Source: Branchiostoma floridae (Eukaryota; Chordata; Leptocardii; Amphioxiformes; Branchiostomatidae). From it: a stretch of 64,000 nt of DNA. Below the pieces are notes generated by a model. That model was not told the DNA's origin. It searched no databases and worked only from the letters and a program-made list of their open reading frames with translations. The translations under genes and the position numbers were made by a program. Every line of letters begins with the position of its first letter. The stretch's first letter is position 1. The stretch covers positions 2,237,645 through 2,301,644 of the forward strand of contig NC_049985.1 of the NCBI RefSeq assembly GCF_000003815.2, read 5' to 3'. Below, in pieces: positions 1 to 64,000 of the stretch.

Positions 1-254
1 CTTCGCCCAAAATCCTTAAAAAAACTAGAAAATACAGTGCGATTTTGAAAAGATAGCTTCTTTATACATTTCAGTTTTCCATTGTACATTGTGAAACTGT
101 ACTTCTTTGAGTCCCTTTGCCCCAAATCCTTAAAACAAGAAAATCCCTTCATACCCACCATATCCTTTTCAGGGAAAAGAACATCAATTTTCTTAAGGCA
201 ATGCATAGTAATTCTGAGAACTTAGATATCTGTAAAATTAACGGACAGTCTTAC

Positions 255-1459
255 CATAGTCAGCAGGTCCGTCGAACCCCAATCCGCGCCCACCGTAGTC
301 AGTCGGGCCCTTGAACCCCAGTCCGCGTCCGCTGCCCTGTCGGTAGTTGTCAGGTGGTTTGTTGGGTGGGTGGCCGACGTCCTCGGCGTCACCCCGCTAG
401 AGAGATAAGTGACAAATCAGTGATTAGCTCTTATTATTATCAGTAGAGAAATAAGTGACACATCAATAATTAACACTTGTCTAGAGAAAGACAAAAGTGA
501 AATATCAATAATCAACTCTTATTATGAACTCTTATGCGAGAATTTGAAATTATCATTTCCTCAAATTATCATATTGGCAAAGATCACAGTGGCTTGGATT
601 TGATCTGTAAAAATCAGAAACAAAGAAAACATCGTTCAACACATATATATGACTATATATGACTATATAATCATGCAACTGTGTCGTACGTTTATAGCAG
701 GATTAAAAGATGTGCCAATATGTTGCTGCTAGAGTCATTTGTCAAATTAAAATGTCATCATATGTTCGGTACTGTTAAAAGGGTCAGCATTGCTTTCACA
801 CTTACAAAACTGTAATAACTTTGTCCATACTTACATTCGATATTCATTGCACACTGTCAGGTAGATTCTCCTAATTCATACAGCACCAACTTGTCTAAGT
901 TTACCTTTCTGTTCAAGATCCATTTTGTATTTATGTATGCGTGTTGACGTTTATTACTCTTGTGTTATGCTTATGTTTTTGAGTAGAAGGCTTTATATAA
1001 ACTAATTGTGCTTTTTGCCTGATGATAAAATTGAAAATAAAATACCGGCTGTGGGGCGCACTCTTCCAGTCCTCCCTTCCCTGATGCGGCAGGGCGGCTG
1101 CATCCAGACAGGAACGGTCCGGAGAACGGCCAGACGTCGCTGAAAATAAGGAAAGAACAGTTTAAAAATTAGTTCACTCCACCAAGACATAGGGCCATCA
1201 CGATATGGCAAATACAACGAACTGTTCTCTAGATGCGTTTCGGTCGGGCCTTCTATTTTGTGCTGTTTTGTATTGGTCGGTGGGCACGAAGAAAACGCAT
1301 GGACAGAGGGCAATATAGAAACCCGACAAAAACACATAAAAACAACGTAAAAAACAGCCGAACCTCTGCTTGGAGAGCAGAATGTGGCCAACTTAACTGT
1401 TCTAGATGCACAAGAGAGACTTACCGGTGGATCAGGCGGCGGCGATTGCTTGTTCTCAT
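255..1459 (-). CDS. Unidentified gene, first three exons, continues past left edge
   Basis: This is a hand-built model with exons 1425-1459, 1046-1139 and 255-396, read on the minus strand. Exon 1 starts at ATG 1459 (MRTSNRRRLIH) and ends at a strong donor, CG|GTAAGT. Exon 2 follows a TTTTCAG acceptor and reads DVWPFSGPFLSG and onward; its donor GTATTT is weak. Exon 3 reads RGDAEDVGHPP and then a two-fold repeat, GRGLGFKGPTDYG and GRGLGFDGPADYG, ending at G|GTAAGA. Intron phases agree across all three (2, 0, then 1), which is the main support. I do not recognise the family. The X-box upstream hints at a ciliary or sperm-tail role, but that is inference. The third exon, with its repeat, is the most convincing part. 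It does not fit the phase of the carboxypeptidase gene upstream, so I treat it as separate. Confidence 0.35.
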
Positions 1460-1578
1460 TTTCGCATCTTGTGTTGTTTCCGATAGGAAAATGGCAAGTT
1501 GTTGTCTCTGCTCTTTCCCCAGCAGTTTCTGATTTTTCGTTAAGACCGGCGAGCCGCACTTCTCAACACTCTCGGTCC

Positions 1579-1592
1579 GTAGCCATGGCAAC
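1579..1592. promoter_or_regulatory. RFX X-box motif
   Basis: The sequence GTAGCCATGGCAAC matches the X-box consensus GTNRCC-N(0-3)-RGYAAC exactly, with a 2-base spacer. It lies 120 bases upstream of the putative start codon at 1459 on the minus strand. RFX factors bind this motif in promoters of ciliary genes in animals. Occupancy and function here are inferred. Confidence 0.5.
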
Positions 1593-1599
1593 AGCCATG

Positions 1600-3094
1600 C
1601 AGCTGTCAGTCAAACCGTGTGCTATGTCGCTTACGTGGTGGAAAAGTTTGATATTCATTTGGGAAAATTCTTTGCCACACCGACCGCACGTATACAGTGT
1701 ATTAATCAATCAGGGGGGTCTCAGTACTTAGTTCTATGTTAATTCATGAAATTTCTGAGGAAATTGAGGATTGAGGCCTAGGATGGAGAGAAAATCATAC
1801 CCACAGAATAGTGTGTAAACAAAGTTGTCCAAAGGGCCATTATTTTGTACCTGAAACACGGTAGAAGATGAAGTGCATTTTATCGTAACTTGTGTATGTA
1901 TGTGTGTAATACTATATCTTTTAGCTACAAAATGTATATAGAAAGTAGATTCCATCACTTTAGGCATATGATTGGCACTGACAAAATAATACTCCTCATG
2001 CGTTTTGCCAAGCCGACTACATTGTATTGCTACACACAAACTGTCCTACACTTTCACCATTACCAAGACACGACAAGAAGCCGAACTTCTACACCTAGAC
2101 TATATCGACTATGATACTTTTACCCATATGTTTCATCTTTGTTGACATGTACTTAGTTAGGTTGGGCAAAAATTAACAATAGAGGCCTTTGTTCATTCAT
2201 TATTCTTCATGGATGAAATAAAAACATGTTCGTCGTTGTTTTGTCCCCCTTTCGCCACCACTTTAAAGTCTCTATCACGCATAGAATTCCGAACACCCAT
2301 TTTGCCACCACTCTAAAGTCCCTATCACACATAGAATTCCGAACATCCAAAACCTTCTCCAGACCATGGTTGGGAGTCTGTCGTGAGCAAGATTGGCTGC
2401 GTTTGGCTTCATCAGCCTACTGTATGTGTATACACTATAATACACAAACGCACCCACACAAACGCACCCACACAAACACACAAGCACACACACACTCACA
2501 CCCCCACATACATGCGTGTGCAAATATTTAGGACGTACAGTCATTTTCATCACATCTTTGTCATATTCACATTTTTCATTTCAAATTATTGCTATTTTAC
2601 CATGTCACCACTTGTAAGTTACGAGAAGTTTGCATCAAAACTTTTCTTCTGTTATTTCGCACTGTACAGGTGTACGGCGCACAATGCTTCCCTCCCAGAC
2701 TATTACAACTTCATTAAGCTGAAGAATCTCGAGGCCAAACCGAGCTCGCAAGGAAAGCATGCAAGTCTTGCCGGCAAGGAACTCACGAGTCAAACATCAA
2801 AGAAGTTAATCTCTGCAGGAAATGTTCGGGATGCCTCGCGGGGAAGGTTGTGTTAAGAAGTAATTGTCTGGATATTGGAGTGCTGGTAAACACGTGCCTT
2901 GGTGGTACTTTCCAAGGTTAGGCTCCGGCTGTTTTTGGACAAATTATTACGCTGCCACAAGATACAAAGAAAAGTGTACAAAATGAAAAAGCTATGTAAA
3001 AAGCGTCAAAAAGACAGTTGGAGCCTAACCTCTGCTTGGAGAGTACCTTGGTTGGAGTGTTACCTGAGGTTGCTTTATGCAGACATACATGTAA
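1600..3094. other. No gene seen; CA-rich microsatellite
   Basis: AT-rich non-coding DNA. A CA-rich tract (CACACAAACGCACC type) runs about 2437-2512. Apparent open frames over this tract are low-complexity translations. A GC-richer stretch at about 2660-2860 could be a decayed exon, but no frame, splice pair or family match supports it. Confidence 0.5.
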
Positions 3095-3298
3095 TTTTAG
3101 TTCACAGTTTATCCAAATTGGGGTAAGTTGTTTTTTAAAACAGGGTATTAAGAGGTAAAGCAAATAAGTGGTTTCAAATTGCAATGTTGTTTAAAAATAT
3201 TACACTTTGAAACCACATCCCGTTCACTTGATATTCCAAAATACCCTGTTTTTGAAATAAATCACATATAGGTTACCCGCGAATATAGGTGAACTAGC
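3095..3298. mobile_element. Palindromic MITE, family 1, copy A (diverged)
   Basis: The right end (ATATAGGTTACCCGCG then TATAGGTGAACTAGCG) and inner arms (GTGGTTTCAAATTGCAATG against TTTGAAACCAC) match copies at 7401, 15243, 19833 and 24655. The left terminal repeat is degenerate. There is no coding capacity, as expected of a non-autonomous DNA transposon. Confidence 0.6.
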
Positions 3299-3711
3299 GC
3301 ACGCATACATTCATGTGCGTTGTACCATGGGACTGGGTGTTATACCACAATGAGTTCACCGGGTTTTCCTGGGGTGCTTGGCTTGTAGTTATAAGCCCCT
3401 TAAGAATTCCGTATAATTCGTATCTTTCCTCGAAGGATCGTATTAATTCCACAAAGTTCATAATATGGATTTATTGAAACCTGTATGAATACTTATTAGT
3501 AAGCATCTTTGATACAGTTACTAGTACTTGTTTTGAGTTGGGTGACACTTTGGGATATGACACAAGATGTAGAAATATGATTTAAAAAAAGAAAAGAAAC
3601 ATGTACGACACATAAAACAAATTATTCTTATTAATCTATGAAGTTCATCTAGCGTTCTGTTACGCCATGAGTGTCATGTGACATATAAATAGTTCTTATT
3701 CTTTCTCCATT

Positions 3712-4128
3712 GCTCATTCATTCACTCATTCACTCACTCATGCACTCACTCACTCATTCAAACACTCGCTCACCGTCGCTCACTCTCACTCACACTCTCA
3801 CTCACTCACTCACTCACTCACTCACTCGCTCACTCACTCAAGACGATGCAAAAAACTTTAAAGTACAACAGGTGAAATATTCCCTTACCCGTCGAGTAGC
3901 GCCACGTAGCTTGGCCTGACGGGGTGAGGGTTACCAGGATAGCAGCACGTTGCACTCACTCACTCACTCTCACACACTCTCTCTCACTCACTCATTCACT
4001 CTCACACTCACTCACTCACTCACTACTATGCACAAAACTTTATGGTGCAACAGATGAAATCTTACTCGTCAAGTAGCGCCACGTAGCTTGGCCTGTCTGG
4101 GTGAGGGTAGGATAGCAGCACGTCGTAC
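3712..4128. repeat. CTCA tetranucleotide arrays alternating with two copies of a carboxypeptidase exon end
   Basis: (CTCA)n tracts occur at 3712-3840 and 3953-4024. Each is followed by a copy of one segment: 3843-3948 and 4027-4128. The second is the true 3' part of exon 2 of the carboxypeptidase gene, with its donor. The first repeats the same coding end (AGTAGCGCCACGTAGCTTGG in plus sense) and still has a usable GTAAGG donor. The unit is therefore about 185 bp and includes the microsatellite, the donor site and part of the exon. Confidence 0.8.
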
Positions 4129-5258
4129 GGAGCAATGTGCGCGGAGTCCAGGCCCTGATCCAGCCAGGTCCGCCTCACGTAGTCCGCCAGGTCATGCCCG
4201 TCCTGAGTTCCTGCCATGTGGGGCTTCTGGGTCAGGATCCTGCGGAAAGTGAGATTTGAAAATTGATCTTGAACCCGAATTTATAATGGTTTATTCAAAC
4301 ATATTCAAACATATACATAGGCTATGAACTAATGAGAGCAACCTTCCACTGTCCGTGACAAATTCCTCTAGCTATATATTTTCAACAACTTCAATGAACA
4401 GTACCATTGCAATGACCGAGTGGGTAGAGTGTTCGCCTTGTATTCTTTAGGCCGTGAGTTCGATCCCTGGCCGAGTCATATCAAAGACTTTAAAAATGGT
4501 ACATACTGCTTTCTCTGCTTAGCACTCAGCATTCAGGAAAGAGTATGGAAGTTGAACACACACCACTACCAGTGGACTAGCCCCCTGCTGTAGTGATTGC
4601 ATTGTGTGGCCACTGAAACGGAGATGGGCACCGCCCTATGCGCCATCAGGCGCGGGAAGGAACTTTGACTTTTACAATGAACAGTTGGTCATGTCCTTCA
4701 GTACAGCATTGTTTTCTTTTAAAAAAAGAAAGACTAAAACAAATCAAATGGGTGTGGCCATAAAATGTATTTAGTCACAAGGAAAACATTTGCATGGCAT
4801 CCAATGTTAGGTTTTTTGTTCTCTGACGGGGTGACAATATTACTATCCTACCACACTTGAAAGACATTCAACTTTACCAGGGTTAGGGTTTAAGGGTTGG
4901 GGTTGGGGTTGGGGTGAGGGTTGGGGTTGGGGTGAGGGTTGGGGTGAGGGTTAGGGTAGGGGTTAGGGTAGGGGTTAGGGTTTAACTAAGGTGTTAGGCC
5001 AAAACATCTAGCATCCCTGGCTTCCTACGACGCATTTTGCAAAGATTAATGCTGTGGAACTTTTCAGACAGTGTTCACAGATACAATATCGTCATTTTAA
5101 CATTAACGTTGAGTGTTTTTCTTTTACCTCAGGAATTCCTCAATGCGTGTTGAGTTCATCTCGCCTCGAAGTTGGGCAGCCCAGTCTTGCTGTGCCAGCA
5201 TCCCGCCAAGAAGGTAGCAAAACGTCGCAAGAAGAAGAAGCTGCCTTCTTGTCGTCAT
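4066..5258 (-). CDS. Glutamate carboxypeptidase II-like (peptidase M28B), first two exons
   Basis: Exon 1 (5128-5258) starts at ATG 5258 and encodes a signal peptide (basic MTTRRQ, then LLLLATFCYLLGGMLA) and the start of the mature chain. Exon 2 (4066-4239) reads ILTQKPHMAGTQDGHDLADY, then LDSAHIAPYDVLLSYPHP and SYVALLD. This matches the N-terminal protease-domain region of human FOLH1/NAALAD2 (IPHLAGTEQN, YDVLLSYPN). Phases agree at the 4240-5127 intron (AG|G). The vertebrate proteins are type II membrane enzymes; here a cleavable-looking signal suggests a secreted or lumenal form. The zinc-binding and catalytic residues lie in later exons, which I did not find in the window. They are either beyond the left edge, past a long intron holding the unidentified gene, or missing. 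The family call is strong; whether the locus is intact is unknown. Confidence 0.8.
4401..4676 (+). mobile_element. tRNA-derived SINE
   Basis: The head has Pol III promoter-like boxes: A box about TGACCGAGTGGGTAGAG and B box GTGAGTTCGATCCCTGG. A shared body follows (AAAGACTTTAAAAATGGTAC, TGCTTAGCACTCAGCATT) and ends near GCGCGGGAAGGAACTTTGAC. Related copies lie at 14995-15113, 18042-18317 (an inverted pair) and 24138-24344. It sits in intron 1 of the carboxypeptidase gene. Confidence 0.75.
4875..4983 (+). repeat. Degenerate telomere-like G-rich repeat
   Basis: About 110 bp of GGGTTA, GGGTTG and GGGTGA variants on the plus strand, lying inside intron 1 of the carboxypeptidase gene. It is imperfect, so it is an interstitial telomere-like tract rather than a chromosome end. 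It could form G-quadruplexes. A second, cleaner tract is at 38620-38676. Confidence 0.8.
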
Positions 5259-6947
5259 TGTGTCCTCCTACTACAGCAGTTAGGTCTCCGCCGGTTCTTT
5301 GTCTTCTGGCAAAACTTCAACTTGAAGATTCTATAGACTAAATGACGTTAACGTTATACTATATGAAGTTACCGACTGTGAGGTTTGATCCACTCTCAGG
5401 ATCGTGATGCTAAGATCAACAAGTTCCTCTCGCCGCTTGCACTAAGCACAGAACTACTGTTTTATCTCTTATCTTGGTTTCATCGGGATGTACAAACAGG
5501 ACACAAAGTCTGGTTTGTGTGGATTTTGGATTCAAAATTCCACAGTTACCATAGGGCTGGACAACAGAGGGCTGATACAACATTACTATCGCATAGTCAA
5601 TGTTGACTTTTGTCCTTACACAAGATTATAAACAACACTCCAGCACACAATTGGGACTTCATTTGGTCGGACGAGTAGCTTTCCTTCAAAATTCATAGCG
5701 CATTTCATGTTTTTTTTCTCACTCCACTTTGCCAAATAGGCCTCTACTCGTCCAGTCTTGGCAAGTAAATGTAGTTATATGTTACGGACTTTGATTTTCA
5801 TCTGTCTAGTCTTTCGGGTCCTCCTTATATGACATGACCTACTTCTTGAAATATCAGACGGAACAAAGGTTCTAAATCCCCCGTTAAGAATGAGGTTTGG
5901 TTCAAAGTCGCAGGGATCGAACATAGATTCAGTTCAAAGGGCTTGGAATCAAACGAAGGATCAGTTTAAAATTCAAAGCTGACTCAGGTAATATTGAGAG
6001 CAGTTAACAGCAACATTTACATTCGTTGAACTTCCTAAACATAATATTCACAAAGAACAGCCAACACACATGTATAAAGTCGCAAACAAACAATATATAA
6101 ACAAGCACATATACCTTCAAAGGTTAACAGGTGCATGGTGTTTGCAATCGGTTTTACATTTCTGTCATTTGTCTGAATTCATGAGATTAAAAAATATAGC
6201 ATAAAGTTATTATGACATAAACCTTACTGTATTTGATACTACATGAATTTTTGATAGCCATGTAACATTACATGAACATTATGATTACAAAAACAGTCAA
6301 CAATGTGACGAGAAAACCAGTCAAATACAGGTACAGTTTTAATCATCATCATATAATCTCAATACATATTGCACAACATGAACCATAAATCTGACAAAAT
6401 GTCAACATGTGAGTAAACTACAGTTCCACATATCTTCTCGTCTAATCTTCATAGAGTTCTCACAAAAATACATCCAAAAATAATCATGTACGTTTGACGA
6501 TACTCAGTTTTTTTATATTTTCTATAGTACGCCAAGCATAAGATTAGTGGAGTATTACTACTAGTGCAGCATTCTAGCACAGAAACTGATGATTGTTGTT
6601 ACGTACGATCTCACTTCACTGAGAGTTTTTTTTGTTCACAACTTAACCAAGCTATCATACATCGTTCATTTCACTAACCTTACATCTTCGGTTTCATCAC
6701 AAAGCAACGCCCCCTGTCTCTCCTAAACTGCAATGCTCTAGTCACTTTAAAGGAATATAGCCAGGTCAATATTTATATAGTGACAACATATACCAATATA
6801 ACATGTATGCATGGATACTGCATATCAGAAGATATAATTATTATCATATATCTGCATCAGGGAAAAGAATGCAATCTTACAGAATCACTAGTTCTACTAG
6901 TCCTGATCCTGATTAGAGTCTTTGTCAACACTTGACAAGGGCTCAAC
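5259..6947. other. No gene seen; upstream of carboxypeptidase
   Basis: AT-rich sequence without splice-consistent reading frames or recognisable protein matches. The promoter of the carboxypeptidase gene should lie just right of 5258, but I see no distinctive motif. Confidence 0.5.
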
Positions 6948-7197
6948 CAGGGTTGTAGCCAGCACCTGTTCTTCCGTCTTTTGACGGAATTTTGCAGCTG
7001 GGGACGAAAAAAAAATTTTGCCCATTCCATCCTCCGTGAGCAAAATTTAACCCACAAAATGCAGGAAATATTGTTTCAGAGGGTCTAGATTTCAAAATTT
7101 TCCTTGGGAGTATGCACCTGGACTCCCCTAGGAACGCTACGCCAAAGCCATTCAAAATTGAGGGGACGGAAAATGATTTCAGGCTGGCTACAACCCG
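6948..7197. mobile_element. hAT-like MITE with terminal inverted repeats and 8-bp target duplication
   Basis: The termini CAGGGTTGTAGCC and GGCTACAACCCG are inverted repeats. The direct flank GGGCTCAAC occurs immediately left and right of the element, consistent with the 8-bp target duplications of hAT transposons. About 245 bp long with no coding potential. A related internal motif (TGACGGAAT, GGCAAAATT) occurs near 23370. Confidence 0.75.
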
Positions 7198-7400
7198 GGG
7201 CTCAACCAGGATGCTCGGAATGCGTCAAGGTGGTTTCCCATCTATAACTTTCAACTCAATCCACTTATTGACATGAATCGGAGTTGAAAAGTTCTGACTG
7301 TCTCCATATCTTTCAAGTAATATCTTTAAACTTACAGGCTCCGATTGGGATCTTTACTGACTGACTTGGTTAGATAGCAATCTCTACTGTGACATCTAAC

Positions 7401-7613
7401 GTTAGTTCACCTTTATCCGTAGGGTAACCTTTATCCGTTGTATATAAAAATAGGGTATTTTGGGATCGTTAAGTCGATGGAAGGTACTTTCACATTGCAA
7501 TATTTTGAAAATGTGGACATTTGAAACCCACGTCGTTGACCTGAAATCTCTAAATACCCAGTTTTTAAAACAACGAATATAGGTTACACCGCGTATTGAG
7601 GTGAAATAGCATT
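7401..7613. mobile_element. Palindromic MITE, family 1, copy B
   Basis: The left end GTTAGTTCACCTTTATCCGT and right end GAGGTGAAATAGCATTA are imperfect inverted repeats. The inner arms (TGCAATATTTTGAAAATG) match the other family 1 copies. Confidence 0.75.
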
Positions 7614-8199
7614 ATATCTGTATCTATCTATCTATCTATACTTTCTAGAGGCACACTTTAGCTGCTAGAACAAGCATCTATGTCTGGTACTGACATAAAG
7701 GTAAGACATTCAGGAAATATTGCATAAGCAATTAACAGTCACCAACGTAACGGAAGCCAGCGGATACTGTCTGAAATGCCTGACCACTTCTGAAACTTAT
7801 CCAGTTGCTTGAGTAAGTTTTGCTTTACGAATTGAATAGCCTTTTTCCTGATAATCAAACTACAACCCTGCTCTTATGCTTTAGATGTACCAACAAGTAC
7901 ATTCCCACATCATCTCTCACATATAAAACATCGTGTAAAAAACAAACCATACAAATCACAACTACATTGTTTCAATGCACCGATTCGTAACAAAGACATC
8001 ATAATCTTTTTGCGTTATATATCATGGCAAGATTAATGACATGGATGGCAACAAAACATTTACCAGTAAGCCATAAACTGTAATACTATACTTATAACTG
8101 TAATCCGTAAACTGTTATACTTACAGTCGAGGATATAAACAGAAACACATCATTCACATCTTTAAGCTTTGGTTGATAGCAAAAGTTAAAATAAAACTG

Positions 8200-8560
8200 C
8201 TTACATTATCAGACCAGGAAACTGGATGGTTCCTTCACCAGGATGCTACATGTTGTATACAACAAACCTTGGTGGGAACACACAACAAACAAACAACTGT
8301 ATGGGACTCTTCCATCTATTTCAACTGAAGTCAGGCGACGCCGGTTAAGCATTGCTGTTACTCGACATGGCAAACCAGCCGGTAAACTGCTCTTTTGGTC
8401 CCCAGAAGCAAATAGGAGAAGAGGCCGTCCATACCTCACGCTAAAGAACTTTATTGAATCAGCGATTGGACTATAGGATAAGGACCTCATTGAACTGATG
8501 AAAGATTGAGTACACTGGAAGCAGAACTTTGTCAATGTTTCAATTCGAGAAAGAGTATGA
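8200..8560 (+). mobile_element. Non-LTR retrotransposon fragment, C-terminal end of reverse-transcriptase ORF
   Basis: The plus-strand translation shows PWWEHTTNKQLYGTLPSIST, then RRRLSIAVTRHG and RRRGRPYLTLKNFIES. This is the familiar C-terminal tail of animal LINE ORF2 proteins (thumb and connection region, no catalytic motif). A stop after AIGL and a further shifted match (LIELMKD) show decay. It is a dead-on-arrival 3' fragment with no gene around it. Confidence 0.65.
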
Positions 8561-10730
8561 AAATGTATGTATGTATGTATGTATGTACATTCAGAAAGAA
8601 ACTGAAAATTATTCACATTTTCTTCAGTGGGACAATTACTGCACTTTCTCATATGTAAAACTCATATAGAGTCAGATAGATATTAATACTTCTTTTCAAT
8701 GCAACAATTTTTTATGACTGCTTGGAACAATTGATAACTAGCATTTTGAATACTGTTAAATGAGTTTGTTATATCAACTGTCTTGGCTATGGAATTGTTT
8801 TCCTTCTAAAAATCCAACATCTGATAATTTTTCCTATATGACTCAAATATAATATCATTTCATCTTATGTACCTGCTATTGTCATGTATTTAACTTCTTT
8901 TTTTATCAAGAATGTATGAAAGAGGAAAAGACATTTTAATGATACCACAGCCTGTAAAATAGAATGTTTTTGGTTTCATTTTGTCTAGAAAAAAATCCTT
9001 CTACAAAATAGCCAGAGTTACTTGTAGAGCCTTCAAACGGAATGTTTCCATACGACATAAAAATCTGTCCAAGACTTTTGTTACAATGTACCTAAAAATC
9101 CCAATAACTTTAATACCTAATGAGGAAGTCTTGTGTGTCAAGCATAAAAAGTCCCCTGAAAATAAGCCCAAATCCAGAGGAAAATCTCAGCAAGCCCTCA
9201 AAGTTTCATCTCTTTGGTGGATGCAACAGTTGATATTTGTTAACTCTCCTGCTAACATCTTGTAAACTCTAAAGACCTAATTATAATAACTAGCCTATGA
9301 CTAGGTCCATTTTCAATTGTGAATAGCTAGCTAATGGTACATATAGTAACATTGGTCACTTCAAAAATGTTGGAAAGTCTCTAAGAATTTGGAAAATCTA
9401 TTTCAACCTAGACTGAGATTTTTTGTTCCCTGGGAAGAACCGTAACCATAAACCAGTTAAAATTCCTAGTTGCAGAATGCACAGTTACATTTTACATGTA
9501 AATTGAAAGAGATTCTCTCTTCTTCCTACATGTACCTTTCACAGATGTACAGGTTCAACTTTTATATCAATGAAATCTTCTAAACACATTTGTACTCTTT
9601 CTTTCTTTGACATCGTTGGTGTTTAACATTCTTTAGTGGGCTCCTGTCTTGTGACTGTTTTTGGAATGACTTTTGAGCAAATTCCTAGCATCAGACTATC
9701 CAAGATCATAACTGGTTCCCTGTCTCCCTGTATGGTATTACTGAATATTCTACATTTGGTCCTACATTTAGAACAATGTGAGGCTTAAGTAGGGCTGTCC
9801 CCAGGACCTGTCCTTCTGTCCCAGCACGGAAATTTGCTTGTTGAGATGGACAAAAATTTCCATCTGTCCAAAAGCTCTGAACTTTACAACTTGAAACTGA
9901 TGAAAATGCATTTTTGTATGCTTGAAATGACAGATTTAACAACCAAATTGACAGCATATTGGCTCTTTAACAATGAGTGGAATAGAAAAATTTTTAAAGC
10001 TGGAGACAGCTCTGATCGACAGCATAGTGCAGACTTTGGTCAAGATATACAAAGGGAATTGTCGTGGGTTGAATAAAATCTTAAAGCTAGAGACAATCAT
10101 GGACTGAAGTGACAGGTAACCTTCATTGACGTAACAGGTACAAAGTGGCACACGTTTCACAATATAGTACATCAATAAAAGAAGTAAAAGAACTGTGCCG
10201 ATTTGGCAGACTTGTACCACACATGCTAGGGGCACTAACCTCATCAGGTATCCACATAGCTCACAATAGTTATACAAGTGCTCCAACAATCTAACTTTCT
10301 GTCTTGTCTTTTCACACGGCACAGGAATGATCTCATCACCACTGCAATCAGATGAAGTTAATGTTTCTTCATTAGGTAACTTTTAACAGAATTTAGAGTT
10401 AGACACAGTCTAATCTGTCTATGTGAACAGGTGGTCACTACAGACAGGATTCTTCAAGTTTTTGTCAGTGGGAAAATTGTCTATGGTGCCACCATAAATT
10501 AGTCACATTGGACAGGTGGTCCTTATGTAGAGGAGGACACTTGTACATGTTAAACTTGTACAGGTTTGACTGTACAACTAGTTAGGTGTTCTGCAATGAG
10601 TCAGTGTCTGTTGCCACCACATGCCTGTAACACTGGTGTGTAGTGTCAGATGCAGTTAGAACAACTGACCGATTCAGAGGCAGATTTCAGAGGCCAGATT
10701 GTTTTAAGCACTTACAAAGATCACTGTGCA
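8561..10730. other. No gene seen; diverged repeats
   Basis: Non-coding, AT-rich. A decayed repeat at about 9790-10060 (GTCCCCAGGACCTGTCC, with GAGATGGACAAAAATTTCC) resembles sequence at 17745-18060. No splice-consistent exons were found. Confidence 0.45.
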
Positions 10731-10734
10731 GACA

Positions 10735-11120
10735 CCTGATAAGCATCTGTGAAAAGCTTCATCTTTATCAGGTTGGGAAGTCACTGAATAAAGAGACTTT
10801 TCTTTCACAACCCTTGCTTTATTTCCACCTCTCTTTATTTCCACCTCTCAGTCTTGGAAACCATCTGTTACCGTCCTCTGGCCAATTCTGGCTGGTTCAC
10901 AATGTACTGCATAAACAATGACTGTTACATTATATATGTATATATTCTACGCTTGTGACCGCATTTGTAAGCAGTGACACTTAGTGCTGCAGTACAATTC
11001 GAACCAGTCAGAATTATCCGCAGGAAGATGACAGACGGTCACCAAAACCTTGATGGAAAAAAAAGCAAGGGTTGGGGGAAAAGATAGTCTCTTTATCCTC
11101 CTGATAAGCAAAGCTTAACT
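10735..11120. mobile_element. Large imperfect palindrome (MITE-like)
   Basis: The left arm (GATAAGCATCTGTGAAAAGC, TAAAGAGACTTTTC, CAACCCTTGCTTT) is mirrored by the right arm (AAAGCAAGGGTTG, GATAGTCTCTTTA, GATAAGCAAAGC). An inner pair around CCATCTGTTACCGTCC and GACAGACGGTCACC extends the symmetry. No coding content. Confidence 0.55.
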
Positions 11121-11308
11121 GGTGTTCATATAGTAAGGTTCTTTAGACACAACCAAAGAGTACTAACTTCCTACGTTTCGATGTCAATCAGACACCATCA
11201 TCGGGGTAGAATGACATGACCTGGATGATGGTGTCTTATAGACATCGAAATGTTGGAAGTAAGTACTCTTTGGTTGTGCCTAAAGAACCTTATTACTATA
11301 TGAATAAT
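11117..11308. mobile_element. Inverted repeat related to a Penelope-like element tail
   Basis: Arms of about 80 bp face each other: CATATAGTAAGGTTCTTTAG and CAACCAAAGAGTACT on the left, with their complements on the right. The arms carry the GTTTCGATGTC motif also seen in the hairpin flanking the Penelope-like remnant at 23769-24110. Confidence 0.6.
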
Positions 11309-11351
11309 TGCCAACCTGATGAAGTTATTTATGGATCTTAACTAGAGTTGT

Positions 11352-14300
11352 TCACAAACTGTGTTGCGCTGCGTGTCCCGCCGCCGGCTGCGTAACGCTG
11401 GCGACGCTGCACGTCTGGCCGTCCCCGCCCGACCACAGCAGGTAAAGCAGCACCAAGGACAGGGACAACAGCAGCACCACCAGCAACTTCTGTAGGCGCA
11501 GAGTCTGGGAGATGTTCTCTTCCAACCGCTGGGACGTACTGGAAATGGCACCAACCTGAAGATAACAGAATATAGTTAGACACATTTGATACCTCCAGAC
11601 TAGCTGTAGACATCATCTGTGGCATCAAATGGCTGAGAGGCTAGGCTAGAGGCTTCTGTATGCGCAGAGTCTGGAAGACGTTTTCTTGTAACCGCTGGGA
11701 CATACTGGAGATGGTACCAACCTGAAGATACCAGAATATGTTTAGACACATTTTATACCTTCCTACGGTATGGGAGGACCTAAGGTAAGGTAAAGTAAGA
11801 CTAGCTCTGTGCATTATTAGAGGCTAGGTTAGGGGCTCAGGGTCTGGGGGAGGGTCTCTTCTAACCACTGGGACGTACTACAAATGGTACCAACCTGGAG
11901 ATACCAGAATATGCTTAGATACATTTCACAGCTCTAGACCAACTCTAGCCATCACTAGAGGTTAGGCTAGGGGCACAAGATTGAGAGGTTCTCCTCCAAC
12001 TGCTGGGATGTACTGGAAGAATAGTGTAAAACAAACAAACAAGACAAATAGAAGTAAACTGAAAGGGATCTTACCGTCTGGGTGAGTTCTCGGACCTGTT
12101 TCTGCAGCCGTGCCATGTCTCCCTGCGGCGTGGCCTCCTGAAGCTCGGCCGCGTCGGGGGTCAGGTGGGCGCATCTAAGTCTGGGGATCGGGAGGGGAGC
12201 AAGGAACATATATAGTCCTGTAGCTGTTTAATCAGCAGAACTGTTGTCATGCTGAATCAACAGGCAGATATTTCCCTGTAGGTGCCTCCTCTCCTCTTTA
12301 TAAATCAGATGCTAAACATCAGTTAGTGATATAATAGGATATGATTTTGGAAATGGGCAGATGCTTCAGGTGATGCAGAGTGGGTTGAAGAAAGGATACT
12401 ACTTGAAACGTCTGACCATTTCCAAAATCATATCGATTCAGTTGCTTGAGTAACTGCTTTTTGGCATACCTCATTTCCTGACCTTCATTGACTTAACATT
12501 TCTTATACAAGTAGCCCCTATTACCATATATCATACATACATGCTTCAGGCCTCCCTTGCACTGTTATATCTCACTATATTTTTCTGTTACGTATTCATA
12601 AACATTTATCAAAAAGATGATACATGAAAATAAATAAATTCTACATGTTTTTCATTGCAGACCCTTGACTTGTGTTATGCAACTTGTCCCTAACCTGTGC
12701 TCCATGACGGAGCCCTTGGCTGCAGACTTCCAGAGCGCGGCCAGCTCTGCCGTGTTCTTCACCTCCTGCTGAACCTCCATGGACAGAACCAGGAACTTGT
12801 CTCGAGGTGTGGAGGCCTGATGACCTAAAGTGGTGTTCAGAATATAAATCAGATTTTATTTTATGTCACAGTTTTAAACCTTAAATCTGTACACAAAATA
12901 AAGCGCTTACCAATAAGCGCTTTTGATCAGTCTTCTGATTCTTATCAACTTGAAATGACCCAAAGCCTTTGTCACACATCCAGACTGGTATTGGGCTCTG
13001 CTGTAAGTGGCCTCTTTTGTTCCCAAGAAAATAATCCTGTTCAGAATCCAGTATCTTCACCTTGGGTCATTTCAACTTGATAAGGACCAGAGGACTGATC
13101 GAAAGCTTGTTGGTAAGTGATTTATTTTGTGTATGGATGTAAAACTTAAAATTGTGACGTGATGTTGACTACCATCGCAGATGAATTTACATTTGTTTAT
13201 GATAACAGATTTTATTTTGGTTCAGCTTATAACATGATACTCTCACGCACAAATTAAAGGAACTTGTCACGAGGCGTGGAGGCCTGTGACCTTGAGTGGT
13301 ATCAGAATAGAAGAAATCAGATTCTTTATAATTGATATAAAAGTACAAATGAAAGGCCACAAGTCGAGGAGGCTTGGTGACCTAAAATGGTGTTTAGAAT
13401 AGAAATCAGATTTTTTTCTTAGTTATTAGAGTAGTATCCCTGGTCAATCAGGATTTTATTCTTGATTTAACGTGCTGGCACATTACATAGGTGGCTTGGA
13501 GCCAGCTTGGTTTCAACAAAAAGGACCATACAATTCGTACAAATACTATACAGTAAATACAGAACATCCTTGTATACACTGCCAGATATAATGCAATGGG
13601 ATACCATCCCATCGTCAGAAATTGTGACTAACCAGGCTGTAGAAAGACATTGACGTCCACAGACACTCCTGGTGCGATCGGCCCCGAGCTGGGGCGCACT
13701 CGGTACTTCTCAGGCGATGTTGTCTTCACCTAACATTAGACACAGATGGAAATCTTTGTTCAATCTCAAGCTAATGTGGATGGACAAATTCAAAAATTGT
13801 CTTACTTTATTTCTAGAATTCCATTTGTCAAATTGACTGTAACAGTTACTATTCTTTTATGGGCAGTTAGGGTAAGATGGCATTTTATATAGGGTTAGGG
13901 TTACAGGAATGCCTTTAAACCTGCAGCCTCAAATTGGCATCATCAGAAAGAACTCTCGGGTCTGTACTTCTGAGCTGGAAACTGTTTTCAAAGTACTTGA
14001 TTAGAAATCCCTTTGATTCCTTATCTACACAGGACAAAAGCTACTGAAGCAACTAGATAACAGTAACAGTCAGACATTTAGCAGATGATAGCAGATAACG
14101 TTTAATCTAATATTGTTTAATCTGTGGACATTTCAGGTCCTGATTATCTTTTGTCAGTGACTTATTATCTGTATGCCTTACCTTGAAAGCCACAGTTCCG
14201 GCCGTTGTGTTAGTGAGAGTCAGAACCTGCTGCACCTCAGCACCCTCCGCATTCACAAACTCCAGCACATCCCCTGGACTGAAGGGGGGACAGCATGGTC

Positions 14301-17300
14301 ATCTTATTAAAATATTTGTTGAACTATCAGTATGTTGACCAACAAAATGTATGAACTGTAATTGTTCAAAATATTCCTTTTGGGTATTGCCACTGAACTA
14401 AACTGAAACATTTCCACCAAATACACACCCCTCTGACGTTATTGAACATTACATGTAAGTCATCAAAAACCATACTTCCAGCTCATACATTACAATATTT
14501 GCTTGAATCATTTGGCTTTCAAACGAACATTCTTTACAAGCCTTTGTGCAGAGTTGAAAACATGCTGCCATGTTTATTGTCATGCCATGACCAGTAAAGT
14601 GGGAAGAATCAAGATCTGGAGAGATGATATTTTCATGGTTTGTTGTTCAATAACATCAGAAGGGTGAATATTTGTGCAAATGTGTATGTTATTTAACAAT
14701 ATTACCACAATTGAACGTTATTTCAGGGAATTTTCAATTTTTATGTCATTGTTGTCGTTAGTATCTAAGAGGTTCAGAGAAAGGACACCTTACCATATCT
14801 TGAGGAGCTGTCCCTGATGTGCTGTTGCCTCTGCTGATCGCTTGTTTGAGGACAGCAGCTGCTGTACCTGCCTGTGTCTGTTAGGGGGCGTCAGTGGCTG
14901 CAGATAAGAATAAGAAACACAAATCATTATGTTCCAAAAACAATTTCATCAGGTCAGTAGAACATACTTTAGGATATTAAAGTTAAAGTTGTCCGTACAT
15001 CAGTAACAGATGCATAGGGGTGGTGCCCATCTCCATTTCTGTACTCTCTTGGAACTCACGACGTACCGAATGCAAGGCGAACACTCTAACCACTCGGCCT
15101 TTGCACCGGTACATAGGATATTGGAGGATATTGGAGTTTTCTTTTTCACAACCAGTATTAATGTTGCCTAACAGACATCTACCTCAGAGCTTCTAACTGG
15201 AATGCTGCTTCTCGATTGGTCAAGTTTCTCAGGTAGAACGCTAACGCTAGTTCACCTTTATCCGTGGGGTAACCTATATCCATTGTTTCTCAAAACAGCA
15301 CATCTAGGGATGTCAACTCGATGGATAGTTGTTTCAAATTGTAATATTTTCAAAATATAGCAGTTTGAAGTAACATTTTGTCGGCATGATAGCCCTAAAT
15401 ACCCTGCTTCAAAAAGCAACGGATATAGGTTACCCTGCGGATAAAGGTGAACTAGCATTACCCTAAACATAGGCTACTCAAGCAACTGCACAGATTTTGT
15501 AAACAGTCAGACATTTCAAGCAGCATCCACTATCTTTTTGTCTTCATTTCATTTACTTTTCAATTTATAGCTTTTTTTTATTGAACTCCTGTTGGTCTTT
15601 ATACTTTTCTCAGTCCCTGACAAAACACAGAGGATGCTCTGCAAAACATCTAACCATCTAAAACCATCCAGTTGCTTGGGTATCTGTTATCTTGAGAGAA
15701 ATTTCTCCTTACCCCTTTGTCAGATTTTGCGTCCCCTCCCGCTGCCCCAGAGTCACTGTGTCTTCTCCGCACGCTGTCCTTTGTGTCGGCTGAGAACGTC
15801 ACCTGTACTCAGGCAAAACATCATTCATAGTTAACATTATGTCATACCTGGGCCTCAACATTTGATACGGGTGTTCCGGACCAGGTGGTAAATATAGAAT
15901 ACAACATGGTGCAGTTCACATCACCCTCATTCCCAGCCCTCCCGCGGGTAGGATCGCTGAACGGCCAAAAGCATTATGTCACACCTGTCCAAGAAAACAC
16001 TTTACAATCCAAAATGCGCTGGAAATTGAGAAAATTTGGTGTCCTTGATAAAGAATTGTAACTGTCGATAATTCAAATATCAGATTTGGAGGTTGGAATT
16101 GCTGATGTTATAATTCTTGATCAAGGACACCAAATTTCCTCATCTTCTGGCGCATTGGTAGCATGTAAGCCGATTCAAATCCAAGAAACCTGAACCATTA
16201 CGGCATGAAAAATCATAGCCAGGATTACTTTTAAGTTGAAAGTATGATGTGCCAAGTATACTGACCTTTCTAGGGCTGGGGTTGTTGGAGACCTCCCCGT
16301 TGGCCCGTACCATGTTGGGGGACTCCGGAGGGGTGCCCCTGGGTGTGGAGGGGTTGGGCAGGTCGTCGTCAGGCAGGGGTGGGTACGTGTACTGGAATGT
16401 GTCCTGAAGAAGGGAGAGAAAAACACAATGTCAAGCTCAAATAATATTTCTACTTCTGTATTTATATTGTAAATCAGCATTACTTCCTTTTATAGATGTA
16501 GCAGACCACGCATTTGACAGCTACTAGTTATAATCTCAGTGGCAGCAGCAACAGATTTGGTATGGGGGGGGGGGGTATATTGCTGACCAAATTTCAGCAT
16601 ATGGGGTGCCAGAGACATGACAATCCTAACATTTTGAAATCTTGACCATCTGAAATGCCATTTCCTGCATTTTGAGGAGCAAACTTTGCTTGTAGACTAG
16701 GTTTAATAAAATTTTTATAAGTGAAAAAAGGGTTTCAGCTGACTTTTTTTTTGTGTGTGTGGGGGGGGGGGCCTCGTGCAACTTTTTCCAGAAAAAAAAC
16801 AACAAACTGGTGTGTCCTGAGCACCAGAACTCACCGTGCCTCCCATGCGGGTAGCCAGCTGGTCTGGAGCGATGTACTGCTGAACCTCGCTCCGATTCAC
16901 GAACTTGATCTTCTTGACCGAGTCAGGTGGCAGCCACGTTTTGATGATCTTCCAGGCAGCTGATGAGATGTGATTTTATTTATTTAAGTCACGCTTATAC
17001 ATTGGGGGATGGAGCAAAAGACAAAACACTCATAAGAAATACCCTCATAGATACAAATATGAAACATTGAATACGTGAAGCACTGTATGGTTTGTACTTT
17101 GACATTCGACTTATGCTTTAATTTATGTGTATTTTGTGGATGTTGAAAGACTTCAAGTTCCATATCCTGCTATCTTTTGCTATAAGCTGAAAACACAAGG
17201 CATTAATGTACTGCATACATTGTACATGTACATGCCTTAAGCAGTTTGAGTACCCAAAGAAGGTACCCAAGTATGGGAACTGCATATACAATTGAGCCAC

Positions 17301-20300
17301 TTACTGTTGAGAATCCATGGCATCTCATAGACCAGTAGGTAGGCTGGAGGAAAGAAATCATAGTGATGGTCAAAGATCTTTTTAGATATCCTTGACAAGT
17401 TAGAACTGTTAAGTAGAACATAATCTATCCTTGTCATGGCTAGTGAAAGATTAGACCTTCACTGAGCTAAGACTCGATCAAGATCAATTTCCGTTGTCTC
17501 AGTCAAAGAGGACTAAAGCAGAAGTTCACACATTAACTCTAAGCATGGCTCAGTGGTCATTGATTTTTCTATGTTACAGCACTTCATAGGAGGCCAAAGT
17601 GGTTTCACCTTCCGGCGAGTAATCCCTCACAGTTCATTTTCACTGAAAGTCTACCACATGATATATTGAATCTGATATCAATGGAGGGAAACTATAGCTG
17701 CTACCCAACAACTCTTGTGGCAGTGTAGGGTCTAATGCTTAGGGTGTCTGGCAGAGCTGTCTCCAGAGATTTTTCCTGTCCCTCTCATTGTTTGGGAGAC
17801 CATGATGTTAATTTCATTGTAGGAGCTGTGGTTTTAAGCCTACAAAAATACATTTTTATCATTCTCATGTCATTTCTGACCATCGCAACAAGCAAATGTC
17901 CGTCGTTGGATAGATGGACAATTTTTGGAGACACCCCTGGGTTTGGGGTCAATCCACTGACAAGTTCTGATGCTGTTTCCACAGGAAATGTATCTTTCAA
18001 AATTGCCTCACTTTACAAGTCAAAAAGTCAAAGTTCATGAATTAACATGAGGGACAGCTCTATATAATGTAGGGGTGAAAATAAGGAACCGGTGCAATGG
18101 CCGAGAGGTTAGAGTGTTCGCCTTGCATTCAATAGGCCGTGAGTTCAATCCCAGGCCGAGTCAAAGCAGTATGTACCATTTTTAAAGTCTTTGGTATGAC
18201 TCAGCCGAGGATCCACCTCACGGCCTACCGAAAGAAAGGCGAACACTCTACCCACTCGGCCATTGCACCGGTTCCTCACTTTCACCCATACATTATATAG
18301 AGCTGTCCCTCATGTTAAATGGAGGTCCCGTGTTTGAGGAGAGCAACAGCTTGAGATGGTTGAAGAGCCCATCACATTTATCAAAAAGAGAAGGGATCCT
18401 TCCTGGTGTGAGTGGATCAAACCTTACAGTCTGGTCTTACTTATCTGGGTTACTCTTGGACGCACTGTACTGATAATGCAAAACAAAGAAACAAACAGAC
18501 AAACAAAAATACAACTCACCAAGCATGTTGGGGAAGTAGTTCTTGAAACAGTTGATTAAGAATCTAATGAAGTCCATATCCTGGAAAAGAGAAGAAGAGC
18601 AGCACTTTGAAATTTCATACAGTAGAAGTCTGGAATGAAAATTTATAATTAATGAATGAATGAATGAAGATTTTATTGCACATTTTTGCCACACCGGGCA
18701 CAACAAGACATGTTGAAAAGATACAGTTCACAGATACAAAATGAGACAGTGGGAGCCGCTACCAGCCTTGTTTCTGCCTGGCTGCAACTTGTCATGCATA
18801 GTTGCATCCCAAATAAATAAAATGAAATGAAATGAGACTACAGTAGAAGCCGCTTAATTGCACGGTCTATTTGCCAGTGAATTTCGTGCAATTATCTGAC
18901 TGGTGCAATAATACGAAGTTATCTAGCTGGACCACACTGGTTTTGGATTTGGAGAGTCCGTGCAGTTAACAGAAGTGTGCGTTAATCCGTTGTGCAATTA
19001 ACTGGCTTCTACTGTATTGTTATTTATAATATCCATACTTTCAGCACCAAGGACAGAGTCTAGGTTTTCCTATTTTATGGTACCATTGATCATTTCTTAT
19101 AGATATGCCTCAAAGAGCACATTATTAAAACATTAAAAACCATGGTGGGATAAACTGGTGCTGCATTGTGGTTCACTAACTCCACTTAGGTGAAAATTAG
19201 AACCTATCTTCAATTACGGCCATCCTTCAGAAAGGACATTAAAAGGAGGTCACGTGTTTGAGGAGACCCACACTTTGAGCAAGTTAAAGATCCCGCCACA
19301 CTTATAAAAAATAGTAGGGTTCTTCTCGGTGTGAGTGGTTCAAATCCTTACTATTTAATGGCAGCAACTGGAGTAATTACTGTCTTATTGATGTCACTAG
19401 CTGCTGTGTTGTACAGGCTGCCATTACAGATCCTTGCTATTTAGCTGTGCAAGCTCCTTGCAATTCAGCCCCTGGCTGCAAAGAGAGAGTAGTCTATCCA
19501 GCAAATAACAATAACATAACAAGAACAATAACCTACCATACGTCGATGTAGGTTAGACATCCAGGTAATAAGATACACCAAAAAGGAATAACCTACCATG
19601 TTGCCCAGGCCCGTTTCTAACATGTCGAACACGATGGTCATCTGTTTCCCCTGGTGCCTTGTGCTGAGCCTCTCCAGCCAGAAGACCAGGAAGCGACACA
19701 GCTCCTGGTACTTGGACGAGTCCTTCTTGTGTAGCTTCGCGATGAATATCACTGCGGAAGACAAAAACAAGCGGAGGTTTGTTTGTTTGTTTATTTGTAC
19801 AAGGAAAGACATAAAACATAATACAAAAGCAGTAACGCTAGTTCACCTTTATCCACGAGTAACCTATGTCCGTTGTTTTTAAAGAGTGGGGTATAGTAGG
19901 GATATCAAGACTGTGGTTTCAAAATATTGCAGTTTGAAATCACTGTTCATCTATTCTATAACTAGATACCCTGTTTTTGTAAAAGCAACAGATATAGATT
20001 ACCCGGCTGATAAAGGTAAACTAGCATTATATAAAAACAGGTGCAAGCAGAGGGAAAAGCGTATGTAGCTTAAACTAAGCCCTCCTGCCCTATCCTAGGC
20101 TAAATCAATTACAATTGATAAATGATTCAAGTAATATACATAGTGTGGTAGCCGTAAATGCTAAATAAAAAGTTATCTGAAAACCAGTTTAACTCAATGA
20201 AGAGCTTATATTCGATGGAAGACAGATGCTATGAACAGGATCATTGTACCAGGAAAATTCCGCTGGCTCTTTTCGATGAATACATTGAACGGTGGACTAT

Positions 20301-23300
20301 GGAACGTCAGGTCCTAGGAGGTGTTTGATTTTCAGAGAATCAAATTCTATCGAATAAATGAGCTATATTTTGTCCTTTTTGAAAAATGTGGGATGTCTAT
20401 GCTCTTCCCATTCATTTTGATGGACAGTCACCTGCACATGTATACAAATGAAAATTCTGACAACTGCTGCACTAATGCTACATGCAAATGTCAAGGCCCT
20501 TCAGGCTTAGCCTGTCTTGTGTTTTCACGCAAGGATCACCTCTGTGCACTATTCAGTAAAAGGTCCACGTACATTTACAACGTGTGCTAAATGGTGCCTT
20601 CAGGCATTTGTGTTTCATCCCTGATACAACAAAAGACTGTATATTTTATTTCCCCTATAGGGAAGGTAAATATAATTAGATGTACATGTATCACATGTGT
20701 GTTGAATGGTGTCCTGAGGCATTCATGTTCCATCCCAACAAAAGCGCCAAAAAACTAAATATACATGTAATTGGATATTCAGGATGTAGGATACTAGCCT
20801 GAAGCAGCTGACAGCCAGTTTCTGTTCCTTAGGGGCTATACCAAGTTGATTTGTTGTTTCTCAGATTGAAAAAAAATAATATAATGTGCTTATCTTTATG
20901 AAAACGAAAATTGAGAACCAGGTTTGTGCAATTAGTTTAACAGAGTGAATACACTGTCATATTGGAGTTTTCCTCTGTTCCTTATAATATAATGTCTGCT
21001 TGCTACATTTTCACCTTCAGATGTCCAAAAATAGATCTGCACAGTCTTAGAAGCTATACGACTCAGGCATATGGTGCCTTCAACCATCCATGTTCCATCC
21101 CTGACATGAAAAAAGACTGCATACAAATGTATTTCCTTTCCCATATAAGGAATGTAATATAGTGTACTTTGGCTTCTATGATGTCTGCTTGCTACATTTG
21201 TACCTTCAAATGTCCAAAAATAGATTTGTATGGTCTTAGAAGCTATACCATTCAGAAAGAGGTCCATGTACATGCACCACATGTGTGCTAAATAGTGCCT
21301 TCAGGCTTTCATGTTCCATCCCTGACATGACAAAAGACTGTACATTTCCTTTCTCCTAGAAGGAAGGCAAATATAATGTACCATAATATATATGTAGGAA
21401 ACTCTTTAGCTTGTAGGGGCTGACAGCCAGTTTCTATTCGTTAGGCTACACCAATTTGATTTGTTGAGTCTTGGATTTTTCAAAAACTAGAAAACATAAT
21501 GAAAACAAAGTTTGAGGACCAGGATCGTGCCTTGGTGCAATCAGTGTTACAGAGTGGATACAGTAACATTTGAAGTTTTCCTTTGGCTTTAATGGAGTCC
21601 ACTTACTACATTTTCACCTCAACATCTCCAAGAACCAAGGAAATGAAACACCTCTGTACATGACTATGTAAGTATAAGGTCCACGAACATGCGCTACATG
21701 TGTGCTAACTATAAATGGTGCCTTCAGGCATTCATGCATCCCTGACATGACAAAGGACTGTACATTTCCTTTCCCTTATAGGGAAGGCAACTATGATTAG
21801 ATGTGCACTACACAAACATGCACAGCATGTGTATGCAGGAAGCTCTTAAGTCTAGAGGCACCCACAGACATTTCCTGTGCCGGAAATACATATTTAATAA
21901 TCATTTTGAAATGGTGAATGCCAAAAATATGAATGGGGGTAGGTATCAAAGGTACTCCAGTGATCCAATTTAACTACCAGGGCACTGAGCAAAAAACACT
22001 TTTGTAATGACAGCTACAAAAAAATGTATAATTTACATTTTCTGGCGAAAAAAAGATAATCTTAAAGGCATCTATCGCATAAATGAGACATGTGCACAAG
22101 GGGTTTAGTCCACTCTATTTCCAGCTGGAAAATGACTAAGTCTAATCCAGTTAGGAGAAATGACAAATGTCAGGAGGAGCAGAAGAAATGGAGGGAGAAC
22201 AATATGTTTCACTCCCAGACCTGGGGCGTGGAGTGAAATGTAATTGAATGCACAACATATGTATGCAGGTCACTCTGAAGCCTGTAGGCACTCACGAAAT
22301 ACAAAAATATCCACCACATATGTCACAGGACACACGTTCTAAGTCTAAATAGCAGAACAAATGGTGTAAGAACAATATATTTCATTCCCATACCAGTGGT
22401 GTGGACTGAAATACAATTAAATGCACAACATATATATGCAGGGCACTCTAAAGCCCTCACGAAATACAAAAACATCCACCTCATCTGTCACAGGACACAC
22501 GTTCTGAGTCTAAATAGCATAGGAGAAACAGAACAAATGGTGTAAGAACAATATATTTCACTCCCATACCAATGGTGTGGACTGAAATATAATTATATGC
22601 ACAACATATGTATGATTAAATGGCATTGCACATATGTATCACCATCATCATCATCGGTCGGCTGCAGAGCAGTCGACTGCAAGCTTCCTCCAGTTCCGTC
22701 TACCCGTCTACAACATCTGTATGCAGGGCACTCTAAAGCCCTCACGAAATACAAAAATATCTACCTCATCTGTTACTGGACATATGTTCAGAGTCAACCC
22801 GTCACCTCGCGATGCTATCTACCACACAAGCACACAAACCGTGGCTTTGCAAGCTTGGAGGCATTACAGTAGGGCTAAACTGGGCTTGCAGGAACATTGA
22901 GCTGTCTGGGTAACTCACAGATTGCTACCAAGCCACATCACCTTGGTAAACCCTTTCCACTGACACTGGCATTGCCACCACCACTGCCTCCTTCAATCAA
23001 AAGGAAACGCTGGGTCTGGGTCTATGCAGCCCTTACTGAGTATGCACTCTTGCTGTAGGAACTATCACACATATAGATGTCAGGGGTCGAAATACACATA
23101 CTTAACTTGCAATTTGCACATAATTTTTGAGATTTGTATGTAAAAAATATTCTGAACTTGCAATCTTGCATGTTGAAAATACCTGGCCTATAGTAAAAAT
23201 ACTGAGGCCATGGTGCCTTTGCTTGTCTGACGGGGATCGTCACTGGTCGTCAGTAGGTGTTAGAAATAATCAAATTGGGCTTTGCTGCAAACTTACATGC

Positions 23301-26300
23301 TGAATATGTGGATATCTTTCCAAAATTTCAAGTTCTGTCTACATTTTCATGCGCCGATTTCTGTCCGCCAAAAGTGACAGAATGGGCAAAATTCTTATCT
23401 GTCCTGAGCAGCAAAATTCCGCCAAATGACGGAATGATAGATGCTGGCTAGAACATTGCTGCATTTTGCATGTAAATTTTTCAAATTGCACGTAAAATTT
23501 TTGCCAACTTGCAATTTTGCATGTAGCAAAAAAAAACTATTTCGATCCCTGGATGTAATAGCCTTAATGTATTTAGAATAATGTTCTTGGTTGTCATTCT
23601 GTCGATGTCAAAACCGCAATTGCATTGATATTATCTTTGTCTCTGTCAGCAGGGCTAGCCCTTTGTAATAGCCACAGTCTAGTCAGGCAGCCGTCTGTGT
23701 GTGTTGAACATTAGCTTTAAAGTCCTTCCTGCATCAAATGGTGCATAGGGAGGCACTCATCTCTGGATATATGAGAATTCTTGTACACAATCAAATTAAA
23801 CTTACTTGCTGACGTTTCGATGTCTGTCAGACAGATAGATCAGAGAAGACAACAGACGGATCCGTTGGATTAAAGAAGCAGTCTGAATAAGGAAGTCCAC
23901 CCCAGTGATGAATCGGGACGAGGGGGGATACAAGCTGAGCCACGTTTGGGATAGTGCTCTTCTCGCCGCAAAAGCGCCACCTACATCGGCTACATATAGC
24001 GGCGAGAAGCAGAACTCCAGTCAGAAGCTCTGAGGAAGATGTCTGACAGACATCGAAACGTCAGCAAGTAAGTTTAATTTGGTTGTGTACAAGAATTCTC
24101 ATATATCCTATATTCTACCAACCTGATGAAACTATTTTCGGAAGGCACTCATCTCTGTTCCAACAGCCCATGGGCCATGCAGCATTGTGCAATCACTACG
24201 GCTAGTCATTTCCCAAATGCTGAGTGCTAAGCAGACAAAGCAGCATGTACCATTTCTAAAGTCTATGATATGACTTTACTGGAAACTCGTGACCTGCCGA
24301 ATGCCAGGCAAACACTCTAACCATTTGTCCATTGCGCCAGTGCATGCTGAACTCACTCACTCACTATCCATGGTTAGATTATACTGCTGCTGGGTTCTAA
24401 ACAAATAAATAAACTCACAGATGGGGTGCCCCTCCTTGTCCTCGTTGTGTGCAAACAAGGCTCCCTTCTCAAACATGGACACAGGAAGGCTGGACTCACT
24501 GATGTCTGAAATATGAAGTTCAGTTCAGAAATAACAAAGTTGGCATCAACCATTATGATGAACAGTTCATACACAGTTTGGGGCAAAATAGATAATGCCA
24601 GTTTACCGGTTTCTGTAAAACAATCATCCGTCGTGAACGATGGGAGAACCATGGTAAAGCAATCTATATCTATTGTTTTTAAAGGGTATTTAGGGATATC
24701 AAGTTGACGGACGGTGCACCTGGTTTAAAAGCAATGGATGTAGCTATAGGTTACGTCACAGATAAAGGTGAACTAGCATTATTCATATTTATATGATGTT
24801 GTCACACTATCCTTGCACATGTATTAGAAAGGTGTTCCTAATGATTAGTTATTGACTTTTAGCAATCAATCAATAAACACTCAAAGTCTGGCTGGAACAA
24901 TAGTAATATTTCAGTTTGATGTGTGTTGAAATCACATCAAGGAACTATTATTGGAAAGTTAACAACCTGTGCAGCTTCATACTTATATAGACCATGCCCA
25001 GATGCTTGTACAGCCACAGCTGTTACAAAGTCAAAAAGCTTTGACTGTAACTGTCGATCAACAGAACGTTATCAAATCTAAGGATTGCCAGAAACTAAAT
25101 CATATTTTCACTTGAAAATTGACTCCATCACATTGGCCAGGGCTTGGGAATGGGCAAATAATGGCTGGCCTCTAAAGATTGAGCAATGATCGGGAAAACA
25201 CCAGTCAATTATTACTGTAAATGTCCTTTAAAGCTCGCAGACTCGTCAGTAAGATTGAATTTGCTGCTGTGTGATGGGGGCTTTGAGAGAAAAACAAAAC
25301 ACAAGCCCCAGCTGTTGCACAGGGACAAGCTTTGACCATAATTGTTGATCACCAGACAGTTATCAAATTCAAGAATCGCCAGAGACTCAAGTGTATTTTT
25401 GGAAGGTGCTCTGGGACCAGCAAGTGTCAGCCAATCTCTGAAAATAGTGCTCAAGGATCAAGAGAACACAGGGCATCACTACAAGAAAAAATGACATTTA
25501 GAGCTCACAAACTTCTTAGCTGATTGATTTCCCTGCCACATGACAGGTGCTTTAGAGAGAAACAAAACATAAGTCACCATAAACTCCAAACAAAAAAGAA
25601 GACATTATTGGACTAATTATACTGTAATATCCAGCACAAAAATTGGACTCACCCAAATTTTCGACTGGACACCAACAGTCTTTGTCAAGGAATGAACAAT
25701 CCACTGCTGTTGTGATGTCACATTATGCAGATAGAACACATGACTCAGTAAGCAGTGGACCATAGGTTGCAGGAGGTCTATGGCGCCCACCGCGCAGTGG
25801 ATTGTTCAATCCTTGACAAAAACTGGTGGTGTTTAGTCAAAAATTTGTGTAAGTCCAATTTTGGTGTTGAATATTACAGTGTACCTAGTCCACTACTGAC
25901 TTCTACAAACACAGATGAACTTTCAAGTTGAAAAAATTGAGTAACGATGAAGAGGAAACCGGGCAAATCAAACTATTAAACTTCTTTTTTTTTACTTATT
26001 CTGTCACTGAATCCATGTTATTCTTTACCAAAGATAAAAAGGAAAAAAATATTTGTACAGGCATTATAAAATCTTTGTTTCTAGATTCTTGCATAAGATA
26101 ACCGAAGCCTAAATAATATATCACAGCCGAAAGTGACATTTTGAGCTCGCAGACTCATTGGCTGATCAATTTTTCTGCTGTGTGGCTTTAGAGAAAGACC
26201 AAAACACAAGTCACCATAAGATCCAAACAAACAAACAAACAAACCATAAACTCCAAACTCCTTCCTCCACTTGAGTGCGCTGACCAGCATGTCGTAGGCT

Positions 26301-29300
26301 GCTTCAGGCGTTGGGCGGGCCAGGAGGTAGTTCTCCAGGTACTCATCATCCTTCCTGACCTTGACAATGTCCCGAGGGTCAAAGAGGTCGTTCTGTGAAA
26401 TTGCATCTGTGAAAACACATTAGAAACACATTTTGGACTTGCCATTGGGTGATAACCATGGTTTTATGAATGATATCCTTGGGGGAATGTTACAAATCTA
26501 ATGAAAAAATGGAAAAAATATCATCCCCCAAAAATAACTTTCATGAAGGAATAATATATTCACTAGGGACAGCCCTATGTTCTGCTTAGGGTTAGGGTTG
26601 GGATTAGGTTGTGTTGAAAAATAGGGGTGCGTCAGGACAATAGGCACAATAGGTTGTTGGAACGTATAGGGTTGCCAAATCACAGGACTGTCGGAAAATT
26701 GGACTGTAACCAAATGCACCAAAGCAGAGTTTTTAAAAAAGAATATTGTTGTTTTATCTGATAAACATTAAAGATAGTGGTGCTCTCCCTCCCCTTATCA
26801 CTTGTATCCCCATTTTTGTTGGAAAGGGCAAGTTTTGCGCCCATAGATGTCATGTACATTTATCCTATTAGCAATACAATATGTAAATGGCTGTGTTTTT
26901 TTAGGGGGCAAGGCACAATATACATTAGACTACCTATTCTGTCCGTGGTACTGAAAGTATAGAAATTATTGATTTTAATTTCAAACAAGGGAAATGGCAA
27001 CAGCACCACTGCATCTGTACCTCTCCCCAGTGGACATTGTTTTGCAGGGCTCAAAATGCTATTTTCTGCATACCTGCACAGGTGAAGAAAATCACCTGTA
27101 CCACTCTGAATTTAGGAAGAATGGATCATTCTAAAATTATGTTCAGCTGGTGTGTTATACCGAAGGGCAGTTATACCAGCTATATAAATACAGATACAAA
27201 TTGTTGAGGAAACATTGCTATCTTTTTTTGATACTTGATAGGTAGTAGGTTAGTTGATAACAGTCAATGCAGCTAATAACAATTCACATACACCTTCATC
27301 ATAGGACATTTATGTAAACCCAGTACAGGGACCAGTGCAGGTTAGGTGCAGGTAGACACCAGAAATACCTGCACAGCTCCAATTTTACCTGTACTAACCT
27401 GCATATACAGGTGGTATTTCGAGCCCTGTTTTGGAACGTATTACTCATCGAACATGACAGCGTGTCGATGTCTGCAATGTGTATGGTAATAACATAAGCT
27501 AACATCGTGTCAGGGACATCCGTCATCAGGGAACCAGGGAGGATGAGGGAATTGTTTCTTGTCTGCTGATTTATAGGAAGACGACAGATCAATATATAAT
27601 GGCAGACAGATGTAATACCTAAAGCAGACAGAAAGTTTCACAAAGCAGTGCAGAGTCATCTTCAACTTTCATCATATAGGCAGTCCGGTTACACCCTTAT
27701 CTTGGACAGCCATATGTTCTGGCACCCCTATGTTCCCACACCCATGGGTATGGGTCAAATATGCTGTATTTGCTCTCAAGCAAATGTCAGCCTTTCTAGT
27801 TTATATATATACATTCACATTTCAAACAAAATCCATTGACAAAGAGACAGCAATACCTGCATTTGGGCATTTCAGGCAGTAGGAGTTTGATTTGGGATGA
27901 AAAGTTATAATATCCATACTTTCAGCACTAAGGACAGCATAGGTATTCATTTTTTTCAAAGTAAAGCACACTCCACTTGAATCAATTAATGCCTTTTTTT
28001 TCAATTCTTACACATATGCCTGAAAGAACACATTTTTAAATGCGTTTAACACAAAAACACTCCTAATTAAACAAACAGCAATCAACCCGATAGAAGATAT
28101 ACTAGAGGGATTGCATTGGAAAAGGATTATTCCTTTAAATTGAATGAATGCCTTTTTTCAATTCTTATTTATACATATGCCTGTTAGAACACATTTCTAA
28201 ATGTTTCTAACACAAAAATACTCCCAATCGATCACAACAACAATCAACCCAAAAAGAAGGATACTAGAGGGATTGCATTCGTAAATGATTATCCCATCTG
28301 TGACCATGATTTATCATCCGTGCTGATGGAATTGTATTAGAAAATAGCAAAGTGAAACACTATCCATAACAATCAAATTTTGCAGGGTGATAACTCCGCT
28401 AAATAATTCATCAACACTAAGCCGTAGGGTTATGGCCATATAATGACTTGTCAGGACTTTATAGTAGCTCCTGGCATCAAAACCACTTTTCATGCTACCT
28501 GTAATTCCAGTCATGACACAGGGCCTGTAGGTATCATATTTCATCCTGTGAAAAAGCCACCAATGCACCACCTACATTTTTAATGGTTAGGCCACAGCAA
28601 GTAAATAGACCCAATAAGCATTGTAACAAGAGTTGATGTGACAAAATATGGCATCACAGCTAACAAGTCACTTATTCTTGTATTCAAAAAGTGAACTAGT
28701 GGAGTAAATGTGATCCTAGTGTGGTAGACTGGCATCACTTATCAATTTGGCAACTACTCTCATGGCTTCCATATTGGTGCCAATCTTACAGATATCCAGG
28801 AGTCAAGGCTACCACTCTAGTGTCACTTCTTCATACAATTATTAGCTTACAACACAGCCTATTCACACGTTTTTTTTCTTCTGAAATCAGGCAAAAATTA
28901 ATGAGCGTGCGGATGTCATCCATAAAATTTACTTCCTGTGGCCTTAGTAAGACGTTGTCAGCTTGTTAACATATAGATGAAATAACTTTGAAGCCCATCC
29001 CTGACTGATAAGCACAAACACTCGTTATTTGAGATGGACATTCCCTGGTTAATGAGAGTAACACATGGTTAACATCATAAGTACCGAATAAAGGACATCC
29101 CCAGACATTACTATTGCCTAGCATGAAGCCTCTATTGCCTACGCATTGCTTGCTGCGTGTTGCTTTCTCACATTCAAGAGTAGACTTTGCATTTTGGTCT
29201 TTTGTTATTGTTCATGTTGTAGTGCCTTGAAACAAGAGCTAAAAGGTTTCTTAATAAACAACAATAAACAACAACTATATACCTAAAGCACAGAGGTCGA

Positions 29301-32300
29301 GCTTTTCCCACAACAGCAAAGAAACTCCAGGAGCTAAGGAAGCTTGCAGGATGCAAGGAATAATGCAAAAGGATGAAGAAAGACTGAATGCAACTATAGG
29401 ACTTTCCAGACTATAGATGCAGAACCCAGTGACTGATGATGATGATGATATACTAGTAATCTATACTTTCAGCACCAAGGACAGCATAGGTATTTACTTT
29501 TCAACAAAAAAAACATGCTAAACATGAATCTGTGAATAATTTTTCTAAATTTCTTAGAAGATATACAATGCTTTTGTTTACATTTGGGATATTCTGCAAC
29601 TGGTGTCTAGCAGGAAGTCAATATTAGATTACTAGTTCCCTTGCAGCAAGTTCCCTTGCTGCTTCTATAACAAGATATATTTTTACAAGAAAGAATCGGT
29701 AGCGCTTCCCCAATTTTGGTCTGTGGATAGGCTTAAATGTATTAACATTAAGCACATTGAAGTAGACATTTGGCTCCAAATTCTCTATTAGTTATGGGAT
29801 TAGGAAGGGAGGAGGAGGTTGAGGCTATGATTTCCCAAATAGCACTTACTCCTACAACTGGATATGATTTTGGAAATGGTCTGATTTTTCAGGTAGCATC
29901 CACTATCTCCTGTCAGTGTCATCTTATTACCTGGATGTCTAACCTTAACACTATGGATTTGCACCAAACAGCATTATGCAAATCATGACTTCTCTAAATG
30001 ATAAATAGTCTAATGATATAATCCATTTGTGCTAAGTGAAATTTTGTAATCAAAACATATCCATTCCATTACAATCATTTCTTTCATGGCTGTATTTCCA
30101 TGATCTTCAGCATTTTTATGATTAGAGGTCTGATAAACAAGAAAATGATATGCTACGGCCTTACTCAGTTCATTGAAGTTACCACATGTAGCACACGCAC
30201 ATCTGATCTCACCCTTCGTTAACACTGGCAGATGGATTCAGCCGTGGCAGCCATTAATGATTTAGGCTCGGATTACGTGCTAATGACAAGATAACAGTAA
30301 TCAATAGGAGGAACAGAATCCATCAACAGCCACAGACAGAATAGCATAAGAGCAAGACTGTGTTGGCTGCGTCTATTTGGTTCAATTCTGCGAGCAAAAA
30401 TAATCAAAGCTTGAGAGTAACTCAGACAATGGTGTAGCCAACCTACATATACAGAAATCAATTGTTTTCTGATTGACTACAAAACTAAATAGAAACAGCA
30501 TTTTGTATTTCTGATATGAACCTGTACAGAAGGACCACCGGACTATTGTTACCACTTTTTCTGGTCCTTGGATCATTTTTACCCAATGACAAAAGCATTA
30601 ACAATCCAGTCTATAGTGACCATCTGTCCACATAGACCAGATTTAACCACTAAACAGTCTTCTTGGGCAAGTTCAACTACTGTAGATGGAGAAATGTTTG
30701 GGATAGTTTTTTGTTCATGATTTTTGCAGTGGCCATTGCACCGCAAACTTAAAATCGCTGCGAACATTATTCCATTACAGTATATGACTACAGTCTATGG
30801 CGCTACCGCAAACTTAAAACCACTGCGAACACTCAATTTTCCCGCTACCGCAAAAGTAAATACCAAAACTTAAATGCATTTACAGCATATAACTGTTCTG
30901 AAAATTGTTTCCAGCATATCCAACATATTCCCTGAATCGTTGTATATGATTCAAGGTCTTTCTGTTGTCTGTGCCATAGATAAGGCAAACGCATCACCTG
31001 TGCCAAATCAATAAAAACAGAGACATGTAACAGAGCAGTAGATGTCAGCAGTGCCCCTGGGCATTTCTCTGTCCCCAGTAGGATCAAAGTGGGCTTGTTA
31101 CTATATCCCGGTAATCCATACTTCAGCACCAAGGACAGTGTAGGTAATGGTGCACTCTCACTGCACTTGCGACAAGCTTGCGTCACTGCAGTTTGAGAGA
31201 TACTCAACGAAGTTCAGAGATAAAGCACCAAGTTTCTTTTTTTTTGTCTTCTATATAAAGTCATACTTTTACATACTAAGCAATATCTAAATAATAAAAA
31301 ATCAGAGGAAATAACAAAACAGTGATGCAGTGAACGAACCCCGCAGTGACGCAAGCTTGACGCAAGTGCAGTGAGAGTGTACCTTAACGCTAGTACATCT
31401 TCATCTGTTTTTGTTTGTGGTATCTAGTATATCTTGTTTGTTTTTTAACAACTTACAATCTTTTCAAAATATTGCAATTTTTATAGCAGTACTTAAACAA
31501 TGTCAATCAACTTGATATCCTGGAAATACAACGGGGTATCTAAGAATAGCAACAATGATTTCGACCTGAATCTGTGAATGCTTTTTAAAAATTTCTTGCA
31601 GATATACGAGCCATCACTGTTTTGTTTTGTTTACATCCAGGGTATTCTACAACTGGTATCTACCAGGACGTCAGCTGATTAGATTACCAATCAACTGTAC
31701 TTCAAATGGCCTAAAAATACTGAGATATTTGTCTTGCATGTCTTCATCTTTTCAAGGCAGCCCTAAGGAAATGGAGTCCCAGACAAAGACGTTTCATCTA
31801 ATTGTAAACCGAAACAACTTGGCAGACCTTGAAAGGGAGCTACCATATGGTACCAGCTCACATAACATCAATCCTGCTTCCCTCTCGTACCTGTACCTTT
31901 ATCTTTCTCACAAGATTCTCCTGTTACAATCAGTTATATACACTAATGGTATCCTCTGGGTTTTTGCAACACATTGGTCCAGAATATAGGCTATGAGGGA
32001 TGATAGCTGATACTACCTGATACACGTTAATACAAAAATAGACAACTTATACAAGAGTAGATTTCTTAACCTTCTCCCCACTAGTACTACATACTCCCAT
32101 AAACATTACATTCATTCAGCAGGTTATATTTTTGGCTGAGTTTGTGTGTCTGTCTGTCTGTTTAAGAATAGCATTACTCCATAACTCAAGAAGTTGTGAA
32201 TGGATCTTTATGATATTGGTTATTTTGTTGTTATCAAAATAAATAAATTATGAGATTCTGAGCCCCCTAGCAGCTTTCCAACATATTGCAACACAACTTC

Positions 32301-34882
32301 TGTTTCTGATATCCCTAAAAAGGCTAAAGCTGTGTTTTGGATTTGGGGTGGTAGATACTGTACAATGCAGAAACTTTTGCGGTTGTTTTATGTTTGCGGT
32401 TTCTTAAACTTAAAACCACTGTGACCATTTTTCCATGGCAGTAAGAGGCTACAGCGCATGGTGCTACCGCGAACTTAAAACCACCGCGAAAAGTCCTTTT
32501 CCTGCTACTGCAAACTTAAATGCATTTACAGTAGCTCTGATGCCAGAAGACTGTCACAGCTGATGAGAGGCAGTTAGAAAAACATCATGTATACCCCTGG
32601 AGAGATCCTCCATGAAACCCCCATGAAATTGTGACTGCCAGTAGATGTGAAAAGCCAGCAAGACATTTTCTTCAGTAAAATACATCAAAGTCAACTCAGC
32701 GAGGCGTCACTTTCAGCTAAATGGATTCAGATTAACTTGGCCTGGGGGACTCCACTTTCATGGGGTGTTCAATGACGTGTGTTTCCACATTGCCATGGTG
32801 ACGGTGTTACCATGGAAACATCAGAATGTAATCAACATTCATCTGTCAAACCAAAGCTATATGTTGGTGACAGAAGGTCATCTGAAGGTTATTGAATTTT
32901 AATGCCGAACAAAAAAAAATCAATGGCAACATCTGTTAACGATAACAAAGGATTCCAGATTTATTTTTGCACTGGTGCACCTGACCTAAAAATTTTGGCG
33001 CACAAAATAGATTTGGGTGCAAAACCCGATAACGAACGTTTTCCTCTTTAGAGCTGTAATCTGAAATTCTATGACTGCAAACAGTTAACCGTGACATCAC
33101 ATTAGAAAGAATACCGAAACTAATTATTAGCATACTCCATTGTAATACTATATCAAAGAATTATGTTAGCCCTTACTGTTATGTTAACTAGATTGCTAAG
33201 CTTTATCGTATACCTCTATTTTGTACTTTGTGTAATAGTTGTTGCCATACATTGCATCATGTGCAATTGTCCTGCAATAAAGTTCTTCATGTAACCATTC
33301 TAACAGTTCTTTTTTCAACAGCAATAACTTGATGGTCAGGTTAGATTATCAAAGCTGACTCCTTTGAACTCAGGCAGAACATATAGCATCTCATGCCAAA
33401 CCTGTACAAAGACCGTGAAAGATATCAACAACCTATCACTACATCTACTCCGGCTGGCTGGAAAGAGCTAGGGTTATCTTTCGGTGCTTTCAAAGGGCGC
33501 CTCCAGCAAAGATCAGTGCTTATCCCTGAGCTAAAGCTTGTAAGGTGTAATACATCAATGCCTGTGTGCAACTAGGCGTCCTGCCAAGTGTAAGTAAAAG
33601 AGTGGACTTTATCCGGAGTAAAGTGCACAGCTGACACGATGTTTTATGGTCTAAAGACTGCAAATGATACATCTTAAGTATCATTAACGTTACACATCCT
33701 CAGCATGGGCTTTGAAAAAAGGTAGAGTTACCGGTATTGTCGATGAATGTTAGGGTATCCTCTAGGGTCTAAAGAGTGCCCTTTGCAAAAGATCAGTGGT
33801 TGTGGATGACTGCTTTTCTTATAATGTCGGCACACACCTAGGCTCCCTGCCAAGCTTGGGGTGTATCCTTTGTATGTTTGTATGTGTAGTCTAGATGTAA
33901 TATTTTACTAAGCTCTTTACAATGTGCATGGTTCAACTTTCTTGCCTGTTTCTCGTAGCATTTTATAACGTTACGTTACATTATTTCAAGTGAATGTGCA
34001 TAAAATTTTCTCTCTTTTCTGCCCTCTCTCCTTAATGTTACACTCTAACTCCCCCTTTTCCTTCAGTTTCTCCTTCTCTTCCCTCCTTCTTTCTTTTTCT
34101 TTCTTTCTCCTTGTCTCCATCTCTCCATTCCCCTATCTCTCCTTCAATTACCCCCCCCCCTCTCTCTCTCTCCAAGGACGATATGAGATTCCTTATTTAA
34201 CGTCCTTGCTCTCTCCTCTCTGCCCTATATCCCTCTCTCTATCCATCCCCTCTTAACGTTACCCCATCATTCTCTCTTTCTCTTTCTCTCCCTTTCTGTT
34301 TGCCTGCCCAAAAGGACTGATGTGGAAAGCGCTACTAAAAGACATGCACAATACATCTGTTTTATATTAAGATAGGTGCTTTACCGTACTAGTATCACGC
34401 CCATCCCAGCTGTGTTGAAACCAAAGGGGCGGGAACCCTGACCATACCGTGACAACTCAACCCTCTGCGGTGTTCAAACGGCCGCTGTCAAACAAGTCAA
34501 AGGTCGGCCTGGCACGAATGCCCTTGTGTTACCCTTCGAACAGAACAGAAATCCCCCTCACGCCAGCTCCTGTGATAAAAGCTATTGATCGCGCAGCTGT
34601 GTGTTAGAAACAGCCCGTCCAACGCGGGGTTACAAAACGCGATGTTTGAACGGTTGATAATAAAAGAGAGCGGAAGAGACACAAACTCACCGGCCTGTTC
34701 TCGGAGAAAACGGTCTCTCAGCTCTCGGATCTTCACTTTCCGGTCCTGAAAACAAAACAGACACCTTCAGACATGTGTTCGCGAACTTCTACCGCGGTGT
34801 TACCGTCAGTCACAATGAAAGTATCGACAAAATCGAGGAAAAATTGGAGGTGAACCTCTTTGCCGTCTGCTACTTCCGCCAT
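11352..34882 (-). CDS. MOSPD2: MOSPD2, motile sperm domain-containing protein 2 (complete, 16 exons)
   Basis: Exons in transcript order: 34856-34882, 34691-34745, 26245-26406, 24419-24505, 19597-19751, 18520-18580, 17305-17343, 16835-16959, 16266-16403, 15713-15802, 14794-14897, 14182-14278, 13633-13729, 12695-12824, 12075-12180, 11352-11555. All phases join, giving about 558 residues (human 518). Residues about 10-250 form the CRAL-TRIO domain (FLVFWLERLS, DMDFIRFLINCFKNYFP, YEMPWILN, RMGGT). About 340-470 is the MSP domain (GQLLKICPGDVLEF, KTTSPEKYRVRPSSG). About 515-532 is a C-terminal hydrophobic anchor (LLVVLLLSLSLVLLYLLW). In vertebrates MOSPD2 is an ER-anchored protein that tethers FFAT-motif partners at membrane contact sites. 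The first donor (GAG|GTTCAC) is poor but is the only one that keeps phase. Exon 10 and the tail of exon 9 form a low-complexity linker. Introns are full of transposons. It shares its promoter with FANCB. Confidence 0.93.
11480..12020 (-). repeat. Tandem copies of the 5' edge of the last MOSPD2 exon
   Basis: The start of exon 16 (acceptor at 11555) is repeated upstream, with acceptors at 11721 and 11894 and a partial copy ending near 12013. Copy 2 reads VGTISSMSQRLQENVFQTLR and stops after PLA. Copy 3 reads VGTICSTSQWLEETLPQTLS and stops one residue later. Copy 4 lacks the original acceptor but has a pyrimidine-tract AG of its own and also stops early. Unit spacing is about 120-175 bp. None of the extra copies includes the membrane-anchor sequence. 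Confidence 0.85.
12790..13420 (-). repeat. Duplicated 5' edge of MOSPD2 exon 14
   Basis: The junction of intron 13 and exon 14 (about 12790-12850) recurs at about 13258-13330 and 13355-13415. Shared pieces in plus sense are AGGAACTTGTC, CGAGG, GTGGAGGCCTG, TGACC and the intronic AGAAATCAGATT. The copies are diverged, and the first has lost the clean acceptor. An unrelated palindrome at 12868-13160 sits between the true junction and the copies. Confidence 0.65.
12868..13160. mobile_element. Palindromic MITE-like element
   Basis: The left arm (ACACAAAATAAAGCGCTTAC, GATCAGTCTTCTGATTC, ATCAACTTGAAATGACCCAA) is mirrored by the right arm (TTGGGTCATTTCAACTTGAT, CAGAGGACTGATC, TTATTTTGTGT). The loop is about 95 bp. 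It lies in MOSPD2 intron 13. Confidence 0.65.
14995..15113 (-). mobile_element. tRNA-derived SINE fragment
   Basis: The minus strand shows the family head (ACCGGTGCAAAGGCCGAGTG, GTTAGAGTGTTCGCC) and part of the tail (ATGGGCACCACC). It lies in MOSPD2 intron 10. Confidence 0.65.
15243..15460. mobile_element. Palindromic MITE, family 1, copy C
   Basis: The ends ACGCTAGTTCACCTTTATCC and GGATAAAGGTGAACTAGC form a near-perfect terminal inverted repeat, followed inward by GGGGTAACCTATATCC and GGATATAGGTTACCC. This is the best-preserved copy. It lies in MOSPD2 intron 10. Confidence 0.85.
16013..16153. mobile_element. Short palindromic element
   Basis: The arms AATGCGCTGGAA, AATTTGGTGTCCTTGAT and AAGAATTGTAAC on the left are mirrored by GTTATAATTCTT, ATCAAGGACACCAAATT and TTCTGGCGCATT on the right. 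The loop is about 35 bp. It lies in MOSPD2 intron 9. Confidence 0.7.
18042..18317. repeat. 276-bp palindrome built from two inverted SINE heads and shared flanks
   Basis: The left arm runs TTAACATGAGGGACAGCTCT, then ATAATGTAGGGGTGAAAAT, then GAACCGGTGCAATGGCCGAG. The right arm is its reverse complement with few changes, ending CCCTCATGTTAA. Symmetry continues outside the SINE heads, so the flank was copied with them. It lies in MOSPD2 intron 6; a transcript would fold into a long hairpin. Confidence 0.8.
18841..19014. mobile_element. TA-flanked MITE (Tc1/mariner-like)
   Basis: The termini CAGTAGAAGCCGCTTAATTG and CAATTAACTGGCTTCTACTG are inverted repeats, and the element is flanked on both sides by TA. 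About 174 bp, non-coding, in MOSPD2 intron 5. The superfamily is inferred from the TA target. Confidence 0.75.
19833..20030. mobile_element. Palindromic MITE, family 1, copy D
   Basis: The ends TAACGCTAGTTCACCTTTAT and ATAAAGGTAAACTAGCATTA are inverted repeats, with the family inner arms between them. It lies in MOSPD2 intron 4. Confidence 0.75.
20380..22780. repeat. Degenerate tandem-repeat region in MOSPD2 intron 4
   Basis: Diverged units recur: GGTGCCTTCAGGCATT with CATGTTCCATCCCTGACATG at about 20595, 20715, 21075, 21295 and 21718, and TGTCTGCTTGCTACATTT at 20993 and 21181. From about 22230 a second unit of roughly 165 bp repeats three times (CACGAAATACAAAAATATCC, ACAGGACACACGTTCT, GTGGTGTGGACTGAAATA). 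No coding frames. Confidence 0.75.
23081..23551. mobile_element. hAT-like non-autonomous element
   Basis: The termini CAGGGGTCGAAAT and ATTTCGATCCCTG are inverted. The next inner motif, CTTGCAATTTTGCATG or variants, recurs near both ends. The flanks share only GATGT, so the target duplication is eroded or uncertain. It lies in MOSPD2 intron 4. Confidence 0.6.
23769..24110 (+). mobile_element. Penelope-like element remnant with flanking hairpin arms
   Basis: The plus strand reads RRIRWIKEAV, then PVMNRDEGGYKLSHVWDSAL. This is the C-terminal end of the GIY-YIG endonuclease region seen in invertebrate Penelope-like elements, here broken by a stop. It is flanked by inverted arms (GAGAATTCTTGTACACAATC, GCTGACGTTTCGATGTCTGT and complements). 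Terminal inverted copies are typical of such elements. It lies in MOSPD2 intron 4. Confidence 0.7.
24138..24344 (-). mobile_element. tRNA-derived SINE, diverged
   Basis: The minus strand carries a degraded head (GGCGCAATGGACAAATGG, GTTAGAGTGTTTGCC) and the family body (AGTCATATCATAGAC, GCTTAGCACTCAGCATTTG). It directly follows the Penelope-like remnant. Confidence 0.65.
24655..24781. mobile_element. Palindromic MITE, family 1, copy E (left-truncated)
   Basis: The right end GATAAAGGTGAACTAGCATT and the core AGGGTATTTAGGGATATCAA match family 1. The outer left repeat is missing. Confidence 0.6.
25625..25882. mobile_element. Palindromic element with inverted arms of about 85 bp
   Basis: The left arm (TACTGTAATATCCAGCAC, AAATTGGACT, GACACCAACAGTCTTTGTCA, GAACAATCCACTGC) is mirrored by GCAGTGGATTGTTC, TTGACAAAAACTGGTGGTGT, AGTCCAATTT and GAATATTACAGTG. 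The spacer is about 85 bp. It lies in MOSPD2 intron 3 and may be another Penelope-type terminal hairpin. Confidence 0.65.
27045..27428. mobile_element. hAT-like MITE
   Basis: The termini CAGGGCTCAAAATG and TATTTCGAGCCCTG are inverted repeats, with inner ACCTGCACAGGTG-type motifs near both ends. Both flanks have TTTTG. It lies in MOSPD2 intron 2. Confidence 0.6.
27895..28290. repeat. Dispersed repeat and two-copy tandem duplication in MOSPD2 intron 2
   Basis: Sequence containing ACACATATGCCTG, AACACATTT, CACAAAAACACTCC and ACTAGAGGGATTGCATT occurs twice, at about 27990-28140 and 28143-28290. The preceding motif (CATACTTTCAGCACTAAGGA) also occurs at about 19030, 29463 and 31118, so it belongs to an interspersed family. 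Confidence 0.65.
30690..30892. mobile_element. MITE of the CTGTAAATGC family, diverged
   Basis: The internal motif CCGCAAACTTAAAACCACTG and the right end CTTAAATGCATTTACAG match the element at 59061-59269. The left end is eroded. Confidence 0.6.
31145..31386. mobile_element. MITE with terminal inverted repeats of about 43 bp
   Basis: The left end (TGCACTCTCACTGCACTTGC, CAAGCTTGCGTCACTGC) and right end (GCAGTGACGCAAGCTTG, GCAAGTGCAGTGAGAGTG) are inverted, separated by about 150 bp of AT-rich DNA. It lies in MOSPD2 intron 2. Confidence 0.75.
32355..32530. mobile_element. MITE of the CTGTAAATGC family
   Basis: The left end (ACTGTACAATGCAGAAAC) and right end (TTAAATGCATTTACAGTA) flank TTAAAACCACTGTGACC and GCTACCGCGAACTTAAAACC, as in the copy at 59061. 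Confidence 0.7.
34005..34310 (+). repeat. Polypyrimidine tract
   Basis: About 300 bases of almost pure C and T on the plus strand, with CTCTCT and TTTCTTTC runs, broken by a 40-base mixed interval near 34175. It lies in MOSPD2 intron 2, about 400 bases downstream of MOSPD2 exon 2. Mirror-symmetric parts could form triplex DNA. Confidence 0.75.
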
Positions 34883-35044
34883 GTTGGTCATGCGATGTTG
34901 TCGGTCAAAGGTCACCCGGAAGTCGGGTCGTCAGTGGCGGGAAACACAAGATGTCAGCTGATGACTAGGTCGTGTGAGGATCTTGCTCCTTATTTTCCTA
35001 CTTAATAGCGCAATAGTGCGACATAACCAGCTCATTTTTTCACC
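34883..35044. promoter_or_regulatory. Shared bidirectional promoter of MOSPD2 and FANCB
   Basis: Only 162 bp separate the start codons of divergent MOSPD2 (ATG 34882) and FANCB (ATG 35045). Visible motifs are an ETS site, CCGGAAGT at 34916-34923; an E2F-like site, GCGGGAAA at 34937-34944; and, over the MOSPD2 start, AACATGGCGG, which matches YY1, followed by a second ETS core, CGGAAGT (reverse strand). There is no TATA box. This combination is typical of housekeeping bidirectional promoters, and E2F input would suit a DNA-repair gene. Factor binding is inferred. Confidence 0.75.
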
Positions 35045-38000
35045 ATGGCGTCTCCAAGACACCATCTAGTTTCCTACAAAGGCTTTGTTGTAGAATTTTG
35101 CGATGAAGTTGAAAATACGACACTGGAAGGAACTGTGATCCAGGCCAGGGTTTTCAAGATGGACAGGACCACAGGCAAGTTTGTACAAGTATGTGTGGTT
35201 GACAGTCCTGAAGTTGGACAGCTTCACATCATAACAGCTAACTGTGTGTGCGAGGAGAGCACCGGATCCATCCTTCCATGCGTTCTTTTCCGTAACTGCA
35301 AAGGAGACTCTGGCTTTCCTTGTGTGTTCCAAGCAGCTTTTCTGACAATGGATGGGGACGATGCAAAACTCGTGACCGGTCCAGGAATGTCAGCATCACA
35401 CCGCATGTGTCACAGCAACGTCCTAAAGACCTTCCAGCTCCTACCGGGACCTCGGATTGCGTATCGTTACCATGGAGACCTATGCGTCGCCTGCGACAAA
35501 CAGAACACAGGAACATTCCAACAGCTGAAGATCGCTACGTCGACCTTCGACCCGCTATGGTGGGGAAAGCTGGGAAGGACACTCGTTGCCATGGGAACGG
35601 AGGCATGCTCAGCATCACCTGATCACCAGATGGAAACCGAAGAGGAGATGGTCACCGACCTTGACCTCATCTGGGGTCACAAGTGGATGTATGTTGCCAT
35701 GGAAACCAAAGATGAAGAGTGGAAGAAAAGGGACGGTAGCGTCTTCATTCCTCATCCGTATGCATGTGTGGCTAGGGCGATATGCCTGTTAGAATACAGA
35801 GTGATTAAACAGACAATAGATGGGGATAATCCAGAGCAGGAGGATGCTGATGTCCATCAATCACGTGTGCTGTTAGCGACCAATCAGGGGCAGCTGGTGG
35901 AGCTGGAGGATGGGGAGGTGAGGAGGATTTGTGAGCTGCCGTTTCAGGACCCGTCTGACGTGCGTGTGGCGTATGTCAGCGGAGGGGAGACAGTCGTTCT
36001 TGTGACGTCACCCACAGGAGGGGTGTGTGCGGTGTGGGGCAGCAGCTTCAAGGTACGGCTCAGATTTTTGCCGTAACATAAAGAAAAAAAGTATAGAAAA
36101 AGATCTGTCTGATCAGATTTAGTTCTCTGTGTATATCTGAGAGTAGATGTCAGCTCTGATACTTGCTCTATGATAACATCAGTTGGAGCAAATAAAATCT
36201 ACTTAAATGGTACCAAGGCTAATCTAAAGTTCAGCCCTAAAAATGACTAGGTATATAGGACAGTAAATTAGAACAGTAAATGTACTTTGGATGGATTAGG
36301 TGTATGATAAGATAAACAGCCTCTGGAAGTACTTTAAACTTAATGATCCAGAATTTATCTGATGTGTGATAGTTGTTCTTTTGCTCCAGCCCGCAGGCCA
36401 CTGGCCATCAGCCCACATGGCCCTGACCGACTATTTCCTGTCCCGTGGGACTCAGCAGGTGCTACTGCTATCTGGGAGTGGGGGAGTCTTTGATGGTTTC
36501 CTTCTCACTGATCTAATGGGCTACAACATTACCGATCAGGTGAACTAGCCGGTGTCTACACAGCTCAACTTTATTTTTGTGATCCCAGTTCCCTTTGATT
36601 AAAGAAATCCTGTAAAGATTGATTTTTCCATTATCATGTCTGATGTTTAATTTCTAGTCCAGTGTTTGAGTGCGGTTTATTCAGATTCTTATATTGCTAT
36701 ATCTTTACCCTTCAATTTTGTTCATCAAGTTGACAGAATGGTCTTACAATATAGTTAAGTAACATTTTTTCAGTCAGAGTGATGATACACAGCAAAATTC
36801 TATCAAATGACGGAATGACATTAGCTATCTAGAATTCTGATGTGTTGTTTGATAAGATATACAATTGTTTAAGTGTTTGTTGTAACTTTTTCCCTGGTAC
36901 CACTAACAGCAGGAGGAAGCTGAGGAGGAGACAGATGTGTCTACTAGTACAGACAGGAGTGTACCCATGCAGTCAGCTGTGCAGGCCTTACAAGCCAGGC
37001 TATATGTAAGGCTACTCCCTATTATGACAGGATATGAAATAAGTCAAACATTGCGACTGTGTATTAAAAAATGTCAATTCGGACCTCATACGGACTTCAC
37101 ATACATTGTTATAGCACCTTTTCCAAGGATTTTAACCTCCTTGCCTTAAATCTTTATGAATACTTAAATCTGGAATACTTTTTTAATGTGTACCTTTTTA
37201 TGTGTGTTAATCACAGGAGAGCCAGGCATCCCTGGAGGAGCTGAGGTCCCTGTCAGCTCAGAAGGACAGAGTGATCCAGCAGACCTGCACAGCTCTGAGA
37301 GCCATGGTGCTACAGAGTGGCCACGTTATGGGGCAGGCCGCTCTACCAGAGGATGTAAGCACTCCCTCCTACATGTATATCCTACCTCGCTATACTTTTG
37401 TTCTGTATGGTATAGACTCACTCACTTAATCACTCTCACTCACTCGCTGACTCACTAAGTTCCTCATGCTTGCTCACTCGCTCACTCATTCATTCACTTA
37501 GAAGTTACTCATACTTACACTCAGACACTAACTCTCTTACTCACCAACTCTCTCAGTAACTCACTTACTCACTCTTACTCTCACACTCACTCACTCTCAG
37601 TAACTCTCTCACTCACTCTCTTACTCACCCACTCTCTCAGTAACTCACACTCACTCTCAGTAACTCTCTCACTCACTCTCTTACTCACCCACTCTCTCAG
37701 TAACTCACACTCTCTCAGTAACTCTCTCACTCACTCTCTTACTCACCCACTCTCTCAGTAACTCACTCACTCATACTCTCACACCCACTCACTCTCTTAC
37801 TCTCACACTTACTCTCACTCTCTCAGTAACTCACTGACTCACTCTCTTCCTCTCACTCTCACTTACAGGTGCCATTGTCATGCTGGATAACACTGAAGGT
37901 TTAGGAGGTGAAATCTTCCATTATGCTGTATGTCCTTCTCTTGCAAGGTTGTCCCCATAGACATCATTCATAGCTTGGGAAAATGACAGCTCAGAGACGA

Positions 38001-40570
38001 CAGTATTCTACCAGTTTCGACTTTAATTTGTCTTTCTCAAGAAATCAAGGTTGTCCCCATAGGTTTCGTCCTTCCTTGTTGCTCCATTGACTAATTACTT
38101 TCCTCTTATTTATTGTGTCCCACTTGCAGCCCTCACTGGTGTGCCTGTACAATGGAAAAGGTTTTCCCCCCAGTCCTGACTTGATGCCCCCCTCCCCACC
38201 TATGTCGGACCCCATCACCGTTGTACGAGTCTGGCAGAGGCTGGTTCTGAACCAGTGGGTGGTCGGGCTGGAGATCAGCAACCAGTCAGACAGGTGGGGA
38301 TCTTAACTTGAAAGTTCATCTGTGTTGGTAGAACTCATTATTGGACTTTAAGTCAAACTATATTGGACTCCAATAGGCAGGGATCTTATGTTCCAATGGG
38401 TCCTTCCTGGTGTGAGTAGTTCAAAACTTACAGACCTATGGCCGCACCTGGGTCAATAACTGTCACCTGAGTTAGTGTCAAATGGCAGCTGCTTTAAGAC
38501 TCTTAAGATTTAGCCCTGCCTATATTAAGCTCCTCGAAATTCAGCCTCTGGCTGCGAGGAGAGAGTAGACAGCCCACCCAATAAGAACAAGCAATGCCCC
38601 TTCATTCTGACACCCCTATGTTAGGGTTAGGGTTAGGGGTAGGGGTAGGGGTAGGGGTAGGGGTAGGGGTAGGGGGTGTGAGAACATCAAGGATTTGGAA
38701 CATATGAGTGTAACTAAATAGGGATCTTGTGGTATCAGCATAGGCTATGCAAAATCTATTTAATGGAAGACATCTGCCCATGCATTGATTTTGACCTGTT
38801 TCTGAGATATTTTCTTTCAAGTGACATGCAACAAGAAATCACAGCTGCATTGACATCCATCTAACTTACCTTAAATCAAACAGTTTTCTCTACTGTTTGA
38901 AATAAACTTTCCCACATACAAATGTATTTTCCTTTTTTCCGCAGAACTTTGCAGGACGTACGCCTTGCCCTTGTTAGACACGAGGGTGCTGAAGCTGGTG
39001 CCATGAAGAGTTCAAGATGGAACAATGATAGCACATCTTCATGTAGAGTTGTTTCAACAATCCCTCCCGCAGTAAAACTAGGCTCAGAGACAAGTCATCA
39101 CTTCCAATCCAAGAAACTAAAACTGGACAAAAGTGTGCAACAAGATGTAACAAAACAGAATACTACACTAGTCTGTGTGTCCCCCATACCCAAGTTTGGT
39201 GCCCGCCCATCCTTACAATGTTCTTTACTCCTATCATGGAGAGAAAAAGAAGGGAGAGGTAAAGACAGTGAAGTGGAGTCCAGCTTTAGAGATTTCTGTC
39301 TGGATGTTGGGCATGTGAAGTTGTCCATTGATGACATTACCAACAGACATCTGACTGTGTTTGCGGGGGATGGCAGCAAGACTGGTAAGATCTCGCCTTT
39401 TTTTTTACCTCTTCAGATTCTGTAATCTTTTTCTGTAATTCAGTTTGTCTTTTGATGTTCTTCAGGACCCATCCTCCATCAATACAGAAATTTGCTGCAG
39501 TGGGAAAAATTCACCCCATTGTCAACAAAAAAATCCTAACTGCAAGACATGAAATTGATGAAAGTGTATATTATAAGCTTGAAATAGACATTTTCAAAAA
39601 TGTGAATTCACACAACATAGTCTCCCAAAACAATTAGTATGACTAGAGACAGCCCTTGTGTACACATAACTATTCTGTCTGTAATGCCTGTGAAATTTAC
39701 AGAGTAGCATAGAGATGACTAGGTTGTATAAACTCTTTCAAAAACATTTTTTTCACAGCTGACTTACAGAAGACAGACCTGCTGGCCCTCGAAGCTGTGC
39801 AGTCAGAAACAAGGTTAAAGGTGAGATGTAGCCATGGCAACCTCAGGCAGCTGCCTCAGATGTTGCAGAGCAAACTGGGATTCCAGGCTATCCCAGGCGC
39901 CCCTGGACTGTTCTGTGAGCGGCAGGGACCGCTGCAGTATGTGAGAGTCACCTGTACTGTCATCAGCAGAGCAGAGGCTGAGCTATCTGTTTGTACAAGG
40001 TGGGAGGATTTTGTAATTATGATAGCATTCATCTAGGTGTATTATTGCAGCCAGTAGGTTCCCAATCTGACTCTGAGTGTTGAGGCTGTTAAAATACAGT
40101 GGAAGGAGAAGGATGGATTCTGCCTACCAACACTGTTCCCTAGACACGGTGGATAACAACCCACTGCTTTTATAGCCTCAAAAGACTTTCGGACAACCTT
40201 ATCACTTGAGTCAGATATACATGTAAATGTCGAATTTTGTTCATCATTATCAGTACATATCCTATAGATGCACGTAGAGGAGCGATTTTGGTTCATTCAT
40301 TGCTTGCCTATGTAACTGCTCAGTTTAAAAGACACTGTGTGAATCACTTTTTTTTCTCTCTCCAGAGACCTGCCCCAGCTGTCTCTTCTACTCCACTCCC
40401 TGTACAGCCTCCTTCCCCGAGGAACAAAAGTCCTCCCTGATCTTCAAGACTCCAACATTAAGGAGGAGGTGGAAAAGTATGTGAAATCTGTGGACACTGA
40501 GCAGCCACACATGGGCAGCAAGCTCAGAACTTTACTACAGTGGGAGGGAGTGGAGAAGGAACAAGAGTGA
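35045..40570 (+). CDS. FANCB: FANCB, Fanconi anaemia core-complex subunit B (complete, 8 exons)
   Basis: Exons: 35045-36052, 36390-36539, 36910-37005, 37217-37354, 38130-38293, 38945-39384, 39759-39999, 40366-40570. All junctions are GT-AG and in phase, giving about 813 residues (human 859). The clearest matches to human FANCB are CELPFQDPSDV followed by VSGGETVVLV and GGVCAVWGSSFK across the exon 1 end, then ALTDYFLSRGTQQVLLL and FLLTDLMGYNITD in exon 2. Exons 3-4 encode a short acidic stretch and a coiled coil (SLEELRSLSAQKDRVIQQT). In vertebrates FANCB joins FANCL and FAAP100 as the catalytic module that monoubiquitinates FANCD2-FANCI in the nucleus. The start has a good Kozak context (CACCATGG). 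A 30-base phase-0 mini-exon near 37869 is possible but was left out. Confidence 0.92.
37415..37868 (+). repeat. CTCA-type minisatellite in FANCB intron 4
   Basis: About 450 bases built from CTCACT with a higher-order unit (CTCTCAGTAACTCTCTCACT, CACTCTCTTACTCACCCACT) repeated at least four times. It ends just before an AG and is almost purely pyrimidine and A on the plus strand. Confidence 0.85.
38385..38580 (+). repeat. Interspersed repeat, also at 18318-18470 and 19235-19490
   Basis: Shared motifs are CTTCCTGGTGTGAGT with GTTCAAAAC and ACAG, TAATTACTGTC or similar, and TTCAGCCTCTGGCTGCGAGG with AGAGTAG. The three copies lie in FANCB intron 5, MOSPD2 intron 6 and MOSPD2 intron 5. The type is unknown, probably a SINE or DNA-element derivative. 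Confidence 0.6.
38620..38676 (+). repeat. Interstitial telomere-like repeat
   Basis: GTTAGGGTTAGGG changes into a run of GGGGTA units. It lies in FANCB intron 5 on the sense strand, so it could form a G-quadruplex in the pre-mRNA. Its context (ACACCCCTATG before, GTGTGAGAACATC after) suggests it is the core of a dispersed repeat. Confidence 0.8.
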
Positions 40571-41145
40571 TGCTTTCATACAGATGACAGGGCCTACAAG
40601 ACGTGTTGCCATCTGGCTGAATGTTTAGATTCATAGAAGTTAAAAGTTGATTTGCCGATGAGTCTGTCAGCTTGAAATGATACTTTTGTCAGTTATATTG
40701 TCAAAGTTCTCTCAATCACCACACAATTTGACAGATCAACTGATGTGCAGAGACCCCTGAGCCCAGCACAATGTGATGGGGTAAGTATTTTTGTGAAAAA
40801 TATGCTTGAGTCTCCTTGTTAATATTGGGGACAGGTACAAATGTACACCTTAAGCCCCTTAACAGGTGTCATCATAATGTAAAAATCTGTGTGGAACTGT
40901 GTCATAAGATGGTTTACTACTTGAATTTTATTGTTTCAATGTTTGTGGCATATACATGTGTAACATAGAAATTTACATTGTCATTTCCCAGAGTGTAACA
41001 TTACTGTCTAAATGTCTTCACTGACAGGTTATATTGGCAAAATATGTACAGGTGTGTTATGTTGTAGACAGTTACTTGGGTTTGGCAAAAAAACTTTTCT
41101 ACATTCAGTGTGCTAGAAAAATAGTACAACTCTACAATAAATATA
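40571..41145 (+). other. Probable FANCB 3' untranslated region
   Basis: Non-coding sequence after the FANCB stop, containing a canonical AATAAA at 41136-41141 followed by a T-rich stretch. The transcript end is inferred to fall at about 41155-41165. Confidence 0.5.
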
Positions 41146-42535
41146 TTTACTCTCAACAGAAGTCTAGCTTCCTACATGCATCCTCATTGGATAACTTAAG
41201 CATACAGATTTGAGGATCCTTAACTGAGTGCTCTTAATTCCACTCATTAGTGCTTATATTCACAAAAATATAGCATCTACATGTACTACATCATGCTTTG
41301 CATTATACAGTGGCATGGAAATCATGTCGACTTTTGATCAAAATATGCAAGAAAGCCACATTGTTGAAAAGTTTGAAAATTCAACTCCTATTGCAAAATA
41401 TATTGTATTTATGTTTGTGCACTATTTGTACATATCATTCATTTACATATTTGTGCCCATGATAAATGTAAATTTACTATATATTTATCATGTGTAACAA
41501 GACCTTTTCACTTCAATGTTTAGTTGTTACCTCCATGAAAAACGAAGGTATTTTCAAGTGTCTGTTTATGTTTCCAGATATTTGTGGTCAGCATAACTCA
41601 ACAATCTCTGGATGGATTCTGATGGTATTTGGCATGTGGGTAGGTAGGTTTGTTTGTGTGTGCATTTGTGTTTCCAGATATTTGTGGTCAGCATAACTTA
41701 AGAACCCCTGAATGGATTCTGATGCTATTTGGTATGCCGGTAGGTCTTATTTTTGTTTGCACTCTCCACTTTTGTCCCTCTTTATACTTCCACCATTGCT
41801 TTTCAGTTGAACTAGAAACACCTCAATATCAGTTCACCTCAATGAACATACATGTACAGTTTGTCCACCAGTACATCAACATTCAGCATGTAGCCAAATG
41901 TGTCGTCAGTCCACGTATGGCAGTGTTCTTGTCTCACCCCTAACCTGCTGTGTTCAGATGCTGTACATTCCGCATATGGTCAAATTGTCAAAGATCAGCA
42001 GGTAGTCAGTTGCACGCATCTTGTCGCAAAGGAAGATGACTTAAGGACCCATAGACACCTTGAAGGACATTATGACGACTATGTATCAACAGTCAGTAGT
42101 AGACATGTAGAGCTGTCTGGTCACAAAAGACTCCTAGGACTCATAGATACCTTGGAAAATCACCAGTACCATGCATATGGGGAAGAAATTCTCGCATGCA
42201 TGCATGGAAAAGACCTTAACCACCAAAAGATGTTGTTTCTCGTGAAAGTCCTGGCTTTGGGATGTCTCAGATTGTTTTTTTTCAAATCTAAGAGCTCTAG
42301 CATTGAAACTCCTGAGAGTACGATGCCATTGCTAAAGTCCAGGGTGTTCTGAAGCAGATGAGCGCCTCATACAAGGAATTTGTGCTTTTGGAATGTTCCC
42401 CTTAAAGAGTCTTCCAAGTTCTTCAAGCATGATTACAGATGTGAGAAATCAGTCCTTTAGAACCAGAACTTTCTGTTTTGTGAGGCACATTGAAGAATCA
42501 AGTTCGTTTTAAGATGGGAAAACAGATTCCTTCAT
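41146..42535. other. No gene seen; short dispersed repeats
   Basis: Two direct copies of TTTCCAGATATTTGTGGTCA followed by GCATAACT and GGATTCTGATG lie at about 41572 and 41673. Similar wording occurs at 32140-32250 and, inverted, at 62345-62440. A 150-codon open frame at 41900-42352 has no family signature and is probably chance. Confidence 0.45.
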
Positions 42536-42539
42536 AATC

Positions 42540-42915
42540 ATATGCAGATGTGTCGTAGCCCTGTTAACTTTTGCTGTCAATATCTTGCTGTGGCTAGATA
42601 TTGAGACCTGGAACGTCTCCAAACATGTTTGTCTTTGTGAGGTTTTTGAGAGCCCAGCAAAATGAGACTATGCTCCTCAGAAACAGATGAGTCTGCCCAA
42701 CGTGTGGTAGCCCTGTTTGCTGCCTCTGCCCGTGTCCTTGAATGTCTTCAAACTTGTCTTTATCAACCTTAAGAGCCCAGCAAGAGGAGTCTATGTCTTC
42801 AGACGCACATGAGGCACCTCCTTAAATAGTCTTTTTCAAGAGATCACAGTCTTTCAGAAGCATATGAGCCTGCCCAGCGTGTGGTAGCCCTGTTTGCTGT
42901 CTGTGTCCGTGTCGC
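42540..42915 (-). repeat. Duplicated 3' end of the fibrinogen-like gene's last exon
   Basis: The coding end and stop region at about 42860-42912 (plus sense GCCTGCCCAGCGTGTGGTAG, CCCTGTTTGCTG) recurs at about 42690-42745 with GTCTGCCCAACGTGTGGTAG. A third, weaker copy lies at about 42545-42590 (TGTCGTAGCCCTGTTAAC). The extra copies are downstream of the true stop codon at 42854. Confidence 0.7.
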
Positions 42916-45900
42916 CGAACCTGAGCTGTGTGACAGGCAGGTGTCTCTTGTGCATGAGCCAGCCGGAGTCCTCCTGCCAGCTGGCCAGCCCAGAGTCGCA
43001 CTTACAAGCTCGGCCTCCGCCACAGGTGCCTGCAAACAATGACAGTTGTACGTTTAAAGCAAACGCAGATTTGTGATCTATTTGGGGAAACCGAATTTTG
43101 CCCAATTTTTCAGACAAACTTTCATGTCGCATTGACAGTGGACCTTAAAAACATTCAATTGATTTGATTCACTCACAAGGGACAGGCTGTCAATAATTTG
43201 GTCATTCTTACTAAGGAAGGTGCTACCAAGAGTTCAGCAAGAGTTAAGATCGAAAGTTTAGACTTATTAAGTTTTATTGCATAAAGATAAATTGGTTTAT
43301 ACACATTCATACACATCATTTCTGTTGTGGAAGGCATCTTCTGAAGTAAAGATAACATTTGCCGTAGATGATAAGTATGTATACGGATTCGTTGTCAAAA
43401 AAGACACCAACTACAATATATTATAAAGCTCTATTTCTGTACACAAAGCAGAGTGCTCGCCAATAATCATTCGCATTTTCGATTTTTACAATATCAATGG
43501 CCATCAAATATGAACTTTCATTCAACATTACCTGCTTCTCCACACGCGCAGTTGTTTGTCCCGGGTTTCCCCCCTCCCCAGTAGTCCTTTCTCCGGCCGT
43601 CAGCTGACAACCACCAGGCGAACCCCGTACTGCCTCTGTGCAGGACCGAGCTCAGGCATTCATACTACAAAGATGAAATATTGCAGGGAATTACTTTGCA
43701 TCACACAAAGGTTCAGTTTTGCTAGGGTGTTCTAATGTTATTAATCTCAAATGGTGAAATGTTCCAAACCAAATGCTATTACCTTAGTAGATTAAAGGCA
43801 GTACAAAGAAGAAAATACGGCTTGAAAGTGGGGTAATATTCAAAAGAGTCAGTTTGATTCTGGAAAAACTGATCTCAGTTAATGTCTTTTACAATATTAC
43901 TCGTATCACACCTTCGCCTGGGTACCATCCTAACCCTTGGCTGGGTTCCGCTTTCCGCTTTTGGGGCATGGTCGGGCCCGGGTCCATTCTAACTCGGAGA
44001 TAAAATAACCCGGGATCTAATCGTAAGCACATCGACAGGTACCCCAAAGTAATCCGGCAGTCCAACGGGACAAATTTGTGGCTTCGGGGTGGGGCTACAG
44101 TCCCAACGACCACAGGGGCAAATGTGACCGTAATATTAAGCAAGCAAAAGGGGAGAGCCAACATACAGTAACTACGGACGACGGTACCCAGACTAATCAA
44201 ACCTTGCTGTTATGTAAACATTTGTGTAATCTCTTAAGCTGGAGACCAAAGGTCCATGTACGATAGAAACAGAAAACACGCCGCCACCGGTACCTTGATG
44301 AACTGCATACATCTCTTGGACCTCCTGATGACGGCCCGGATCTGCTCCAGGGACGTCCAGTAGGTGATGTTGCGGAAGTACGACCCGGGCTCCCCGTAAC
44401 CCTCCACCACCGTGCGGGACTCGCTGTCGTGCCCGAAAGACGACGCGACTAAAAACAATCAATACATAATGTTCACATAACGTTACATGTACGAGGTTAC
44501 ACCTGCGTTTGGTTCAAGTCTTCAGATAACAGTTTCCCTTGCTGGTCTTAAATACTAATATGATTAACATCGTTCGGGCCTCGTTGTCGTGCCCGAAAGA
44601 CGAAGCAACTAAAAACAATCAATACATAATGTTCACATAACGTTACATGTACGAGGTTACACCTGCGTTTGGTTCAAGTCTTCAGATAACAGTTTTCCTT
44701 GCTGGTCTTAAATATGTTTAACATAGTGCGGGCATCGCTGTCGTGCCCGAACGACGACGCAACTGAAAACAAGCAATACATGATATTCACATTCATGTAC
44801 GAGATTACAGATGAGTTTGGTTCAAGTCTTCAGATGACAGGTTTTTATTTTACTCGCAGTTCGTCGACACATTTAGCTAAAATGCCCGAATGTTCAGGAC
44901 ACCGGAAACATTCAATGCACAATAAACCATCATCTCATAGTTCTGAGCACAGATGTGGTCTCATATGAGCTCAATTGGCCTAGAACGGAATGAAATCGTT
45001 AGGATAATAAAATACAACGTCCGTCCCTACCTGCATCTCCGACGCGTTCACACTGCACGGGAGTCGGCGGCACGCCCTGTCCCGGGCCGTCAGGGTCTAT
45101 GGAGTAAATCTCTCCCGAACGGAACTCTTTCCCCAACGTCTCGGAAACTTCTGTGCAGCTGGCAGGAAGAACTGGAAGGGAGTAAATGATTTGATACATC
45201 TTTGGCAGGAATAATTTTCACAATAAATAATTTTACTTTCTTCTGATATCAAATTTCAATTTTGTTAATGTTGAATTTTAATTTTTGTAATGTCGAACGC
45301 CATTTTACTCAAATTTTAAAGTTTGAAATGCCGAATTTCAAATGATGGGCAGTGCAGTTTAAAGCATTACTTCACATGAAATGTAATAATGATCAAAGAT
45401 GTCCACATAAGCACATATTTGCTAATGTTATGTTATCTTGTTCAGCAAAGGGCGTGCCAGTCAATGTGAATAGAACTAAATCTGAATCTGCAAGTGCGTG
45501 GCTTCATAAAACTCAGAGATAGCAAGATTTAAATGAACACTACTGAAAAATGTTTTTGTCTAATACAATTACCGGTATTGACAAGCTTGTTGGAGAAATG
45601 CATACGAATGATGAGGACAGCTTTATTGCATGTCAAGAGCTGAATATTAGCCAAAGGTGATCATAAAATGTAGGAAGGTTGGTCCGTCAAAAATGGATGC
45701 ATGAGAGTCCCCACCATGACATGACTGACAGCCTCCCGATGACGTGTTCCACCCCGGTAAGTCCCTGCCCTGCGCCGATGACGCCGGTTCCCCGAGAATT
45801 CCCGACAGCTTCTGCTGCAGAATCCGCTGCGACCGCTCCATCTCCGAGTTCCTCAGCCTGAGCCCCTCCACCTCGTCCAGCAGCTCGTCCTGGTCGTGAA

Positions 45901-47167
45901 GCTGTCCGTAGAGTTGTTGAAGTTCCTCCCTCAGCTCGCTGGCTGACTTCCCGTCCAGGGCCAACAGGCGCTTCTCTCTGTTTGGGGTTGTGACGCCGGA
46001 ATCGTCTTCGCTGTCGTCTTGGTCCTGTACGTCTCTGGGCCCTATGATGCGCGGTGTGGTCGGGCCATGGTCGGGCTTGGAGGGTTTCTTACCCTTCCGC
46101 AGGGTTTCCATTTCCTGAAAAATATAAAAGTGATCGCATATGAAGTCATTGAACAGGTGAGCTAATCTTTCATTGGTCGTGACAGAAAAAAAATAGACGT
46201 TATGTAACGTATTTATAGATTATCTATCGGGCGAGGTTTTTCTTTCCTTCCTGAGGGTTTCGATTTCCTGTAAAAGAGTAAAAATCATCTCGGACCTGTT
46301 GATCTCAAATTAACTCAATGTTTTGAAATGAATAAATAAATAGATAATTAAGTTGTCCACGGCGTAATGTCCCGTCCTTAGGATTGCTACACTTTCCAGT
46401 AGCGTGAATGCCAGGTGAGCGACAACAGGCGGAAATCGAACTCACGACCATTGGTCCAGAGGCAGGGTCTCTAACCACTGGGCTATGCTCCCAACGTGGT
46501 AGCATGACATTTCGGCGTAAGGGCAGTTTGGCCTCTAGCCGAACAGGACGATTCGGCACTGGATCCAGGAAGACTCGGGTTATAGTTAGGATTAGGGTTG
46601 AGTTAAGGCGTCCTCTTGACAGTCCTAGGGCTGATGCCGCATCGTCCTGATCGAGTAGAGGCCGACCTGTCCACGACCCGAAAGGTCGGACAATCACGAG
46701 ACGCTTATTCCTATTTTCCCCTAACTATCGCAGAGTGGAATTTGTCATCACCAAGCACAGCAAGGGCATCTTCGCTAGATAGTTTTAAAGAACGCTTGAA
46801 GATAGATGGGCAAAAGTTGCGTCTGATAGGTCGTTCAGTGCAAAACAACCAGAAGCTGGCGTGTTATTCAAAAGGTCGGTGCTAGATGACAAAACAAAGA
46901 CGACAGAAAAAGGCCACGTTTATTCCTATCAACTTCTGCTTGGAGAGTAGGTTATAACAGCTATATTGATATAGATACGCGCATATGTACCTTTAGAAGC
47001 GCCTGGTTCTGCTGCTGAAGCCGCTTGACCTCGTCCCACAGCATGTTGGTGGGGCGGCTCTCCAGCGCCAGCACCCGCTGCTCCATGACGTGATGCGTGC
47101 TCTGCAGGAACTCGTTCTGCCGCCGCAGCTGCTGAACCATCTCCTGAACACCCTGCTGGTCCAAGAC
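42854..47167 (-). CDS. Coiled-coil protein with C-terminal CNTNAP-type fibrinogen-like domain, 5' end not found
   Basis: Exons in transcript order: 46991-47167, 45715-46114, 45031-45171, 44294-44448, 43532-43664, 42854-43029. Phases join throughout. The first two exons encode heptad-rich coiled coils (VQQLRRQNEFLQ, VKRLQQQNQALLK, ELREELQQLYGQL) around an acidic linker. The last four encode a domain like the fibrinogen-like region of contactin-associated proteins and neurexin IV: GEIYSIDPDGPGQG, EPGSYFRNITYW, CMQFIK, DYWGGGKPGTNNCACGEAG, WQEDSGWLMHKRHLPV, LRFGDTD and YHTLGRLIC. In CNTNAPs this module sits mid-protein among laminin-G domains; here it ends the chain after coiled coils, so this is probably an oligomeric secreted or type II membrane lectin-like protein. 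I found no signal or anchor exon between 47168 and 49039. Several exon edges are tandemly copied. Confidence 0.8.
44430..44850 (-). repeat. Three tandem copies of an acceptor and exon start in the fibrinogen-like gene
   Basis: The true exon start (acceptor at 44448; protein VASSFGHDSESRTV) is repeated upstream with acceptors at about 44611 and 44764. The copies read VASSFGHDNEARTM and VASSFGHDSDARTM. Each copy keeps the TTTTTAG or TTTTCAG acceptor and about 100 bases of the same intron (ACGTTACATGTACGAGG, GGTTCAAGTCTTCAGAT). The unit is about 155-160 bp. Confidence 0.88.
46380..46505 (-). mobile_element. tRNA-like SINE head
   Basis: The minus strand reads GAGCATAGCCCAGTGGTTAG (A-box like) and TGGTCGTGAGTTCGATTTCC (B-box like), the arrangement of a tRNA-derived Pol III promoter. 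It is too degraded to fold as a tRNA. A similar fragment is at 48365-48440. Confidence 0.55.
46690..46810 (+). mobile_element. LINE reverse-transcriptase C-terminal fragment
   Basis: The plus strand reads DAYSYFPLTIAEWN, then TARASSLDSFKERLKID. This resembles the conserved end of CR1/Jockey-type LINE ORF2 (FFPRTI..WN, LDSFK.RL). It is short and isolated, in an intron of the fibrinogen-like gene. Confidence 0.6.
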
Positions 47168-47705
47168 CTGCAGAAACAGACAAGGTTCACTTTACTCCTG
47201 AACCATCTCCCTAACACCTGCGGAAACAGACAAGGTTCCCTTTACTCCTGTCCTGAACCATCTCCTGAACACCTGCAGAAACAGACAAGCTTCACTTTAC
47301 TCCTGAACCATCTCCTGAACACCCTGCTGATCCAACACCTGTGGAAACAGACAGGGTTCACATTACTCCTGAACCGTCTCCTGAACACCCTGCTGGTCTA
47401 AAACCTGCGGAAACAGACAAGCTTCACTTTACTCCTGAACCATCTCCTGAACACCTGCTGAAACAGACAAGCTTCACTTTACTACTACTGAACCATCTCC
47501 TGAACACCTGCAGAAACAGACAAGCTTCACTTTACTCCTGAACCATCTCCTGAACACCCTGCTGGTCCAACACCTGCAGCGAAAGACAGGTTTCACTTTA
47601 CTCTCAAGGGCAGACACGACTATTTCTCTTGAACCATCTCCTGTACACCCTGTCTGTCTTACATACACCTGCAACAACAGGCAAGGTTCATTTTACTCTG
47701 AATCA
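47118..47705 (-). repeat. Nine-copy array of an acceptor plus exon start (coiled-coil exon)
   Basis: The start of the exon at 47167 is followed on its upstream side by eight more copies. In transcript sense each unit reads GTCTGTTTCTGCAG (acceptor), GTGTTGGACCAGCAGG, TGTTCAGGAGATGGTTCAGG, then AGTAAAGTGAA. Units come in two lengths, about 66 bp and about 50 bp; the short ones lack the GTTGGACCAGCAGG part. Each unit has an AG acceptor and a possible GA|GTAAAG donor, so each could act as a mini-exon. In-frame reading stops just after VQE. Confidence 0.88.
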
Positions 47706-49039
47706 TTTGAATAACGATATCATCTACAGCAAGATACAAGGTTTCACTTTAAGAAGAGACAAGGCTATGTTTTTATCATTGAATGAATGTGTGAATGTAT
47801 GAATAAGTGAATGAGGATAAAGTGATAAATTTTCTGTGGCATATATAAAGTTGATTTAGACTCTCGAGTGTCTGTTTGTAAGTGGCAAAACACAACAAGA
47901 TTAGATGCATTTTTTATTATAACAATGGTTAGGTCTTACTAATTAAGAAAATGTTAGAATTGTGGGACTCCTTTAAAACTGTGTCTGTTTTTTCGTTTGT
48001 CTGTTGGTTGTCTGTATTGCATACACGAATCAAGGCGTAATATATACTATGTAATGTTATGTGTATGTGTACCAATGTGATGTATATGTTTTAATGTATG
48101 ACCCCAGGAAGAATAGTGGATGCACATGTGTATTCACTAATGGGTGTCATTTTAACAATAAACAATATATCAGATTTGTACAGAATAGCACAAGCTCCGG
48201 ACAGCTTTATTTCATCCACTCACACCGGGATGGATCCCTATCGTTTTCGAGTGGTAGGTGTGGCTCTCCTCAAGCACGGGACCTCCATTTAATTTCCTAT
48301 TCGAGTGACATTCTTAGCCTAGGTTTGGTACTCATTTCCACCTGAGTGGAAAATTAGTATATTTCCCAAGGGCACAGCATGTCAGGAGATTGAACCCAGA
48401 ACCTCTGGGTCCAGGACTAGCACTCTAATCGCTACGCCTGCAAACAATATTTAGCTGTAAGTAGCTCTGAATGATTATGTTCCAAGTTTAAATATGTTGA
48501 AAGCATTCGTGTACAATGATTCCATGAAGAGTAGAGGTGTAAGTTGCTAATCGAGATCAAAACAAAGAAATAAACAAACAAATAAGATATAAGAATGAGT
48601 TATACCTTATTACATATATCCTTTATTAACCTTAATGTGCATTCCCGTAATGTTTAAAAGTGCAGTTCTGAGCCCAGTAAGTGATTCTAAGAATTTTAAA
48701 TGTATCATCCATTGTAAGCAGCAGAAGAATTCATTGTCCCTACAGGGAACCCTGCCATTTTCTTCCGTTCCATTAGAAATAAGATCCATCATTAAATATC
48801 TAAAGCGTATGACACATCCACTATTGGATACCTAACGTGTATTACACAACGCAATCAGACATGCCTATCTTGTGGAGATGAAATTCAATGCGTAAAATTG
48901 AATTGTACATTTATTTCAGCGGAACAGATGAATGAATGACATTAAATATATTGCCTTGCATTCTGTGAATACATTGATATCTGATAAGTGTGATAACACT
49001 TACATGCAAATGAATGTTGTGGAGTCATGTTAAAAACTT
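47706..49039. other. No gene seen; spacer between the fibrinogen-like gene and TRIM-A
   Basis: AT-rich, with a tRNA-like fragment at 48365-48440. The right end holds the 3' flank of TRIM-A (ACACTTACATG, TTAAAAACTTTTAGATTCCG), which is repeated downstream of the other TRIM copies. The missing first exon of the fibrinogen-like gene may lie here, but I cannot identify it. Confidence 0.45.
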
Positions 49040-51028
49040 TTAGATTCCGTGGAAAAATTTGATACAACCAGGATATTCAGAAACAACTAAATGTCCGTCG
49101 AGAGTCAGCGCCAGTCCCAATGGCAATGGACGGTCCAGTCCGTGTTCCTCCCGTGTCAGCACGTGCCTGATAAACGTGCCGTCCCGACTGAACACGGAAA
49201 CACGAAAGTTTTTAAAGTCAGCCACGATGATGTTGTCCTCGCCGTCCGTGATGACAGACCAGGGGCTGTACAGCTGACCAGGTTCCGAGCCACGTGACCC
49301 GCACGTGAAGAGATAACGACCGGTGGGGTCAAATATCTTCAAGTTGTTGTTGTCACAGTCATTGACGATGATTTGGTTGCTGCTGTTGACGGTCACGCGG
49401 AGATAGGAACCCAGCTGCTGCTGACCTTGACCTTTATCCCCGAACTTCAGCATGACGTCACCGCTGGGACTAAGTACGAAAACTTGGTGCTCGATAGTGA
49501 CGATGACGCGTCCCAAACCGTCAACAGCAACACCACGTGTAGCGCCTCCTCTCTGTGCAGCCCCTGTCACCTGGATGACACGTGACTCCCTCCCCTGTTT
49601 GTCCAGTACGTGAATCCTGTGTCCGTCCCCTGTCACCAACAGCTCACCGTTTGTCAGTGCCGCCACATACAACGGCTTGAACCTTAGGTCGACCTTCCTC
49701 TTGAAGGAGCCATCTTTGTCTAGAAATTGCAGGCGCAAGTTGCTATAATCAGCCACAACAATGTCTCCCTCTGCGGTGACAGCGAGCGAGCTCGGAAAGG
49801 CAAACTGTCCAACTCCACAGCCCTTCTTACCAACAGTTTTCACGTGTTTTAGACTCGAGCCGCCATTCCCGATCACCACGTTTGGTCGCACTTGCGTGAT
49901 TTTTTGCGGTGAGCACAAAGGTGTTTTCACCTGGTTTATTCCACCTACAAGTCTAGCTACTTCCTGCTCCAGTTCTCCGGTTGGTGGGTCAAAGGTCAAG
50001 TTCACAAAGTTCTTGGGAAGTTCAGACTTCTCAGTGTTTTTGTACTCCGCGGTTTGATCCAACCGTCCGGTCAGTTCTCCGGCCACCGACATGAGCTCCG
50101 CCGGGCTCCCGTACTCCAACACGTTGTCCGTGAACTGGACACAGCTCCTGGCTGAGGCCAGGTCCATCTCAGCTGCCTCCATGGCGGCTTCCATCTGTTT
50201 CTCCCGAGCAGCGTTCATGGCGCGAAGCTGAACGATTCTGTCGTTTCCCACCTTCTTCGCGGCCTCGATGATCGAGTTGACTTGTTTTCTGATCTGTTCT
50301 TCTGTTCGCTGTACCTGTGCAGACCACTCGTCCTTCACTGACTGCAACTCTTCTATCCACTTCTCACGCAGGTCTGCTGTGTTCTTGACTGTCGCAAGTT
50401 TTGCCTTGACCTTTGCCCCCTCCCTCTCGGCCGCCTTCTCTATCTCCACATACTGGTGATCTTTGTGCGCCGTGACCACACAGTGCAGACAGATGACCCG
50501 GTGGCAGGTGTCACAGTAGAACTTGTTCAGTTCATGGTGATCCTCACACTTGGAGGTCTCCCTTGCCCGGAGCTCGGCGGCAGCCTTGCCGGATTGGAGG
50601 TCTTGAACTTTGTGGGACCGATTAGCTTTGAAGCGTCCGTGCATATCGTTACACGTCTGACACAGGTAGTCAGTACACTCCAAGCAGTAGAACTGAGCCT
50701 TGTTGCCTACCTCACATACCGTACAGGGGATTCCATCCTCCGGCGCCTCGGAAATTTCCCCTTTCGGCTGTTGTTGTAGAATGTCGCGCAGTTTGCCAAC
50801 GAGGAAGTTGGACTTCAGCTCTTGGACGCCATTTCTGGGCAGTGGCACGTCCTGTCGGCATGTTGGACAGTCCAGTTTCCCTACCGGCTCTGTGGCCAGG
50901 AGCTTCTCCAAACACGGCTGGCAGAAGGTGTGAAGACACGGCAGCATCTTAGGCTGCTTGAAGTCCTCCAAACACACCTGGCAGACGAGAAATTCGTCTG
51001 TTATATCGCTGATCGCGTTCGACGCCAT
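49040..51028 (-). CDS. TRIM-NHL protein A (intronless, full length)
   Basis: A single open frame of 662 residues from MASNAISD (a second in-frame ATG lies two codons upstream). RING finger at about 16-63 (CQVCLEDF, CLHTFCQPC, CPTCRQDV). B-box 1 at about 103-141 (CTVCEVGN, CLECTDYLCQTC). B-box 2 at about 162-195 (CEDHHELNKFYCDTC, ICLHCVVTAHKDH). Coiled coil at about 200-300. Five or six NHL blades from about 395 to the end (GQFAFPSSLAVTAEGDIVVA, GQLYSPWSVITDGEDNIIVA). There is no filamin domain, unlike TRIM2, TRIM3 and TRIM71. The RING predicts E3 ubiquitin ligase activity, and the NHL propeller a substrate- or RNA-binding surface. The absence of introns suggests an origin by retroposition followed by tandem duplication. 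The substrate is unknown; expanded TRIM families often act in innate immunity. Confidence 0.93.
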   Translation of the reverse strand: MASNAISDITDEFLVCQVCLEDFKQPKMLPCLHTFCQPCLEKLLATEPVGKLDCPTCRQDVPLPRNGVQELKSNFLVGKLRDILQQQPKGEISEAPEDGIPCTVCEVGNKAQFYCLECTDYLCQTCNDMHGRFKANRSHKVQDLQSGKAAAELRARETSKCEDHHELNKFYCDTCHRVICLHCVVTAHKDHQYVEIEKAAEREGAKVKAKLATVKNTADLREKWIEELQSVKDEWSAQVQRTEEQIRKQVNSIIEAAKKVGNDRIVQLRAMNAAREKQMEAAMEAAEMDLASARSCVQFTDNVLEYGSPAELMSVAGELTGRLDQTAEYKNTEKSELPKNFVNLTFDPPTGELEQEVARLVGGINQVKTPLCSPQKITQVRPNVVIGNGGSSLKHVKTVGKKGCGVGQFAFPSSLAVTAEGDIVVADYSNLRLQFLDKDGSFKRKVDLRFKPLYVAALTNGELLVTGDGHRIHVLDKQGRESRVIQVTGAAQRGGATRGVAVDGLGRVIVTIEHQVFVLSPSGDVMLKFGDKGQGQQQLGSYLRVTVNSSNQIIVNDCDNNNLKIFDPTGRYLFTCGSRGSEPGQLYSPWSVITDGEDNIIVADFKNFRVSVFSRDGTFIRHVLTREEHGLDRPLPLGLALTLDGHLVVSEYPGCIKFFHGI

Positions 51029-51039
51029 TGTCACTAAGC

Positions 51040-51320
51040 ACTGAATGTTGACATTGGCACGCCCACTGAAACTTTAGAAGGGGTCACAGTAAAACGCTTT
51101 GAGCGTTCGACCTTATCAATTATGTTTACCTTCTATTCACACTTTAGGTCGTTCCATTCCATAAGTTTGGAGGGGTGCAGACCCACTGTCGATACGACGC
51201 AAAGAGATACGATAATAAGGCAAGCAACATATAGCCTATAGGGATGAAAGGGTAATCGTAAGTTGTGTCGAGTTGTCGGAAGGTTGACCAGAATTTCCCT
51301 GGGTTCAAGGGGAAAGTCCT
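51040..51320 (-). promoter_or_regulatory. Conserved TRIM 5' flank
   Basis: The sequence upstream of TRIM-A (CACGCCCACTGAAACTTT, GGGGTCACAG, CTTTGAGCG) recurs upstream of TRIM-B at 58005-58080 and again at 58227-58320, and upstream of TRIM-C at 61205-61310. The duplicated block therefore includes the presumed promoter, and TRIM-B carries it twice. No TATA box is obvious. Confidence 0.6.
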
Positions 51321-51344
51321 GACGGCCTTTGGGAACACCTTGTG

Positions 51345-51420
51345 ATATCGCGTGGCGTAATCGGCAGCGCTTTGGGCTCAGACCTAAGAGGTCTTGGGTT
51401 CGAAACCTGCCATTGTGATT
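51345..51420 (+). repeat. tRNA-like sequence, probably a SINE head
   Basis: It contains TGGCGTAATCGGCAGCGC (A box) and GGGTTCGAAACC (B box) and reads like a tRNA. The anticodon and T stems have mismatches, and no acceptor-stem pairing is found, so a functional tRNA is unlikely. Confidence 0.5.
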
Positions 51421-51429
51421 TAACTAGTA

Positions 51430-52370
51430 CGAGGAGTACTGTACGAGTTTGTCTTCTAGTGAAAAATGTGATAGCACCCCTCTATTGCATTAACTCATTA
51501 GTTAGAATAAATTTGTGTCTATCATTGAAAAAGGTAATAGCATCCATCTATAACATTAATTCACGAAAAAGAGGGGAAAGTTGGTTCTACTAGTGAAAGA
51601 ATGTGATAGCACCACTCTACCACCTTAATTCACTAGTGAGAGTAAAAGGTCTGATCTAAATTAATTCTTGAAATAATGAGATACCATTGTGACAACCATT
51701 GTCACGTGTAAAAGTAGCTAACATGGTTTTCAACTGAAAAACTTTTTGAACTAAAATAATGAGATAAATAGACCACTACCGGGTCAGTAAATTAATGTAA
51801 GGGAAGGGTGTTATCACATTTTTCACTACTAGACACAGATTTAGACCAGATGTATACCTTTTACTAGTGAATTAGTGTGATAGCACCCATTATCACATTA
51901 AGTCACTAGGTAAGTGGAAAAAACTGCATCTACTAGTGAAAAATGTGATGGCACTCCTCTATCACATTAATTCACAAGTGAGAGAGGGAAAGTGTTGCTA
52001 CTAGTGACAAAAATGTGATAGCACCCCTCTATCACATTAATTCACTAGTAAGAGAAAAACTGTGTCTACTAGTGAAAAATGTGATAGCACCCCTCTATCA
52101 CATTAATTCACTAGTATACGTAAGAGAAAAACTGCATACTAGCGAAAAATGTGATAGCACCCCTCTATCACATTAATTCACTAGTAAGAGGAAAAGTGTG
52201 TCTACTAGTGAAAAATGTGATAGCACTCCTCTATCACATTAATTCACAATTAAGAGGAAAAAGTGTTGCTACTAGTGACAAAAATGTGATAGCACTCCTC
52301 GGTACATTAATTCACTAGTAAGAGAAAAAACTGTGTCTACTAGAGAAAAATTCAATAGTAAAAGGAAAAC
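51430..52370. repeat. Tandem array of hairpin-forming repeats
   Basis: About ten units of roughly 60 bp. A typical unit is TACTAGTGAAAAATGTGATA, G, CACCCCT, CTATCACATTAATTCACTAG, TA, so the two arms pair over about 21 bp around a 7-base loop. Units are cleanest from 51930 to 52320 and decayed before that, including GTTATCACATTTTTCACTA near 51810. Short AAGAGAAAAA-type spacers with GTGTC separate units. It lies between TRIM-A and TRIM-B. Confidence 0.88.
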
Positions 52371-53409
52371 ATCTGATCTCATCAAGCAGAACGTAAGATA
52401 TTGCATTAATTTAAAGACACCACAGAGCAGAGTCTAAACTATTAACATTATAAAGCCTGTCATCGTCATCTCAAGTCACCATTCTGTAATCTTTATGAAC
52501 AACCAAAAACAGAATGGTACAGAAAGGTTAAAAAAGGTATGAAACATAGTTCTACATCAAGTATAATGCATAGCGTATAAAGTCCTCATCAAATATGTGC
52601 AAGCTACTCGTGCTGCATGATAATCTGTTGTATGGGGAAGGTTCAACTTAACGGAGTGCTGGATAGCATGAAGGATTCATGTACGTGTAATCTAACATTG
52701 CACAAGTATCTAAAATTCCATGACCTGATACCTGGTTACTGAATCCTTTATTGACCTTTTTAGTACTCTTTGCTTGATGTATTGGACTTTTTCTAATAAA
52801 ATGAGACAAGAGTCCATTTGTGGTACTGCACACCACGATAAAATTGACTAAACTTTAAACGCTAATATCTCGAAAACAAAACATTAGATTTGAACGCGGT
52901 TTTAACCTAACTCATTAGTTAGGGTTAACAATGTGCCTTTTTCTAGGAGTGGGTGGGGAGGGGGTCTAGGAGAGATGGTTTCTAACGGGCTTGGCTTGCC
53001 TTCCTGGCTATTGGTGAACGTTTTTCGCAGTTTAGCAGAATTTTCGAATTGATAGGAAGTATGAATTTTTCTGTCGCATAGAACAAATACATGAAACACA
53101 GCAATGAATGAAAGAACACTTTCGGCGTCCCTAAAACAATCATTATTGACCATCATACTGAAGCATGTTTTCTCAAACTTTAATATTAAAAGTCTTTTGG
53201 TCTTTGTTGGATATACAATATTTACAAATAAAGTGCATTGTACAGTGGTTCATAGAGAGATACTTTGTTCTTGTGGAGATTGAAGTTAAAAGGTAAAATG
53301 TAACTGTATCATAGCGGCACACATGGATGCATGGCGTTATATATTGTCTTCGGTGCTTTAGAAAAATGTTTAACGCTTTGGATGAATTGATGTCATTAAT
53401 ATCTGTTCG
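52371..53409. other. TRIM spacer, no gene; part of the duplicated block
   Basis: Matches the spacers at about 58380-59640 and 62470-63540 (for example AACAGAATGGTACAGAAAGG, GAATCCTTTATTGACCTTTT, TGCCTTTTTCTAGGAGTGG). This copy is the most diverged of the three. Its right end is the 3' flank of TRIM-B, interrupted by the LINE. Confidence 0.65.
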
Positions 53410-55920
53410 CTTAGATTGAAAAATTGTATTAGTGATTTGATAAGTGAAGATCAAACTGGTTATTTGAAAAACAGATTCATTGGAGAGAATATACGAAGAA
53501 TTTTAGAATTAATTGAATATTATGACACTAACGAAAAACCAGGACTGATCTTTATTGCCGATTTCGAGAAGGCATTTGATAGCCTAAGATGGGATTATAT
53601 GTTTAAAGTTTTGAACTATTTTGGCTTTGGGGAATCTCTTATTAAATGGATTTCGGTTTTATACAACAATATTTCTAGTAAAGTAATAAACAATGGACAT
53701 ATTTCTGACGCCTTTCCTCTTCTCCGTGGTGTTCGACAGGGGTGTCCCCTCTCCCCCTACTTGTTTATTTTATGTGTAGAATTATTAGCCACAAAAATCA
53801 GGACCAACGAACACATAAAAGGACTTAAGATACACACTCTGGAAACCAAGGTCTCACAGTTTGCTGATGATTCTAATTTTCCTCTGCAACCCGAAGCACA
53901 ATCTCTAGTAGCCCTCGTTGAAGATTTAAAGAATTTTTCAATAATTTCTGGCTTAAAACCGAACTTTGACAAATGTACGATTTTAAGAATAGGCTCTTTA
54001 AAAAACACAACTTTTTCTCTCCCTTGTGATCTTCCTATCAAATGGACTAATGGCCCTGTACAACTTCTAGGGATTATGCTGGGTTTAGGCACAACTGGTT
54101 ATACCGAAAAATTAGATCAGAATTACTGGACAAAACTAGCTAAGATAGACAAGATCTTGCTCCCCTGGAGAGGACATTCCTTAACACTTTTTGGTAAAAT
54201 TGCCTTGGTGAACTCTCTAATAGTATCACAATTTACATATCTATTCATGGCTTTACCTTCTCCTAGCGCCAAGTTCTTTAAGGAGTATGAGAAAAAGATA
54301 TTCAATTTCATTTGGAATGGGCGCCCAGAAAAGATTAAACGCAAGGTTATATATAACACCTATGACTGTGGTGGTCTGAAATTAATACACTTACCCACTT
54401 TTGATCTCACTCGTAAGGCATCGTGGATACCTAGACTATGGCAAGCAAAAACACCTTTAAGTAAATACTTGACTGATTTCCCAGATCCTGTATGTAAACT
54501 TTACCCTTTCTTGCAATTATCTAAATATCATATAGACTGTATTTTCACTAAGTTTTCTCGGTCTGTTAGTCCTTTCTTCATCAATGCCCTTAAAGCATGG
54601 CTTTCCTTCCAATTTAAGCCACCTGAAACACACCAGGACATACAATCACAGCTTTTATGGCTCAACTCAAATATTACTATAGACAGCAAGCCTATTCACT
54701 TTAGAAAGCAAGCTACTGGTCAAATATTATTTATAAGTGACCTTTTAGATACAAATGGAAAATTTTTGTCATATAAGGAATTATCGCTGAAATTTGGGAA
54801 AACTCTTCAAATGATGGAATATAATCAAATAATCTCCGCTATCCCAAGCACCTGGAAAAGACATCTTAAGGATAAACCACTTACTATAGGACCTAATGCA
54901 CCCTTCATATCAAACTATTCCTGGTTGGGGGCACGTAAGATAAATAAAGATATATACATGACAACTCTTTTGACAAATAACGTAGTCCAAACCCCAGTTA
55001 AAATCCAAACATATTGGGAAGAAATACTTGACATAATAATACCATGGAAACAAGTTTATAGACTGATATACAAGACTACAATATGTCCGAGACTAAGATT
55101 TTTCCAATTTAGGATGTTACATAAATTTCTACCTACCAGAAAAATGTTATATATTTGGAAACTCTCGGACAGCCCTATTTGCATACACTGTGGAAATGAG
55201 CAAGAAGATACACTGCATCTATTTTGGGAATGTCCAAGAGTTTCCCAATTTTGGAGAGATGTCAAGAAATGGCACGAACGAGTATCGAGTGAACCATTAC
55301 ACATAGATTTAGCAAGTGTAATTTTGGGTGATCTAACAGTAAATTCCCCTAGGCTGAACAATACACTAATATTAATGGCAAAATTTTTTATTTACAAACA
55401 GCAAGAAAAACACCTATCATTAAACCATTTTATCTCATATATTAAGACTTCTTACAAATTGGGATTTATAATAGCTTCCAGAAAGAACAAATTGGCAGTT
55501 CACTACAGTAAATGGGGAGAAATACTTCACATCATTTCTTAAACCCCTCTATTTTCTTTTTGTCTTTTGCTACTCTTGTGGTTTTGCATTATTCAATTAT
55601 TTTCACTAGTATTTGAAGCGAAATGTTGTATTGATGGTTTCTTATGTGTCTGTACTTTATTTGAGATTATTCTTGTTTAAAGTTTACCATTAATTTACAC
55701 TGATGTTACTTTTCTTATGTAAACGATACTACCTTATACTACTGTATTAGTTTATTTGGTTGGTATTATTTTCTTCCCGCTGTAGTATTGTTATCTATTT
55801 TTGGATCCGTGGTTTATGTTTATGTTTTGTCTCAGTTATTGTCTCCATCTCTATTGTCATTATGTATTCTTCTGTTATTTCTGTTTATTTGAAATGCAAT
55901 AAATATTAAAAAAAAAAAAA
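53410..55920 (+). mobile_element. 5'-truncated L1/Tx1-type LINE with target-site duplication
   Basis: The element starts in the middle of a reverse-transcriptase frame that stays open to TAA at 55542 (about 708 residues). Visible motifs: DQTGYLKNRFIGENIRR, IADFEKAFDSL (RT palm, first catalytic Asp), RGVRQGCPLSPYLF, QFADDSN (FADD catalytic pair), then the C-terminal zinc-finger-like CIHCGNEQEDTLHLFWEC. It lacks the endonuclease and ORF1, so it cannot move on its own. The tail is AATAAATATTA followed by poly(A) at about 55908-55920. TCTGTTCG directly precedes the element (53402-53409) and follows the tail (55921-55928). The intact frame implies a recent insertion. The clade is judged from the motifs only. 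Confidence 0.9.
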
Positions 55921-55991
55921 TCTGTTCGGTACAATAAGCGGTACATGCAGTAGTAGAACTAGAAGGATGTTGTGAAGTTGTTCGAAAAACG

Positions 55992-57977
55992 TTATTTTCC
56001 GTGGAAAAATATAATAGAATGAGTACATTCAGAAACGACCAAATGTCCGTCGTGAGTCAGCGCCAGTCCCAATGGACCGCACAGTCCGTGTTCCTCCCGT
56101 GTCAGCACGTGCCTGATAAACGTGCCGTTCCGACTGAACACGGAAACACGCCAGTTGTTACAGTCAGCCACGATGATTTTGTCCTCGCTGTCCGTGATGA
56201 CACATTCGGGCTTGTTGAGCTGACCAGGTCCCGAGCCGAGTGACCCGCACGTGAAAAGATGACGACCGGCGGGGTCAAATACCTTCACGTTGTGGTTGTC
56301 ATAGTCACTGACGATGATTTGGTTGCTGCTGTTGACGGTAACGCGGAGGTCGGAACTCAGCTGCTGCTGACCTTGACCTTTGTATCCGAATTTCAGCATG
56401 ACGTCACCGCCGGGACTGAGTACAAGAACTTGGTACCCGATAGTGACGATGATGCGTCCCAAACCGTCAACAGCGACACCGAGTGTAGTTTCATCTGTCT
56501 CTGCAGCCCCTGTCACCTGGATGACACGTGACTCCCTCCCCTGTTTGTCCAGTACGTGAATCTTGTGTCCGTCTCCTGTCACCAACAGTTCACCGTTTGT
56601 CAGTGCCGCCACAGACCACGGCTTGAACCCCAGATCGACCTTCTTCTTGAAAGAGCCACCTTTGTTCAGAAATTGCAGCCGTGAGTTTTCATTATCAGTT
56701 ACTACAATGTCTCCCTCTGCGGTGACTGCGAGATAGTCTAACTGCCCATCCCCACTGCCCTCTTCCCCAACAGTTTTCACGTGTTTTACACTCGCACCGC
56801 CATTCCCGATCACCACGTTCGGTTGCACCTGCCTGATTTGAGGTGGACGCAAAGGTGTTCTCACCTGTTTTATCCCACTTACAAGTTTAGCTACTTCCTG
56901 CTCTAGGTCACCAGCTGGTGGGTCTAAGGTCAAGGTCACAAAGTTCTCGGTCAGTTCAGATTTCACGGTGTTCTTGTCTTCCCCGGTTTGGTCCAACCGT
57001 CCGGCCAGTTCTCCTGCCACCGACATGAGCTCCGCCGGGCTCCCGTACTCCAACACGTTGTCCGTGAACTGGACACAGCTCCTGGCTGAGGCCAGGTCCA
57101 TCTCAGCTGTCTCCATGGCGGCTTCCATCTGTTTCTCCCGAGCAACGTTCATGGCGCGAAGCTGAGCGATTCTGTCGTTTCCCACCTTCTTCGCGGTATC
57201 GATGATCGAGTTGACTTGTTTTCTGATCTGTTCTTCTGTCCGCTGTACCTCTGAAGACCACACGTTCTTCACTAACTGCAGCTGCTGTATCCACATCTCA
57301 TGCAGGTCTGCTGTGTTCTTGACTGTCGCCAGTTTTGCCTTGATCTTTGCTCCCTCCCTCTCGGCCGCCTTCTCTATCTCCACATACTGGTGATCTTTGT
57401 GCGCCGTGACCACACAGTGCAGACAGATGACCCGGTGACAGGTATCACAGTGGAACTTGTTCAGTTCACGGTGATCCTCACACTTGGAGGTCTCCCTTGC
57501 TCTTAGCTCGGCGGCAGCTTGGCCGGATTGCAGGTCTTGAAGTGTTACAACTTTGTGGGACTTGGTCACTTGAAGCCGACGATGGGTGCCGTTACATGTC
57601 TGACACAAATAGTTGGTACACACCACACAGTAGAACTGAGCCGAGTTCCCGACCTCACAGGCCGTACATGGGACTCCTTCCTCCCGCGCCTTGGAAGTAC
57701 TAGTTGCCCCTTTCGGCTGTTGTTGCAGAATGTCGCGCAGTTTGCCAACGAGGAAGTTGGACTTCAGACCCTTCACGCCATTTTCTGGGAGGGGCACGTC
57801 CTGTCGGCATGTTGGACAGTCCAGTTTCCCTAAAGGCTCTGTGGCCAGGAGCTTCTCCAAACACGGCTGGCAGAAGGTGTGAAGACACGACAGCATCTTA
57901 GGCTGCTTGAAGTCCTCCAAACACACCTGGCAGACGAGAAATTCGTCTGTTATATCGCTGATCGTGTTCGACGCCAT
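55992..57977 (-). CDS. TRIM-NHL protein B (intronless, full length)
   Basis: An open frame of 661 residues from MASNTISD at 57977. An in-frame ATG 22 codons upstream exists, but the shared start in all paralogues favours the inner one. Domain order as in TRIM-A: RING (CQVCLEDF, CPTCRQDV), B-box 1 (CTACEVGN, CVVCTNYLCQTCNGTH), B-box 2 (CEDHRELNKFHCDTC), coiled coil, NHL blades (GDGQLDYLAVTAEGDIVVTD, GQLNKPECVITDSEDKIIVA). Differences from TRIM-A cluster in the B-box 1 linker and the NHL loops; the RING and B-box 2 are nearly identical. NHL loops usually contact the ligand, so this suggests ligand diversification. All RING zinc ligands are present. The LINE sits in its 3' flank. Confidence 0.93.
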   Translation of the reverse strand: MASNTISDITDEFLVCQVCLEDFKQPKMLSCLHTFCQPCLEKLLATEPLGKLDCPTCRQDVPLPENGVKGLKSNFLVGKLRDILQQQPKGATSTSKAREEGVPCTACEVGNSAQFYCVVCTNYLCQTCNGTHRRLQVTKSHKVVTLQDLQSGQAAAELRARETSKCEDHRELNKFHCDTCHRVICLHCVVTAHKDHQYVEIEKAAEREGAKIKAKLATVKNTADLHEMWIQQLQLVKNVWSSEVQRTEEQIRKQVNSIIDTAKKVGNDRIAQLRAMNVAREKQMEAAMETAEMDLASARSCVQFTDNVLEYGSPAELMSVAGELAGRLDQTGEDKNTVKSELTENFVTLTLDPPAGDLEQEVAKLVSGIKQVRTPLRPPQIRQVQPNVVIGNGGASVKHVKTVGEEGSGDGQLDYLAVTAEGDIVVTDNENSRLQFLNKGGSFKKKVDLGFKPWSVAALTNGELLVTGDGHKIHVLDKQGRESRVIQVTGAAETDETTLGVAVDGLGRIIVTIGYQVLVLSPGGDVMLKFGYKGQGQQQLSSDLRVTVNSSNQIIVSDYDNHNVKVFDPAGRHLFTCGSLGSGPGQLNKPECVITDSEDKIIVADCNNWRVSVFSRNGTFIRHVLTREEHGLCGPLGLALTHDGHLVVSECTHSIIFFHGK

Positions 57978-58359
57978 TTTTACCAAGTACTGTATATTGA
58001 CTCTGTCACGCCCACTAAAGCTTTGCAAAGGGTCACAATGCAAAGCTTTGGTCGCTTATCATTAATATTTACCAGGTTATGAACTTTTGTCGCTTTTGGA
58101 CGATCCATTTCAGGCGTTTTGAGGGGTACAGTCCGTGCAGACCCACTGCTGACACGACGCAAAGGGATACGATGCATTGATAAGGCAGGCAAGATTGACC
58201 GAAGGCCGTCGACACCGGCTAAGCCAGGGAAATATTGACTTCGGCACACCCACTGAAACTTTGGAGAGGGTCACAGTGTGAAACTTTGAGCGCGTATCAT
58301 TGGTGTTTACTATGTTATATGGCTTCAGGACGTTCAATTACAGGCGTTTACAAGGGTTC

Positions 58360-59060
58360 AGGATGTTTCAAAGTACGCCGTGTACAGAATAGTACAGTCA
58401 GGTTAAGAAAGGTATGGAAAAAACATCGTTCTACATCAGGTACTATGCATAGCGTATAAGTCTTCATCAAATATGTGCAAGCTACTAGTACTGTATTATA
58501 ATCTGTGTAGGTGAAAATCCAACTTAACGGTGTGCTGCATAGCGTGAAGGATTCATGTACATGTAATCTAACATTGCACAAGTAACTAAAATTCCATAAC
58601 CTAATAACTGATTACTGAATCCTTTATTGACCTTTTAGTACTCTTTGCTAGATGTATTGGGCTATTTCTAATACAAGAAGAGAAAAGTGTCCATTTATAA
58701 TACAGCACACCACGATGAAATTGACTAAACTTTAAACACTCATATCTCGCCAACAAGGCACTAGATATGAACGCGGTTTTCACCAAATAACTTCGTATTA
58801 GTTAGTTTTAACAATGTGCCTTTTTCTAGGAGTGGATGGGGAGGGGTATAGAAGGGGCGGTTGCTAACGGGCGTGGCTTGCCTAGTGACCATCCTCGCTA
58901 CCAAGTTACTGGCTATTGGTGAACGTTGTTCCAAAGTAGAATTGATTGAAAATTATGAATTCTTCTGTCGTGTAGAACTGATATATGAAACATTACAGTA
59001 TATGTAAGAACATTTCATGTGTATCTGAAACAAGCCTTTATTGAACAAAATTTTAGATTA
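58360..59060. repeat. Duplicated TRIM spacer (paralogue of 62470-63200)
   Basis: Near-identical over hundreds of bases to about 62690-63190 (for example AGTACTCTTTGCTAGATGTA, GAACATTTCATGTGTATCTG, AGGCACYAG-type positions differing singly). No gene. The close match shows that the TRIM-B/C and C/D spacers duplicated recently. Confidence 0.75.
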
Positions 59061-59269
59061 TTGTAAATGCAGAAACTTTCGCGGTGGATTAATGCTCGCG
59101 GTTTTCGCAGCGGCCGCTTCACCGTGAATTTAAAACCACTGCGAACATTTATCCATAACAGTAAGAGACTACAATGTATGGTGCTACCACGAAATTAATA
59201 CCACCGCAAAAAAGTCCATTTCCCCGCTACCGCGAACTTAAATCTCCGCGAACTTAAATGCATTTACAG
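59061..59269. mobile_element. 209-bp MITE of the CTGTAAATGC family with empty site in the paralogue
   Basis: The ends TTGTAAATGCAGAAAC and TTAAATGCATTTACAG are inverted, flanked by TA on both sides. The paralogous spacer near 63178-63192 reads straight through (AGAATTATTTTTCAATC) without the element. Internal motifs (CGCGG, AAACCACTGCGAACA) match copies at 30690 and 32355. Confidence 0.88.
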
Positions 59270-59674
59270 TATTTTTCAATCTTGTCATCGTTAATTTTAC
59301 ATGTGGAGTCAAATACAGAGGATTTAAACTAAGACGGGGTTTTAAAGTGTATTTGAAAGCAATATTGCAAATATATACGAGGGCAACCTTTTTCATCTTT
59401 ATTACGATAAAGATTACAATAGGGATAATTTTTTGTCTTTGTTGGATACAGCATATGTACAAATGACGAGCATAATACAATGATTTATAGAGACATACTT
59501 TGTTCTTTTGGAGATTGAATTTGAAGTGTAAAATTGTATCTCAGCGGCACAGAAGAATGGATTACATTGTGTATTGTCTTGCATGCTTAAGAACAAAGAT
59601 AAAAGGCCTGTGATTACATTGATTTTTGCACAATAACACATGTAATAGAAGGATGCGGAAAGCAGTTAAAAACT

Positions 59675-61057
59675 TTATTTTCCGCGGAAAAATTTTATAC
59701 AACCAGGAAATTCAGAAACAACAAAATGCCCGTCGTGGGTCAGCGCCAGTCCCAATGGACGGTACAGTCCGTGTTCCTTCCGTGTCAGCACGTGCCTGAT
59801 AAACGTGCCGTCCCGACTGAACATGGAAACACGATCGTTGCCAAAGTCAGCCACGATGATGTTGTCCTCGCTGTCCGTTATGACAGTCTCGGGGTTTTCC
59901 AGCTGACCAGGTCCCCGGCCATGTGACCCGCATGTGAAGAGATGACGACCGGTGGGGTCAAATACCTTCACGTTGTGGTTGCTATAGTCACTGACGATGA
60001 TTTGGTTGCTGCTGTTGACGGTCACGCGGAGATAGGAACCCAGCTGCTGCTGACCTTGACCTTTATCCCCGAACTTCAGCATGACGTCACCGCTGGGACT
60101 AAGTACGAAAACTCGGTGCTCGATAGTGACGATGATGCGTCCCAAACCGTCATCAGCAACACCACGTGTAGCGCCTCCTCTCTGTGCAGCCCCTGTCACC
60201 TGGATGACACGTGACTCCCTCCCCTGTTTGTCCAGTACGTGAATCCTGTGTCCGTCTCCTGTCACCAACAGCTCACCGTTTGTCAGTGCCGCTACATACA
60301 CTGGCACGAATCGCAGATTGACCTTCTTCTTGAAGGAGCCATCTTTGTCCAGAAATTGCAGGCGTTTGTTGCAACAATCAGTCACTACAATGTCTCCCTC
60401 CGCAGTAACGGCGAGCGAGGTCGGGAAGTAAAACTGTCCAGCCCCACTGCCCTTCTTCCCAACAGTTTTCACGTGTTTTAGACTCGCGCCACCATTCCCG
60501 ATCACCACGTCCAGTCGCACCTGCGTGATGTGAGGTGAGCACAAAGGTGTTCTCACCTGCCTTTTTATCCCACCCCGGAGGGCGACGGCAGCCTGGCCGG
60601 ATTGCAGGTCTTGAATGGTTACAACTCGGTGGGACTTGGTCGCTTGAAGCCGACTGTGGGTGTAGTTACATTTCCGACACAGGTAGTCGGTACACTGCAC
60701 ACAGTAGAACTGAGCCGAGTTCCCGACCTCACAGGCCGTACAGGGGACTCCATCCTCCCTCGCCTCGGAAGTTTTCCCTTTCGGCTGTTGTTGTGGCTTT
60801 TGTTGCAGAATGTCGCGCAGTTTGCCAACGAGGAAGTTGAACTTCAGCCCCTGAACGCCATTTCTGGGCAGTGGCACGTCCTGTCGGCATGTTGGACAGG
60901 CCAGTTTCCCTACCGGCTCTGTGGCCAGGAGCTTCTCCAAACACGGCTGGCAGAAGGTGTGAAGACACGACAGCATCCTAGGCTGTCTGAAGTCCTCCAA
61001 ACACACCTGGCAGACGAGAAACTCGTCGGTAATGTCGCTGATCGCGTTCGACGCCAT
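59675..61057 (-). CDS. TRIM-NHL protein C (intronless, internal deletion of B-box 2 and coiled coil)
   Basis: An open frame of 460 residues from MASNAISD at 61057. The frame is open for 60 more codons upstream, but these are shared non-coding flank. RING (CQVCLEDF, CPTCRQDV) and B-box 1 (CTACEVGN, CVQCTDYLCRKC) are intact. After QDLQSGQAAVALR the protein jumps to GIKRQVRTPLC, the start of the NHL region. Compared with TRIM-B this removes about 205 residues in frame: all of B-box 2 and the coiled coil. The NHL region is complete (GQFYFPTSLAVTAEGDIVVT to the end). Without the coiled coil it should not form the antiparallel TRIM dimer. It may be a regulatory variant or a decaying copy; the open frame favours recent or tolerated loss. 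Confidence 0.9.
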   Translation of the reverse strand: MASNAISDITDEFLVCQVCLEDFRQPRMLSCLHTFCQPCLEKLLATEPVGKLACPTCRQDVPLPRNGVQGLKFNFLVGKLRDILQQKPQQQPKGKTSEAREDGVPCTACEVGNSAQFYCVQCTDYLCRKCNYTHSRLQATKSHRVVTIQDLQSGQAAVALRGGIKRQVRTPLCSPHITQVRLDVVIGNGGASLKHVKTVGKKGSGAGQFYFPTSLAVTAEGDIVVTDCCNKRLQFLDKDGSFKKKVNLRFVPVYVAALTNGELLVTGDGHRIHVLDKQGRESRVIQVTGAAQRGGATRGVADDGLGRIIVTIEHRVFVLSPSGDVMLKFGDKGQGQQQLGSYLRVTVNSSNQIIVSDYSNHNVKVFDPTGRHLFTCGSHGRGPGQLENPETVITDSEDNIIVADFGNDRVSMFSRDGTFIRHVLTRKEHGLYRPLGLALTHDGHFVVSEFPGCIKFFRGK

Positions 61058-61059
61058 TG

Positions 61060-63561
61060 TGAACAAGTACTGAATATTGACTTGTCGCCTTAGGACGATC
61101 CATTTCAGGTGTTTGGAGGGGTGCAATCCCATTTTAATACAACGCAATGGAAGACGGTGCATTGATAAGGCATGCAAGATTGGCCCAAGGTCGACGTTGA
61201 CACCGGCTAAGCCAGGGAAATATTGACTTCGGCACACCCACTGAAACTTTGGAGAGGGTCAAAGTGTAAGACTTTGAGTGCTTATCATTGATGTTTACCA
61301 TGTTAGGTCGCTTCAGGGCATTCAATTAGAAGCGTTTGTAGGGGTTCAGGATGTTTTAAAATACGCCACAAAGGGATAGGATAAAAAGATAAAAGGTTGT
61401 TCGTAAGCTGTGTCAAAGTTGTCCCAAGATTGACACTGGCTTAACCAGTGTATACCAAGGATCCAGAGGAGATTCCTAACGGCCACTATGAGCACTACAA
61501 TCGCTTGGACAGTCAGTCTGCTCCGGGGAGTTTTCCTGTATGGTACAGGGTCGAACTCGCTGTACTAGTAGAAGACCTTATGAGAGTCCTTGTTCTTTTC
61601 TGTTGTGTCAATAAAGTTTACTTCTTTTTGGTAGGATCGCGGGGAAAATATTCTTGAGCGAAACAAAAGTATGAAACATGCGTTAAGGAGAACATTTAAT
61701 GCTCACTACAGCCGCCTATCCCGTCAGTCTGCCCTGGGGATTTTTCCTGTATCTCAAGTTAAGTTCTGCTTCCTTTACTTATGCCTATTTACATACCTTG
61801 TACAGGACATTATAAAAGTCCTCGTTTTGTCCTTTTGTGTCAATAATGTTTACTTCTTTTTGGTAGAATCGCAAGGAAAGTATTATTGCGAACTTCCTGT
61901 TTCCCAAGTTAAGTTCTACTTCCCTTACTTATGCCTATTTACATACCTTGTTATTGATGGTTAAATCATTGAACACGCCTTTGTGTACCTTCACTTGCAG
62001 AAGACCTTATGAAAAGTCCCTTTTCTGTTTTTTTCGTTATGTCAATAAAGTTAAGTTCTGTTTGGTAGAATCGCGAAAATTTTTGTCTCGTGCTGAACAG
62101 AGGTATGAAACATTAAGATAAAGAACACTTAATGAGTTGTCACATACATTCTTCATTGACTATAATGTAAGTGTATTTTGATGTATTGAACCGCTTTTGA
62201 CTAGAATGAAACAAAGTTCCTTTGCACTGCTTCACATGACAATGCAGTTCACAGGAAGCAAATCACATATCATCAAGTAGAACGCAAGATAACGCATAAA
62301 TTTCAAGACATCGCAGAGTCTAAAACATACTGAATATCAATACAAACCATCCAGGCATTCTTGAGTTATTCTGTTCTTCTACATACATACATACGTACAA
62401 ACAAACGCTACCCAAAATATAACCTTCTCGGCGAAGGTAACAACTAACATCAGAAAGCCTGCCATCGGCATCTGAAGTCACCATTCTGTAATATTCATGA
62501 GCAAACATAACAGAATGGTACAGAAAGGTTTAAAAAGGATGAAATAAAACATCGTTCTACGCCGAGTACAACATTGTGTAAAGTATAGAGTCCCTTTAAA
62601 ATTTGCGAAAACTCCACCATCATAATCTGCTGTAGGTGGCACGTTCAACTTAACGGTGTGCTGGGTAGCATGAACTACCCATATACATGTAATCTAACAT
62701 TGCACAAGTAACTAAAATTCCATAACCTGATAACTGGTTACTGAATCCTTTATTGACCTTTTAGTACTCTTTGCTAGATGTATTGGGCTATTTCTAATAC
62801 AAGAAGAGAAAAGGGTCCATTTATAATACTGCACACCACGATGAAATTGACTAAACTTTAAACACTCATATCTCGCCAACAAGGCACCAGGTATGAACGC
62901 GGTTTTCACCAAATAACTTCGTATTAGTTAGTTTTAACAATGTGCCTTTTTCTAGGAGTGGATGGGGAGGGGTATAGGAGGGACGGTTGCTAACGGGCGT
63001 GGCTTGCCTAGTGACCATCCTCGCTACCAAGTTACTGGCTATTGGTGAACGTTGTTCCAAAGTAGAATTGATTGAAAATTATGAATTCTTCTGTCGTGTA
63101 GAACTGATATATGAAACATTACAGTATATGTAAGAACATTTCATGTGTATCTGAAACAAGCCTTTATTGAACAAAATTTTAGAATTATTTTTCAATCTTG
63201 TTATCGTTAATTTTACATGTGCAGTCAAAATACAGAGGGTTAAAACTAAGAAGGGGTTTTAAAATGTATTTGAAAGCAATATTGATAATGCAAAGATTAC
63301 AATAAAGATAATCTTTTGTCTTTGTTGGATACAAAATATGTACAAATGACGAGCAAAATACAATGATCTATAGAGACATTCTGTATTCTTGTGGAGATTG
63401 AATTTGAAGTGTAAAATTGTATCTCAGCGGTACAGAAGAATGGATTACATTATGTATTGTCTTGCATGCTTAAGAACATAGATAAAAAGCCTGTGAATAT
63501 ATTGATTTCTGTACAATAACACTTACATGTAATAGAAGGATACGGAGAGCAGTTAAAAACT
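61060..63561. other. TRIM-C 5' flank and spacer to TRIM-D; no gene seen
   Basis: It contains the conserved TRIM 5' flank (61070-61330) and an AT-rich stretch with a partial internal duplication (GTCAATAATGTTTACTTCTT at about 61838 and a related copy at about 61605). A dispersed repeat lies at 62345-62440, followed by the duplicated spacer matching 58360-59060. Open frames at 61448-61964 lack family signatures. Confidence 0.5.
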
Positions 63562-64000
63562 TTAATTTCCGCGGAAAAATTTTATACAACCAGGAAATTC
63601 AGAAACAACAAAATGTCCGTCGTGAGTCAGCGCCAGTCCAATTGGACAATACAGCCCGTGTTCCTCCCGTGTCAGCACGTGCCTGATAAACGTGCCGTCC
63701 CGACTGAACACGGAAACACGATGGTTGTTGCCACAGTCAGCTACGAAGATGTTGTCCTCACTGTCCGTTATGACAGTCTCTGAGTTTTCCAGCTGACCAG
63801 GTCCCCGGCCATGTGACCCGCATGTGAAGAGATGACGACCGGCGGGGTCAAATATCTTCACGTTGTGGTTGCTATAGTCACTGACGATGATTTGGTTGCT
63901 GCTGTTGACGGTCACGCCGAGATAGGAACCCAGGTGCTGCTGACCTTGACCTTTATCCCCGAACTTCAGCATGACGTCACCGCTGGGACTAAGTACGAAA
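63562..64000 (-). CDS. TRIM-NHL protein D, C-terminal part, cut by right edge
   Basis: The open frame runs from the window edge to the stop at 63562 and encodes the last NHL blades (GDVMLKFGDKGQGQ, GQLENSETVITDSEDNIFVA, GLYCPIGLALTHDGHFVVSE). It is closest to TRIM-C (shared GSHGRGPGQLEN and EFPGCIKFFRG), with small differences such as HLGSYLGV and CGNNHR. The RING and middle domains lie outside the window. Confidence 0.9.
   Translation of the reverse strand, partial: FVLSPSGDVMLKFGDKGQGQQHLGSYLGVTVNSSNQIIVSDYSNHNVKIFDPAGRHLFTCGSHGRGPGQLENSETVITDSEDNIFVADCGNNHRVSVFSRDGTFIRHVLTREEHGLYCPIGLALTHDGHFVVSEFPGCIKFFRGN

Follow-up and report, generated by a model that had tools for sequence, protein, structure and literature searches.

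Tandem Duplications of Exon Borders in a Lancelet Genome: Probable Mirages and Their Frequency at Splice Borders

In a 64,000-nucleotide stretch of the Branchiostoma floridae genome (hereafter the window), the edges of several exons recur, together with their splice sites, in short local duplications. This raises the questions of whether exon borders attract such duplications and whether the copied splice sites are retained because they are of use. The original prediction held that no described process acts at exon borders; however, mirages, which are minisatellite-like tandem duplications of lancelet exon–intron borders, are already on record, and two papers (PMC3087553, PMC3902484) document them in Adh3, troponin C (TnC), the globins BflGb6 and BflGb9, and PGBD5. 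The Adh3 (2002) and troponin C work is cited here through these two papers, which report that splicing is undisturbed, as judged by RT-PCR, and that the Adh3 locus is somatically unstable. The globin paper (PMC3087553) considers that mirages may be general in cephalochordates and suggests a link to intron gain, while the available portion of a multi-lancelet genome paper (PMC4284660) makes no mention of minisatellites.

Exon Borders Duplicated in the Window

Gene models with splice sites set by eye and then checked by script give 60 splice borders in the window. MOSPD2, on the minus strand, is complete, with 16 in-frame exons in the script check of the hand-placed model and with Pfam domains CRAL_TRIO (3e-38) and Motile_Sperm (8e-25). 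Exons 1 and 2 of a GCPII-like gene match glutamate carboxypeptidase 2 in PDB (E 6e-14), and a plus-strand gene at 35045–40571 has nine exons. A further gene, here called the coiled-coil gene and modeled with six in-frame exons, gave no match of note in Pfam or PDB; its earlier name, fibrinogen-like, reflects a resemblance that neither database supports. A search with whole frames from the window against PDB, in which stops were read as glycine, returned nothing of use for the gene models. Long, mutually similar open frames lie on the minus strand at 49043–51073, 55995–58055, 59678–61258, and 63565–63999, and are presumably of RING/B-box/NHL type.

Local duplication covers 6 of the 60 splice borders, namely the donor at 4066 and the acceptors at 11555, 12824, 44448, 46114, and 47167. 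These six duplications, together with one at a coding end, are as follows:

3769–4123, minus strand: GCPII-like exon 2 donor; two copies 186 bp apart, 83% identical; true exon end at 4066, decoy donor after 3889
11487–12018, minus strand: acceptor 11555 of MOSPD2 exon 16 (last); two site-reaching decoy copies and one partial copy; first spacing 166 bp
12791–13417, minus strand: acceptor 12824 of MOSPD2 exon 14; two shorter copies in the intron, 467 and 557 bp upstream
42607–42913, minus strand: coding end of the last exon of the coiled-coil gene; copies 177 bp apart, 88% identical; no splice border
44408–44844, minus strand: acceptor 44448 of coiled-coil gene exon Ed; two copies, 160-bp unit, 87% identical
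46085–46289, minus strand: acceptor 46114 of coiled-coil gene exon Eb; one 51-bp copy 154 bp upstream
47129–47706, minus strand: acceptor 47167 of coiled-coil gene exon Ea; eight site-reaching upstream copies, AG in all; units near 50 and 66 bp

The copies of all six borders sit in the intron that adjoins the border copied. Unit sizes are ∼50–186 bp in five of the six arrays, the exception being MOSPD2 exon 14, whose copies lie 467–557 bp away and are not contiguous tandem repeats; the dispersed-looking stretch that separates them from the border has a match elsewhere in the sampled genome sequence. Five of the six arrays gave no match elsewhere in the ∼332 kb searched. Six exon borders had originally been placed in short tandem duplications, and this description needs revision at two of them: five do span a splice junction, whereas the copies at 42540–42915 carry the stop codon of the last exon of the coiled-coil gene and represent its coding end, and those of exon 14 are not contiguous. 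The duplication at acceptor 46114 was absent from that list.

Several other repeats lie near exons. A 39-bp duplication (253–327; 1.9 copies, 80%) falls in a putative coding exon with a GTAAG donor at its end and could be a further border duplication in a gene cut off by the window edge. A CTCACT-type repeat (37416–37866) ends 3 bp from the exon 5 acceptor of the plus-strand gene and was scored as nontouching in the automated event count described below. Local repeat copies at 25219–26234 end 11 bp before the MOSPD2 exon 3 donor, and the end of that exon seems, by eye, to be repeated ∼665 bp into the intron.

Duplicated Borders Outside the Window

Because the window was selected for showing the trait, a chaperonin set, picked solely by membership of Pfam family PF00118, forms the fairer sample; it comprises twelve loci with nine multiexon genes. 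Four of these loci carry duplicated borders:

L029: exon-end (donor) array, 67-bp unit, 14 units
L025: acceptor array (68 bp) plus a distinct donor copy
L026: donor copy, GT lost
L030: acceptor array with few exon bases

A second copy of the L029 gene, L031 (C19:12474001–12483000), lies on the same chromosome with its main blocks 85–92% identical, and could represent either a paralogue or an unmerged, leftover haplotype. It contains 1 unit where L029 contains 14, which suggests that arrays expand or collapse. A chaperonin gene on C4 with long introns has four arrays away from borders.

Two candidates in these loci were rejected as mirages. The pair at 6474/6845 in L025, having matches elsewhere, was classed as a dispersed element. 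The L028 pair is snoRNA-like by Rfam, below the gathering score; the snoRNA-like copies in this locus (3546–3641, 4055–4149, 1648–1741, and 5311–5430, minus strand) include three that resemble SNORD12 at 32–39 bits (gathering score 43) and one SNORD22 at 64.7 bits (gathering score 50).

Further examples came from fluorescent-protein genes. A lancelet fluorescent protein query gave 67 exon-sized matches in the assembly (513,431,437 bases, 431 contigs), mostly clustered on C4 and C17, the best by identity being 85–88% identical; these matches identify the genome as that of a lancelet. The Pfam GFP model found no match in the same genome, which we treat as a failure of sensitivity, since the protein query did match. 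Cases in which one stretch was matched twice in the match list revealed two duplicated borders:

L035: fluorescent-protein gene, 98-bp perfect duplication across the donor
L036: fluorescent-protein gene, acceptor copy, 88.6% identical

Only duplications with long exon parts appear in such a list, so a count from it is not unbiased. By eye, each 98-bp unit of L035 (1–284) opens with a brief segment containing an in-frame stop codon, so that the gene copy is possibly defective or an assembly artifact.

Relation to Known Systems

Judged by sequence features, the duplications described here are new members of the mirage phenomenon. As in the published cases, the genome is that of a cephalochordate, the units straddle the exon–intron border, and both acceptors and donors are affected. 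Many copies, though not all, keep AG or GT (16/16 in the window, with losses in L026 and L030), and copy number may likewise vary, given 14 units in L029 and 1 in L031 (allele or paralogue). The units are head-to-tail and minisatellite-sized, at ∼50–186 bp in five of the six window arrays slightly above the published 10–160 bp. The differences are that the genes are new (MOSPD2, the GCPII-like gene, the coiled-coil gene, chaperonins, and fluorescent proteins) and that the MOSPD2 exon 14 copies are set apart by other sequence. The arrays also resemble those of intron gain by tandem genomic duplication (AGGT model) in being intragenic tandem copies that carry splice signals; however, the authentic exon here is unchanged and no new intron is shown. 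Introners are intron-making mobile elements, and they too consist of intron sequence units bearing splice sites, but the units studied here are local and gene-specific, as the ∼332-kb search of the window arrays indicates.

Frequency of Duplications at Borders

How often a duplication meets a border depends on what is counted. Per base, 10–15% of the sequence considered is in local duplications, so that 6.0–8.9 of the 60 window borders would be covered by chance, compared with the 6 observed. Coverage in the window is 9–11% within 25 bp either side of borders, 9–13% in introns within 800 bp, and 2.3% in exon interiors. In the eleven exon-bearing chaperonin loci, coverage rises away from borders, from 2.8% at 0–25 bp to 9.0% at 400–800 bp. 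Twenty arbitrary 10-kb stretches (one of them all N) have on average 12.6% of their readable bases duplicated, very unevenly; ab initio coding scores proved too noisy to locate border arrays in them. From these figures, the window is not unusual in its duplication content, and counting by bases shows no concentration at borders.

The outcome differs when each array is counted as one event, because long arrays in long introns dominate base counts. For this test, one unit of each array was placed at random, and the automated count was relied on over a hand-curated one, which gave stronger p values. In the window, 6 of 13 events are at borders compared with 2.3 expected (p 0.015); a second, hand-curated event count gave 6 of 13 with 2.15 expected (p 0.011). 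In the twelve chaperonin loci, the automated count is 4 of 14 with 1.6 expected (p 0.063). Together, 10 of 27 events are at borders where 3.9 are expected, a ∼2.6-fold excess with p 0.0024, which ranges from 0.0016 to 0.072 across nine threshold settings. Two exons in these models had been added by eye (L025 3675–3788, which adjoins an array, and L028 3862–3956). A count without them, whose event lists are slightly shorter owing to a longer minimum alignment, places 9 of 25 events at borders in the joint set with 3.8 expected (p 0.007) and 3 of 12 in the chaperonin loci (p 0.18). Restricting the count to arrays whose copies share at least 90% identity leaves 4 border events out of 8 against 0.9 expected; omitting the hand-added exons changes this to 3 out of 6 against 0.8.

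The strict hand-curated list, from which the dispersed element, the snoRNA pair, and a 35-bp pair are excluded, has 11 of 22 events at borders with 3.3 expected; restoring the three gives 11 of 25 with 3.6 expected (p 0.0002). L031 was left out of every event list as a second copy of L029, and L030 is border-touching by hand and nontouching by script, because fewer than 8 of its exon bases align. The nine chaperonin genes alone give p 0.05–0.18 and do not settle the border excess. The recurrence at exon borders in the original prediction is thus real and above random placement per event, to a degree that depends on thresholds, on a hand-added exon, and on the use of a window selected because it shows the trait. 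Compared with random positions in the window and the chaperonin loci, junction overlap shows a modest excess per event and none per base.

Splice Sites of the Copies

That many copies keep AG or GT was borne out: all 16 copies in the window that reach the site do so, at 0.80–0.94 identity to the true edge. Outside the window, GT is present in 13 of 13 aligned copies in L029 and AG in 6 of 6 copies of the L025 acceptor array, while GT is lost in the L026 copy and AG is absent from 2 of 3 aligned L030 copies; for L025, L026, and L030 the status of the site was taken directly from the aligned rows. The further claim that several copies keep the reading frame found no counterpart. We tested 16 decoys (15 acceptors and one donor) by reading through to or from the true exon, and met a stop in 15 and a frame shift in one, so that an open in-frame extension arises from none of the 16 sites. 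Use of a decoy would therefore break the predicted protein in every case.

The idea that copies are retained as spare or decoy splice sites, raised when the arrays were first noticed, is accordingly highly improbable in our estimate. The high retention in the window, in L029, and in the L025 acceptor array is what it would lead one to expect. However, an identity of ∼0.9 by itself predicts that two bases are kept in ∼0.8 of copies; the 16/16 of the window lies slightly above this (0.81^16 = 0.03 under an assumption of independence that copies of one array do not satisfy). Also against it stand the losses in L026 and L030 and the stop or frame shift at each decoy. The additional copies have the appearance of debris that introns tolerate, not of a reserve of splice sites.

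Origin of the Border Arrays

We consider it likely that the arrays are lancelet mirages produced by ordinary minisatellite turnover and tolerated wherever an intact exon survives in one of the copies. A segment of ∼40–190 bp would first be doubled through a common kind of repeat-generating mistake, such as slippage, end-joining, or unequal exchange, and copy number would then move up or down by exchange between copies, as the comparison of 14 units with 1 suggests. A unit that straddles a border would be harmless because one copy keeps the exon, the others falling in the intron, where the cell would ignore them. Duplications wholly inside exons would be removed by selection, and those wholly in introns would fade or be deleted in the absence of a conserved anchor copy, whereas such an anchor may keep border arrays recognizable for longer. 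Selection and anchoring could thus yield a moderate excess at borders with no machinery that recognizes splice sites. In agreement with this, the exon share of the unit, measured by hand in 11 arrays (roughly for L030), does not depart from uniformity (KS p 0.93); in this small set of arrays, nothing indicates that the splice site is where units are cut. Donors are duplicated as well, in the GCPII-like gene, L029, L025, L026, and L035; this and the variable place of the splice site within the unit (n = 11) argue against the proposal that minisatellites nucleate at polypyrimidine–AG sequences. A point against turnover with anchoring is that the 10 of 27 border events, and the 4 of 8 among copies at least 90% identical, are not fully explained by it, since anchoring should act mainly on old copies; these numbers are small.

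Under a directed origin, spliced, transcribed junctions might themselves cause breaks or slippage, through R-loops, RNA-templated repair, or the chromatin edge of the exon nucleosome, and minisatellite birth in lancelets might then be biased to splice junctions genome-wide, ∼2- to 4-fold per event and most strongly in the youngest arrays. Both the mechanism and this generalization appear unlikely to us, to the same degree. The ∼2.6-fold excess of events, its presence in the arrays of at least 90% identity, and the strict hand-curated count all point toward them, but there is no per-base peak at borders, unit phase varies, donors and acceptors are both duplicated, and the C4 chaperonin gene has its four arrays away from borders in long introns. 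The statistics are also sensitive: the joint p value spans 0.0016 to 0.072 over the nine settings and is 0.007 (9/25) without the hand-added exons, half of the data come from the trait-chosen window, and the chaperonin loci alone give 0.063 (4/14) or 0.18 (3/12). Less probable again is that the arrays are footprints of new introns, born by tandem duplication of an AG/GT-bearing segment (Rogers model, applied to lancelet globins in PMC3087553). That paper presents this as a model for mirages, in which local duplication with splice signals supplies the raw material; in the window, however, the copies are found in the intron adjoining whichever of the six borders they repeat. Errors of assembly in a highly heterozygous genome are the explanation we regard as least credible. 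One globin array is reported as aberrantly assembled (PMC3087553), and the L035 duplication is 100% identical. Against this, the window copies differ by ∼6–20% from the true edge, which already contradicts assembly error for the diverged copies, the 541-bp MOSPD2 array gave one match when searched against the genome, and additional sequence data are reported to bear out the PGBD5 arrays (PMC3902484).

Implications

In the published work considered here, mirages are reported gene by gene. In the present sample, 11 of ∼210 splice borders are duplicated by hand count, the trait-chosen window included, which points to mirages at a few percent of all borders, those of conserved housekeeping genes among them. 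This small measurement of border frequency appears to be new, none having been found in the open-licence literature searched. Such copies are relevant to gene prediction, to assembly, and to the idea that new introns grow from them. The per-base result calls for caution in reading borders as hotspots. If borders were true hotspots, splicing or transcription would be linked to local genome instability, and if birth were biased to junctions, exon borders would be mutational hotspots that offer lancelet genes a continuing raw material for shifted or new introns.
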